Source: Cristatella mucedo (lineage: Eukaryota > Bryozoa > Phylactolaemata > Cristatellidae). From it: a stretch of 64,000 nucleotides of DNA. The stretch covers positions 7,684,001 through 7,748,000 of the forward strand of contig WPIO01000002.1 in assembly GCA_009760855.2 (NCBI GenBank). Reading direction: 5' to 3'. The translations under genes were made by a program, and so were the position numbers. Under the pieces are notes generated by a model, which was given only the letters and a program-made list of their open reading frames with translations, was not told where the DNA came from and searched no databases. Positions 1 to 64,000 of this stretch are shown here, one piece after another (within the stretch, counting starts at the first letter, position 1; the number at the start of each line of letters is the position of its first letter).

Positions 1-663
<663 letters not shown>

Positions 664-770
664 GTAGAGGCTTGAACGGGAGTACCAAAGCAGAAACAAT
701 CTCTCAGGTCTTTTCATCAGCAAATGCCGAATTTTCGTTTCAGGCGGTGTAAATATCTATCTATTTTGAT

Positions 771-1745
771 TAATAATAATAATAATACACTAATTAAAGC
801 GCCCTCGGAGTACTCAATCTCTCTCTAGGCGCTTTACATTTACTGCAAAGGGAAATGCAATTGAATGGTGAGTAATATCATGCTTGATAAACAAACAAAA
901 TGAATAACATGGTTAGGAGTGACATGCACAGGGTCAGCATGCAAATGTGGTTAGTGGCAGCATGCACAGTGTCAGCACGCATAAGCACATCAAGGACGAA
1001 TCACAGGGACCCACTAAATTTTGTCCTAAATAGGTGTGCTTTTAAGTTCTTTTCAAATGTGGTCAAGTCAGGGGATGTTCTGACACAAGTTGGGAGGGAG
1101 TTCCAGGCTTTGGGAGCATACGAATTAAATTCGTGGTCTCCAAAGAATTTGAGGTTTGTACGAGGTATTTGTAGACTGTTGGATTCCAAAAAGCGGGTGG
1201 TACGATGCTTGGCCTGATGGGGGAGTATATCTGAGAGATAGGCTGGAGCCAAAGAATGAAGGGACCTAAAAGTGAGCGACAAAACCTTGAAGTCAATCCG
1301 TTGCTTGACTGGTAGCCAGTGCAGGTCGGCGAGAAGTGGAGTAATGTGGAAACTGCGACGCTCACGACAGACAAGCCTGGCTGTGGAGTTTTGCACCAGC
1401 TGCAATCGCCTGATTGCACTTGCCGGTAGGCCAGTGAGCAGTGAGTTGCAGAAGTTGAGACGAGATGTCACGAATGCATGGACCAACTTGGACGCGGTAT
1501 CCTTATCTAAACAAGCCAGAATTTTAGCAATGTTATGAAGCTGAAAATAGGCAGATTTGACTTTGGAGCTGATATGGTTGTCTAACGAAAGGTTTCTTTG
1601 AAATATGACACCTAGATTTCGAGCTGATTCAACAGGGGATATGCTGGCAGAGCCAATTTTGAGCGTCAGCCTTTCCAATTTGTGAATCACACTGGGTTTG
1701 CCCATAACTAGTATTGATTGATGACTGATTGCTTGATCCAATATA
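771..1745 (-). mobile_element. L2/CR1-group LINE, 5'-truncated copy (family L2-A)
   Basis: On the minus strand this is the 3' part of a non-LTR retrotransposon. Positions 1741-1001 encode 246 residues of the region downstream of the reverse-transcriptase palm, with the family signatures [48 protein letters not shown] and APKAWNSLP. It ends in a short UTR with a stem-loop (GCGCC...GGCGC type) and an (ATT)n tail, seen as (AAT)n at about 772-787 on the plus strand. The frame is fairly intact but lacks the endonuclease and the catalytic YADD part, so it is a dead 5'-truncated insertion. It is the best-preserved L2-A copy here and served as reference for the others. Confidence 0.88.
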
Positions 1746-1864
1746 ATTTCATTGTTTGAAAGTCAGAAAGTCAGAGATGAAGCTGAGATTGATACCTGGG
1801 GGACAATAAATAATCACCATTCGTACGCTTACATACCTTTGGCGACAGGAACGTTTGGTCTGCA

Positions 1865-2145
1865 TGCACTAGACTATGGAACTCACTTCAACAATTCTTG
1901 TGCAGCGACGTCGTGTCTTCTGCTGCTGACTGGAGCGCATAAATTCCAGCGGTCCTGAGCTGCTACTTTCTCGCCAGTCTCTACCTCAACTGCTCTCCTC
2001 ATTCAGCCATGCTTCTCACTTTATTTGCGTTTCGTGAGATGAAGTCTATTGGCTACCATATGCGCACCGAGAGCCACTTGGGATTTGAGTTCGTTAAAAA
2101 AACTCTCTCCTGCGTAGCAGCCACTTAGTCTTTATGGCCTTGTAT
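1865..2145 (+). mobile_element. LINE family L2-B, 3' end fragment
   Basis: It matches the terminal region of the LINE at 17437-18600: the same 'actatggaactc...cttc' segment, the 'cagcggtcctgagctgctac' block and the 'ggctacc...gcgcaccgagagcc' block occur in the same order. No intact coding frame remains. It lies just upstream of the inverted L2-A copy. Confidence 0.75.
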
Positions 2146-2149
2146 TTAC

Positions 2150-2965
2150 ATCCGGAAATACGTCATATTAAATTTATTTTAATACGATGTATTAAATGAA
2201 ATTTAATGTATGTATTTTTACGCCGTCGGCAACTTAATGACATGAGCTGGACTGACAATAACCAGAAAGTCTTAAATCTGTCTAGCAGGAGCCGAGAAAG
2301 GAGGCTTTAAATTGAATTGAAGTAAAATGGTAATACCGACTGTCTCGCCAGTTATCAAAGATCTCCGAGTGTGACAAACAAGGAGAAGAAGCCTTCAGGA
2401 ATGGCAAAGCATCGGTGGCGGCCGAGCAATTCTTTGAATTCTGAGCCGAGATCTCAGCAGCTGGCAGTCTGCTCAGTCTGGCAGCGATCTCGACTGTCGT
2501 TGATATGCACTCATTGATAGGAAATGTTTGTCGCATTCGCTACATCGCCGGTTTTCGGATGGTGCGACCAAGTACTACCCTTTAAGGTCCCTAGCCGAAG
2601 GTTCTGACTCCACTCAAAGAAAACATCCATCAAAGAAACAGCGCGAGTTCACATCGAACGTTTGTCATTCCCAGTAGGTAATCCGAAGTGGCAGCCTGCA
2701 CTATAAAAAATCTTACCTCAAGTTGACCGGATCTGACCTACTAACTTTGTTTGTTTACCAGGTGAAAAAGCATGCGAAGTGAGCATGTTTTTGCTAAATC
2801 GAAATCCGTTCCCAAAAGAAAAACACGCGAGTTAATAATGATTGTTATTTTCATTATTATTACTTAAGCCAGACTGTAATTTTTCACGAACTACAAGTGT
2901 CTTATTGCACAGGTAGAGTAGTAACTGCGAGAAGTGAGTTACATAAGTCTTAGATCGAAAGTGGC
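2150..2965. other. No gene seen
   Basis: AT-richer DNA with no recognisable gene or repeat. Confidence 0.4.
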
Positions 2966-2969
2966 ACGT

Positions 2970-3120
2970 GTGCATGGACCAGCTTGGCTGCTTGGTTATC
3001 CGTATCTAAGCAGACCCAAATTTTGGCTATGATACGCAATTGAAAGTAGGTAAGCTTGACTGTGGAGCTGATCAGGTTATGATCTAGTGAAAGATCACTT
3101 AGACACTACAGTAGATATGT
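2970..3120 (-). mobile_element. Degenerate L2-A fragment
   Basis: Corresponds to the internal part of L2-A around the segment 'gcatggaccaacttgg...tctaaacaagcc'. It has many substitutions and no tail, so it is an old fragment. Confidence 0.6.
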
Positions 3121-3507
3121 TAGCCGAGCTCTTTTTTAAAGCTGGGCGCTTCACTTTTTCTGTAGCATTTTGCCCATCACTAATAAGCTGGTCAGCTCTT
3201 TGTTAAATTTGAGCAAGCTTGTTGTCATTCAAGAGCAAATGTTAGTCGTACGCACTGCAAGAGAGTTAGCTGAATTCGCCTTTCTAGAACGCGTAGAGGT
3301 TTATGACAGCCCTCCGAACGACCTGTCGTCGGGCTAGGTAGCGCGACCGAGCAACAAGCCTGCTGGCTCAAACACCAAACACTTGATTCCAAACCACGCA
3401 GGCCAAGCCAGTCTATACACTCTAAACGGCTGCCGGCGTCAAAGGATCGAGCCCTACCTCTGCCGTATTCCTTCGGAAGCCCTTATATTCCATGCACGCA
3501 GTGTTTT

Positions 3508-3795
3508 TAATAATATAATAACAATAATGCACTTGATAAAGCGCCCTCAGGGAACTCAATCTCTTTCTAGGCGCTTTACATTTGCTGCAAAAGGAAATGC
3601 AATTGAATGGTGAGTAATATTATGCTTGATAAACAACATGAATATTATGGTTAGGGGTGACATGCACAGGGTAAAAATGCAAATTTGGTTAGCGGCAGCA
3701 TGCACAGTGTCAGCACGCATAAGCACATGAAGGACGAATCACAGGGACCCATTAAATGCTGTCCTAAATAGGTGGGTTTTTAAGTTCTTTTTTTG
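3508..3795 (-). mobile_element. L2-A 3' tail copy, 5'-truncated
   Basis: Carries the AAT-rich tail, the GCGCCCTC...GGCGCTTT stem-loop and about 200 bp of L2-A 3' UTR, then breaks off at about 3795 into unrelated sequence. Confidence 0.82.
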
Positions 3796-3799
3796 CACT

Positions 3800-5020
3800 G
3801 TCAAGCCATTGTTCGTTCTGAACCCGCCCGACAGCAGGCGGCAGTTTGTGGTAGATGAATGTCCCCACAGATGCCGACAATGCATGGATCTGGGCACGAC
3901 TGCCGAGTTGTCGTCAGCCCGCAGCCACTCGTGAGCTTGCGGCTGCTTAGGCAGTCTGCGCCCCTCGTACGGTCTGCGCCCAGTGCTCGCAGGCTGTAGA
4001 GTCGTGTTCCCTCACAAGATATCAAAGCGGAGGTACAGCGGGGAATACATTGCGAAACGAAACAGGACCTGACAGCACAGATCTCTCTGGGTAGCTCGTG
4101 CTTACCAGAGAGGCTCCTCTGCTGATTGCTGAGCCTCTGCTGATTGCCGCTCGTTCGCGTCGAAACTCTGAAATCTCCCACTGAGACGGGACCCAAAGCA
4201 TTGCGGGGTCTGTGGTGCCCAGGCTAGATGAAAGATTCTCAAATGAAACTTGATCAATAGAGCTAAACGACGCCAGGAAGTGACGGAGCTAGCCATCCAG
4301 CGGCATATTCTTGTGAACCGGGAGTTAAACTACTAACTGTTTTAACTGGCTTGGTGTGCCCATACATACAGTACTGTACCAAATTGAACTTGTGTTTCGT
4401 AATCTTAGCCTCATCCTTAGCCTAAAAATAGTGGCGGAGCCGGGATTTTGATCTCTAGAGCAACTAGACTTGCAAATTTTCTATGCCCTGGGAAAGACGC
4501 GAAAGATTGTCACGTACGCTGAGCTAAACTCGCAACTGATGACAACCCATGGCGCAAAATCTTGCTGTATCTATTCGTCACAAAATCAGCGGTTGCCCTG
4601 GTTGTTGTAAGGCGGAAACTTCGCAGCTGGCGAAACCGGGGGCAGAGAGGGGATGGAGGCGGCGCGAAAGTAGAAGCGGCCCCCAGGTCAGCCTGTCCAG
4701 GTCACTGCCCAGGTCACAGGTCACCCAGGACAGCCTGCCCCGCTGTAGATTCCATCCCTAAGGCCTACATATTAGAACATAAGCCCCTAGACCAAAAACA
4801 TACAACATCTAAACACGAGGCCCAAAGTCCCAATTTAATAGGATAGCTCTAAAACGTGCTTATATACCGTAAATATAAACAGACGCTGGAAACCACGTTG
4901 AACAGCCTACTATGAGCTCCATGCCCGTAAAAGAAGGTGAGCTGGCTGTAAGCGTAAACAACGCCGTAGCTGTCGCCATCTCGGGATAGGTGTCCCGCAC
5001 AGTCACTACAGCGCATTGCT
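3800..5020. other. No gene seen
   Basis: Several short open frames overlap on both strands, but none shows a recognisable domain. The missing C-terminal part of the H2A-like gene (minus strand, just to the right) was looked for here and not found. Confidence 0.4.
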
Positions 5021-5038
5021 TGAGATGTTACTACTTAC

Positions 5039-5162
5039 GCGCCCCGGCTTCCAAGCGCTTTGCATCGTTTCCCTTTCGCAGCAGCATGCGGCTCGTGCCG
5101 ACCGGAAACAGCAGTCCGGCGGCGCGCGACGACCTCGATTTGGACTTGCCAGCCTCCTTTTC
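5039..5162 (-). pseudogene. Histone H2A-like N-terminal fragment
   Basis: Read from a possible start at 5234, this minus-strand frame contains an H2A-like segment: [10 protein letters not shown], then GLLFPVG, LLRKGN and EAGA. These align with the tail, alphaN and start of alpha1 of canonical H2A (KSRSSRAGLQFPVG...LLRKGNYAERVGAGA), with an extra Ala and several substitutions. The similarity stops at the GAGA position, exactly where the DNA reads GCGC|GTAAGT, a perfect-looking splice donor that would split the A-P junction in phase 1. No continuation of the histone fold was found between 4000 and 5030. It lies head-to-head with H2B, the usual arrangement of an H2A/H2B pair. It is either a truncated H2A relic or the first exon of an intron-bearing variant; I favour the relic. 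Confidence 0.68.
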
Positions 5163-5307
5163 GCCCTCGCCGCGACCGTACGCGGTATACTTGCGTACTG
5201 CAATACGAATATCCGCCAGAAACGGTAGAGGCATTTATACAACTTGGGCGCAGTATAAAAGTAAATTAGTCAGCAACGCGTTTAGTTGTACGGCGGAACT
5301 GCGACCA

Positions 5308-5386
5308 CCAATCGTTGTCCCCGTACCCACTGCCGGAACTGCGTAGCAGTAGACATCCTAATTTGCATATATTTGGGTATATATTC
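5308..5386 (+). promoter_or_regulatory. H2B promoter: CCAAT box, octamer and TATA box
   Basis: In order: CCAAT (5308-5312), the octamer ATTTGCAT (5361-5368) that marks H2B promoters in animals, and a TATA-like GTATATAT (about 5378-5385). The TATA box is 40-50 bp upstream of the start codon, so the leader must be very short, as usual for replication-dependent histones. A second TATAAAAG lies at about 5249 on the same strand. Confidence 0.75.
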
Positions 5387-5427
5387 TCGTCGACCGCTGG
5401 CCGGTTTGCGGTATTCACTCCGTGGAA

Positions 5428-5892
5428 ATGCTGACGCTAGTCAGACCGAAGGAAGTCGTCAAGGCGAAGACAGTCGCCGCCGCCGCGCCCGCGGGCAGCG
5501 AGGTTAGCTTGAAGGAAGCGGCGGCGAAGAAGAAGAAGAAGCAGGCAGGCAAGACGAAGGTCGCCGTCGCCGGCGCCGCCGCCGGCAAGAAGAAGAAGAA
5601 GCATGGTAGGAGGAAGGAGAGCTACGGCATCTACATCTACAAGGTGCTGAAGCAGGTGCACCCGGACACGGGCATCTCGAGCAAGGCGATGAGCATCATG
5701 AACTCGTTCATGAACGACGTCTTCGAGCGCATCGCCTCCGAAGCGTCGCGTCTGTCGCACTACAACAGGCGGTCGACGATAGCGAGCCGCGAGGTGCAGA
5801 CGGCCGTGCGTCTGCTGCTGCCCGGCGAGCTGGCCAAGCACGCCGTGTCGGAAGGCACCAAGGCCGTTACCAAGTACACGAGCTCCAAGTAG
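5428..5892 (+). CDS. H2B: Histone H2B with an extended N-terminal tail
   Basis: A single-exon, 154-residue histone H2B, which pairs with H2A in the nucleosome core. The histone fold starts at about residue 65 ([19 protein letters not shown]) and runs through [47 protein letters not shown] and the standard C-terminus ending in KYTSSK, where the conserved ubiquitination-site lysine lies. The tail is about 25-30 residues longer than usual and has two KKKKK runs separated by Ala/Val-rich spacers. The ATG at 5428 is chosen because it follows the TATA box at a short distance; an in-frame GTG 6 bp upstream is not needed. A 3' stem-loop follows, so it is probably cell-cycle regulated. The intact fold argues for a functional gene; the odd tail raises the possibility of a germline or testis variant. 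Confidence 0.95.
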
Positions 5893-5924
5893 ATTTTGGC
5901 AAGTTACCGCTGCTGCTTAACAAC

Positions 5925-5940
5925 GGCCCTTTTTAGGGCC
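5925..5940 (+). terminator. Histone mRNA 3' processing stem-loop
   Basis: A perfect 6-bp stem (GGCCCT / AGGGCC) with a TTTT loop followed by ACCA, 33 bp after the H2B stop codon. This is the stem-loop bound by SLBP in replication-dependent histone mRNAs, which lack poly(A). Confidence 0.93.
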
Positions 5941-6315
5941 ACCAAAACGGAGGTCGAGTATTCTGCTGTCAGCCTTCGCTGGTTTGTATTGCCTGCTGCA
6001 TGAGAGCTGTTTAGTCCGTTTTGGCCCGTAAACGTGAGTGAGGCTGCTAAATAGGTTGTTCCGCAAATGCTCATTTATCGGCAGATGTTACAGAGGTATC
6101 AAATGAGTTATCAGACTTGTATTAGGCTGAACAGTCAGTCACAAAGACCCTACCTAGAAAAAAAACAGGGTTCACTTTATTTTTCGCTGCGTTCATAGCA
6201 AGCTGTCGTCTCGAGCTTACTAGGAAGTGAGTCGCTGCGTTCCGCTATAGCTCCGCTCTTGCTAATGAATGGCGCAACTGGGATGTTAGTTTTAAATATA
6301 AATATCAGCTCACCG

Positions 6316-6462
6316 CCTGTAGACTCGCTTCGCCGAGTCATAGCAGTTCCGTTACGAAAGACAATGCTGCGTCATCTTGCCGCTTGTCGCAAGTGCGCCT
6401 TCTCGTGGCGTGACAGATTTTCACGTTTTAATTAGTATAGATATCAGCTTGAGGCGGCTATT
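6316..6462 (+). repeat. Interspersed repeat C
   Basis: Shares an ordered series of blocks with 61005-61152 and, reversed, with 27770-27880: 'gtagactcgct', 'gagtcata', 'catcttgccgc' and 'tttaattagta.agatat'. No coding frame. It begins with a short GACTC...GAGTC hairpin. The class is unknown. Confidence 0.6.
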
Positions 6463-6637
6463 GAGCGGCAATAGTGCCAAGAGATTTGAGTAGCATCTCT
6501 TGCGGACTGATGAGGTGATTACGTAAAGCTGAAGCTGGCCGCGGCTAGTAAGACGCTAAAGCTAGTAGAAGCTCTGTAAAGTCCCCTGTCCCATAACCAT
6601 ATTATTCATTTCGTTTGTTTTTCAAGCATGATTTTAC

Positions 6638-6750
6638 TTACCATTCAATTGCATTTCACTTTACAGCAAATGTAAAGCGCCTAGAGAGAGATTAAGTTCT
6701 CTGAGGGCGCTTTATCAAGTGAATTATTACTATTATTATTATTATTAAAG
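6638..6750 (+). mobile_element. L2-A 3' tail, plus strand
   Basis: About 110 bp comprising the L2-A terminal region: 'gcaaatgtaaagcgcctaga', the inner AGAGA/TCTCT stem, 'gagggcgctttatcaagt' and an ATT-repeat tail. Opposite in orientation to most L2-A copies. Confidence 0.85.
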
Positions 6751-6754
6751 GAAA

Positions 6755-7980
6755 GCGTCACCGGGAAGCTGCAAACGTGAGGCGCGTCTTAAAATTACAG
6801 TCATTTTTGTCTCACAGCAAAACTATTAAACATAATTTTGAAATGCGTTTTCCTTTTTGCTCATATGCAGATTTTGCTCCATTAACTAAGAACCATAAGC
6901 TGGGCAGTCAGTGGGGCGGCGGGCACAACCAGCTGGGCTTAGCGGGCATTCAATCCCGCCTTCAAAAGCAGAGCTGCAATTCTCCACCGTGTTTCAAGGG
7001 TGCAGGACAATATCCATATCAAACCTGCTGCTTCCACCCGCCATTATGGACCGAGAAGTTTTCACAGGGTTGAATCAAGATTCGGGAGTAAAAGGAGCAA
7101 AGCGAACAGAATAGAAGCGTACGCATCGCAGACAGCAACGAGAAAAAAGAGCAACGAAGGACGACGTTGCCACACTGTCGAAACTCGACAGAAAAGTCGC
7201 ACATGACAAACTCTAAAACAGTAAGAGACTGAAGAAGAAGAAGAAGAAACCCAGAAGCTTTGTGCTGTCTAAGCTTAGCGAACACTGCTAACAGCAATGT
7301 CAAAACAGATTCGAGCATGGTTTCACGACACAGGTTGTGCAATAAGGTCTTTGCCTGACAGTAGACTGTATTCACCAGCTAGGGTCGGCTTAGCACTAGG
7401 TCTGCAAACAATTAGGCATTTAGAATTGCAATGCAACGCCGAGATTTTCTACGATTTTCCGCGGGGTTTTTAGCTAGTTTTTGGCATACCAAGCATGACA
7501 CGAGACGCGAGCTGTGAAAGAAGGGGCATCGTAACCTTGACATGGAAGGAAGCCATAACCTCAACGTGGAAGGAAGCCGTAACCTTGACACGGATGCCAA
7601 GTCTTGTGGTGCCATAGGATTCAATGTGGCTGCGCCTTAATATTTCACCAACCGAAGTCAATATTTGCTATCACTATTACTAACAGTAGTATGAAGTGAA
7701 CCGTTTCAGAAAGAAACTACATAGCGATATTGTTATATTACCAAAAGAATCATACACAATTTTAATCGAAGTCAGCATGACGACCAGTTAAGAACTAATC
7801 GTGCACCAATGGTCATAACTGATACCTTGTATCTCCAAGCGTAGAGTTAGTAATACTGGCTTGTATTTAAAACGTTTGATGCACATGCATGCAAAATAGC
7901 ACAATGGGAACTTCTGCAGTGCTACTAAAACTTGGTAGAAATTGTGCATGGTAGGACACAAGTGCGTGTTGATGGATACT
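6755..7980. other. No gene seen
   Basis: Several open frames of 60-120 codons exist on both strands, with no recognisable domain. A short (AAG)n run lies near 7232-7250. Confidence 0.4.
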
Positions 7981-7984
7981 TGAC

Positions 7985-8165
7985 AATAATATTATTATTA
8001 TTAACACATTAGATAAAGGCCCTCAGAGAACTCAAATCTCTTTCTAGGCACATTACATTTGGTGCAAAGGAAGCACGATCGAATGGTTAGTGGTAGCATG
8101 GCCACTCGACAACAAAACACATGGTTAGTGGTTACATGCACAGGGTCAGCATGCAAGTATGGTCT
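7985..8165 (-). mobile_element. L2-A 3' tail copy, diverged
   Basis: AT-triplet tail plus the recognisable 'gccctcagagaactcaaatctctttctaggc' region (stem partly decayed to ggccctc/ggcac), then about 100 bp of UTR. Confidence 0.75.
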
Positions 8166-8386
8166 ACTTTCTGGCACAGTTTAGTATCAAAGCGGAGCAT
8201 TACGGAACGTTTTACGAATAAAAAACAGATGCTTTCAGGTATAAACGAATCTCGGAGACTACAGTCCGACTTACTCGTCCTTTAATTGGCAATTGTCCCT
8301 TTTTCGTCACTGTCATTAAATGCAACGCGCTTTTCAATTGGTTCCAGACGTAACATATTAGCAACTCATGTTTTGTGTGTGAGCAT

Positions 8387-9275
8387 TTAATAATAATAAT
8401 AATAATGCACTTGATAAAGCGCCCTCAGATAACTCAATCACTTTCTAGGCGCTTTACATTTGCTGCAAAGGGAAGCACGATTGAATGGTGAGTAATATCA
8501 TGCTTGATAAACATGAATAATATGGTTAGGGGTGACATACACAGGGTTAGCATGCAAATATGGTTAATGGCAGCATGGACAGTGTCAGCACGCATAAGCA
8601 CATGAAAGACAAATCACAGGGCCCGACTAAATGCTGTCCTAAATAGGTGTGTTTTCAAGTTCTGTTTAAATGTGGTCAAGTCAGGGAATGTTGTGATGAA
8701 AGTCGGGAGAGAGTTCCAGGCTTTGGGAACATACAAACTAAATGCCCGGTCTCCAAAGGATTTAAGATTTGTACGAGGTATTTGGAGACTGTTGGATTCC
8801 GAAAAGCGGGTGGTACGATGCTTGGCCAGGTGGGGCAGTAAATCTGAGAGATAGGCTGTAGCCAAAGAATGAAGTGACCTAAAAGTGAGCGACAAAATCT
8901 TGAAGTCAATCCGTTGCTTGACTTGTAGCCAGTGCAGGTCGGCGAGAAGTGGTGTGATGTGGAAACTGCGACGCTCACGACAGACAAGCCTAGCAGCGGA
9001 GTTTTGTACCAGCTGTAATCGCCTGATTGCACATGCCGGTAGATCGGCAAGCAGTGAGTTCCCGAAGTCAAGACGGGATGTCACAAATGCATGGACCAAC
9101 TTAGACGTGGTATCCTTATCTAAACAAGCTCAAATTTTAGCAATGTTATGTAGCTGAAAGTAGGCAGATTTGACTGTGGAGCTGATGTGGTCGTCTAACA
9201 AGAGTTCACTTTGGAACATTACACCTAGATTTCGAGCTGATTCAACAGGAGATATGCAGGCAGAGCCAATTACTA
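8387..9275 (-). mobile_element. L2-A LINE copy with coding remnant
   Basis: Second long L2-A copy. The (AAT)n tail is at 8388-8407. The minus-strand frame 9099-8614 (161 residues) covers [12 protein letters not shown] to the C-terminus with [21 protein letters not shown] and VPKAWNSLP. Closely related to the copy at 771-1745, with one nonsense change near 9130 that separates it from further upstream coding sequence. Confidence 0.87.
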
Positions 9276-9284
9276 GAGCGTAAT

Positions 9285-9712
9285 TAAATAAATTGTCAAC
9301 TGCAAGTGTAAGGAAGTCGAGAAGGGTTCATCGCCCAGACGGGTTGACGGGTTGACGGGTTGTTCGCTTTCAGTTGTCCAGCCCCCTCCCCCCAGTCACC
9401 CAGGTTCGGAAGAATGCGCGCCGGGCTTGGCTGCCAGATGCCGCCAAGTGCGCCGGCTTGGTAAGCTGCCCTTTGCGCATGCGTTGTAGCAAGGCTGCTC
9501 TTTTCGCTTGAGTATTCCAATGAGCTGAACTTTCCCAGTGGAAAAAAATACACTTTTGCGAAATTGACATCCAATCGAGTAACCACTCCGTCGTACATAA
9601 GTACAACACGTATATCCCGGCAGCGAAGCGATTATTTTCGTTTCTTCTCGAGCTGTTCAAGTCAGTCGGAACATTAGAAATATATCTATATTATAGAAAT
9701 ATAGTAATAAAT
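9285..9712. other. No gene; short (GACGGGTT)3 run
   Basis: Three tandem copies of an 8-bp unit lie at about 9337-9362. No gene recognised. Confidence 0.45.
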
Positions 9713-9714
9713 GA

Positions 9715-9850
9715 ATAAATCTTAGCTGATTAAACAGCCTTTTTTTGTATAGCGACAGAAGAGCCTTTACGGCTATCACCGCCGCTTGTAGTGGCGATAA
9801 AGAATCGCCCACCGCAGGATGTGTCTGGTGCGCAGGCCCGGGATGCATGC
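9715..9850 (-). mobile_element. SINE-2 copy
   Basis: Read on the minus strand, it ends in 'gctcttctgtcgctatac...aggctgtttaatcagct'. It shares this order with copies at 51085, 53350, 53640 and 55228. The tRNA-like head is poorly preserved here. Confidence 0.72.
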
Positions 9851-11522
<1,672 letters not shown>

Positions 11523-11884
11523 CGTGATTGACGCCAATGCTCGGTAGATTCCACTTTAAGAACTTCATAATTGCACAACAGCGAAACAAGGTACAGGACG
11601 GCGGTCATCAAATTCGCCAGGACGCGCGCTCGGTCGGCCCTCGTTAGGCAATCGCATCCGGATGGCTAGAAAACCTCGGCGCCCGCCTCCTCCAACGCCG
11701 CGCCCGCAGACGTGCGCGCGCGGAGGCGGCGAGCTGGCAGAATTCGCTCGTCCCGTCCAATTCGCAGCCGCGGGAAGCCGCCGCCACGTCGGACCCGTCG
11801 CAGCTCCCAAGATCCGAGGCGCGGGGCACCGCGAGAATCGGGCGCTCGCGCGCGCCGAAAGAGGGCGCTCGTAGCGCCTTCGCC
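11523..11884. other. 3' flank of CNG gene 1
   Basis: GC-rich. Probably includes the 3' UTR of the minus-strand CNG gene; no clear AATAAA was recognised close to the stop codon. Confidence 0.4.
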
Positions 11885-13443
11885 TCACGAAGCGGCGGCG
11901 GCGGCAGCGCGCACCTTCGTCGGCTCGCCGCGGCGGCAGACCGCTCTTCTCTGCCTCTGCTCCGAGGCGGTAGCGCCGGCCAGCGCCGCCGCTTTCACGT
12001 CGCTTTCGAGTGCGGTCAGCCTCGCCTTCAGCGCTTTCTGATCGCGATCGTAATTGGACAGGAGGCCGCCGAACTTCGCCGCCGCGTCGGACAGGCTAGC
12101 CTCGAGCGACTCCAGCTTGTCCTCAACCGCGTCGCGAAGCGCGCCCCGCCGCCGCCGCCGCAGCAGCTGCTGCTGCTGCTGCCGCGGCGGCGGCCACCGG
12201 TGATCCGTCGCCGCGGCGGCGGTAAGGGTGGCGGTGGCGGCGGCGGCGGCGGCGCCGTCGAGGAGCTTGTTCTTCTCGAGGATGGCGCGCCCCTTCTCGA
12301 CCAGGCGCTCTCTCGCCTCCGGGTACTGCTCGAGCGTCTCCCACAGCTCGTCCTTGGCGAGCACGAGCAGGTCCGAGTAGCCGACGCTGCGTACGTTCGC
12401 CGTGCGCCGGTTGCCGCTCTCGCTGCCGCCCAAGTCGAGCACGCTCAGCTCGCCGAACACGGCGCCGGCGCCAAGCTCGGCGTAGCGCGTCCGCGCGTCG
12501 TCCGAGATCACGTGGAGCGTGCCGCCGCGCACGACGTACAGCTCGCGCCCGACGTCGCCCTTGCGGCACACGTAGTCGCCCGGGCCGTAGGCGCGCAGGC
12601 GCAGCCGCTGCGCCAGCTCGTGCACGAGGCCCGGCTCGCAGCCGCGAAGCAGCTCGACGCGCTCGAGCGCGCCGGCGTTCGCACGCGACGCGATCTCGGC
12701 GCGCAGGCGAGCCGGCAGCGCGCCGAGCAGGGAGCGCGCGCCGTCCTCGTCGTCCGGCGCTCGCCCGCTGCGCCGCGCGTAGTCGAACCACTCGAGGACG
12801 CGCCGCTCGACGGCGCGGCTGACGCGGTGCAGCCTCATGTACGCCTTGACGCCGTCGAGCTGCCGCTGTCGCGCGACGTCGCGCTGGCCGGCGGCGGCGA
12901 TCGCGCCGCTCACGCTGCCGACGATCACGGCGAACAAAAAGATGCCGACGGCGAAATTGGCCACGACCAGCGCGTACTCGACGTTCGTGCGCGGCAGCGG
13001 CGCCTCCCCGATTGTCGTCAGCGTCACGGTCGACCAGTAGAACGAATACGCGTAGCGCACGCTCAGCTGCGCCCAGCCGCCGACGCCGCTGCCGTTCACG
13101 GCCGGATAGACGAAAGCGTCCGAGCCGAGGCCGATCCAGCCGCTGAGCGCGTAGTACAGGCAGCCGTTCCAGTGTAGGACGAGAACGAGTTTGAGCAACA
13201 GCACGCCGATCCGGAACGCGCTCGGCCAGCGCGTCTTGGCCGCAGTGCGAGACGCGAACTCGTTCAGGCGCGTCACGCGCAGCAGACGATTCAGGCGCAG
13301 AGCGACCGCGTCGACGCCGACGAGTGCGTACGCCACGTCCGTTGGCAGCACGCTCAAGCCGTCGACGACGAGCTGCCAGCTGCGAGCGTAGCGCGCGGCC
13401 AGCGCGCGACCGTCGCTCACTAGGACGCCTTGGTGCAGGTAGC
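11885..13443 (-). CDS. CNG channel gene 1, terminal exon (S3 to C-terminus)
   Basis: Large 3' exon of a cyclic-nucleotide-gated cation channel. It begins after the acceptor CGTGCAG (13445-13444) with the second and third bases of a Gly codon and encodes about 518 residues: post-S2 GYLHQG, S3 with LPTD, S4 with LRLNRLLRVTRL, S5, the pore helix and filter TLTTIGEAP (filter at 13018-13004), S6, the C-linker, a cyclic-nucleotide-binding domain (PGDYVCRKGDVGRELY, FGEL, NRRTANV) and a C-terminal leucine-zipper-like helix (LLSNYDRDQKALKARLTALE). The filter has the pore glutamate and both threonines of CNGA principal subunits. At the alphaC position that is Asp in cGMP-selective CNGA1 it has Asn (ILEKNKLLD). 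Polyalanine and Gln/Arg runs precede the zipper. The product should be a plasma-membrane non-selective, Ca-permeable channel opened by cGMP or cAMP. Confidence 0.93.
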
Positions 13444-14694
13444 CTGCACGGGTAAGAGAAAGACACCGCGGGCACGGCGATTTTCGGGGCGCCGTCATAA
13501 GCACACTTTCCGTATTAATAATGGTAAGAATGGTAATGCACTTGATAAATCATTTGCTGTCGCCTCTACATCATTCTTAGTAAGGGTTGGGCCGAAAAAA
13601 TCCTAATATCGTGGCATTTTAAAATGTTTAAGCGTGCCTTATAGAAAACCAACAGCCGTATTGGATTACGCGGCTTGGATGACGTAGTAAAACTCAAATC
13701 TATTGGTGAGTCGCGAAGCGCCAGCATCAGGAATGCCCTAAATTGCCAACCCTACAATAATACCAAACCTCACCCTGGTTTCGCGAAAATTATTAACTCC
13801 GCCAATGGCCCGTCCTCTGTGAACGGTGGTTGTCAGCAAGGTCGTATCGTTGTGAGTTGGAGAAACCAACCTCTATACTTTCGGATCTACACACGCGAAC
13901 CCTCTGCGCGAGTCCTGTACGAAGTCATGTAGTAGAAGTGGAAGTCACGTAAACGGAAGTCATAGTTGATTCACTAGCGGCTGCTTACTGATAGTAAGAA
14001 AGCCCTCGTCAAGTTATTATGGTAAGCATTTACACGTTCCCTAATTAAGATAGCGCTAAACTGTTTCTCCCTCCTTTCTCTCTTCAAGGTAATGGTGCAA
14101 GAATTTTCTTTTCCGACAACTGTTTTATTGGAATGAATTCCGATTAAAATGAGCTAAGCGCGCCAGATAATATACGTAGCTATTGTGGGCAACAGTGCAA
14201 GAGACAAATAACGGAGAAAGCCAATGAGTGGTTGCGCTTTAGAAACTCAATGCGAACGCAACTCTCGTCAAACGGAGCAACTACAAGAGACCGCCACAGG
14301 AGAAGCCAATGAGCGTCGTCGCGGTTGTGAAGTTCGGATGGTACGCGACTATCGTCAACGTAACCTGGAAAACTCCTGTTTGTTTTCGTCACGACAGCTC
14401 TTTTTTACGCGAACGAAGATTCGTAGCTATGGCCTGATGAACATTGAAGGCCGGTGTTTCTATAGATTTGCTAAAGTAAATAAATATTCCGTTCGTGGAA
14501 ATGACTATTAAATTGGGCTTAGGTTTGCGTTCCGGCTACGAAGTTTCGGGTACGAAAGGTGACACGATCCGCTGGGATCGCTGAAGTAAGAGTCTCAGCT
14601 GCGCACGAGATGGGGGACAGCTTTTGTCCGCCAGCATCGTCCTCCGAAGCGTCCGCACGGCGCCCAATAAATAAGCTGCGCGACGCTCGCTCAC
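13444..14694 (-). other. Intron of CNG gene 1
   Basis: A 1251-bp phase-1 intron with donor GTGAGC and acceptor GTGCAG after a pyrimidine-rich stretch. It contains no recognised gene or repeat. Confidence 0.85.
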
Positions 14695-14906
14695 CGGTTC
14701 GCGCGTGCACGAAAGAGTCCAAGATGTACAGCGCGTCGCTGACGTAATCCAGCGCCATCCAGATGTAGCGATAATCTCGCTGCAGGTCTTGGAACGCCGA
14801 GCGAGCAACTACGATCACCCAGTTGTACAGAACCGGTATCGATATAACGCACAACCACGCGTAGCACGCCGCTCCCATCGGGTCCAGCACCCACCGAGCC
14901 GTCGAA
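14695..14906 (-). CDS. CNG channel gene 1, exon encoding S1-S2
   Basis: A 212-bp exon giving 70 codons plus split codons at both ends. It holds the pre-S1 WVLDP motif, S1 with CVISIPVLYNWVIVVAR, the linker FQDLQRDYRYIW, and S2 with LDYVSDALYILDSFVHARTG. Joining to the next exon restores HARTG-YLHQG without a break, the standard CNG S2-S3 link. The acceptor is TTTCTCGCAG at 14907, leaving one base of the first codon. The N-terminal exon or exons upstream (higher coordinates) were not found. Confidence 0.9.
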
Positions 14907-14934
14907 CTGCGAGAAACGCAAGACGTACGCACGT

Positions 14935-16660
14935 TGGCTCACTTCCTAGGGCGATGGGCGTAGTCGGCGGCGATTTTGGTACTGGGATAGGGAGGGAGTG
15001 GGAATCGACCTTGACGTCGAGGAGCGCGTCACGAGGCTGCTACGGACTTCTATGTGAAGACATTTTCTTGAAGAAAACCTTCTCAAAAATTCCACCATTT
15101 TAACTCGTAATGCAATCTGCCCGTGTCGGCTGTCAGCGTAACTCTCACAATTGAAGGGTCTCGTGCTCTGCACTGAAGACGCACCACCGCCGCCGCCACC
15201 CGCCCTATAAGCCTTTTCCCTAGCTTATCAAAAAAAGACATTCGCATATATTTGAATAAAAATTTGAAAAGAAATTTGAAAGAGAAAAAGAAATTTGAAT
15301 ATTTGAAAAAACACATATTTGAACAGACTGAAGCTTTCATTCTCTCAAGAAGACGTCGAGCGCGTCAAGCGGCCGGATGCGCGGCGGCCAGACGCGTGGC
15401 CGGATGTGCTGCTGCACGGCCGAAGCCTCCCTGACAAGCGAGAAGGGTCTCCGCGGCACGGGCAACCGATGGGAGGGGACGGCTCGAGCTCGTCGCTTGC
15501 ACGACTCTGTCGCGCGAGCGCTCTCGAATGGCCGGCTACGGCGCCAAGGGCAAAGAACGATCTCGCTGCTACGCGATCAGGCTGCCGCGACGCTGCCCTT
15601 GGCACTGTTGCCGATCGCCACCGGCGTCGCTGCAAGCAGACAGCGTTTAGACGCCGGTAGCGCAGCCGACGAGAGCGTGCGTACCAGGGGAGTGGCGTGC
15701 AGTGCCCCTGCTTCTTTCTTGCTGGCCGCTTTTTCGTAGCGGGCACGACGAATAGATTTAGTTTCCTTGTTAAAAAAGGATTTGGTCATTTGAAAAACTC
15801 AAAAATATGAAAATCCCTCAAAAAATGACCGGTGTTAATCGGAAAACCGACAATAACGTTGCCGCCGAAGATGCCTCGCTTTAATAGACATTATCACTTC
15901 GGCTAAAAGAAAATGGCGATCCTGGAGAATGAATTTGAATCTGAGTCTCCGACAAGCCTTCTCTAGACCTGCCATGTACATAATTTATGATCGAAAATTT
16001 AATTTAGCAATTTTATTCAGCCTGTTAGCTCCTCTCTGGGATCGTAGTACCCTCAGCGAAGGGCAGCCGCGCTTTCGGGAGGCGGGGTGGCTTCGAGGGG
16101 CGGGGCTGCAGGCTCGGCAGACGCAGCTGGCCTCATACACTTCCAAATAAGATCCACCACGCCGGAGGAACTGCTTTTCAAGGGCAATAAAGAAAGGAGA
16201 CTCCGATTTTGCGCGTACAGCGGCCGATAACTGGACTTTTCAGTCCCTCTAAAGGTCTATAGCCTACTCTAGGAAAGTCTGAATGCCCACTGCCACCGGA
16301 AGTCTCTTTAAGCAGTGCATTGAAAAAGACTGCTGCACCCCCGATCCCCCTCCCCGATTTGCAGAGCCCGGAGCAGCGCCCCAAAAATTGCCCGCCCGGC
16401 GAGCTTACGCGATCCTGTCTGAGAGTGCGCGGAGTAAGCCGGAAGGTGCGTCGAGCTAAAGGTACGCCGACCATTCTCACGCCAAGACTTGGGTTAAATC
16501 GACGCTGCGAGCGGGAGTGCCCCGATGCGTCCGCTCATCATGTGCGCACCGACGGTTAATTGTGACGACTCGACGCTTGACGACTCGCGAGAGGAGAGCG
16601 CCGGCGTGCCTTCACTCTATGCACATGAGCGCAAGCGCGGACATGGCATCATATCGATGC
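14935..16660. other. No gene seen
   Basis: Intergenic or upstream intron of CNG gene 1. A purine-rich 'tttgaaaagaaatttgaaag' stretch with several TTTGAA(T/A) repeats lies at about 15250-15320. No domain recognised in any frame. Confidence 0.4.
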
Positions 16661-16674
16661 CGATGTCGTATGAT

Positions 16675-17200
16675 AAAACAATAGCAATGTACTTGATAAA
16701 GCACCCTCAAAGAACTCAATATCTGTCTAGGCGCTGAACACTCTCTGCAAAGGAAACACGGTTGAATGGTGAGTAGAAATATCCTGCTTGATAAGCAGCA
16801 TGAATAACATGGTTAGGGGTGACATGCACAGGGTCAGCGTGCAAGTGTGGTTAGTGGCAGCATGCAACAGTGTCAGCACGCATAAGTACATAAAGGACGA
16901 ATCACGGAGACCCACTAAATGCTCCCATATATAGGCACATTTTTAATTTCTTTTAGATTTGGTCAAGACAGGGGATGTTGTGACGGACATCTGGAGTGAT
17001 TTCCAGGCTTTGGGAGCATACGAACTAAAGGCACGGTCTCCAAATGATTTGAGATTTGTACGAGGTATAGGTAAACAGTTAGTTTCCGAAAAGCGGATGA
17101 TACTATGCTTGGCCTGGAGGGCGAGTAGATCTGATAAGTAGGTTGGAGCCAAAAAATGAAGGGACCTAAACTAAAAGTGAGGGACAAAACCTTGAATTCA
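16675..17200 (-). mobile_element. L2-A LINE copy, damaged
   Basis: Tail, UTR and C-terminal coding remnant: 17152-16943 minus reads MAPTYLSDLL, then SFGDRAFSSYAPKAW. Frameshifts separate it from neighbouring homology, and the AAT tail is degraded. Confidence 0.8.
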
Positions 17201-17436
17201 ATCTTCTCGCGAGGTCACGCCGTTCCCGCGCCACCGCCTGTAGCCAATGCGGAGCGCGTGACTATCGTCACGAGCGCTCAGAGCTTCGAGCGCTCAGAGC
17301 GTCGAGAGATTACAAGATAATTTAATGTTGGCCAAGCGACTACTTTGCGATCGTGCAGGTGATGGTGTCTGCTCTACGAGTAAGGTGGCTGTTGTTAGTT
17401 TGCGTTACGTGCTCAACGATGATCCCCGTTTCATGA

Positions 17437-18600
17437 AGATATGCAAGGGTCACCTGTGGAGTTCCTCAAGGGTCTGTACTCGGTCCCTTGCTGTTCTCCA
17501 TGTATACACAACCTCTGGGAAAAGTGATTAAGGCCCATGGAATAGGATATCACTTCTATGCTGACGATACTCAGCTGTATTTGTCATTTAGACCGTCGGA
17601 ATCTGCTGCAGCAACTGAGAAACTGAATGCTTGCCTTGCCGATATTCGATCCTGGATGTCGGAAAACTTCCTGAATTTAAATGACGATAAAACCGAACTG
17701 CTGCTCATAGGATACCTTAAGCGTGTGGCTGGATTAAAAGGCTTTGCTGTTCTAATAGGTGATGCTATTGTGCGACCTTCACCACGTTCTCGTAATCTAG
17801 GTGTCGAGTTCGACAGCTGCCTCAATTTCAAAAGCTTCATTCAGAAGACTGTCTCTACAGCTAGCCATCACATCCTATCCCTATCCAAGATTAGAAGCTG
17901 TCTCAAACAGTGGCTTGTAAAAAGTTTAACTAGCTCTTTAGTTCTGTCTCGGCTTGATTATTGTAATTCCCTTTTGGCTGGGCTGCCAAAGAAAGCTATT
18001 ATGCCACTACAGCGGACTATGAATATGGCTGCAAGGCTGGTCTTCAAGTCCCAGCGGTTTGAGCACGTGTCACCTTTGCTGAAAGAGCTAGGATGGTTGC
18101 CGGTTGAGCAAAGGATACAGAGCAAAGTTCTTACGCTGACCCACAAGGCCCGCCACGGCTTGGCTCCTTCGTACCTAGCTGAACTGCTGCATCAGTTTCA
18201 GCCTGTTCTCGCCCTCAGGTCCTGTGTGGACAATAAATTAGCTGTCCCATTCCTCCGCTTAAAGACCGTTGGCGACAGAAGCTTTAGCTCTGCAGGTCCT
18301 TGACTGTGGAACTCGCTTCCACAATTCTTACGCAACGACAACTACTCTCCAACTGCCGACTATGACACATCTTTTTCAGCGGTCCTGAGCTGCTACTACT
18401 ATGCTACTCACTACCTCAACTGCTCTCCTGACTCTGCTATGCTTCCCACTTTCTATTTGTTGCGTGAGACAAAGTCTGTTGGCTACCGAATGCGTACCGA
18501 AAGCCGTTTAGGCTGTGAGTGCGCTATACAAAACTCTCCTGCGTAACACCCACATGGTCTTTATGATTTTGCGGAGTTACTGACGGAGATACATTATAAT
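17437..18600 (+). mobile_element. LINE family L2-B: reverse-transcriptase remnant
   Basis: A second L2/CR1-group family. The frame opens after a TGA near 17434 and reads through [13 protein letters not shown] (RT motif 4 region), then the catalytic [37 protein letters not shown] and [14 protein letters not shown] at about 18301 interrupts the frame just before the expected LWNSLP, which follows in the same frame. The endonuclease and N-terminal RT are absent. The 3' UTR ends with a '.gcgctatacaaaa' motif similar to L2 tails. It is a 5'-truncated, inactive copy. Confidence 0.9.
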
Positions 18601-18604
18601 GCAC

Positions 18605-20640
18605 TGACCTGTCTAAGTGTGTGCCATGCCGATGCTCAACGATGACGGAGAGGATCGAACGATCTATCTCGCGACTTCCAAGATCCCACGACTCGTCTTC
18701 GCGTTCATGTCTACTCGTGGAAGCGCCTTTTTCTGCGCCTCGTCCTATCTACCTGGCTTCTTCTGCGACGATTCCGTTGACGTTTCAACCTGGTAAATGC
18801 ACAATCACGTGATCTTCGTGCGCGTAAATGTCTCTAGTCGGTCAACGTCCTGCTTGCGGCTACGACTTTGATATGGTAGCTGAATTGGCATTTCGTAAAA
18901 GCGAATCTATCTTAATTCCTGCTCCGATTTTCAGTAACTTAACTGCTAACCGCGCTTCGAAAGTCTACCGTACGGCTCTTAATAGCCAGCTTCGAGAGCT
19001 TCGCTGGACGCTGCCTATCGTTTCCTTTCGAACCGTCTAAATGAATTGAAGTTAGACAAGATTGGATTGCCGAGACTAGGCCTGAAATTAGCCTTATAAG
19101 TCGCACTCGCTCGTGCAACGGTTCATGTAAGTCTCCACCTTTGTCTAGTGTGCACACTAGTGGCGTTCTAGTTGCGTGATCGTTTCGCGTATCTGCTGAG
19201 ACGGAGCTGAAGCCACTGAAGAAGACGAAGCCGCAGGTCTTCATCTGCCTTTAGCACCAGTGAAGTGCTGACGACTCAAATGTCTGACACACGGGGAACT
19301 CTGGAGATACACTTGGAGCCCGGCTCGCTGGAATGCGAGCGACAGAATCGAACGAAACTCTCCGCGAAGCCCTCACCACGCGCGCGTGCGAGCGATGGTG
19401 AAAAAGTCGTCTCGCAAGGAAGGCGTGCTTCGAAATCTTTGACCGCAAGCTGCCGGAGAGCAGAATACTAGCCCGCCAGCCTCGCGGGCGCCTAAAATCC
19501 GAGGTTAAGGAGGATGCCTCGGTAAGGTTGCCGTTGACTGCTTCGAAGCGCGCGCCATAGCGCTCTGCCGACTGGTTGCCGCGGAAACTTGCGGCGGCGG
19601 CCCACGCTAAAGCCTCGCCGGCGACCTCACTATCGAAATCGCTAGCCGCGCGCGTTTCCTTACGCGATAGGTCGTCCAGAGATAGAGAAGAAGAATAGCG
19701 CCGCGCGCCCGATTCTCCAGCTAGCGTTGGCCAGCTGTACGTCTTTGGGCGTCGCTCTTTCGCCGGCGGCGACCTGGGGTAGGGCATACCAGCTAAATAC
19801 GCCGTCGTTTGTTTATCAAGCCATCACACTTCCGGCTACGCGCATAACGCCCGCAACAGGACGAGAGGGAAGCGAGCTGACGCAGTGCCAAACGACGACG
19901 TAACGGCGCCGAATTAGACGCTACGGGCACTGTGCTCATAGCCGAAAGTACGCTCAATCTATAAATAGACGAGGCCATATTAGTTGGGCATACTACAGAT
20001 CTGGCATACGGCAGATCTGCAAGCGGCGAACTGCCAGCGGCGGATTACTTTGGCGGTCCGGCCACGCCTTGAGCGGCTCGAGGCTCCTGACGAGCACCGT
20101 TCGGATGGTAGCTGGCTGCGGCAGGTGCTTGATTCATTTCCGGATGGATCCTTGGTCTTCGCCACCAAGCAGCGAAAGCCTGCCGGAAGAAAACGGCACG
20201 AATCTTTAAAAAATTTCTACTAGCGAGTATTTGAACTACGACCGATGCAGGCATACCAAGATACTGCATATTTTACTAGCCGATGCGTGGGAGAAACCAT
20301 GCAATGACGCTGCTCGCTGGTTAAACCGGAACATCACTTGTCACTCCTTAGGGGCCGAGGTTACGGACTCAAAAAGAAATGAACGTGGAATTGGAAAATG
20401 TATTTTGAGCTCGGCTACCTTGGTCGCCGCAACTTGATAAAATAGGATTGCAGAATGCTCTACTCCATACGCATCAGACGCGTACATTGCCGAGAACCAA
20501 CTGTCAGCAATTGTCAATGATTATCAGGACGAAGGCAACTAATCCGTGTATTTTCATTCTTCACCTATCATCACTTTTCCAACTAGCGAAGGTTTGAATC
20601 TTCTAAAATCGCGAAAATTATTGAGGACTCGTGCATGAGT
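18605..20640. other. No gene seen
   Basis: Contains one long minus-strand frame (19787-19251, 178 codons) rich in Ser, Arg and Ala, with no recognisable domain. I do not call it a gene. Confidence 0.4.
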
Positions 20641-20894
20641 TCTCTACTACCCCCTTCCTCTCTTTTTGCCTCTCTTTCTTTTTGTCGTCCTCATTATTTC
20701 ATGTCTTGCTCTCTTTCACTCCCCCTCACGCTGAATCTCAGACAGTGTGCTAACAGATTTCTCTAATTAATGAGTTGAGAGAGAAGAACAAGATCTGACC
20801 ATTGAAAAGGCTTCACTGAGTTTAGCTTCTCGAAAGTTTTATAATCTATTCAATACTCAGTTGTGACGGAGAGAGATTTTCGTGACTCTCGCTC

Positions 20895-21240
20895 AATATC
20901 TTTCCCTCTCTCTCTCTCTCGATATCTCACTCGCTCTCTTTCCCGCTCAATCTAGTTCTCTCTTACTCGTAATCACATTATCGTTATCTACCAGTCTTTC
21001 TTTGTTTCTCTCTTTGCCTCTCCGTCTCTCCGTCTCTCCGTCTCTCCGTCTCTCCGTCTCTCCGTCTCTCCGTCTCTCCGTCTCTCCATCTCTCCATCTC
21101 TCCGTCTCTCCGTCTCTCCGTCTCAGCGTCTCTCCGTCTCTCCGTCTCTCCGTCTCCCCGTCTCTCCGTTTCTCCGTCTCTCCGTCTCTCTCACAGTCTC
21201 TCAGTCTCTCTGTCGCTCTCTCTCTCTCTTTCTGTCGCTC
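20895..21240. repeat. CT-rich array with an 8-bp CCGTCTCT minisatellite
   Basis: A CT-rich tract whose core, about 21015-21195, is a run of CCGTCTCT units with scattered CCATCTCT, CAGCGTCT and CCCCGTCT variants, ending in plain (CT)n. Confidence 0.93.
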
Positions 21241-21309
21241 TCGCTGTTTGCTGGCTTCTTTTATACCACCAAAGTCTGCGTGAGACTAATCATTCGACCA
21301 TACTACTTT

Positions 21310-21392
21310 TGCAGAAAATATAAAGTGCCTTGACAGAGATTGAGTTCTCTGAGGGTGCTATAGCAAATTATTATTATTATCATCATCATTAG
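21310..21392 (+). mobile_element. L2-A 3' tail fragment, plus strand
   Basis: Only the terminal hairpin region remains: 'taaagtgccttgacagagat', 'tgagttctctgagggtgcta' and an ATT/ATC-repeat tail. Confidence 0.78.
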
Positions 21393-21394
21393 GA

Positions 21395-22427
21395 CAAGTG
21401 ACAAGCACATTTTGTGACCAACGCTTGACAAAAAGAAAAGACTTATTGGGGGCTCTATAGAAAACCTACACGACAATATTTTTACGTGAAACTCTAACTG
21501 TGAGGCTAAGTGACGCTAAGAAGATTAGGAAAAGTATGCTCGCCGACACGGAAATCGACTGCTATCTGAAACTCTACGCTTAGCTCCTACAGCATTTTGG
21601 CAGAGCAGGGCACTACGCGCCTTAGGCTCGACAACCAAAAACTGCACAGCTATCCAAAGAATAAGTAGTCATTTCTATTTTCTGCGAGCCTGAAGCAGCA
21701 CGCGAAGGTGAAGGCCACCCGACAGGCACCCGCACACCGGCATAAAACGACGTTTCTCCTTAGCAACTCCATAAAACAGTCCGCCGGCTGACGGACGTCT
21801 TAGTATCGATCACAGTAGCGCAGAGAACATCAAGCAAGCTGGTGAATAGAATGCATCTGCACCTGTTATCAGCAACATTCGCAATCCGCTAGCAAGCCAC
21901 GTTCACCAATCTACCGTGCTTCTACAGGTAGTCAGTTTCCACTATGTATTTACATTGTCTCAGATCTGAGTTAACCCAAATAACTTAGTTAGATGCAGTG
22001 CAAGTTTTTTTTACATTAGTTTACGCAAACTTTCTGCTCGTATCTGTATAAGGTCACGGTCCAGAGAAATCTGGCTCAGCAAGACAAAGGTGTCCGCACT
22101 GTGCTGCTGCTCCTGCTGCTGCTCCTGTTGCGCTTGTACGTCCGAGTGCCGCGCTCACGCCAAATGTAGCGCCACGCTTGCTGTCACGCGTGGCGCTCCA
22201 AGACGCAGTCGCAGCTCGTTCTGCATCGACTCCAGCTTTCAGTTGGCTCATGTCAAGATGGACTCGGTCACGAATGTCGCTCCATAGTGCACTCTGACGC
22301 CGCTGACATTCAACCGCAATATATGTATATACGGCGTCCGTAATAATTCGTTGCAAACAGTTACCAGATCTTCTCCCATACCACACAACGCTGCAGCTAG
22401 CTCTAAGATGGCAGCTTTTACGTGCAA
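21395..22427. other. No gene seen
   Basis: No domain or known repeat, apart from a short (CTG/CTC)n run at about 22101-22132. Confidence 0.4.
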
Positions 22428-22646
<219 letters not shown>

Positions 22647-23636
22647 TTAACGCCGCTTTCGGCGAATGCTTTTCGCTTCTCGGCTTCGCTTCCGCTGAAT
22701 CGCTCAGTCTGGCTGCTTCCCGCATTGATTAGCTCACCACCGCTCAAGCGCTGGCGCCGCCGCTCAAGCAGCGGCCTCTTCTGACTACTGAGCGCGCGCT
22801 CCGGAGCCTCGAGTGCGGGACGCAGGGACGGTGGGGGGGGGGGTTAAGAAAAAGCGATACAAACGCCGACACGATGGCGCGCTCGGACGCATCGTGCCGC
22901 GGGATGCGGGCACGCCGGTAGCCTGCCTGGGTGGTCCTATAAAGCGTCCGCAATTCTGCTCGGTTTACCTTGTTCGAGCGAGTTTTCTTTAGCTCGCGGT
23001 AAGAACCAACGACCGGGAGAACCTGCAAGAAACTAGGATTCGCCGCCGCCGCCGCCGCCGTAGCCGCCGGCTTCGCTTTCTCCATTCGCCTTCGACGCGG
23101 GTGGTGGCGCCGCTCCGGCCGCAGCCTGCGCGTGGCGCCCGCTGAACTGGCAGACGACGAAGTGGCAGCCCTAACTTCCGGCGAGGAGACTCGAGTGTAG
23201 GGATGCGCGCGTCTCTCGGCGACTGAGACTCGCGATCGATGGCGGCAGGCAGGCGCGGGCGTGGCGCAACGTCGGCGGCTGGCTGCACGCGCGTGCTCGG
23301 TGTAGCGCGAAGGCTAGCGGCGATTAGCGTCGTCGCTCAGCTAATTTCACTGTAGAATAACTTCTCCATTTAAATCGAAATCTGCTGCCCGCACACCGGA
23401 CAATCAGTGCCATCGATTGCTGGGGCTAGACTGCTGCTAATTAGAGGGCATCGCGACTAGTGATACGAAGGGCGTGGAGGACAGGAGTCGCGCCCTACGC
23501 GCAAACGAGCCGCTTCCATTTCCTGCCCACCGTCCAGTCGAGCTTTTGCTGCGGAAATGACAAGGTGGTAGTTTTTCGATTTATAATAGAAGCGTAGAAT
23601 ACTGTTCTGACACAGGTGTCCGTCAACCAAAAATAG
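22647..23636. other. GC-rich DNA, no confirmed gene
   Basis: The minus-strand frame 23085-22744 starts at an ATG followed by a polyalanine tract. It could be a leader exon of CNG gene 1, but nothing links it to that gene, so it is not called. Confidence 0.3.
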
Positions 23637-23785
23637 AGTTAATTTACATAGCGCTCTAAGAGAACTTCATCTCTATCCAAGTGCTTTGCATATGCCGCAG
23701 GGCTCGAGCCCGCGACCTCGGTCGTTAAAAGGCGAGCATATTAGTCACTGGACCAAACTAGGGCTGCAGCCAGTGCACGGTCGCT
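23637..23785 (-). mobile_element. SINE-1 copy (tRNA-derived, L2-type tail)
   Basis: On the minus strand: a tRNA-like head ending in a B-box-like 'cgcgggctcgagccctgcgg', then 'catatgc' and the L2-like tail 'aagcacttggatagagatga...gagcgctatgtaaat'. Same order as the copies at 59701 and 63669. Confidence 0.85.
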
Positions 23786-23941
23786 AAAGAACTAGCACGA
23801 CGGTCCACCACAGCGCCGTAGGCTTTCATGTACACGCTTTAGAGGGAAGCACCGGCACAATTGTTGATCCTTACATCGCCACCGTGGTATGCAAGATTAA
23901 AAAGAAAAACACCAATTGATCGATACATTGAGACATTCGTG

Positions 23942-23942
<1 letters not shown>

Positions 23943-24020
<78 letters not shown>

Positions 24021-24050
24021 ATATATATATATATACACATATATATATAT

Positions 24051-24103
<53 letters not shown>
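23943..24103. repeat. Compound microsatellite (CA)n-(TATC)n-(TA)n
   Basis: CA repeats at 23946-23985, then ATCT repeats to about 24019, then TA repeats with two CACA interruptions to 24103. Confidence 0.97.
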
Positions 24104-24105
<2 letters not shown>

Positions 24106-24139
24106 GGAAATAGGCACACGTGGCCAATGCAAGAATGAG

Positions 24140-24756
24140 TTTTTCTAAAACCAAGGACTAATATGCTCCAAGGCCATCGACTTAGGACTTTGGGAGCATA
24201 GTAACTGAAGCCATGGTCTCCCACGGATTCGAAGTTCGTCAGGGGCGAAACCAAACGACCAGAGTCCGAAAAACTGGTTTCGTGACGAAGGCCTGAATTA
24301 TTAGTACGAATTAATTCAGATAGGCATGCCGGAACAATGAAACTAGAGGATCTTAAGCTGAGTGACTGATCTTAAATTCGATACGGCGCTTTTTTCGGTG
24401 AGCCAGTGCAGCTAGGTGCGGAGTGGTGTAACGGGGCAGTTGCGACTTTTACTGCAGACAAGCCAATTTACACAGAGTCTCACCAACTGTAATTGACGTA
24501 TTGCACTGGCCTGCAAGTAGTAAATTATAAACGTCCAGTAGGGATGTCACTAATCTATGGACCAGCTTGGCTGTGGTTTTCTTATCTAAGCAAGCTCGGA
24601 TTGATGCTGTGTCACGCAGATCAAAGAAGGCAGACTTGATTGTAGGGCCGACGTGGTCATCGCAGTAAAAAGTCTGTCTGGAAGATGACAACCATAATGC
24701 ATGCAGAGGCTACAGAATATATTCTGGCCGAGCCAATTTTGAGAGGGTTAGGTTTC
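24140..24756 (-). mobile_element. L2-A LINE copy, heavily degraded
   Basis: Minus-strand pieces resemble L2-A coding sequence: SFFDLRDTASI-like, ACLDKKTTAKLVH and the GDHGFSYYAPK region. Many frameshifts. It ends at an inverted duplication at 24757-24794. Confidence 0.72.
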
Positions 24757-24794
24757 TAATTTCTGAGTGACTCATAAGAGTCACTCAGAAATTA
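24757..24794. repeat. Perfect 38-nt fold-back
   Basis: Two 17-bp perfect arms (left arm TAATTTCTGAGTGACTC) around an ATAA loop. The left arm is part of the L2-A remnant and the right arm is its inverted copy. Confidence 0.95.
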
Positions 24795-25019
24795 AGTGGC
24801 TCATAAGTTGCTCATAAGAGTCGGAAGCATCAGCATCAAGTGACCTACATCTGGTAATCGCGAGCGACTCCTCAGCTAGAGGGCAGAGCATGGCAGAAAT
24901 TACGGACTCATAATCTCCTGTTATGTGGTCAAATATCAATAGACTGAACTACCGAGGATATGTGTTTTTGTCCCCTCGCCATCGCTATATTTAGCTCCCA
25001 CTGACGTACACTGCGACGA

Positions 25020-25235
25020 AGGAGGGCACTAATCTATATTGAAGGCGCTATAAAAATGCATTATTATTAGTATATAATTTCATATGTGTTGCGCCCTAAA
25101 AGAAAACTGAATCTCTATCCACGAGCTTCACATATGCCGCAGGGCTAGAGCCCACGACCTCGGTCATCATAGGCGTGCTGCACGTTGACAACGGTCATCA
25201 AAGGCGGACACCTTAATCCTGGGCCAAACCAGGGC
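25020..25235 (-). mobile_element. SINE-1 copy beside an L2 tail fragment
   Basis: 25035-25070 carries 'aaggcgctataaaaatgcattattatt' in plus orientation, the end of an L2- or SINE-type tail. 25080-25235 is an inverted SINE-1: 'gcgccctaaaagaaaactga', the 'gcatatgcc' equivalent 'catatgccgc', 'gggctagagcccacgacc', then the A-box region 'gggccaaaccagggcggc'. Confidence 0.75.
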
Positions 25236-25239
25236 GGCA

Positions 25240-25944
25240 ATGACGCAACACGAATCCACGCAGTGCCCACGAGAAATTGAGGATCAAGGACTGTGCCATG
25301 CTGTAGTTTTTACGAAATGAGGCCGCCACTAATAGAATCTTAATAATAACTAAAAGTATTTGTTTAAAGAGCCAATGACTGATGCATGTAAACACGACAC
25401 CGTAGTCAATTAATCGGTCACAGGTGCAACTTATACCAAACAAGCGATTCACTGCCAAGCGCTTGTTTATTGGAACTAACTGGAACTTTAAATAAACGAC
25501 GATGTGCTCTGACGTTTTCAGAAGCATAAAGAGGGCATTTAACCAGTTGAGACCAAGAGAATACACAGGAAAAAAAGAAGGAAAAATGGAAAAGTTTAAG
25601 AAAATTCAAGATGCACTTACAGATGAGCCGCTGGAAAGAACAAAAGTCTGGATCCAAAAATGACCCCAGACCGAGATGTGTCGGCTTCGTGAACGAGCTC
25701 GAGATCACCTGACCACCATCCTCCTTTATTCGCTTAGCAGCGTGAGCATTCTCGCTCGAGAGGACCGTAGGCGTCCATCGCAGCGCTGGCGCGCGCCTGC
25801 GGTCCGCGACGTCGCCGCCTCCAATCGGACGCAGCGCAATGCCGTCTTGCGATCTCAGCCGCGCCAGCTCTCAGCGCGAGCGAACGCGCGGGCTCAACAT
25901 CTGACCGCGCGAAGCAGCGCGCGCCCGCCGCGGGCTCGGCGGCG
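25240..25944. other. 3' flank of CNG gene 2
   Basis: No other gene. The CNG gene 2 3' UTR presumably lies at its right end. Confidence 0.4.
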
Positions 25945-27488
25945 TCAGCTCGCGGCGGCGACCTCCACCGAGCTGCCGCCGCTGTCCGCGGCGGTTGGCG
26001 GTGGCGGCGGCGGCGGTGCGCAGCGGACCTCGAGCCGTCGGCGGCGCTGCGCGGCCTCGAGTCTCTGCAGCCTCTGCGTCAGCTTTCGCTGCTGCCGCTC
26101 GTAGTCGTCGATCAAGCGCAGCAAGCGCGCGCTCACCGCCCTCACGGCGTCGTCAACGGCGCGGAGCGTCTCCTCGGGCGCAGCGGCCTCCGCTGCAGCG
26201 GAGCCGCCGCCACTGCCGCCGCCGGCGTCCGCCGCCGAGGCCGCCGCCGAGGCCGCAGCAGCGGCCGCGGACGGACGGAGGCGGCTCGCCGGCGCGTCGA
26301 TCGGACGGTCATCGCTGCGCAGCATCTCGCGAGCCCTGAGCGCTATCGCCTGCTTGGCTTCCGGGTAATCTTCGAGCGCCTCGAGCAGTGCCTCCCTGGT
26401 CAGGGCGTACAGGTCGGCGTAGCCGACGCTGAGCACGTTCGCCGCAGCTCGCCGGCCGCGTGCCGCCGCGCGGTCGCCCGGCGCGTCGAGGACGCCCAGC
26501 TCGCCGAAGACGGCGCCCTCGCGCAGCGTCGCGTACGCCTCACTGCCGTCGTCCGAGACGACGCTCAGCGTGCCGTGCTTGACGATGTACATCTCGCGCC
26601 CGACGTCGCCGCGCCGGCACACGTAGTCGCCGGGGCCGAACGCCTTCAGGCGCAGGCGCAGAGCCAGGCCGACGAGCAGCGCCCTCTCGCAGCCATCGAA
26701 CAGGCGCGCCTTCTCCAGCGCGCCCACGTGCGCGCAGACGGCCAGCTCCTCGCGCAGGCGCGGCGGCAGCGCGTCGAGCAGCCGGTCATCACCCAGGCTG
26801 CGTCGCGTCGACGCGACGTGGCCGAACCAGCGCACGGCGCGTCGCTCCAGCGGCGCGCCGACGCCGCGCCGCCTGACGTAGCGCTTGACGGCGTCTGCCA
26901 GCCGGCGCCGCTCGGCGCCGCGGCGGCCCATGGTCTGCAGCGCGCCGACGAAGCCGCCCACGAAGCTGGCGAGCAAGAGTATGCCCAGCATCGAGTTGGC
27001 GACGGTCAGGACGCACTCGAGGTCGTTGGTCGCCTCGAACGGCGCGCCGACGTTCGTCAGCATCACGACCGCCCAGTAGATGCTGTACAGGTACTGGCGG
27101 CTCAGACGTCCCCACTGGCCTGCGCCGCCGCTGCCGCTCGCGCCCCCCGGGTACACCCAGGCGTCCGAGCCCAGGCCGATCCAGCAGCTGACGGCGTAGT
27201 AGGCGCAGCCGTTCCAGTGCACGAAGACGAAGAGCCTGGCGGCCAGCGCGAGCAGTCGCGCCACGTTCGGCGCGCTGCTCGCGGCGGTCGTTCGCGCGGC
27301 GAGCTCGCCGAGGCGGCCGAACTTGAGCAGCCGATTGAAGCGCACCGCCGGCCGGTCGACGCCGACGGCGGCGTACAGCAGGTCGGTGGGCAGCACGCTC
27401 GCCAGGTCGACGGCGAACTGCCGGCTGCGCACGTAGCGCGCCGCCAAGATCTTGCAGTCCGTCACGAGCAGGCCCTCGTCGAGGAAAC
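25945..27488 (-). CDS. CNG channel gene 2, terminal exon; divergent pore, CNGB-like
   Basis: Terminal exon of a second CNG channel, about 513 residues from the acceptor TTCGAGCAG (27490-27489). It starts in the post-S2 segment GFLDEGLLVTD, then S3 (LPTDLLYAAVGVD), S4 (VRFNRLLKFGRL), S5, the pore, S6, the C-linker, a nucleotide-binding domain (PGDYVCRRGDVGREMYIVKHG, FGELGVLD) and a leucine-zipper-like helix (RLLRLIDDYERQQRKLTQRL). The filter reads TNVGA (27057-27043) instead of TTIGE, so the Ca-binding pore glutamate is missing, as in CNGB subunits. The phosphate-binding motif reads RRAAANV instead of RRTANV. The alphaC segment MLRSDDRP resembles the CNGB1 form MLRSNNKP. I infer a modulatory subunit that needs a partner such as gene 1 or 3. 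Confidence 0.9.
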
Positions 27489-27699
27489 CTGCTCGAACAA
27501 AATGGCGGCGATCGCTGGGGCGGCGGCGGCGGCAGGTGCTAGCAGCAAGCGGCAGCGGCAGAGGGGGCTGGGTGGGCGGAAAAGGGGCCCCGCCGCTCGG
27601 CTGAGAGAGTGCTAGTGCTGACCGACCGCGTTCGCGGTCAGGGTCTGCCTCGCCACCACAGCTGTATAGAAATATTCATGGATAAATATAGATAGATAA

Positions 27700-27704
27700 A
27701 CAAA

Positions 27705-27749
<45 letters not shown>

Positions 27750-27752
27750 TTT
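27700..27752. repeat. (TA)n microsatellite
   Basis: TA dinucleotides with one G interruption, followed by a T run and (CA)n. Confidence 0.95.
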
Positions 27753-27769
27753 TTTATACACACACATGG

Positions 27770-27880
27770 TGCACTTGCTTCGCTCGGTACACTTCCGTCA
27801 AGCGGCAAGATGGCGCATCACCGTCTTCCGTGACGGAACTACTATGACTCAGCGAAGCGAGTCTACAAGCAGTGAGCTGC
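27770..27880 (-). repeat. Interspersed repeat C, inverted copy
   Basis: Reverse complement contains 'gtagactcgcttcgctgagtcatag', 'agttccgt' and 'catcttgccgcttg', matching 6316-6400. Flanked by ATAG-rich simple sequence. Confidence 0.65.
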
Positions 27881-28986
27881 TCGCGATAGATAGATTGGAT
27901 AGATATAGGAAAATTGATTGCTGAGCGCGTCGTTGCAGTGGTCGGAGAAAACAGGGCTGGCATACTATACGCGTGGGTAAAATTGAAACTGGTGGGGCAT
28001 TGAGGGCTCAAAAAACAGCACAAAGTGAGAGATCGTCTTACTCATTTGCACTGTCTCAATAGTTTATAGTTCTGCAATAAGTTGCAATTTTTTAACTTAG
28101 AATATACGGCCGCCATTACTTCGTCACATGAGCTCGACGAAAACGCCCTTTCGGCTAACTCATTCCTCTCTCCAGCTAGATTTATTTTTAGCGCAAAATT
28201 GAATTCGGGCAATACTCAACCATCGATCCCTAACCCCGCAACGCTGATACTAAAAAAGTCTCGTTAGCCTAAACCTATATATTCTAAGCGTAACTTTTGC
28301 ATGACCGCAAGACAAGACTGGTGCTAGACGAATGAATCGCGGCGGGGAGTTGGCCACGCTGCCGCTCTCGCGCACAGACGCAACCGAGTAGACTCGAGCT
28401 TCCTCCAAGCGTCAAGTAGCGAGAAACGCATCGTCGGCTGCCACTTCTTGGGAAGTACTGTGCCCTGCTCGGAAAGTAGTGCTCGGTGCCGCACGACTGG
28501 GCACCGTCGAGTGCGCCGTACAAACAGGGAGGATTAGGATTAGGATTACTGCGCTTGCTGCGCTGCCGAGCAGCAGCCCTTTCGCTCGCTCTTCGAGCCA
28601 TCTGCGGCCAATGGCGAAAAATTCGTCGCTTCTTTTGTGCGCTTGGAAGCCGCAGTCGCAGGTTCTGACTTGTCGCGCTTTCGGTGTAATAACTTTTGAC
28701 GCGCCTAAAGTCCTGCCAGCCGCGTGCTCTTATCCCGCTTATAAAAAAATGCCAGCGCGACGTCTCTAAGCTAAAAAAACATGCGCATCATGTCAAAGCA
28801 AAAAACGCCCCGGAAATCTCTTAGACCGAACGATCTTGGCCAGTCGAGTGCGCGTTATTGCATGTCGGGAGCAGCTCGTGGAGCAGGAAATTTCCTGAGC
28901 ATAAATGGCGATAGCTTGAAATCGAAGCTACGACAGTCATACAGGCACTTGTGCTAGAGGGGGGCGCAACCCGGAGAGTAACTTAC

Positions 28987-29180
28987 CGGTTTTCGCGCGA
29001 ACCACGATGTCCGCGGCGTACAGGAGATCGCCAACGTAGTCTAGCACCAGCCACACCGTTCGGTAGCTGGTCTGCAGGTCAGTAAATGCGGACCTTGCGA
29101 CGATGAGCATCAAGTTGTACAAGACCGGACAGGATATTACGCAGAGCCAGCGGTAATACGTTGAGCTTCGAGGATCTATA
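28987..29180 (-). CDS. CNG channel gene 2, exon encoding S1-S2
   Basis: Encodes pre-S1 IDPRSSTYYRW, S1 with LCVISCPVLYNLMLIVAR, then FTDLQTSYRTVW and S2 with LDYVGDLLYAADIVVRAKTG. The donor ACCG|GTAAGT splits the Gly codon and joins to FLDEG in the next exon, giving RAKTG-FLDEG. The 3' boundary is firm. The 5' boundary is not: GGAAG at 29181 has the phase expected from genes 1 and 3 but a poor pyrimidine tract and gives a shorter pre-S1 segment; an acceptor about 55 bp upstream in the same phase is also possible. Confidence 0.87.
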
Positions 29181-29214
29181 CTTCCGGAGGCATGCGTCCA
29201 AAGCACCAACCGGT

Positions 29215-32055
29215 TGGCAAACCAGCCGCCGTCAGCACTCCTTGGAAATTAGCAAAGCTCGATGAATCGCTTCAGCAGCGACAAGATTAGTTGAATTTGC
29301 GTCTGTGCTTACAGTAAATTAATACATTCAATGCAGTTTAGCCTCTGACAGGTATGGAATTGCCTAGAAAAAGTGATCGTCTTTCAGCAGCGAAAACCGC
29401 GAGGCTAAATCCACTGAAATCGAAACGTGCCTCACCAGTAACAGCAGCAGCTTCGTCCAGCCTTTTAGCTTTGGAGCATAACCGACGTCATACCAGGCTG
29501 TTTATCGACTGCCCTATCCTTGTCCTACTTAGGAGCCGCTAGGAGCCAGCTACGCTAGCAAGAAGTGAGGTCATTGACTATTTGTCTGAACCGATCGCCT
29601 CTTGAGGCGCTCTCAACTGACTAGGGGGAAATTGAAAAAGGCCCACTCCATTCGCTCGCAACTGCCACTATGCAGTTGTCGATAACTTGGAAAACTGAAG
29701 TTCGCTCGCCGCTCGGCGTCAATCGCATCGGCTAATCGACGCGTCTTCAGCAAAGACCCAGAAAGGGCTTGTTGACAAGTCGCCGCGAAATGATTCTAAT
29801 GCCGTCGCTTGCGCCTGACAGTTAGCTTCTCCAGAGGTGGTGCCGCCCTAAAGTCGAGCCCTGAGAAGGAATGAGGCTAGCTTGGATTATTTGCTAGGTC
29901 GGCTGAATAACTGGGCAACGGTAGCGCAGAATAGCTGGGCAACGGTGACGACTCGCAACTGGGTCTACGCGGCCATCTTGTGCCCCGGTCGAGACAGCTG
30001 CATATCGATCGGTGGCCCCCTCCAGCTCTTCTGTTCCCGGTCGAGACCTGCCCACCGAGTGTCTCATCAAGTGTCGCCGGAAATGAGCTAACGAACCGGG
30101 GAGGCTCGGATATCGTCGTCTTGGATAGCGTGAAGACCCGTTTCTGCAGTCGAGCGATTGTGGCAGTCGGCGCCGCGCCGCCAGGCGGATAGCTAGCTAG
30201 CTCAAAGAGCGGCAGTCCGACGCACCGCCGCCGCTGAACGCGCCGCCGTCGAACGCGGACAAAGGTAGTCACGGCGAAGGCCTTTCGAGCGCGCCTAGCG
30301 GCTCGGCGCGCTCGTGCAGACGGCCGCCACACGCCGCCATCGCTGCGCACTGCCGAGAGAAGCGAGCCAGCGTGCAACAATGGCGGCGGCCGGCAGCGAG
30401 CGGCAGATCGCGGATTCTCGCCTCCTAACATAGAGCGCTCTCACGTGCGTTCGTGTTTGTTGCAGAATTCTTCCAAAAACCGAAGTTCTTGCGAACATAG
30501 TATACGGAAACGATACAGATAGGACCTGTTTAAAGTTATTCTGATTGGTATTTGACCGTAGCGCTAGAGGAAGAAATTGCGTGCTTGTGGATATCTAAGG
30601 GGCTCTCCCAGCGGTTCGACCGTGCGTAGGGAGATACTGCGGCGGAGCGTATCGAGGGTAGGTGCGAATCCATTTTGAGGGTTCGGCATCTAATATCTGA
30701 GTAAAGCAAGGTTCGCTCACAAATAGCAAATTGGTTGTAGCGTCATTCAATTTGAGAAAGTTTCCCGCAATTCAAGTGTGAATGTCAGCAGCAATACACG
30801 ATGCACGGGAGTCGAGCGAATTCGACAGGCTGGAAGATAAGGAGGGATTAAAGTGCAGGTGCGGCTGCGAGTCATATGAAGAATGCTATTCTAGATCAGT
30901 TTTAAATATGCGTAGTGCCACATGCCTGACCACGGGGAGAGCAATCGTCGTGTCGTAACTCGGCAATGCGGTTTCTAGGACGCTATAGAGAAGATGGCAC
31001 ATAAACGGCGGGGTATAGTAGGATACGATCGCTGCCGATTTACTATAGGGCTTAGCTCAATAACGCAGGCAGTGATTCATCAATCCCAAGGTGCCGCGCC
31101 GATTAAGGGGAGAGAGGAAATGCAGCGTGACCTCTCACGCTGCCTTGCCGCCGTATTTTCCTGCGGTTGCGTAAGAGAATTCTAAGCGCGAGGATCTCGC
31201 TGGATCCGCGCAGCGCACTACGCTCCGAAATTGGCAGCGTCGTCGACGACTCCGCTTTGAAGCCTCCGGAGCGCGAGAGCTATGGGCGCGCTCACCTTAA
31301 ACTGCGAAGTACGCGCTTCGCCGCCTGCGACAGGGGGGCGGTGCCCGCGAGCTCTCCTTCCAGTTTCATGGGTTCGCGACGGTGGCGCTTGCTCGTACCA
31401 GTCGAGGTCAGGCAAATCCTGGCATCTGTCTACTCTATCAAGGCGATAGAGTGGCGCACGGTAGCCGTGCCCTGCAGCGACCGTCGTGGCGACGAGCAAC
31501 TGCGACTGCGACACGCTCGCTCGATCGCACGCTGAGCGCTCGCGAATTCTCAGGCGTACCTCTCAGCCGAACGCCGGGTGTGAGCTGGGCGTGGCTCTTC
31601 GCCATGCGCACCGCCGCGGCCGCCGCCACTACCGACGAGCTTCACGCGGTGCCCGAGCGGCCACTCTCCAACTATCGGATCGAGGAAGTCCACCAGTAGC
31701 CGCCGCGGCGTCGCTCGGACGGAGCTGGTGACGAAGCGGCCGCTGTCAGGTCGTCGTCCAGGTTGAGTCCTCTCTGTCGCTACGACCGAGAGGACGGAGA
31801 GGCGGAGCGCCTTTCGCAGCGGAGGCTGCAGACTGTCTCCTCCGCCGCGGCTGCAGCGCGTCTGATCACCATCGCGTGACTTCTACGTGGCGGCGGCGGT
31901 GACGACGGCGGCTCTGAGCTCGAAAATAATAGCGCGCTATGATTGAGCGAAGAAACTGGAGGCCGACGCGAGCGTCTTAAACAGATTAGTATCGATCCGA
32001 GGTAGGTAGCACGTGGGCCTTTGCGCAAGGACGACAACAGTCACCACTACGCGCC
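29215..32055. other. No gene confirmed
   Basis: Should hold the missing N-terminal exon(s) of CNG gene 2, but no frame shows this. GC rises from about 29900. No known repeats recognised. Confidence 0.4.
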
Positions 32056-32058
32056 GGA

Positions 32059-32385
32059 GAAAGAGAGAGACAGAGAGAGAAGAGAGGGAGAGAGAGAGAG
32101 ACAGACATACAAATGGACAGAGATGGAGATAGTAGGAAACAAAGAAGAGAGACAAACAGATAGAGACAGAGACAGGCTGAGAGACAGAAAGACAGAGAGA
32201 CAGAGAGACAAAGACAGAGAAACTGACTGGCAGACAGAGACTGAGATGAAGGTAGTGAGAGAAAGGGGAGAGAGAGAGAGAGAGAGAAAAGAAAGAGAGA
32301 AAGGGGGAGGGACAGACAGAGACACAGACAGACAGAGACACAGACAGAGATGGAGTTAGTGAGAGAAAAGAAAGAGAGAGGGGGA

Positions 32386-32438
<53 letters not shown>

Positions 32439-32514
32439 GACGGAGAGAGTGAGAGAGAAAGGCAGACTTGAAGAGACAGATTGAGAGACCGAGGTACAGA
32501 GGTAAACTCGCGGT

Positions 32515-32561
<47 letters not shown>

Positions 32562-32575
32562 AAGAGATGGAAGAA
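32059..32575. repeat. (GA)n / (GACA)n array
   Basis: Purine-rich tract of GA and GACA units with short non-repetitive islands, ending in nearly pure (GA)n at 32517-32560. Confidence 0.95.
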
Positions 32576-32579
32576 GGAG

Positions 32580-33690
32580 GAGATGGCAAGAGGGAGAGAG
32601 CGACAGGGAAGGTTGCCGCGAGCTCGTTGAAGCTTGAAGCCCCTAGCAATCTCCGGATGCTGCAGCGGGCGTGCAGAGACCGTTGGCACACGCGACCGTC
32701 ATTTCGGAACTATCGAGACCAAGCAGAGCTAGCGGGCTTCCTCACTGTCTCGAATACTCGAATCCGAACGGCGGTGCGGCTTCCGTCAGCGACGGCGGGC
32801 GCGAGTTCAGCAGCAGCCTGGCGCTGCTGGCCGCGCTGGCCGCTGCGTCGCCCTCGATCGATCTGCTAGCGAAACGAGCTCCGCCGAGAGAGCTGAGAGC
32901 AGCGCCGGCGCAATCTTTCAGCTTTTCATCGCGCACCCGGCGCCTCCTTCTCCGCAGAGGCGAATGCGCTCCCCTGAGCCAATCGCCGCCGCAGGCAGGC
33001 GCGGAGCCGACGTCTGGCGGCAGCGGCAACCGCCGCCTAGACAACGCCGCAAACGGACTCAGAGTGACGCAGCGCTCTCTAGCGCCCCGAGTTTGATTCG
33101 GGAGCGAGTCAACCATGTGCAGGCGCGCCTGCGTAAATAATCTCGTAAACTTCCGTCCCGACGGCCGACCTACGGCCAAGCTATGCCTGATTTTAAGCCT
33201 CGTCGGTGGTCGATTTGACGTCAACGGTGACGCAGGCTCGTGCCTAGCCTCACTTTCATCGCTGAACCTGAGTCGATGAAGCGAATGAGCGACACTTAGA
33301 GATCCTCTGGTGACGAAATGCGCGAGCGCAAACGCACGTCAGCGAGCCGCGGCGCGCGATTTTATGCGTCCTGCTTAACCGCGGCAAAGGTCAAGGCAAG
33401 CGCGGTCGCGGAACGGACACTTAGCTCTCCTAGAAGCATTAATCAAGGCGAAGCTCCCTGTCTTTTTTGCGTCATTCGCCGGCGACAGCAGAGCCACGCT
33501 CCACGGGATATAGCAGTCACGCACTAAAATGGGTCGCGTTAAATGTCCGCCTCGTGCAGTGGGCTTTTCCGTTCCAACATTCGCCGCGCCCACTTGCCCG
33601 CAAGGTCGCTACCACGGTTGACGTCAAGTCAGCGCACATGCCTTTGACAAGGTGATTCGTTTGTTTATTAATTAAAACGGCGCTAAAAAT
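32580..33690. other. No gene seen
   Basis: GC-rich DNA with long overlapping frames on both strands and no recognisable domain. Confidence 0.4.
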
Positions 33691-33699
33691 AGAAATTAA

Positions 33700-33840
33700 T
33701 GTAAAATACTTCCTCTTCTAGTGCCCCAAGAGAAATTAATCTCTATTCAGGTACTTTACACTTGCCGCCGGGATGGAGCGACCGTAGTAGATAAAGGCGA
33801 GCACCCACCCCCTGAGCCAAACTAGGGTGGCTATACTGTA
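33700..33840 (-). mobile_element. SINE-1 copy, diverged
   Basis: Inverted copy: the tail 'tagtgccccaagagaaattaatctctattcagg' pairs with the L2-like hairpin. A B-box region follows, and then the A-box region 'gagccaaactagggtggc'. Confidence 0.75.
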
Positions 33841-33844
33841 AGCA

Positions 33845-35555
33845 ACAACCTGTCAGCCCAATTCACCTCGGCGATCCTGTGACGACTTCTGCTGGGGCTT
33901 CGTGTCTTCGTTGAGTGCTTCCGCTCAGAAACCGATTGCGGAATCGTCGCACCTACCTCTGAATCCTTAACGACCAAAACACCCACGACACCCTGTACTC
34001 ACGACTCTTTCTAACAGCGACGAACGCGTGAAGCCAAAAAAGATGGCAGACGACGTCTGTCAAACGCAGCAAGACAGATGCAGATGATATACGTACTCGT
34101 GCACACAGAGCGACTCCGTCACAGCATGGAGCGCTCGCGCAGAGTGCCATTTATTCCGTCCGTACAACCAGTCCCGTCCGCAGCTGACGCTGTCTTGGAC
34201 AGTCATCTTAACTACGAAGGCCTGTGATAAAAAGCTGCGCTCACGATTGAAAAAACACCAACTCCAAATAAACTCAATCGGCAGGCAACGTAACGACTGT
34301 ACTTTGATCCACTTTGCTAACTTGAGCTAGCTTTGCTAACGTCCGATGCAAATATCGAGTGCGGAAAAAAAAAGTAAATTTGCTCCTCGCAGTGCGTGCG
34401 AAGCCCAAAAGCGTGGCTAGCGTCGCGGATCTGCTGCCTGCCGCCGAGTTCGCTCGCAGAGCTACGCTGGACGCTCAGCTAACTCCTGCAGCTAATTCCG
34501 TCACTGTTAACTCCTTCTTCGCACTGCAAAGCTGATGTTGGCGGCCGTTGCCGCCAGATTAGATTGTTGAAGACGCTGCTTGCAAGGCATTCCGCTGGAC
34601 AAGGCGCCCTACACGGCGCTCCCGCAATTACACGAAGTTTCCTCTCATTCAGTAGCACGTTCCTTTTCCAATATTAGCGGCTCTGCAGGGCGAATGGAGT
34701 CGACCAGTCAGGAAAAAGCGAGTGCTGATGGTGGTAGCGACGGAGGCGCGACCCCAGACTTCCGAGCAATTGCACCGGGTAGGGCGAGCGCTGCAGTAGC
34801 GCGCATAATCCCATCGCTGGTGCGTTTCGCTAGGTCTTGCTAGCGTCGTCGGAGCTCCCTCGTTCATCTGACTAAATTACCCAATCGACGAGGCGGAAGG
34901 GAGTAGTAAAATCTTAGCCTTCCAATCGCACAGTCGGAGGAGTCGTCGCTCGTTCGAAAGTTACGCTACCTTGCAACGCTACCTGCTCCATATGCTGCAG
35001 CTGCAACGACAAATGTTCTGTGGGTAAAGCCTCCTATCGAACTTTGCACCGGCCCTAGAAACGCAGCGCCAGACTAGTGCTGTCCACGCTGCCCGAACGG
35101 CTCGGCACCGAGATAGGCATCGTGCGGCCTGTGGCATTAATAAAAAGTGACCTTGGCTACCGCGAGGGCGCTTCTGTGCTGGAGGTAATAAATGCTCCCA
35201 CCTTGGCGTTTATCTCAGGGAACAGCCGTTTCTCATTTTTTGGTGGTTAAACCTCAAGTGAGAGGGTAGATAAGTCTGCTATTTTTGTCAAGAATTAGAA
35301 CTACCCTCAGGCAAAGAATCGTACAGCCCGCTGCTCAGACTTCAATCGTTTATAGCCACACCTCGTCGACCTACGTCCCCAAGGATGTGTCACCCCCTCC
35401 GTATAAGACAGCTAACACCGATTAGCACAGTCTCTGCAGCCGTCGCGTCGTGGAATTATCCGTACGAGCCACGTGGTCTCCAAGTGCTCGGGCCAGCGGT
35501 CACGTGATCGCACACATTTAGGCGTGCCGAAAGCGACCCTCGAACGGCGTCTCGC
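33845..35555. other. No gene seen
   Basis: No RING-finger exon for the downstream B-box gene could be recognised here, although one would be expected between here and 37400. Confidence 0.4.
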
Positions 35556-35560
35556 TGCAG

Positions 35561-35676
35561 GACAAGATGGAACGCGGACGTGCGGAGGAGATATTCCGAA
35601 ATCCGATGCGCTCGACTGCCGACCAAATGAGCAGAGCTGGAGCAAACTCTGCTCGATGTGCGCACGCTTGCACGAG
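35561..35676 (+). CDS. Candidate upstream exon of the B-box/NHL gene
   Basis: A frame bounded by an acceptor-like CTCGCTGCAG (ends 35560) and a strong donor GAG|GTGAGC (35676/35677). It ends with KLCSMCARLHE, which offers the C-x2-C pair missing from the first B-box of the downstream exon. Both the donor and the proposed acceptor at 37412 are phase 0, so joining gives CSMCARLHE-SATVSVSYCREC. The spacing is slightly long for a B-box. It could be chance, hence low confidence. Confidence 0.35.
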
Positions 35677-35925
35677 GTGAGCGCCAGACAGACAGTGACT
35701 CTTACTTTACATTCGAAGCCTGCTTAGAGCATTTCCACACTCTAGACGCGAAGGATTTGGAGAGGCGCCGCAGCATGGGAGGCGGCGGCGGCGGCGGCGG
35801 TGGCGGCGCAGAAATTCGCTCGTGCTATAAAAGCTACTAGAATCGACTCGCGCTTCTTAGGGTGGAGCAAAGTTTAAGCGCTCATCGCGACAGCTGCGAC
35901 CGCCGTTGCAGCTGTCGTATTGTAT

Positions 35926-36056
35926 TTTCACTGATTCAGCGAAGTGAGTCCACAGGCTCACTCGACGATAGAAACATAGTGTACCAAGACGTAAGAGACG
36001 TGTAAATTTATGTACAACATTGTATTGGTACTATGACTCAGCGAAGCGAGTCCAAA
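35926..36056 (-). repeat. Repeat C hairpin motifs, two partial copies
   Basis: 'gattcagcgaagtgagtc' at about 35933 and 'gactcagcgaagcgagtc' at about 36034, each only the terminal hairpin part of repeat C. Confidence 0.5.
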
Positions 36057-36372
36057 GCTCCGTCGACAGCCGTCCGTGCGCTTAACAGGCTGCGGCTGAA
36101 CGCGTAGACTTCGAGTCCGTTTTAGATTGAGAGCCAATCGAAACTAAGAAATGAGTGAATGCCTTGGTTTGGCATAGCTTTACGTTTGGGTCATTTTGAG
36201 CTAAATCGTGGCTAAGGAATGCAGTGAGCTATCGTGTCTGTCTGGTTTATATTATAATTAATTTCATAATTTAATAATTTAAGCTGAGCTCACCGATTCA
36301 CTTTAGAATCAGCGTGCAAGTCATCAGTCTAGAAGAAATCGAATGCTAACAAGACGCGACACTTTTCTCAGT

Positions 36373-37160
36373 CTAATAATAATAATAATAATAATAATAG
36401 TGCACTTGATAAAGCGCCCTTAGAGAACTCAATCTCTTTCTAGGCGCTTTACGTTTGCTTCAAAGGGAAACGCGACTGAATGGTGAGTAATATCATGCTT
36501 GATAAACAACAGGAATAACATGATTAGGGGTGACATGCACAGGGTCAGCATTAAAATGTGGTTAGTGGCAGCATGCACAGTGTCAGCACGCATAAGCACA
36601 TGAAGGATGGATCATAGGGACCCACTAAATCCAGTCCTAAATAGATGTGTTTTATAAGTTATTTTTAAATGTGGTCAGGTCAGGGGATGTTCTGACGCAA
36701 GTTGGGAGGGAGTTCCAGGCTTTGGGAGCTTACAAACTAAATGCGTGGTCTCCAAAGGATTTGAGGTTTGTACGAGGTATTGGTAGACTGTTGGATTCCG
36801 AAAAGCTGGTGGTACGCTGCCTGGCCTGGTGTGGGAGTAGATCTGAGAGATAGGCTGGAGCCACAGAATGAAGTGACCTAAAAGTGAGCGACAAAACCTT
36901 GAAGTCAATCCGTTGCTTGACTGGTAGCCAGTGCAGGTCGGCGAGAAGTGCTGTGATATGGCAACTGCGACGCTCACGACAGACAAGCCTAGCTGCGGAG
37001 TTTTGCACCAGCTGCAATCGCCTGATCGCACATGCCGGTAGGCCAGCAAGAAGCGAGTTACAGAAGTCAAGACGGGATGTCACAAATGCGAGCTCAACTG
37101 AGGCGTGGTATCCTTATCTAAATAAGCCCGAATTTTAGCAATGTTATGTAGCTAAAAGCG
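36373..37160 (-). mobile_element. L2-A LINE copy with coding remnant
   Basis: (AAT)n tail at 36377-36400. Minus-strand coding remnants 37083-36730 and 37070-36675 lie in two frames, so a frameshift separates [20 protein letters not shown]...DLLPHQA from the C-terminus. It lies in the proposed first intron of the B-box/NHL gene, on the opposite strand. Confidence 0.87.
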
Positions 37161-37412
37161 TGCGAAGCGAAATCCGTCCCCTACGCAACGGCTGTCGTTT
37201 GAAGCAGAGATGGCGGAGCCACGGTGAAGCGCGCGAGCTCTGATTTTCGAGCACCGAGAGCGGGAAAAGAGCGGCCGTCTCGCTGCCAGCTCTCGGTCGG
37301 AGCGCCGCGCGCGGCGCTCCGAGCGTCGGAGCGAGCCGTGCGTTTGTCACGTAGGCTCCGCTCGAGCGGCCGGCTGAGTGCTTCGGCGCGGTCTTCCGCG
37401 CGTGCGCTGTAG

Positions 37413-37652
37413 AGCGCAACGGTCTCAGTGAGCTACTGTCGCGAGTGTGGCGACGCGCTGTGCGCGTCGTGCAGCTACTGCCACACGCGGACGAAGCAGA
37501 CCGCGGACCACGCGCTCGTCGCCCTCGCCGCCCGCGGCGCGCGCTCGGACGGCAGCAGCGGCGCACTGATGGCGCCCTGGCGCCGGCGGTGCAAGCCTTG
37601 TGGAGTTCACGTCGACAAGATGCTGGAAGCCTACTGCTTACCGTGCACCAAG
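37413..37652 (+). CDS. B-box/NHL (TRIM-like) gene, exon a: B-box 1 and start of B-box 2
   Basis: First confidently coding exon of a TRIM-family gene with NHL repeats (TRIM2/3, Brat and Mei-P26 type). These proteins act as ubiquitin ligases and/or mRNA-binding repressors. The exon holds B-box 1, YCRECGDALCASC with following His residues (CHTRTKQTADH), and begins B-box 2, CKPCGVHVDKMLEAYCLPC. The acceptor is CGCTGTAG (37411-37412), chosen over a nearer CTCAG because it is phase 0 like the other 5' introns and the candidate upstream exon; the donor is AAG|GTTAGA. Exons a-h join in frame to about 661 residues and end with a Tyr-Gln-Tyr-Leu motif like the VYRYLQ end of TRIM2/3. No RING exon was found, so the N-terminus is incomplete or the protein lacks a RING. 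Confidence 0.85.
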
Positions 37653-37972
37653 GTTAGAGAGCGTAAGTTTGGCGAGCAGCACCAATGTATCCGGCTGGCG
37701 GTTCGCCAGCGCCGCCGCCGTCATCGCCGTCGAATTAACGGCCGCCGGCGCTGCGGGCTTCGGCCGGCTGGCGATGCTAGTTTTGCAGCGGAAAGGTCGC
37801 GTTCGCGACTACCGGTGGCGAACCGGTCGTCGGCTCATCCGGTTGAATTTTTTTTTTTTAGCACCGCTCGTCCTCTCGGGCGAGCTCGCGCTCGATCCGC
37901 GCGCGCTTCCGGCGATTTCCTGACTACTGCTGCGGCTACTGGCGGCGACGCTCTCGCTCGGCGTCGCTTCAG

Positions 37973-38134
37973 ATGATCTGCCTTCAGTGCAAGCTGCTCA
38001 CGCACGGCGCGCACCTGTGCACCGACCTGGAGCCGGCCGGCGAAGAGCAGCGCCGGCGAATCAGAGCTCGCGTCGCGCGCCTTCGCCACGACGTCATGGT
38101 CGAAGCCGACGAGACCGTGCGCGAGTGCCGAGAG
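37973..38134 (+). CDS. B-box/NHL gene, exon b: end of B-box 2 and coiled coil
   Basis: Begins after GCGTCGCTTCAG and completes the zinc-binding set of B-box 2 (ICLQCKLLTHGAHLC), then enters a charged helix (EEQRRRIRARVARLRHD). Donor GAG|GTAGGC. Both ends are phase 0. The B-box 2 split by this intron reads continuously only after joining exon a, which supports both junctions. Confidence 0.88.
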
Positions 38135-38324
38135 GTAGGCGCCGGCGGCGGCGAGCCGGCGAGTCGAGGTGACTCGCCGTTGCGGCCGCCGTCTCTGTAA
38201 GGCCAAGGAATAGCACGTGGCATGAAGAGAAGCCTTCGTCGAAGTCTTCTTCTTAGCTTCCACTGCAGCGGCGGCGACGGCGACGGCGACGCGGCCGTAG
38301 CCGTTTTCGGCGCGGCGATTGCAG

Positions 38325-38477
38325 AGCTTAAAGGACGCTGACAGTCACCGACTCGCTACGCTTGAGCGCGTCGCGGAGAGGAGACAGTGCATGCAGCGAC
38401 AGCTCGTCGCCTACTCGGCGGCCCTCGAATCGCAGCTGTGCGCTCAGTACGCTCAGTACGAGGAGCGGATCGCCCAG
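38325..38477 (+). CDS. B-box/NHL gene, exon c: coiled coil
   Basis: A 51-codon phase-0 exon, acceptor GATTGCAG and donor CAG|GTAACG. It continues the B-box C-terminal coiled coil (RLATLERVAERRQCMQRQL, then ALESQLCAQYAQYEERIAQ). Confidence 0.85.
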
Positions 38478-38821
38478 GTAACGCCCGATGCTCCGACGCT
38501 GCTCTCTCGCCGCGCTCTCGTCGACTCTCGTCGTTGAAGACCTGGAGACTGCGCACTGGGCGCCTCCCTCTCCTCCCAGCTGCGAGCCGTGGCTCTGGCG
38601 TTGCGAATCCGCAGCTCTCTCACTGCCCGCACTCGACCACCAGGCACCGTGCTCCTCGTCGACTTTGGCTGTAACTGTATTGCGGCAACCGCCGCCTTCG
38701 CCTTCGCTCCTCCACCCTGCCGCCGGCGCCGCCGCTGTTGATAGCATTGCTGCTGTCAGCACTTCTGCCTGCATCCACTTCTGCCTGCATCGAAACGTCG
38801 CCGCCGTCACCACCGCTGCAG

Positions 38822-39065
38822 ATTATCGAGGACGTGTCAGAGCAGCGCGGCGACCTCGAGGCGCTGGCGCTCGAGTCGGAGCGCCTGCTGGACGGCGCGA
38901 GCGACGACGAGCTGCTAACGGTCAAGGCCGCGTACGACGAGCGGTGCGAGCGGACGCTGGAGCGCTGGAGGCGGCCCGTCGTGCCGCGCACGGAGCACGC
39001 GCACTTCTACGCGTCGCAGGCTGGCAGCCAGGCCGTCAGCATCCTGTTCGGCAGCTTCGGCCGAG
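38822..39065 (+). CDS. B-box/NHL gene, exon d: end of coiled coil
   Basis: Starts IIEDVSEQRGDLEALALE and runs to SILFGSFGR. Acceptor CCGCTGCAG, donor GAG|GTCGGC (weak), phase 1. The helix pattern ends near WRRPVVPRTEHAHFYAS. Confidence 0.82.
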
Positions 39066-39208
39066 GTCGGCGGCGGTGGCGTCGGCGTCGGCGTCGGCGC
39101 GGCGCAGCGAGAGCGAGCGCGCGAGAGCATCCCGCGGCGGCGCAGGCCGGTTCCTCGCACGCTCGATCGCTCGCGCCTGCCCCGAACCGCGCACTCGCTT
39201 TTTTTCAG

Positions 39209-39580
39209 ACGTCTCGGAAGAAGCCGGTGGTGGCGGCAGCAGCGAGCTGGCTTTCCACTCGCAGCTTCGACGCGCGCCGGAAGCCGATGGTCGACTGCCG
39301 CACCTGTCCAAGTCGGGACGGATCTACGACTATCAAGTCGCCTTGGCCAAGGGAGAGTGCCAGACGGACGCGATTGCGACGAGAGACGTGGACGGCGTCG
39401 GCGATGCGTCCGCAGGCCACCTCGCGGCAGCGATCTCCTCACTCGATTCGCCGCCGCCGGCGGCCGTCGAGGCGATTCGTGCGAGCAATCGCGGCCGCGA
39501 GCGCTCGTCGACGGCCAAAGCGCGCTCGCTCAAAGTGATCGGCATGCCCGTGCTCGTCAACTGCCGGTCGCTGCGCGACG
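39209..39580 (+). CDS. B-box/NHL gene, exon e: linker
   Basis: Acceptor TTTTTTTCAG, donor ACG|GTGAGT, both phase 1. Low-complexity linker (GGGGSS, PPPAA) with an island GRIYDYQVALAKGECQTD, ending VIGMPVLVNCRSLRD. No filamin repeat can be recognised, unlike TRIM2/3, so the architecture is closer to Brat or Mei-P26. Confidence 0.78.
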
Positions 39581-39716
39581 GTGAGTGTGGGCAGCAGCCG
39601 CCGTCGTCGCCTTCCACGCTTCCGCCACCGGGGCGTAACCGTGCGTGCGTGCGGTGCGTCCGCCGCCGCCGCCGCCAGCGACGAATCCTTGGATGGAGGA
39701 TCGAGAATCGCTAGAG

Positions 39717-40480
39717 AGTGAGAGAGAGAGAGAAACAGACAGACAGAGACAGACAGAGACAGACAGAGACAGACAGAGACAGACAGAGACAGACAGAGAC
39801 AGACAGAGACAGACAGAGACAGACAGAGACAGACAGAGACAGACAGAGACAGACAGAGACAGAGACAGAGACAGAGACAGAGACAGAGACAGAGACAGAG
39901 ACAGAGACAGAGACAGAGACAGACAGAGACAGACAGAGACAGACAGAGACAGACAGAGACAGACAGAGACAGACAGAGACAGACAGAGACAGACAGAGAC
40001 AGACAGACAGACAGAGACAGACAGAGACAGACAGAGACAGACAGAGACAGACAGAGACAGACAGACAGAGACAGACAGAGACAGACAGAGACAGACAGAG
40101 ACAGACAGAGACAGACAGAGACAGACAGAGACAGACAGAGACAGACAGAGACAGACAGAGACAGACAGAGACAGACAGAGACAGACAGAGACAGACAGAG
40201 ACAGGCAGAGACAGGCAGAGACAGGCAGAGACAGGCAGAGACAGGCAGAGACAGGCAGAGACAGGCAGAGACAGGCAGAGACAGGCAGAGACAGGCAGAG
40301 ACAGGCAGAGACAGGCAGAGACAGGCAGAGACAGGCAGAGACAGGCAGAGACAGGCAGAGACAGGCAGAGACAGGCAGAGACAGACAGAGACAGACAGAG
40401 ACAGACAGAGACAGACAGAGACACAGAGAGAAAGAGAGACAGAGAGACAGAGAGACAGAGAGACAGAGACAGACAGACAG
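39717..40480. repeat. ACAGACAGAG decanucleotide satellite with a variant block
   Basis: Mostly 10-bp units ACAGACAGAG. About 39859-39918 is an ACAGAG hexamer block. 40201-40380 is exactly 18 consecutive units of the variant ACAGGCAGAG, after which the standard unit resumes. Confidence 0.97.
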
Positions 40481-40785
40481 ACAGACATAGAGGAAGAGAG
40501 AGTGAGAGAGAGAGTTAAAAAGAAAGAGGGTAAGAGAGAGGAAGATATATAGATTGAGACAGAGAGACAGAGAGACAGACAAATAGACATATATAGAGAG
40601 CGAGTGAGATTACGAGAGAAAGAGATTCAGAGATTAAGAGAGAGGAAGGGAGTAAGAGAGAGAGAAAAAGAGAGTAAGAGAGAGGAAGAGAGTAAGAGAG
40701 TAAGAGAGTAAGAGAGTAAGAGAGAGAGAAAAAGAGAGTACGAGATATTAAGAGAGAGAAAGTAAGAGAGAGAGAGAGAGGGGGG
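40481..40785. repeat. (GA)n / (GAGTAA)n tract
   Basis: Purine-rich continuation of the satellite with GAGAGTAA-type units. Confidence 0.93.
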
Positions 40786-40995
40786 AGAGGCTCGTTAGCA
40801 CGCGCTTGAAGCTGCAAGCTGCGAGCGAATTAGCCACCCGCTTGGCTCGACTCACTCCAGCAGTACCGGCTCGCGGTCAACGCTGATCGCTGCGCGAGCT
40901 GGCAGCAGCAGCAGCAGCAGCAGCGCGAGCAGCGGCAGCGGGGCGCTCGTTGCTTGCTTGTTGCCGACGCCTTCCGCTTGCACTTGCCTCCGCAG

Positions 40996-41261
40996 GCTCG
41001 GTCACGCACCTTGCCGTGGCTTCGAGCGGCGACCTGATCGCGGCCGTCTTCCTCCGAAGCCGGGCGTCGCTGGGAGTGCCGGCTGTGGATCGCGTTCGCG
41101 TGCTGACGCTGGCGCCGAGCGGAAGCGTCAGCGGCGAATTCAGAGCTGGCTCCGCCATCTACGGTCTCGCGGCGGGGCCGGATGGACAAATTGTGACGTC
41201 CGGCGGAGGCATCGGGCCGGACTCGAAGAGGATAAACGTGTACACGTCGGCCGGGCAGCTG
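40996..41261 (+). CDS. B-box/NHL gene, exon f: first NHL blades
   Basis: Acceptor TGCCTCCGCAG, donor CTG|GTGAGC. Encodes beta-propeller-like repeats: SVTHLAVASSGDLIAA, then AIYGLAAGPDGQIVTSGGG and RINVYTSAGQL, which fit the NHL pattern (hydrophobic-A-hydrophobic, DG, hydrophobic strand, V-x-V-hydrophobic-G). Enters in phase 1, leaves in phase 0. Confidence 0.85.
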
Positions 41262-42098
41262 GTGAGCGAACGCGCCGCCGACACTTGCACAGTCGAAGCC
41301 CGCGCGCGCTTTCGTGAGTAGTTCTGCACGCGTCGTTTTCGCAGTCGTCAGTCGGGCTTGTGCTCTTGCTTCCATCGGCAGCTATTTGCATGCCATCATC
41401 TGGCTAGGCGATCGCGAGTAGAAAGTAAAAATCTCTGGACGCCACTAGGCGACGGTGGCCTGTGTCCACATTCCTCGCGAAGCGCCGAAAGAAAGTCGGC
41501 TAACGTTGAGGCAGTGCGACGATGCAAGTCTGCATCGGGACGGAATGTCAAGTCTGCGGCTGCGTCGCCAGCTGAGGATCGTAGATGCTACTCTCGCTAT
41601 GCTTCGGTCGCTCGGTCGACGGTGACTGAGGACTGAGGTTGGGGTCAAAGGGCGATGGGCGAGGCCGCCTCGCGCGCGCCCCTGTGAAGGGGTGTGCGAG
41701 ACGACGGCGCATCCTCCGGCAGCACATACGTCGTACTGCGCGCGCGCTGAACCTGAGCGTCTCGCTATTTTCTTGCAGTGGCTCTCGCTCCCACGAAAGC
41801 GCTCGCTGGCGAGCGCTCGCCTGCCGCGGCAGCGCGCGCGGCGATGAGCGTCGGGTGAGACGCGAGAGGGGTCGACGAGCGAGCGCGAGCGGGCATAGCA
41901 GCGCCGGCCAGTGCAACTCTGCAGGTCCGTTGCCGCTCTTGCGTTCGTCCTCGTCATTCGAGCCGTCGGCGATCTGTCCACCATAGCGCGCGCCCCCTCC
42001 CCCAGCTGTAGTTGTTTTCGTGACGGGCTGCAGATCCGCCGCCGGTCTTTGTAGATTCGCCTTGTGCAGCAGCGTCGCGCAGCAGCTGCTGAGCTTGC

Positions 42099-42137
42099 GC
42101 TCTGCTCAGCAGCTGCGTCGCAGCTGCTGAGCAGAGC
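42099..42137. repeat. Perfect 39-nt palindrome, 30 bp upstream of a 3' splice site
   Basis: Two perfect 19-nt arms (left arm GCTCTGCTCAGCAGCTGCG) around a single T at 42118. A partial extra copy of the arm core lies at 42080-42094. Just upstream of the acceptor for exon g. Confidence 0.96.
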
Positions 42138-42167
42138 TCCTTTAACCGACCGCACCGATCGCCGCAG

Positions 42168-42405
42168 AGCTTGACGATGCGGTGCGCTGGCGACGTCGGA
42201 GGGGTGGCGATCAGCCAGTCTCGCCACGTGGTTGCCGCCGTCGGAAGTCAAATCGTCGCCTACTCGCTGGAGTGCGGGAGCATGAGCTGGGCATTCGACG
42301 ACGATGCCGTCGGGCCGAACGATTACAACGAGCTGCGCAAGCAGCTGGCCATCGGACGCCATGACGAGGTGTACGTGTCCGACCCGAACACGAGAAGCGT
42401 GAGAG
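42168..42405 (+). CDS. B-box/NHL gene, exon g: middle NHL blades
   Basis: Acceptor GATCGCCGCAG, donor AGAG|GTGAAA. Reads SLTMRCAGDVGGVAISQSRH, then VVAAVGSQIVAYSL and RHDEVYVSDPNTRSVR, the last matching the outer strand of an NHL blade. Phase 0 in, phase 1 out. Confidence 0.83.
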
Positions 42406-42789
42406 GTGAAACGCCGCGACGGCGAGCGATCGCGCGCGACGGTGAGCGATCGAGCCTCCAATACCCTGCCGCGAGAGTGGGGTTGAAATGAAGCGGAGCC
42501 GCGGCTTCGCGGCGAATTCGCGCTCCGCTTTAACAGCTCTTCCACTGCTCATACGCGGTAGCTTGCGCCGACGAGTCGCTATGTTCCACTCCACTGCAGC
42601 TGTGCCCTATTCTTTTTCATCACATTTGCTGAGTTCAGGCGCTACGGTTTGAAGAGCGGAGCTCTTTGTATCCGCCATTTGCATACTTTGGTACGGCTCT
42701 TCTCAACGGAATCGTGACGCAAGGTCAAGTTCTCAGAGATGACGAACGTGTAGCCGTCTGCGAGTTACGCTCCGCCGAATCAATTAGCA

Positions 42790-43470
42790 GATTGTACACG
42801 TAATAGTAATGAAATAGTAATAATGAAATAACAATAATAATGTAATGAAATAGTAATAATAATGTAGCACCTGCATTGCGCTCTAAGAGAACTAAGACTC
42901 GTTTTAGGCATTTTAAATACGCTGGAAAGTAAGCAAGAGAACTGATTAGGATAGTACCCCCAACTAAAGCACGGATAAGCGCACAAAGGACAATTAATGC
43001 TGATGGAGAAAATTCTGTGAGGATCAGATGAACTTACAGCTTCCATTTAGATATCGACAGGTCAGGGGATGTCACGATCTCAGTCTGTAGTTAGTTTCAG
43101 GCTTTGGGAGCATAAAAAATGATGGCACTATCGCCAAAGGATGTGAGGTTGACTAGCGGCATAGCTACGAGACTGAGTCAGGAGAGCCGGCGGTACAAAT
43201 GTGAAGCTGCTAAAGAAGTACTTCCTATAACTAGGCCGGAGCAACAGAATTGACGGACCAAAAACGACAAACAGAAATGTGAAGTAGATAACCTGCTTGA
43301 TAGGGAGCCGGTGCAGACAGGTGAGAAGTGATTAAATTGGCTGGTGGGGCATTTACGACAAAGAATAATCTCTTCCTATGCACTTAGCACATTCTGGAAA
43401 AGAAGAATTTCTATTGATTAGTGATAAAATTTACACTCTTTAGTAAGGACGAGAATATGTAGGAAAATTC
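42790..43470 (-). mobile_element. L2-A LINE copy, heavily degraded
   Basis: Recognisable from AAT triplets at 42840-42865, 'gcgctctaagagaactaaga', the 'gggatgtcacgat...gtttcaggctttgggagc' segment and 'ggagccggtgcagacaggtgagaagtg'. No usable frame. Confidence 0.72.
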
Positions 43471-43713
43471 GCACAGACGACATCTCATCTGCGGCCTTAG
43501 CAATGTGTTAACTACGGTTAAGTGACCCGGGGAGCTTCGTGTTGCTCCCTAAGCAACATTTAGCATCTAATTCACCCGGGTTGCTACAGGCGCGACAGTC
43601 GTCGCAATGATGCTACCGTGTTCGTTTCTTGTAGTTTCAAGAATAACAAGCCGGAGAAGACTTTATTTTGAAGCCTGTATAACTTTACTGTCTCTTTGAC
43701 CACCATGTAAAGC

Positions 43714-43727
43714 ATGAGAGAGAGAGA

Positions 43728-43783
<56 letters not shown>
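43714..43783. repeat. (GA)n microsatellite
   Basis: Nearly pure GA dinucleotides, about 70 bp. Confidence 0.97.
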
Positions 43784-43786
<3 letters not shown>

Positions 43787-44082
43787 GTTTAAGCATCCAC
43801 CGAGAATTCTATTGCCTACGTTCAATATCCGCCAGTTAAAGTACAGCAAGCTCATCCGGAATCGTCGCTAGCAAAATTAAAACGCGTGATCATAGCAGAG
43901 GCAGCGGTTCCTGCTACCGCTTGTTCTCGCAAATAGTTTTGAGAACATCGCAGCTGCTGCCGCTAGAGCGAGGCTCGCTGTTCGCTCACGCTCTGCCTCG
44001 TTCCGGAGCGCGTCCCGGTCGGCTCTCGCGTTCGGCGCGAGCGCACTCGCGTAACCGGCGCGGCGCACCGTTTTCTGTGTAG

Positions 44083-44393
44083 GTTACACTCAGCTTGGAG
44101 AGCCGATCTTCGAGTACGGCACCCGCGAAGGGGGCGCCGAGATGGTCTTCCGCCCGCGAGCGCTCTGCGTCGATGCCTACGGCCACGTGATCGTAGCGGA
44201 CGCCGCCGTCGGCCGGCTGCACGTTCTGTCGGCAAAAGGTGCCTTTCGCTGCACGCTGCTTGACGAGCGATCGGGAGGGCCGCTTCTCAAGCCGCCGCGA
44301 TCCGTGGCGGCAGTCGACCAGACGTGCTTGGCGGTCGGCTTGCACGCCGCCGGCGAGCTTCGGCTGTATCAGTATCTCTTCGACGAACGGTGA
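44083..44393 (+). CDS. B-box/NHL gene, last exon: C-terminal NHL blades
   Basis: Acceptor TTTTCTGTGTAG, then GYTQLGEPIFEYGTREGG and a textbook NHL repeat, FRPRALCVDAYGHVIVADA followed by VGRLHVLSAKGAF. It ends ELRLYQYLFDER-stop, equivalent to the C-terminal strand that closes the propeller in TRIM2/3 (VYRYLQ). TGA at 44391-44393. Confidence 0.92.
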
Positions 44394-45885
44394 AGCGTCC
44401 GCTTTCGCCCCGCCCCCGCCCCGCCCCCTGGTAAGCGCGACGTCCGTGTTCGCCGCGGCCGAAGACTTCATTTCCCGGCGCCGCAGGGGCGACCCCGGTC
44501 CCGTATGGGATGCTCCAGCAGCCTCCGCCATGTCATAGTATGCTCTCTCTCTCTCTTCTCTTCTCTTCGAGGCGTTGCGTGGCGCCAGCAGTTGTCCCCT
44601 TCTTTCGCTAAAGAACGCTGTCGGCGACTGGTGCCGCCGCCGCTGCTACTCGGCGGGCGCGTCGCAGCGCGCCAGGCTCCGACAGGTTTTGCTGGCAAAG
44701 CGCAATGCCAGCGCTCAATTCATTCCGATCGCCCACTCCGACTTCGCGCGCCCCGCTGCTGTGCGCCGTCGCCGCCGCCGCTTCAGCGAAACTCGCTCGA
44801 GTCTTCTTCTCCTCCGCATCGGCTGCGGTCGCGTCTGCAGCGTCTTTGCTCGGTGATATGCACGCCGCTCGGTAGCGCGCTCCGCGCGGGATTTTGCTCT
44901 CCATTAAACGCGTTTTCGCAGCCCATTTTCGATGTTTGATGCCCTTGTTTTGCTTTTACGCAGATTTTTTTCAGATGCGAGCAGTGTCGCAATTCATTGC
45001 AATCTATTTCGCTGATTGGCCAGCTAGTTTAGGCCGTAGCGGGCGAGCGGTCGCGTGCGTCTAAGTACCGCACCGGCGCTCTCGGCCTCAGTTGGCATCC
45101 GAGAGCACGCGAGCAACGAGGGCACGCAAGAAAATCGATAGGGCACTAGCTTGGGTGAGTTCATGGTCGCAAAAACATCACGCCCATTCCTCTCACTCGC
45201 GCTACAAGCCAGTTTCGGTGACATTTACTTTAACGTTTACTTGTGTCGCAACAATTTAGAGTTCGGTGCCGAATTTTCATATGAATAAATACTACTTTGA
45301 AAGGAACAGCCAAGCGTTTTCCAAGCGTCTACCTGCGCACACCCGTGCCGTGCTAGCCTAGTTACAGCGAGCGCTTATGAACGTGCCGAGTTAATGGAGT
45401 CGAGAAGCTGCCATGCCGATAGACCGTCGATTAAGTTGACCTCGCACCGACACAAACGTAGTAGATGGAGCTACCACGAACAAAGTCGAGCGAGCTTGAC
45501 GAAGATTCTAAGTAGACTGTTGAGAAGAACATTGAAAAGTAGTCGCAGCTACCGATAACCGCGCGAATGTCAAAAGTTCACAAGATCTTGTTGAGCTTGT
45601 AATAGAGAATGCATACCCCAGCCTATGGCAGTGAAGCACTTAAATGTAGTCTGCGTGCGGTTACTAGGCTGGGGGGGGGGTCAGCCAATCTTGACTGACC
45701 AATCTCGGCGCAGCATTCCCGCTGCTGGCGTTAGTAACAGCGCTGGCCAATCGGAGCGAAGCGTCCCCGGGCCGTGACGACGGAAGCTCCGGTTAGATTA
45801 GAACGTCGCCTGAGAGTTGCTGATTAAACGTTGTTGAGTTCGGTTGTGTTCCGAGTGCTCCAAGTCGTTTGCTGTTTAGCAATAC
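44394..45885. other. No gene seen
   Basis: 3' flank of the B-box/NHL gene, then intergenic DNA. A short GC-rich part to 44900 has overlapping frames without domains. Confidence 0.4.
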
Positions 45886-45916
45886 GCGCGCGCGCGCACA
45901 CACACACGCACGCACG

Positions 45917-45962
<46 letters not shown>
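45886..45962. repeat. (CG)n-(CA)n microsatellite
   Basis: CG dinucleotides, CACG units, then pure CA to 45961. Confidence 0.96.
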
Positions 45963-45964
<2 letters not shown>

Positions 45965-46570
45965 CTGAACAATTTGTAGTCGCTTTAGAACGTATTCCAG
46001 CAGACGCTATTCCGAGACCATAAAACGGAAAAAGCTTATACTTTCAGAGCTCTGAGTACGACTGATTCCATTTTTCCCTATCTGATTATTTACATAATCT
46101 AAACAGTCCCCAGAGATGATGTCCATAGACGAGAGGTCATACTGTAAATCTTCTCATCAGCCTCTACGAGCAAAGTCTCGAATCGCTATCGAGGTTTATG
46201 CCACGGCTTTCCCACGAAGTAAGCCATAAAAATATTAACAATACTATCTATCTCTTGCAAACATTTGCCAACAATATTGATTATTTGTGCTAGGTGAACC
46301 TAATTGCAGTTCGTAATCGCGGTAGGACTCTCTACTTCTGTCCGACACAAAATTGCTTTCTCCGTTTGGAGAGTTTGCGCCGAAGGTGCATTACCCGGCG
46401 ATCGTCTCTCTGCATCGGTCAACGAAGACTTACTTGATCGACTCTTAACTAAACCCCAGGCCCATAAGAAAAATGGTCAGCCCTCTCTAGGAACTCATTC
46501 AATGTGCACACCGATCGCCGCCTTCAGCCTTTTCATCCCCATATAAAAGAAGATGAGGTTTTAGCCTCCC
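45965..46570. other. No gene seen
   Basis: AT-richer intergenic DNA. Confidence 0.4.
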
Positions 46571-46583
46571 TTGGAAAGCTAAC

Positions 46584-46584
<1 letters not shown>

Positions 46585-46616
<32 letters not shown>

Positions 46617-46860
46617 CATTTGATATACCACCCTCAGATAACTCGATCTTTCTCTAGGCACTTTACATTTGCTGCAAAGAAAGCAAGATCTAATGGTTAG
46701 TGTTATCGTGCTCGATAAACAACAAGAATAACATGGTTAGGGGTGACATGCGCAGGGTCGGTATGCACGTTTGGTTTAGTGGTAGCGTGCACAGTGTCAG
46801 CACGCATGAGCACATACGGAACGACTAGCAGGGAACCACTAAAAGCGTTTAAAAAATCTG
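46585..46860 (-). mobile_element. L2-A 3' tail copy
   Basis: (AAT)n at 46586-46615, the diverged hairpin 'accaccctcagataactcga', and UTR with 'aacatggttaggggtgacatg' and 'acagtgtcagcacgcat'. Truncated at about 46860. Confidence 0.83.
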
Positions 46861-46864
46861 ATAG

Positions 46865-47739
46865 ATGCACTTTTAGCTGAAGACCGTACAGCCACTCTCT
46901 GTGTCGGTTAGGCTCTTCCTCTTTGAAACTTTGGCAGCCACTGCTGAGGTGGGCTACCGGGCTTACTGGGTGCTAAAGCGGGTAACTTTCTTTGCGGCGC
47001 GCCGCTTCAGCGCTTGCCTTCAAGTAGGGGGCTGAAGTCGAGGCCAACCAACCCCTAACCCGTCAGCGAGCCTGGACAAGCCAGTGCTAATGATGCGGCT
47101 CTTCTATCGCGGCGACATCGGCGACATCGGCGAACGGAGGACAGCGATAGCGACAGAGCAGCGAGGCCGTCTGCGTCCTTACGGCGGCGCTGGCTTATGG
47201 CTGCCGCCGCCCGCCGCCCATCAATCGCCAGCGCCGCCACTTCCGCCGACCGCCGCGCGCGTGCGACGCACGTCGGGCTTAATTGAAATCGCGCTCGGAA
47301 ACGAGGCATCGATTCGCCGCGGCGAGCGCGCTGGTAATATCCTAACTTCTAACGAGGAGGCTTAGCGTCGTCGCTGCGTCGGCTGCTGCTGCCCCTGCTG
47401 CCCCTGCTGCTGCTGCTGCTCCTTCGACCGTCGGCGAGCGTCCCTCGAGGCGCGAGCGGCTGCTGCGAGCGTCAGTGGGCCGAAGGAAAGCGTCGCCCGC
47501 ATCGATTGGCGGCGGCGGTGCGGTGGAGATCGAGGGCAGGAGCGCGGCTGTAGCGTCGCGACGGGACGTCGCGCGATCGCCGCAGTTTCTCAGTCGCCAC
47601 ATGGCGGCGCAGCCGAGCGCCAGCGGCGCCGTCCTCGAGGTGAGGCGCTCGCGCGGTCAGTGCCGACGGGCGGAGCCGGCAAAGGGCTACGTACGGGCGT
47701 CGACGCGGAGCGCGGCCGCCCCCACCTGGGCGCCGCTCA

Positions 47740-47790
<51 letters not shown>

Positions 47791-48880
47791 ATTGCTGCCT
47801 GGCGAACGGGGGTTTAAGATGGCGCGCGTGCCACTACGGTGCGCGAGCACCGACGCACGGCTGGAAAGCCGACGGCGGACGAAGCCCGGTTGACGCGTCG
47901 AGCTGATCCACCTCAAGAGATGCAGCGACGACGTGACGCCAGCCGGGCCAGCATCGTGTCACGTGTCGCTGGCCCGGCGTCGCCAGTTGCCCGCCCACTC
48001 GCGCAATTTGCTGCAAATCTATGCGCCGCACCCACCCGAATGGTATTTGAATTGCCACGGGCGGTGGTCGCGGCAGGTGGCGACGAGACGCGGCGAACCG
48101 ACTAACCTAAGCTCGGATAAACGCTGGACTTGCTGCGTACCGCCCCCTTTGGCCGCTTTCTCCTGCGCTAGGAGGGCATTGCGCCGCCGGCTGCCCAGAC
48201 GTCGTCTTCGGCGCTGGTGACCGACCGACCGACCGGCACGGCCGCCGATGTGGGACCGAGATCGGCGCCGCGCCGCCGCCGCCGGTTCGGCGCACGCGCG
48301 CTCGGTCGTTTCTTCTTTAGTCGGCGTCGCTGTCCGGTGCTGACAGAGGGAAGCAGCGAGTACGTCGGCTGACCAGTGGTCAAGTTGAGTCGTTAGAATT
48401 CAGCGCGCGGGAGGAGCCGTCCTACGTCGCAATTAGTGCCGGACACGGCGTCCTAGCCGGGGCCGGCGAGTCGCAGAGCGGCGGCGGTGGCGTCGGCCGG
48501 ACTAGTGGAGCGAAGCTGTTAGCCTCTATCAAGTACGCGCTCGCCCCGTGCATACGCGCGCGCACTCCGAATCGAGCAAACCGCCGCGACTCGAGTGCGC
48601 CTGGCGAGTCGAACGCCGAGCCTCCCTGTACGAGAGCGCGAGTCCACTTCTACGCGCGGCTATGCGTGCGGAAACGCCGACGCCGAAGCAAGAGCATTAC
48701 CGAGTGCTTACCGCGTAGCGGCAGTGGTGGTGCAGCAAAAAAAAGCAACATCGCGTTAGACCGCTGTGTTCGAACCTCCTACATTCGTTTTATATTTCAT
48801 ATAAAGAATCGCAATACTTGCTCATATATATTTATATTTATATATATTTATTTATATTTATATACCAAGGTATATACAGG
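46865..48880. other. GC-rich upstream region of CNG gene 3
   Basis: Should include the N-terminal exon(s) and promoter of CNG gene 3. One possible leader exon has an ATG at 47601 followed by AAQPSASGAVLE and a donor GAG|GTGAGG, but nothing ties it to the channel, so it is not called. (CT)n at 47742-47788. An AT-rich tract lies at 48820-48870. Confidence 0.35.
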
Positions 48881-48940
48881 ATGATTGTCTATGCATGCGT
48901 CTACCATACTCTCGTATCAGGGTGTATTGTTGCTGCTTAG

Positions 48941-49155
48941 GTCAGCCATTTTGCGCGACGTATTGGATTCTGCCGACGGAGTTTACGGGGCGTGGCTGGT
49001 GGTAATATCCATACCAGTGCTTTACAACGTCTTTGCCCTGACGGCTCGATGCACTTTCGAAGAAATTCAAACTCTTCATAGGCCCGTCTGGATCGCTTTG
49101 GACTACATCAGCGACCTGCTTTACCTGATCGACATTGTCGTCAACCTGAGGACAG
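48941..49155 (+). CDS. CNG channel gene 3, exon encoding S1-S2
   Basis: Follows a good acceptor, TTGTTGCTGCTTAG (48939-48940), and contributes the last base of a split codon, the phase seen at the matching exon of gene 1. Encodes VLDSADGVYGAW, S1 with LVVISIPVLYNVFALTAR, FEEIQTLHRPVW, and S2 with LDYISDLLYLIDIVVNLRTG. The exon ends ACAG|GCAAGT: the expected split Gly codon is kept, but the donor is GC rather than GT. Confidence 0.88.
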
Positions 49156-49345
49156 GCAAGTTGTAAGCTGAAAGCGAAATGAAAAGGTTGTGAAGCGACT
49201 CCGCAGATCCGCGGCGGCTGCTCAGACTCGCGCCAGCGAGCCGGTCGAACGCGCTTGCATCCAGCAGCCTCGACGTGCGTGCGCGCGCGCGCGACCCTGG
49301 GGTTCTGTATCGCGTCAATCGCGCGCTCCGCGTCGTTCCGTCTAG
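49156..49345 (+). other. GC-AG intron of CNG gene 3
   Basis: A 190-bp intron starting GCAAGT and ending TTCCGTCTAG. GC donors are normally followed by AAGT, as here. No in-frame GT donor nearby preserves the S2-S3 join. Confidence 0.85.
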
Positions 49346-50745
49346 GCTATCTGGAGAACGGGCTATTCGTGAGAGATCGGTGGCGCGTGGCGCGCCGCTA
49401 CGTGCGCAGCCGGGCGTTCGCGGCCGACGCGCTCGCCGTGGCGCCGACCGACCTGCTGTACGCGGCGTGGGGCGTCGACTGCGTCGCGCTGCGACTCAAC
49501 CGGCTGGTCAAGGTCGGCCACGTGCGCGCGCTGCACGATCGCTCGGCGATGGCGACGCGTTACCCGAACGTGCTTCGCGTCGGCGCGCTGATAGGCGTGG
49601 TGGCGACGCTACTGCATTGCCTGGGCTGCTCTTACTACGCGCTGAGTGGTGCGATCGGCTACGGCTCGGACGCCTGGGTGTATCCGAGCGTCGGCGACCC
49701 GCAGTGGTCGAGCCTGACGCGCAAGTACATCGTCTGCTTCTACTGGGCCACCGAGACGCTGACGGCCATCGGCGAGGACAACCAGCCCGTCAAAGACGTC
49801 GAGTACGCGCTCGTCACCGTCCTCTACGTGGTCGGCGTGTTCGCGTTCGCCAGCATAATCAGCAGCATGAGCACTACGATTGCCAGCATGAACGCGGAGG
49901 AGGAGGACTTGCGTCGCCAGCTGGGCGCCGCCAGGCAGTGTCTCGAGCGGCAGCGACGCGCCGCCGGCGCCGGCGGCGGCGACGCCGCGCTCGCCGCCAA
50001 AGTGACGCACTGGTTCGAGCACGCGCGCGTCACGCGCAGCTCGCCCAACGAGGAGGAGGCGGCTGCGGCGGAGGCGCTCGGCGCGCTGCCTGACGGGCTG
50101 CGCGCCGAGATCGCCGAGCGCGTGCACGCCGACGCGCTGCGCAAGGTGAAGCTGTTCGGCGACGGCCTCGAGCCGGGCCTGCTGCGCGCTCTCTCGCTCA
50201 AGCTGCGGCCCAGCGTGTACGGCCCGGGCGACTACGTTTGCCGGCGCGGCGACGTCGGGCGCGAGATGTACGTCGTCAAGGAGGGCCGCCTCGAGGTGGT
50301 GTCCGACGACGGCGCGCAGACGTCTCTCGCGGCGCTCGGCGAGGGCAGCGTCTTCGGCGAGCTGAGCCTGCTGAGCGTCGCCGGCAGTCGCGCGGGCAGC
50401 CGGCGCACGGCGAACGTGCGCAGCGCCGGCTACAGCGCCCTGTTCGCCCTGTCCAAGGGCGACCTGCTCGACGCGCTGCGCGACTACCCGGACGCGCGCG
50501 CGCTGCTCGTCGACCGCGCAGCGGCCACGCTGCGCAAGGACGGCCTGATCGACGAGGCGGCGGCGGCGGCCGAGCGCGAGCGGCGCGCCCGGCTCGACGG
50601 CAGGGCGGAGGCGCTGCTCGGAGCGGCCGACGCGCTCGCCGTGCGCGTCGCGCGCCTGCTCGCCGACTACGAGGCGCTGCACGGCAAGCTGAAGGCGCGC
50701 GTCCGCTCGCTCGAGATCGCCTACGGCCTCGCGTCCGACGACTGA
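49346..50745 (+). CDS. CNG channel gene 3, terminal exon; TAIGE filter
   Basis: About 465 residues: GYLENGLFVRD, S3 (APTDLLYAAWGVD), S4 (LRLNRLVKVGHV), S5 (LLHCLGCSYYAL), the pore with filter TAIGED (49762-49779), S6, the C-linker, a nucleotide-binding domain (PGDYVCRRGDVGREMYVVKEG, FGELSLL, SRRTANVRSAGY) and a C-terminal zipper-like helix (RLLADYEALHGKLKARV). It keeps the pore glutamate and the Arg-Thr pair, and has Asp at the alphaC selectivity position (RKDGLID), so a cGMP-responsive principal-type subunit is likely. The second filter residue is Ala where nearly all CNGA channels have Thr. The terminal exon is shorter than in genes 1 and 2, lacking their polyalanine inserts. Confidence 0.93.
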
Positions 50746-51080
50746 TGGACGACCGCGGCGGCGGCGGCGGACCGACCGACCGATCGCGTGCCGTCGCGCG
50801 CGGGCGCGAACGCATGCTCGCTCGCTCGCCCCCGCCGGCGCTTGTCAGAGCTGCCGCGTCGCCGTGCGACCGCGATTTGCCGAGTGCGTCTGTTTGTCAA
50901 TTTGCCGAGTGCGTCTTCTTGTCGCGGTCGCGCGACGCGAGCGCTCGAGTGAGGCGAGCGAAGGTTTTGAGAAAGCGGTCGCCCACATCGGGCCGTCGCC
51001 GCGATGGAGTAGGCTGGGCCAAAGTTTTGCAGCGACATTGCGCCCAGCAGGCCCAACCCAGGCCACAGAAGTAATCATAA
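50746..51080. other. 3' flank of CNG gene 3
   Basis: GC-rich; contains a short direct repeat, 'atttgccgagtgcgtct', at about 50874 and 50900. No gene. Confidence 0.45.
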
Positions 51081-51084
51081 TAAT

Positions 51085-51245
51085 AAGGTAAGATGATTTA
51101 ACAGCCTCCTTTATATAGTGGCCGAACAGCCTTCACAGTCATCACCACCGCTTGCAGTGGGCAATAAATGATCGTCCACTGCAGGACTCGAACCCACGTT
51201 GCTGGGTTGTGCAGAGCCAGCGCCCAGCCTTCTGGGCTCAGACGC
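51085..51245 (-). mobile_element. SINE-2 copy with intact B box
   Basis: The minus strand carries a perfect pol III B box, GGTTCGAGTCC (at about 51186-51196), then 'actgcaagcggtggtgatga', 'ggctgttcggccactatata' and 'aggctgttaaatca'. The 3' end is not the L2 type. Confidence 0.8.
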
Positions 51246-51249
51246 ACGA

Positions 51250-53340
51250 GGAGCGAACAGTTGAGAGAACTTTTCAGGCTAAACTGAAGACGATTGGACG
51301 CTTCTCAGCTTCTGCTCGCGCGTCGGAAAAACACGCAAGTGAACGCTTGCCCACTTCCCTCATCGCCTCTAATAAAGACAGACTGCATAAGCTTAGGAGT
51401 TGGGTCTAGTGGGACGCAGCGTACAGACAGTCTCGGTTACAATGCTATTGCGACCATTTATGTTAAGCTTTCCCTGAATGTAATGCAACTCCACCGGTGA
51501 CTTGCAAAAGCCATGCGGACAAAAATTAGCGTTACCGTCGAGCAGCGCTTCAAAGGTGGCCGCGCTCGTGACGCCGACAACGTGGCATCGATGCATCGAA
51601 GAGCGTGCGGATCACGAAGTGCTCGCTGGCAGTCGCTTCTGCAGAACTGCAGGTGTTTCTGTCCTCCCTCGGCGAGCGAAGTGGAGAGCGCTGCCTGGAG
51701 CGCTATCGGCCAAGCTCCAGGCGAAATCGACTGAATATTGACTGAATTAAAAGCCGCCAGTGTTCGAAGCAAACTACCGAGCAGCTTCCTTGATGAACAA
51801 CAACTCCAGCCTGTTGTTGAACTAACTTGGAGAGCAGAGCTGCGGCTACGTTTCATTTACATTCTATTCAGTTAAAGTTAATCTCGCCACATTGGCTAAG
51901 AGGTAGGCAAAGAGGGAGGCGCCTCGAGGTGAGCTCGGTCGCGTCACATGCAAGCGCTGCAAGCTTTCAGTCCAAGGGACTTGGACGCGTGGAATCGCCG
52001 CTCCGCCTTCACACGTCGTTGCGGCGGGCGCGGGCACCCGGACAACCATTGGGCTCACACTTTTAAATCTGGCGTCGGCCAGGAGTCGTTAGCCGTCTCG
52101 CTAGTCTTCTCGCGCCTCGGCACGGGGTTATCTTCCCCGGCTCGGGAAAGAGAAACACTTACGACTCGCAACATGAAAGCATTCTTCTAATCGCAGACAT
52201 GCAGATGCCAACACGAGTTGCTCAGTAGTAAATTTGGCATAAGACACCGGTGCGGAAACATATTTGCGACTTTGATCGAACCCATTTCAACTGATACTAA
52301 TGGCTTCGATTGGATTGGCCAATCGGGCCGACTACCGGCTGGCTTCGACTGGGGCAATATACAAAGAAATAGGGCTGGGAATTTTTAATGGCCAATGAAA
52401 CGAATAAACGACTAACACTTTCACTAACTTTAGTTTGCACGCTTGAACTGATTTGCGTACAGCATCGTCGTGGGCTTTGCTTGCACTGATCTTGTCTCAA
52501 CTTCGCACCAGTTATCGCAGAGAGAGAGAGAGAGAGAGAGAGAAACTGTAACTTCTCAACGACTCTATCGCTAATTTTTAAGCTGGAATATCTACATTTG
52601 AGATCACCTCACTTTTAGGCGCAATACACAAAAAACTGCGGCAGGTGGCAGCATATAAAAATAAACGTAACCAGCAATATCCCAATTGTACCCGCCACGT
52701 TTTCGACGGCTAGCTAATAGTTATACTGCTTAACAACACCGCAGTGGCCATTGGTCTAGGATGCCGCAGCCGCGTCGTACCACGCTGCCCGCGCATTGAA
52801 ATTTGAGAGCTATTTAAGCAGCATGATTAGGGCAGCTACGAGTTACTATCTGCCCGCTCTCTTGAGCTCAAGAAAAACTTCGCCAAGTCCTCTACTTGCC
52901 CGGGACTTGCCTCTAAACGCCCGGGACTGAGTACCGGGCGTTTGGTGTAGCTGGTGGCCGGCGGCAGCCTTGCAACTACCAGCAATCGCAGTATGCATTA
53001 TTTCGTCGCGGTGGCGGGAAAAGGAGTTTTGAGAGAATCGACCAATCACGTAGCGGATGCTGACCGAGTTCACCGACCTCTGAGGTGGTCCTCAGCGTTG
53101 ATAGGGGATCAAGTCTTGCCGTAATTTCATTGAAACTCGATTTTTAAAAGCACTGTGAAACTTGGTGAATTTATTTTTTTGGCCCCCTATAAAGCATGCG
53201 TTTTAGATATTTTAAATAAATAAATAAATGTATATATTTATATACAAAGTAAAAATATAAATCTTAAAACGAGCTCCTTTATTTCCGATGGCAAATTCTG
53301 CTCAAATGTATATTCAGGAGAACAAAATAACATAAGTCAT
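51250..53340. other. No gene seen
   Basis: Intergenic. Includes a short (GA)n at 52519-52542 and the hairpin at 52915-52943. No frame shows a domain. Confidence 0.4.
52915..52943. repeat. 29-nt hairpin
   Basis: Perfect 10-bp arms (AAACGCCCGG) around a 9-nt loop. A partial third copy of the arm ('ttgcccgggactt') lies just upstream. Confidence 0.9.
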
Positions 53341-53349
53341 GTTATTAAA

Positions 53350-53520
53350 AAATGTCAGCTGATTTAACAGCCTCATTTGAATAGTGGCAGGAGAGCCTTA
53401 ATGCCTTTCACCAACGCTTGCAATTGGCAACAAATAATCGCCCACTGCATGATTCAAAACGACAACCACGGTCGTGGAGAGCGAGCACCTTACCTCCTGG
53501 GCTACCACGACAGAATAGTA
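53350..53520 (-). mobile_element. SINE-2 copy, diverged
   Basis: 'agctgatttaacagcctcat', 'gtggcaggagagcctt', 'aacgcttgcaattggcaaca' and a decayed B box 'atgattcaaaac' in the SINE-2 order. Confidence 0.72.
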
Positions 53521-53524
53521 TCAA

Positions 53525-53600
53525 TAATAAGAGTATATTTTGATAGCGCCCTCACTGAGCTATATCTCTTTCTAGGGACTTTACATATAGCTTTTAGCCG
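53525..53600 (-). mobile_element. L2-type tail fragment
   Basis: 'aataataagagtatattttgatagcgccctcactgagct' and 'tctttctagggactttaca': the terminal hairpin of L2-A or SINE-1 only. Confidence 0.7.
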
Positions 53601-53639
53601 TCTGCGAACCATGGTGTTCCAAAAAATGGCTTTAAAAAA

Positions 53640-53800
53640 ATCCTAGCTGATTAAGCAGCCTCATTTTGTATAGCGACAGAAGAGCCTTTACGGCTATCAC
53701 CACCGCTTGCAGTGGCGATAAAGAATCGCCCGCCGCAGGAATCGAATCCACGACCTCGGGACCGAGGTCGTGAAAGCAACCGCCTAGTTGCCTGTTACTG
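53640..53800 (-). mobile_element. SINE-2 copy with intact B box
   Basis: Minus strand: a perfect B box GATTCGATTCC (about 53739-53749), then 'ctttatcgccactgcaagcggtggtgatagccgtaaaggc'-type body and 'gctgcttaatcagct'. A short inverted repeat 'cgacctcgggaccgaggtcg' lies at its tRNA side. Confidence 0.82.
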
Positions 53801-53819
53801 CCCCTGCTACTGCCTCTGC

Positions 53820-54030
53820 CTCTGCCTGTTATTTGCACAGCCTCAGCACGCATAAGCATGCCAAGAACAATGTTTGAGGACCTGGTGAACATTCTTGAAA
53901 AGAAGGTGCTCTTAGATTCTTTTTAAATATGGTTAAGTCAGGGGTTATCGTGACGTCTGTCGGGAGTGAGTTCCGGGCTTTGGTAGTACGTAAACTAAAG
54001 GCATGGTGTGCTCGGGTTAACCACATGAGC
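53820..54030 (-). mobile_element. L2-A internal fragment
   Basis: 'cagcctcagcacgcataagc', 'ggttaagtcaggggttatcg' and 'gggagtgagttccgggcttt' match the UTR and end of the L2-A coding region. Confidence 0.75.
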
Positions 54031-54049
54031 TAAAAAATAAGATGAGTCA

Positions 54050-54450
54050 GTCAGTAAACAAAAATTGGTGTAGGCTTTCCTCAAGTCGTCGAAATGAATG
54101 TTAAAATCACCAAGAATGAGGAAGGCACCCACGATTTCTTGCACGTGAAATCGAAATGAGACAATAAAAACCTTGAATCAAGCAGGACTTCACACATGGG
54201 CGTGACAGGTTACAGCCACAGCTGTGGGCAAGTTACTGATGGAGCGACTCAAAACAAGCGAATCGAAAGAAAGGCGTTGAGGGGACATTTGCACACGTTT
54301 TAAGATTGGGGGACAATGACGACTGCGTCACCAGTTTTGACTTACGATGTAAAAGAAAGAGAAGTCGTCTGAATAGCAATGGAGGATGGCATCGGTTATG
54401 GTCGAAGAGTCGAAACGAAACTAGGTATGTACGATCGTACCTAATATTAA
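54050..54450 (-). mobile_element. LINE endonuclease-domain relic
   Basis: The minus strand near 54130-54065 reads GAFLILGDFNIHFDDL, the GDFN metal/catalytic motif of the apurinic-type endonuclease of L2/CR1 LINEs. Upstream, 'DSSTITDAIL' and 'TGDAVVIV' stretches in shifted frames fit the same domain. It directly abuts the L2-A C-terminal fragment, with the entire reverse transcriptase missing between. Confidence 0.72.
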
Positions 54451-54454
54451 GTCA

Positions 54455-54940
54455 CCAACCAGTCGGCCAAGCTAAGCTGCAGTCTGCCTAGGCTTGCGGA
54501 AGCACGATGGGCCCATGGGAACAATAGAGAACAAGCTGCGGCAAGCATTCCGATGTCCACAGCCACCCTATTTCTAAAGCACACGCGTAGATAAAAAAGA
54601 AAACAGATATGCTCTAAACCGGTCTGAGCTGCATCGGTTTCCGCGTGCGATGTTCACAAGCAAGAACTTCAATTATCTGTAAGAAATCCTGAAACTGACA
54701 AACTATTCAAGTAGCGCTTGGTGTCTGGAGGCGAGAACAACCTTGACATCATTAGAGATTGCGCTGTTTATACGCGGATAAGATTTGGCAGCCGCGTGCG
54801 AACGACTCCCACAAGTCTTCTATGGGCAGAACAGGCCAACCCACCACTCAGCTGCTTCCTAGGCTGCGTTAAGTCTAAAGGCTAAATATATAAATACCGA
54901 TTCAGACAAGGGCAGAAATTGTCTTCCGACACTCTTGACC
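54455..54940. other. No gene seen
   Basis: No gene or repeat recognised. Confidence 0.4.

Positions 54941-54941
<1 letters not shown>

Positions 54942-55019
<78 letters not shown>
54942..55019. repeat. (GA)n microsatellite
   Basis: GA dinucleotides with a single AA interruption. Confidence 0.97.
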
Positions 55020-55022
<3 letters not shown>

Positions 55023-55227
55023 TTCGTGCCACTACCCTGTCATCCTTCACTCAGAAGCTCAGCGTAAGGATCTGCTGTTGGCGAAGCATAAATTAGCAAA
55101 TGTGCGGCAAAGCTGAATAATTGACGAAATTACCGCGTGATTACGTCGAGTTTATTTTGATTGCGTTCCCGCAGTTGAAGTTCTACCAAGCCCGCCATTG
55201 GTAAATGTAAATAATAAGTAAATAATA

Positions 55228-55400
55228 TAAAAATCCTAGCTGATTAAACAGCCTCTTTTTGTATAGCGACAGGAGAGCCTTTGTGGCTATCACCAGCGCT
55301 TGCAGTGGCGATAAAGAACCGTCCACCGCAGGAATCTAACCCACGACCTCGGGACCGAGGCAATCCAATTAGCTGCACAATTGTGGACCAATAATCCCCG
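55228..55400 (-). mobile_element. SINE-2 copy
   Basis: 'tcctagctgattaaacagcc', 'tatagcgacaggagagcctt', 'gcgcttgcagtggcgataaa' and a slightly decayed B box 'ggaatctaacccacg'. Close to the copy at 53640. Confidence 0.82.
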
Positions 55401-55404
55401 CAGG

Positions 55405-57700
55405 ATTCCCCAAATTTAGCGGCTAAATAGTTCGAGAGTAGATATTTGAGCCGCCGCAGAGCAACGTGCGAAAGGCAGCAGCTGGAGCGAGCGGTCGGCA
55501 GACAGAGAGGCGGACAAAGACGGTCGCCGTTTTCGGGCTCAGCGAGCGCCAGTGAGCTGGTCTGTGTCGCAGCTTGCGACTTACGACCTGCGGCCAGCGT
55601 AAGCGCCTCGCTCCTGAAACGCTCGCTCGCTGCATCGGTGGCGCAGCCTCACTACTCGGAGCCAGCGCAGAGAGCAGCCGCAGCGAAGCGCAGCGCACGG
55701 ACGCGCACCGACATCGGCCGAGCGCGATCGCCGTCGAGAACAGCGAGATCCCTTGGCGGCAAGTCCGCATATAGATCTGGACGTTCCGCAGTCGCAGGCT
55801 GCCTGCGCGTAGTGCCAGCTAGAGTGTATAAAGCCGTGGCAATCACTTCAACGTTTCATTGCATGGCCGATTTATAGCAAGCCTACTAATATACAGAATC
55901 AGCTCCGCAGCTCTCGACGAATATTCAAGGTGCAGATAGCTAACTACGCCGACCAGACATTCCGAAGTGTTCAGCTCCGGATATAACGAGCACTCAATGA
56001 GACAGCGGCTATTCCTAAAGAGAATTCGTTCATGCTTTCTGAATCCGGATTGGAGGTGGTGAGCACGCTTCGCACCGACTTCAGCTATCACAATCGAATT
56101 ATAATAAGACAAACGTATTATGTTTATTATTATTACGATGGACGCGTCCTACATTCTTCATGTGCGTATGCCTTCTTAAAATGCACCTGCTGCTTGCGAA
56201 GGTAACCAGCAATCGTTTGGGAATGCTTTCTATGCAGCATCTGCTTGTCAAGTGCCGAGAAACTCCAGGGCGCTATAAAATGTATTATTATTATTATTAT
56301 TATGGACGCGGAGATGGCGATTTTCAAACAAGGTAAGCAAATTTAATGATTAAAACCAACAATGCTACTCAACCGGATCACTTATAGTCAAAGCAGAGTA
56401 AACGGTTTTGCAGAACGTATGCCAGTCGAGCTGTAGAAGCGCGTGGGAAGCCGCAACGCTTGAGCCGAAGGTACGTGGAGAGGAAATAGAACGATTCATT
56501 GCAATTGCAATGATTTCAAGCTCTTTCGCCATCTTCTGCTGCCAGGTAGTGAGCGTCGAGAGTCTTCTTTTTTTGTCGCACGTTATCACCTGAAAACGCT
56601 GTCTGCTGTCATTGGTCGAGCGAGCTCGAGCCCCCGTCCGTTGTAGCGAGTGACTTTATTAGCGTTGTAGCGAACGACCGACCTTTCTATCGATGGCTCT
56701 GAGCTCGGCCGCTTACGTCTGAAATCCCCGAGCCTCGCTCTGCTTCCTCATTTGGTTGGCACGCCATCATCCTTCGGAGAAATTCAAATTGCCGTGCGAA
56801 GGAGGCGACGCATTGACAGCGTACACGTGGATGCCTAGCACCCCAGAGATATTCAATGGCCAGCTAGCGCGCGCCATCATAGTGAGGGCGCGCGCGCAGC
56901 CTGCGAAGCTACTAGAGAGACGGTCGCGGCAAACGGCCGACGCGTGTCACCCAAGGACTCGCGCCGGCGCACCGAAATGACTACGCTACGTGTCGGACCT
57001 GAAAGGGAATGCGTTATTTAGCAATTTTCTTGTAGAAAATCATTCTCAGGGAAACGAAATTGATTATATGAAAACATTATTTTCGATAGCTTTTATCGCT
57101 GACTTAAACAAAAAATTACTCACCATCGTGTCTGCCTCAATATCGTACGTGATTTTGAGCGCATAAAGCGATAAGCGAGCGGTCAACGAGAGCAACGTAA
57201 GCGGTAGAATTGTAAAGAGAGAGAATGTAAATGTAAACGAGAGCGGATTGCAATGCGCGACGCTGCGTCAATGCAGGAGAACATCTTTGTGATACACAAG
57301 GAGAAGAAGCAGAACATGTCCAGTCTGCCTTCATGGGGGGGTTAAATCCTCGACCTTTGACTAGGAGACCCGGAGTTCTTAGCTACTAAACCGACTTCTA
57401 ATCTTCATTTTAATACTTCAAACCCAGTTGTCTACCAGGAAGGAGCAGCTTCGGACGGATGGAAAGGACTCGCCGGAGTAGCCGAAAGGAGAAAAAATGT
57501 AATTTTGTAAGAATTCGGGAAGCGCGAAATGCACGGTGCAACGGATAGCGCGGCGCGTTAGCGTCAGTGAAAATCCAAGACTAAAATACTGATCATACTT
57601 AGTACAACACGACTCCTATACTGTACCCTAAGAGAACCAAATATATAACCAGAGGCCTTACGAGTCGTGGTAAGAATTGCGCCACTGTGCTTAAAAGTAA
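55405..57700. other. No gene seen; L2 tail at 56262-56305
   Basis: 'agggcgctataaaatgtattattatt' at 56262-56305 is an isolated plus-strand L2-type tail. Otherwise nothing recognised. Confidence 0.45.
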
Positions 57701-57705
57701 GACTG

Positions 57706-57839
57706 TCTTTCTTTCTGACTGTCTCTCTCTCCCTGTACCAGTCTCCGTCTGTCTGTTTGTCTCTGTTACTGTCATGGTCTCGGTCTGTCTGTCTCTGTCT
57801 GTCTCTCTCTCTTTCTCTCCGTCTCTGTCTGCCTGTCTG

Positions 57840-57927
<88 letters not shown>

Positions 57928-57992
57928 AGTTGCTGTCGCTGTCCCTGCCCCTGTCTGTCTCTCTCTGTGCATCTCTCTCTTTCTCTCAGACA
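57706..57992. repeat. (CT)n array with GTCT units
   Basis: CT-rich with interspersed GTCTGTCT, and pure (CT)n at 57845-57920. Confidence 0.95.
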
Positions 57993-58338
57993 ATTCTTTA
58001 TAGTCTGAATGCGGATACAGTTGCGTATTGACTGCTAAGCTTGGAGCAATGAGAAAGGCCGCCAACGTCTTGCAAAACCCGAAAGACGAAGACGTTTGGG
58101 TACCGGCTCTCGCCGGTCGGTTAGTTATAGCGCGTCGCTGAGCCTGCATCTGGACGACGATTTGAAGCGAGGAAATGTACAGAGGTTCTTCCCGCCTACC
58201 CAATGAGCAAAGAACGTGATCTTGCAATGGCTGCAACACAGCAAAGCCACGCATTTCTTTGATTTTCGTGAGGAGAAAGCCTTAAATGAAAGCCTCCGCC
58301 GATAATAGACGCGCGAGCGAGCGAGCGAGCGGGTGCTA

Positions 58339-58380
58339 GCTGCCGCTTGCAGCACTCGTACGACGGCTGCAAGCGGCAGC
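58339..58380. repeat. 42-nt hairpin
   Basis: Perfect 15-bp arms (GCTGCCGCTTGCAGC) around a 12-nt loop, just before a (CT)n array and after four GAGC repeats. Confidence 0.95.
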
Positions 58381-58402
58381 CTCGCGATCCTTGAGCGAGC
58401 GG

Positions 58403-58532
<130 letters not shown>

Positions 58533-58926
58533 CGCGTAAGCGCGCTCGTGCTTTCGCGGACTGCAGCTGCTGGCCGATCGACTTCAGCGCGTGCACGTGA
58601 GGCACGAGTTCATCGCCGGTCCCCTGGCGTCAGCGGCGGTGCGCCGAACGTCGCCACTCCAGCTGTGCGTCCGGGCGCGGCGGCGACCGCCGGCGAAGCC
58701 GCTCTGAGCTCGCGGCGTCGCCCTGTCAAGCCATTGCACCGCCGCCGCGGCCGATCAGTCCGCAACGCAGGTGACACGGCGTCGCGAGCGGCGGGTACTT
58801 CCTTGAGCGGCCATTGCGGCGGCCATTGCTGGCGCTGCCATGCTTCGGAGGAGGCGACGGCGCAGGAAGCCGGCCGGTCGTCTTCCCGCGGCTCGCCCTT
58901 CTAGCAGCAGACCAAAGTGAAGTCAT

Positions 58927-59409
58927 TCAGACGGCTATCAAGTCTTCAGCCGCCGCTCCTCCTTCGCTGGACGATGAGTAGGCGCCTCGCTCCGGCATGC
59001 TATCCTCGTCCTCAACGGCAACGCCGACTTCCTCAGCGCTACCGCCCCGGCCGTCGTGCGGCGCTTCCGGCAAGTATCCGTCCTCTCCGCGAGCGCCATT
59101 TTGTTTCACCGCTCCGGTGGCGGCCAGCGGAACGCCGGAATCTGCGGCGCCCGTCGACCTATCGCCATCGTCAGCGTCGACGCCAGCAGCCGGCAGTTTG
59201 CGCAGACGTTCCGAGCTTCGAGACGAGTCAGCACGCGCATGCGCCGCCGAAACGCCCTCCTCTGGCACCACCGCCGCTGCCGCCGTTCGGTCTGCCGCAG
59301 TAGGATCGCGGTGTGCTGCCGTGACCTGCTCGTAGTGCCGCGCCAGTCTGTTGATGTTCTGCTTAATGTACGCGCTCGCACGGCTGAACTCCGCTCCGGC
59401 GGTGGCCTG
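58927..59409 (-). CDS. Possible terminal exon of an unidentified gene
   Basis: On the minus strand a good acceptor, TTGCTCCTGCAG (ends at about 59410), is followed by an open frame of about 160 codons ending in TGA at 58929-58927. The sequence begins with a plausible amphipathic helix (SRASAYIKQNINRLARHYEQ) and continues as an acidic, Ala/Ser/Gly-rich, probably disordered tail. I do not recognise the family. Upstream exons would lie to the right but were not identified. High GC makes long open frames common here, so this is tentative. Confidence 0.3.
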   Translation of the reverse strand, partial: QATAGAEFSRASAYIKQNINRLARHYEQVTAAHRDPTAADRTAAAAVVPEEGVSAAHARADSSRSSERLRKLPAAGVDADDGDRSTGAADSGVPLAATGAVKQNGARGEDGYLPEAPHDGRGGSAEEVGVAVEDEDSMPERGAYSSSSEGGAAAEDLIAV

Positions 59410-59700
59410 CAGGAGCAACGGCGAGGCGTGAGCGGCGCCGACTGGCGATGGAGAAGGCAGAATGGGCTGGCGCCCGGAACCACCCCCCCAGCCCAGCCGC
59501 CACCGAGCCATTCGGAGCGCCCTGAGACCAGCAGCTGCGAGCTAGTGAAGCGCCACGCATGCATTTACGTAAATTAGCGAAGTGATAGCTTTCGGCGGGA
59601 ATGCAAAGGTGGATGACTATAAAGGAACCTTGGCTTGAGCAGTCGCTGCGGCTGGGCCGCTGAGCGCTACCGAGCTTGTGACGGGAGCGCTCTTAGGGGA

Positions 59701-59850
59701 GCTGGTTTGGTCTAGCGGTTAAGATGCTCGCCCCGACCAAGGTCTGACTGAGGTCGCGGGCTTGAGCCCCGAGGCATATGTGAAGCGCCTGAATAGAGAT
59801 TAAGTTCTCTTGGGCGCTATATAAATGAATTATATTAAATGAATTATATT
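59701..59850 (+). mobile_element. SINE-1 copy, well preserved
   Basis: tRNA-like head GCTGGTT followed by a perfect A box TGGTCTAGCGG (about 59707-59717) and a B-box-like GGGCTTGAGCCCC, then 'gaggcatatgtgaagcgcct' and the L2-type hairpin tail AAGCGCC...GGGCGCTATATAAATGAATTA. Head-to-tail length about 125 bp plus an AT-rich 3' end. Confidence 0.92.
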
Positions 59851-59854
59851 ATAT

Positions 59855-60200
59855 ATACGAATGCGATTCAAGCACTGCGAGCTTATATACCTTCCGCCTC
59901 GACGCCGAAAATGTACTTGCTCTTTGGCAAGGTAAGGGCGAAATCCTTCAGGTCCGATTGGCATGTATTAAATGAGACGATAGCGAAGTGCCGACAGGAG
60001 TCGTTTCCACGATCAGCCAAAGCGTTGATGAGGCGCCTAATCTCACTATTCGTCCTAAGCTTACAATGTGCACATTCAATCATGTCATATTTCTTGGTGG
60101 TTCATGACATCGGCTTTAAAGAATTTTGCTGGTAGCCGCAGGCGCGCTCACGGCTTTTTCAGCATTTAATATCGCCAGTGTCTCCTTAAGTATACTGTTG
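59855..60200. other. No gene seen
   Basis: The frame at 59839-60135 shows no domain. Confidence 0.4.
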
Positions 60201-60204
60201 TAGA

Positions 60205-60990
60205 TTGCATAGTAATAATAGTAATTTTGTATAGCGCCCTCAGTGAACATAATCTATTTCTAGGCACTTTACACATGTTGTAAAAGAAGCATGATCGAAT
60301 GGTTAGTGGCAACATGCTCAATGTCAACAAGCAAAACATATAAGTAGTGACATGCAAAGGGTCAGCATGCAAATATTTAGTGGCAGCATGCACAGTCTCA
60401 GCACGCATAAGCACACAAAGGAAGAATCACATGGACACATTAAATGCTTTGATAAATAGATTTGGCTTCCTTTTAAACGTCGTCAAGTCAGAGGATGTCG
60501 TGACGCATGTCGGGAGTGAGTTCCAGGCTTTGGGAGCATGCGAACTAAAGGCACGGTCTCTAAAGGATTTGAGGCCTGGACGAGGTGCAGCTAAACGAAG
60601 CTTGCGGTACGACGTCTAGCCTGGTGGAGGAGCAGATCTGATAGGTATGCTGGAGCCAAAGAATGAACAAACCTAAAGATGAGTGACAGAACCTTGAAGA
60701 CAATGCATTGCTTTTATTGGGAGCCAGTGCAAGTCGGAAAGAAGTGGTTTGAAGTGCAACTTCGACACTTACGACAGACATGCCTAGCTGCGGAGTTTTG
60801 CACCAACTGTAAGTGCCTGATTGCACAGGCCTGCAGATAAGCAAGCAGTGTATGTTACATGTACGTTAAGCAAGCCAGAATTTTAGCGAAGTTATGTAAC
60901 TGAAAGTAGGCAGACGACTGTGAAGCCGACGTGGGCGTCTAATGAAAGGTCACTTTGGGACAGGCCACCTAGATTTCGTGCTAGATTCGT
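60205..60990 (-). mobile_element. L2-A LINE copy, degraded
   Basis: AAT-poor tail 'aataatagtaattttgtata', hairpin 'gcgccctcagtgaacataat', UTR and coding-region segments through 'gggagccagtgcaagtcgga' and 'agccagaattttagcgaagtt'. Several frameshifts. Confidence 0.8.
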
Positions 60991-61004
60991 TACAAGCGAG
61001 AGCT

Positions 61005-61152
61005 CAGTAGACTCGCTACGCTGAATCATAATAGAAGTAGTCAAAGTACGGTCACGGGAAACAACGCTACGCCATCTTGCCGCCTGACGGAAGTTCGCCA
61101 TCTTGCTGCGTGGTGGACCGACTTTCTCGCTTTAATTAGTACAGATATTAGA
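61005..61152 (+). repeat. Interspersed repeat C, third long copy
   Basis: 'gtagactcgctacgctgaatcata', 'catcttgccgcctgacggaag', 'gactttctcgctttaattag' in the same order as 6316-6462. Confidence 0.65.
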
Positions 61153-61154
61153 TT

Positions 61155-62980
61155 AAAAATTTGCAAGCCGGATCCAGAGAACACGATGCCGTCAAACCTA
61201 ATTTGGTACTAAAGCTCGTGGAGGAAAGGAAGAATGCTTCGGAAGGCGAAAGCTCGCCGGTGCGACTTCTTCTTGAAGTGGCTCGTTCACTCGCCGAGAG
61301 GGCTGCAGTGACCTTGCCCTTAGGATAGGCTCGGAGCCCGTTGCTTAGTGCAGAGTAGCTCGTGAGCGAGCGGATCACAGGCGTAGCACGAGAGCGACGC
61401 CGCGACCGGCGGCTCATATCACCTCTGAGACATAAGCGGCCGCCCTCGTCGCTCGGCGCTGCAACGTGCTCAAGTCACGACGAGCCTTGGTCCGCTGGAC
61501 CAATTGGATTGTGTTAGTCACGCTTCTTCATCGCTCCGGCATAGATTCGACGGTTGACCGCATCGTCTCATTTGCTAACCATACTCCTATTGGGCCGTAG
61601 GATGTTGTTTCGCTCGGTACTCGTCGTCGCAGCGAACTATTGATAGCCGTTTTGTTTAGTTCTTGCGGCGAGAGCAAATACGACGCGGTACGCAGAGGCG
61701 GTCACCCGAATGCCGCTCGTAGCGGAAATGACTTTTCGCGCGCCCGAGCTCGGCGCTAGCCGGACGCGCGCGAAAGCGTCGGAGCGTCGCTCGCAGGCGC
61801 GCACGCGCTGTCGAGCCGCTCCGTCGCGGAGCGAGCGAGGCGACGAAGCTGCGGCTGCCGTAGCTAGCGCGTGGTTCACTTTTGGGATCCGCTCTGCGAC
61901 CGCGACCGCGAACTCGCCTTCGCCGCGGAGGCGTCGGCAGCTGGAGCGGCCGTCGTAGCCGCCATGAGTGGAGAGCATTTGCCTTTGAAATTTCTACCAC
62001 GTGCTCACGGTGAAGACGCTCCTCGGGCGCTTTCGTAGCATTCTGTGGCTATTCTTCCTGCACAGCCGGCGGACAGAGGCTTTGGCGGTAACTTGGACTC
62101 TTCCCAGCCGCCAGGCCACCATGCCCCTCCCCTCAGCTTGCCGCTGCGACGTCTTTTTGCTCGCGGGCCAGTGAAGCGGCACACCCACAGCGCAGCCATC
62201 GCTTTGCAAAGGCAAAGCTGAGCGATTAAAGCGCATCGGCGCGCTCGAATTAAGCTCGCACACTTTCTAAATCCACTAGCGGCTTTCAATTAATAGACCA
62301 CAGCCAGAGCGCAGACGGAGCGAGCGGGCACCGGTCCGTCCGCGGCCGGCTGCGGGTCGTCGCAGCCTATGGGCGCAGCCGAGAAATCTGCACCGAAATC
62401 GGCGACAGCTTTTTGGGAGAGCTGGGGCGGTGAAAACCGCCACGCTTCTTCGTGCCCGAATCGAATTTAACTTTAATTTTAATTTAAAAGGTAACGCGGC
62501 TATGAAGCGTCGCGTTGCTTTGCGGCATTTCTTTTACAAGCAGACGCAAGACGCTCGTAATACATGAGCAACTTTCGATCGCATCCGCGCGCCGCTAAAT
62601 CCTCTCTGTGGATCACGGCGCTAGGTAAAGAAGTCGCTCCCTTCGGTGCACTCCCTTCCTCTTCTCCCCCTCATGCGCGAGCACGAGCGAGCAAATATGT
62701 TTTGCCGCTTCACCGAGCTCTGAGCAGCGGCGGTCACGTTTAGTGACGCTATTTTCAAGAAGTCACTTCTCGGCAAACCTCAGTCAGCATTAATCTCGGC
62801 ACACCCTTGGGCTAAGCCGCCCGAGGAATTTCACTCCATCCCAGCGCTGACGAAAGCAAGGCGCAGGCAGAATGCAGCGGCGGCAGCGGGCGCGAGCGAG
62901 CCTTGGTCGGGCGCCGGATGTGCGTGCGTTTCGTCGATTTAGAGGCAAGCGGCGAGCTGCGAAGGCCCTTCGAAATTCGA
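61155..62980. other. No gene seen
   Basis: GC-rich in the middle (61700-62000), with overlapping long frames and no recognised domain. Confidence 0.4.
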
Positions 62981-62984
62981 AGGC

Positions 62985-63325
62985 GCTGCGAAATTCGTCC
63001 GACGCTCGCCAAGTCGCTTGCGAGGCAAGCGCGGCGTAAGTCGCCATCGTCTCGCGCGCACGTGCTCGAGCGAGCTTACGAACGGGGCAGTTGGTGTCGA
63101 TCGCTCCTCGCAGGTCACCCACGGTTAAAGTGAGTTAAAGTGGCTCGGCTAAAGTGAGCTAGCTGGTTTGCGGAAGCTTGCGAAATTGGCGCGAAATTCG
63201 GCCGACGCTGGCCAAGTCACTCAAGTCACTTGTCTCGAGCGCGTGCGCGCGCACGTGTGCGGAGCGCTTACGCACGGGGTAGTTGGTGTCGATCGCTCCT
63301 CGCAGGTCACCCACGGTTACGCCGC
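62985..63325. repeat. Local tandem duplication of about 145 bp
   Basis: 62985-63127 and 63180-63322 share 'gaaattcg.ccgacgct.gccaagtc' at one end and an identical 35-bp block containing 'gttggtgtcgatcgctcctc' and 'gcaggtcacccacggtta' at the other. A short open minus-strand peptide (VGDLRGAIDTN-x-PVRK) occurs in both copies. Confidence 0.85.
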
Positions 63326-63665
63326 CGAGATCGGATTCGCCTTCCTTGCGGGCCATGGTCCGCGCCCAGCCGAGCTTTCTTTTTCCGATATTGGGCGTCA
63401 TGCCGTAGCTCGCTGCAGACGAAAGACGCGCTTCTCGCAGTGCGCGCCTCGTCCTCGAATGCCGCCGATGCGCTTGCGCTGCCTCCCCTCAAGCGTTTGA
63501 GGAGCGCTTTCGACTGGCGTTTGAGGAGCGCTTTTTACTGGCCGGCACTGAAAGCAGCACCGCCTCGTTGCACACTGCGGCAAAGGGTACGATGCACTTC
63601 CGGAGCGTTACGATCGCAGTGCTTAAATCTTGATGCCGTCTCGCTCAAACGAGAACGCAGCATCG
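63326..63665. other. No gene seen
   Basis: GC-rich; includes a short direct repeat 'gcgtttgaggagcgcttt' at 63492 and 63517. Confidence 0.45.
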
Positions 63666-63668
63666 CTA

Positions 63669-63812
63669 GCTGGTTTGGTCTAGCGGTTAAGGTGCTCGCC
63701 CCGACCAAGGTCTGACTGAGGTCGTGGGCTTGAGCCCCGAGGCATATGTGACGCGCCTGAATAGAGATTAAGTTCTCTTAGGGTGCTATATATAAATGAA
63801 ATGAATTACATT
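63669..63812 (+). mobile_element. SINE-1 copy, well preserved
   Basis: Differs from the copy at 59701 by only a handful of bases over the first 120 bp, including a two-base TA gain in the tail. A box, B-box-like element and L2-type hairpin tail all present. The similarity implies fairly recent activity of the family. Confidence 0.92.
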
Positions 63813-64000
63813 TAGCTGTAGCGCTCGCTCACCGGAAAGCGTTGTGGCGCATTTAACAATTTAGAAAGCGTGCGTATTTTGCTCTGTTGTTGCCGTTCAG
63901 GTTGTTTCGCGGAAAAGTGTTGAGCTATCGTGCTTCGCATAGAAGTTGCTTAAGTCCATCCTTAATGTCGGTCCACTTCCGTCCTCGATTCAAACGGTCA

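What the first reader, a model, noticed from the sequence alone, without database searches (positions are those of the whole stretch)
11885..50745. Three CNG channel paralogues in one window with three different selectivity filters
Seen: genes 1 (-), 2 (-) and 3 (+) have filters TTIGE, TNVGA and TAIGE at the same pore position. Known: nearly all CNGA subunits have TTIGE, and CNGB subunits lack the glutamate that binds Ca. Inferred: the locus is a lineage-specific channel expansion in which one copy stayed canonical, one lost the pore acid and one changed the second filter residue, so heteromers with distinct Ca permeability may form.
Basis: partly seen in the sequence, partly recalled or inferred. 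Interest (0 to 1): 0.78.

Follow-up and report, generated by a model that had tools for sequence, protein, structure and literature searches.

The report
Three neighbouring, diverged sensory ion channels
An unidentified animal carries three neighbouring copies of a cyclic-nucleotide-gated channel gene; one looks ordinary, one has gained a charge beside its pore, and one has lost both its calcium-handling residue and the residues that grip the signalling molecule, as if it had become a helper subunit.

Summary
Three open-framed CNGA-type genes lie in 39 kb, with filters TTIGE (g1), TNVGA (g2) and TAIGE (g3). Each has a six-segment channel core, a cyclic-nucleotide-binding domain and the CLZ coil of classical CNGA, with one shared intron position. 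They form one clade in all four trees that hold all three (e.g. bootstrap/SH-aLRT 100/99). A search of the held 572-Mb assembly with g1 found no other close copy. A lineage-specific expansion is therefore likely, but branches are very long, and g3 alone drifts to vertebrate CNGA4.

The filters are only part of it. g2 has also lost the three residues that contribute most to calculated cGMP binding in CNGA1 (S548G, R561A, T562A; R and T kept in 127 of 127 homologues, S in 126) and the upper cavity-gate Phe. g3 has Glu at the pore-helix position where CNGB has Lys/Arg (0 of 127). TAIGE occurs in 4 of 127, TNVGA in none.

Best reading: g1 is a principal cGMP-gated subunit, g3 a variant with a more acidic pore mouth, g2 a CLZ-bearing modulatory subunit that binds Ca2+ and cGMP poorly. 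Assembly, expression and physiology are untested. Novelty: new variant of a known kind.

The parts
14695..14906 (-). g1 exon with S1-S2 (5' acceptor boundary inferred)
   Evidence: acceptor CGCAG, donor GTGAGC; Ion_trans 20.4 bits, below the Pfam cut-off of 25, on the surrounding ORF
13444..14694 (-). g1 intron, phase 1, 1251 bases, GT-AG
11885..13443 (-). g1 main exon: rest of the channel core, C-linker, CNBD, CLZ, stop
   Evidence: Pfam Ion_trans, cNMP_binding, CLZ
13004..13018 (-). g1 selectivity filter TTIGE
28987..29180 (-). g2 exon with S1-S2 (5' boundary least certain of the three)
   Evidence: 56.5% identical to g1 over 69 aa that reach slightly past the donor; no Pfam match alone
27489..28986 (-). 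g2 intron, phase 1, 1498 bases, GT-AG
25945..27488 (-). g2 main exon: rest of the channel core, C-linker, CNBD, CLZ, stop
27043..27057 (-). g2 selectivity filter TNVGA (acid and threonine lost)
26434..26508 (-). g2 phosphate-binding cassette: S548G, R561A, T562A plus a 3-residue insert
   Evidence: residue roles from PMC11027099 (passages)
48941..49155 (+). g3 exon with S1-S2 (5' boundary inferred)
   Evidence: Ion_trans 19.4 bits, below the Pfam cut-off of 25, on the surrounding ORF
49156..49345 (+). g3 intron, phase 1, 190 bases, GC-AG
   Evidence: starts GCAAGT, ends TCTAG; this donor keeps the frame and the phase of the other two genes
49346..50745 (+). g3 main exon: rest of the channel core, C-linker, CNBD, CLZ, stop
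49762..49776 (+). g3 selectivity filter TAIGE
49753..49755 (+). g3 pore-helix Glu at the position of CNGB3 R403 / CNGB1 K841
   Evidence: Glu in 0 of 127 homologues; position from R403 and T407 being four apart, role from PMC10761061
11999..12130 (-). g1 CLZ coiled coil (approximate)
26050..26181 (-). g2 CLZ coiled coil (approximate; exactly at the Pfam cut-off)
50590..50721 (+). g3 CLZ coiled coil (approximate)

Best explanation
A CNGA gene duplicated twice in this animal's lineage, giving three neighbouring genes that encode CLZ-bearing CNG subunits (shown: structure and clade; inferred: lineage-specific timing). g1 kept the filter, the cavity gate and the main ligand contacts of a cGMP-gated, Ca-permeable principal subunit (shown by sequence). 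g3 kept the main nucleotide contacts but lost the filter threonine hydroxyl that helps form the lower Ca2+ site, and gained an acid at the pore-helix position that points to the filter mouth, so it should bind or pass Ca2+ differently (inferred). g2 kept the domain layout and the assembly coil but lost the filter acid, the upper cavity-gate Phe and the three main cGMP-binding residues. It most likely works as a modulatory subunit inside heteromers with g1 and/or g3, lowering Ca2+ affinity and contributing little ligand binding (inferred).
For: Domains and CLZ. CNGA/TAX-4 far above CNGB. Same phase-1 intron in all three. One clade in all four trees with all three: SH-aLRT 100 (98 rows); bootstrap/SH-aLRT 100/99 (52 rows); SH-aLRT/bootstrap 91/97 after Dayhoff-6 recoding; SH-aLRT 99 with other CNG pieces of the same genome added. 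Four residues shared by all three are present in at most 3 of 127 others; five hand-picked control triples, each with one or two window genes, share 0-1. No other close copy in the assembly in a search with g1 or within 100 kb on either side. g2 losses at positions conserved in 126-127 of 127. Role of S548, R561 and T562, and the reported large affinity loss when the Arg is replaced (PMC11027099, passages). Role of the filter Glu, of T362 and of K841/R403 (PMC10761061, section). CLZ forms CNGA trimers (PMC10761061, passages). GC3 of 0.89-0.90 in all three genes.
Against: g1 is no more alike to g2 or g3 (46-48%) than to an armadillo CNGA3 (48%), so the duplicates are old or very fast. Long branches of odd composition can attract each other. 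g3 alone groups with vertebrates, beside CNGA4. Two of the four rare shared residues are Ala and Gly, which GC-rich composition favours; pairs of the genes share 10-16 further rare residues, so some convergence is likely. Pairwise synonymous and non-synonymous differences are both high and near each other (pS 0.39-0.44, pN 0.36-0.39), so present-day constraint on g2 is not shown. g2 has a 3-residue insert beside R561/T562, so an Arg-Arg pair one residue upstream might still serve. g1 is not wholly canonical: Asn where 93 of 127 have Asp in the C-helix, Val for Leu in the pore helix. No transcript data. Whether the genome has a CNGB partner was not established.
Confidence: 0.58

Rival explanations
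1. g2 is a gene on its way out: still open-framed, but its pore and ligand pocket drift because nothing depends on them any more.
For: Largest number of departures from near-invariant columns: 18 for g2, against 13 for g3 and 10 for g1. Longest branch of the three. pS and pN are uninformative. CLZ only just at the cut-off.
Against: No stop over the two exons, and GT-AG splice ends. GC3 0.895, identical to g1. 38 of 44 columns that are invariant in 126 homologues are kept; g1 keeps 41, g3 40. 582 bits to a CNGA profile against 674 and 606.
Confidence: 0.17
2. The three genes are expressed in different cells and each forms its own homomeric or CNGB-partnered channel, with no mixing among them.
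For: Two genes on one strand and one on the other, so no sign of shared transcription. Lagman et al. 2022 report non-overlapping peak CNG expression in sponges and ctenophores (PMC9803222, discussion part 1).
Against: g2 lacks main residues that a homomer would need to answer cGMP. All three keep CLZ, which forms CNGA trimers. CNGA4 sets the precedent for a CNGA paralogue that works only in heteromers (PMC10761061, passages).
Confidence: 0.25
3. The three copies belong to ancient, separate CNG classes and only happen to be neighbours.
For: Identity between them is no higher than g1's to outsiders. g3 alone goes to vertebrate CNGA4, SH-aLRT 90.
Against: All have CLZ, reported only in classical CNGA (PMC9803222). 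One clade in all four joint trees. With CNGA4 removed, g3 falls to an unresolved base of bilaterian CNGA. Holding g3 with 8 vertebrate rows is rejected, AU p 0.0077, group named after the fact.
Confidence: 0.06

Closest known systems
Classical CNGA subunits (vertebrate CNGA1-3, C. elegans TAX-4, Drosophila CNGA)
   Same: Six-segment core, C-linker, CNBD; CLZ as in vertebrate CNGA1-3; best sequence match; g1 keeps the filter, both cavity-gate residues and the main ligand contacts
   Different: At most 48% identical for g1; three neighbouring copies; g2 and g3 altered in the pore, g2 also in the ligand pocket
Vertebrate CNGA4
   Same: A CNGA-derived, CLZ-bearing paralogue with a changed filter (TVGD) that works only in heteromers (PMC10761061; PMC12549891; passages)
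   Different: CNGA4 keeps an acid in the filter, and the CNGA4 rows keep the R and T of the pocket; g2 has none of these. g2 groups with g1 and g3 when all are present, not with CNGA4
CNGB1/CNGB3
   Same: Filter without the acid (Gly in CNGB, Ala in g2); a modulatory role is inferred for g2
   Different: CNGB has no CLZ and has an arginine gate (PMC10761061); g2 has CLZ and Val at the arginine-gate position and is closer to CNGA
CNGK repeats (zebrafish, sea urchin sperm)
   Same: CNG-type nucleotide-binding domains reported as not used, one with Ala for the conserved Arg (PMC4749565, passages)
   Different: Pseudo-tetrameric K+-selective proteins, not separate CLZ-bearing subunits; the authors say no sequence feature unequivocally explains the zebrafish channel's loss of nucleotide gating

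Membership tests
CNGA (classical) | Ion_trans + cNMP-binding + CLZ domain architecture | tested here: met
   All three genes; g2 CLZ exactly at the cut-off
CNGA (classical) | Falls inside the CNGA tree | tested here: met
   with C233 and C667 as root the trio lies within a 36-row group (SH-aLRT 84). No CNGB or named CNGC-F row was in the trees
CNGA (classical) | TIGE filter with the pore glutamate | tested here: inconclusive
   g1 yes; g3 keeps Glu but T to A; g2 has neither. Usual in CNGA but not defining: CNGA4 has TVGD
CNGA principal, cGMP-gated subunit (functional class) | Phosphate-binding S, R and T of the CNBD | tested here: inconclusive
   Met in g1 and g3; not met in g2, so g2 is not filed as a principal subunit
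CNGA principal, cGMP-gated subunit (functional class) | Forms cGMP-activated homomers | not testable with these tools
   Needs expression and patch clamp
CNGB | No CLZ; Gly in filter; Arg gate in S6 | tested here: not met
   CLZ present in all; filter acid position is E, A, E; arginine-gate position is S, V, S
CNGC-CNGF (Lagman 2022) | CNGA-like, without CLZ | tested here: not met
   CLZ present in all three; class definition from PMC9803222

The most novel reading that the evidence does not exclude
g2 is a CLZ-bearing CNGA subunit that has been stripped of both of its chemistries, the filter acid and the nucleotide phosphate-binding residues, while g3 gained an acid exactly where CNGB carries a base. 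The locus would then have evolved its own principal, modulatory and charge-tuned subunits side by side, with g2 standing in for CNGB or CNGA4 as a ligand-blind helper that enters at fixed stoichiometry through CLZ.
Probability: 0.38. Interest if true: 0.72.

Novelty: new variant of a known kind. Interest (0 to 1): 0.55.

Why it matters
How many subunits of a CNG tetramer must bind cyclic nucleotide, and how the charge ring of the filter sets Ca2+ flux, is usually studied with engineered mutants (recalled). This locus offers a natural set of three paralogues that differ at exactly those sites, including a natural loss of the three main calculated cGMP contacts in one CLZ-bearing subunit. If expressed together, they would show a second route, besides CNGB and CNGA4, by which animals build modulatory CNG subunits.

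Tried and rejected
Rejected: CNGB identity for any window gene. Ancient separate classes (see rivals). Chance open frames (domains, splice sites and clade). Haplotype or assembly duplicates (45-48% identity).

Led nowhere or weak: the protein search with g3 returned nothing, probably because its Ala/Arg-rich words filled the candidate list (inference); g2's returned 7 proteins. Pairwise Nei-Gojobori counts look saturated. AlphaFold models of g2 (mean pLDDT 78.5, pTM 0.49) and of g1 as control (79.7, 0.54) show CNG-like secondary structure. The phosphate-cassette blocks at model residues 331-350 are less sure in g2 (54, 57) than in g1 (77, 65). This is weak evidence, because the insert alone could cause it. 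In the Foldseek list for g2 (50 shown of 1060) CNG channel chains come first, but with TM 0.32-0.43 and rmsd of 11.6 or more, so domain packing was not reproduced. In the tree the C33 piece did not stay with the other outgroup pieces but fell among CNGA rows on a branch of 4.54, so its place is unknown; I left it out. Paper searches showed no title or abstract start on such a trio or on a ligand-blind CNGA subunit: 20 of 35 listed; 20 of 35; 2 of 2; 3 of 3; 8 of 73; 8 of 33. That is no proof of absence, since lists were cut and most subscription papers are not held. A term search of PMC3871463 for filter mutants gave none. The species was not identified.

Whole-genome counts rest on two answered searches. 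(Ion_trans) is dominated by other channels and scored 150 of 312 candidates. (g1 protein) scored 36 of 36 candidates and listed 10 matches. A CLZ-family scan, a CNBD-family scan and a g3 protein scan of the genome did not complete, so the presence of CNGB and the absence of very diverged CNGA copies remain open.
Full report
What is there. The window encodes three CNG channel genes in 38.9 kb. Each has an exon with S1-S2 and a long last exon that runs from the S2-S3 linker to the stop codon (segment names by analogy with CNGA, recalled). The exons are joined by a phase-1 intron at the same codon: TG|YL in g1 and g3, TG|FL in g2. The g3 intron starts with GC, not GT (GCAAGT...TCTAG, 190 bases). 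Pfam finds Ion_trans, cNMP_binding and CLZ in all three. A tblastn search of the window shows no further fragment at E 1e-3. None was found in 100 kb on either side.

Filters. Alignment puts TTIGE, TNVGA and TAIGE in the same columns. Among 127 homologues TTIGE is seen in 110, TAIGE in 4, TNVGA in 0. The four TAIGE rows are unnamed proteins from sources marked lgn or ena. Together with an SAIGD row they form a supported group inside a group of chelicerate sequences, so the second-position change arose more than once. The survey leans towards TTIGE, because 120 of the 127 rows came from a search with g1, of whose 254 hits 120 were listed.

Class and ancestry. All three score far higher against solved CNGA and TAX-4 chains (318-414 bits) than against CNGB (156-221 bits). 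CLZ is reported only in classical CNGA (PMC9803222, results part read). The three form one clade in the 98-row quick tree (SH-aLRT 100), in the 52-row careful tree (bootstrap/SH-aLRT 100/99), after Dayhoff-6 recoding (SH-aLRT/bootstrap 91/97; order of the two values checked), and when rooted by two other CNG genes of the same genome (SH-aLRT 99). g1 and g2 are sisters in the careful tree (97/92). No CNGB and no named CNGC-F sequence was at hand for the trees.

Controls on the tree. All three rows are long and of unusual composition. Placed alone, g1 and g2 go, with support of 84-93, to the part of the tree that holds the protostomes (g2 again), but g3 goes to the vertebrates: without the mixture model, and beside the fast CNGA4 rows with it (SH-aLRT 90). 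Without CNGA4 it falls to an unresolved base of bilaterian CNGA. Holding g3 with the 8 vertebrate rows is rejected (AU p 0.0077), with the caveat that I chose that group. Four residues are shared by all three and by at most 3 of 127 others; five hand-picked control triples share 0 or 1. Two of the four are Ala and Gly, and pairs of the genes share 10-16 further rare residues, so composition may play a part. I judge common descent after the split from other sampled lineages likely, but its date is unknown. The trio is no more alike internally than g1 is to an armadillo CNGA3.

Rest of the genome. The window is part of a held assembly of 572,011,866 bases in 688 contigs. The search with g1 lists 10 matches. 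Three are the window genes. The other seven lie on C33 (three), C233 (two) and C667 (two) and, by their spacing of 13-19 kb, look like exons of three distant CNG-type genes. C33 has filter TTTGG and an intact NRRTA motif; C233 and C667 have TTIGD. The four pieces tested are closer to CNGA than to CNGB in sequence. CLZ was not tested in them, and they are partial. They may belong to the CNGC-F classes, but this was not tested. In the tree C233 and C667 are sisters, while C33 fell among CNGA rows on a very long branch. No CNGB was recognised, and the family scan that could settle it did not complete.

What changed in g2. CNGA1 numbering and residue roles are from PMC11027099 (passages), where R561, T562 and S548 are the three largest contributors to cGMP binding by calculation. 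g2 has G at S548, A at R561 and A at T562. R and T are found in 127 of 127 homologues and S in 126. g1 and g3 keep all three. Both MAFFT and a profile HMM place a 3-residue insert just upstream. An Arg-Arg pair one residue away might slide into place, but S548 and T562 are lost in either reading. g2 also has Leu at the upper cavity gate (Phe in 125 of 127), and Ala and Asn in the filter. The filter glutamate is needed for Ca2+ flux and block, and the filter threonine forms the second Ca2+ site (PMC10761061, section read). So g2 should bind neither ligand nor Ca2+ well. It retains the CLZ, which forms CNGA trimers (PMC10761061, passages), though only at the Pfam cut-off.

What changed in g3. 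The main ligand contacts are intact (I602 is Thr, as in 15 of 127). The filter threonine is Ala, the lower gate is Ile (as in CNGB), and the residue four before that threonine is Glu. In CNGB3 this position is R403 (T407 being the threonine) and in CNGB1 K841, basic residues that project towards the filter entrance and are argued to weaken Ca2+ binding. Glu occurs in 0 of 127 homologues there. The charge change is opposite to that of CNGB.

g1 is close to canonical but not perfectly so: Asn where 93 of 127 have Asp in the C-helix, and Val for Leu in the pore helix.

Mechanism. Shown: gene structure, domains, clade, residue states. Inferred: g1 as principal subunit, g3 as a Ca-tuned variant, g2 as a modulatory subunit that joins through CLZ. 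Precedents are CNGA4, a heteromer-only CNGA paralogue (PMC10761061; PMC12549891, passages), and CNGK repeats whose CNBDs are reported as non-functional (PMC4749565, passages). The main rival for g2 itself is that it is decaying. It has the most departures from near-invariant columns (18, against 13 and 10), yet open frames, splice ends, GC3 and 38 of 44 invariant residues are kept. Substitution counts look saturated and cannot decide.

Verdict. The more interesting content is the combined loss in g2 and the charge gain in g3, which the filter sequences alone did not show. This is a new variant of a known family, not a new kind of system.

Noticed in passing
window 49156-49345 (+): The g3 intron is a GC-AG intron (GCAAGT...TCTAG), while the matching introns of g1 and g2 are GT-AG.
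   Followed up: partly
window 5362-5892 (+): Open frame with a histone-fold match (75.8 bits), H2B-like by eye, with a long Ala/Lys-rich N-terminal part.
   Followed up: partly
window 17437-18303 (+), 1001-1762 (-), 8614-9129 (-), 36730-37113 (-): Reverse-transcriptase-like fragments; RVT_1 confirmed only for the first. The second gave no Pfam match, and the others were judged by eye.
   Followed up: partly
window 10363-11547: Long 4-base repeat tract that reads as GRQA repeats on + and CLPA repeats on - in all frames, right beside the end of g1.
   Followed up: no
window 37355-44393 (+): Open frames between g2 and g3 that looked like B-box and NHL pieces by eye; four tested frames gave no Pfam match.
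   Followed up: partly
L036 (G000:C33:2347624-2351262): A distant CNG-type gene in the same genome with filter TTTGG, two glycines and no acid; a nearby piece, L032, has an intact NRRTA cassette.
   Followed up: partly
P0041, P0066, P0071, P0104, P0089: A group of unnamed CNG proteins inside chelicerate sequences with TAIGE (four) or SAIGD (one): an independent change at the same filter position.
   Followed up: partly
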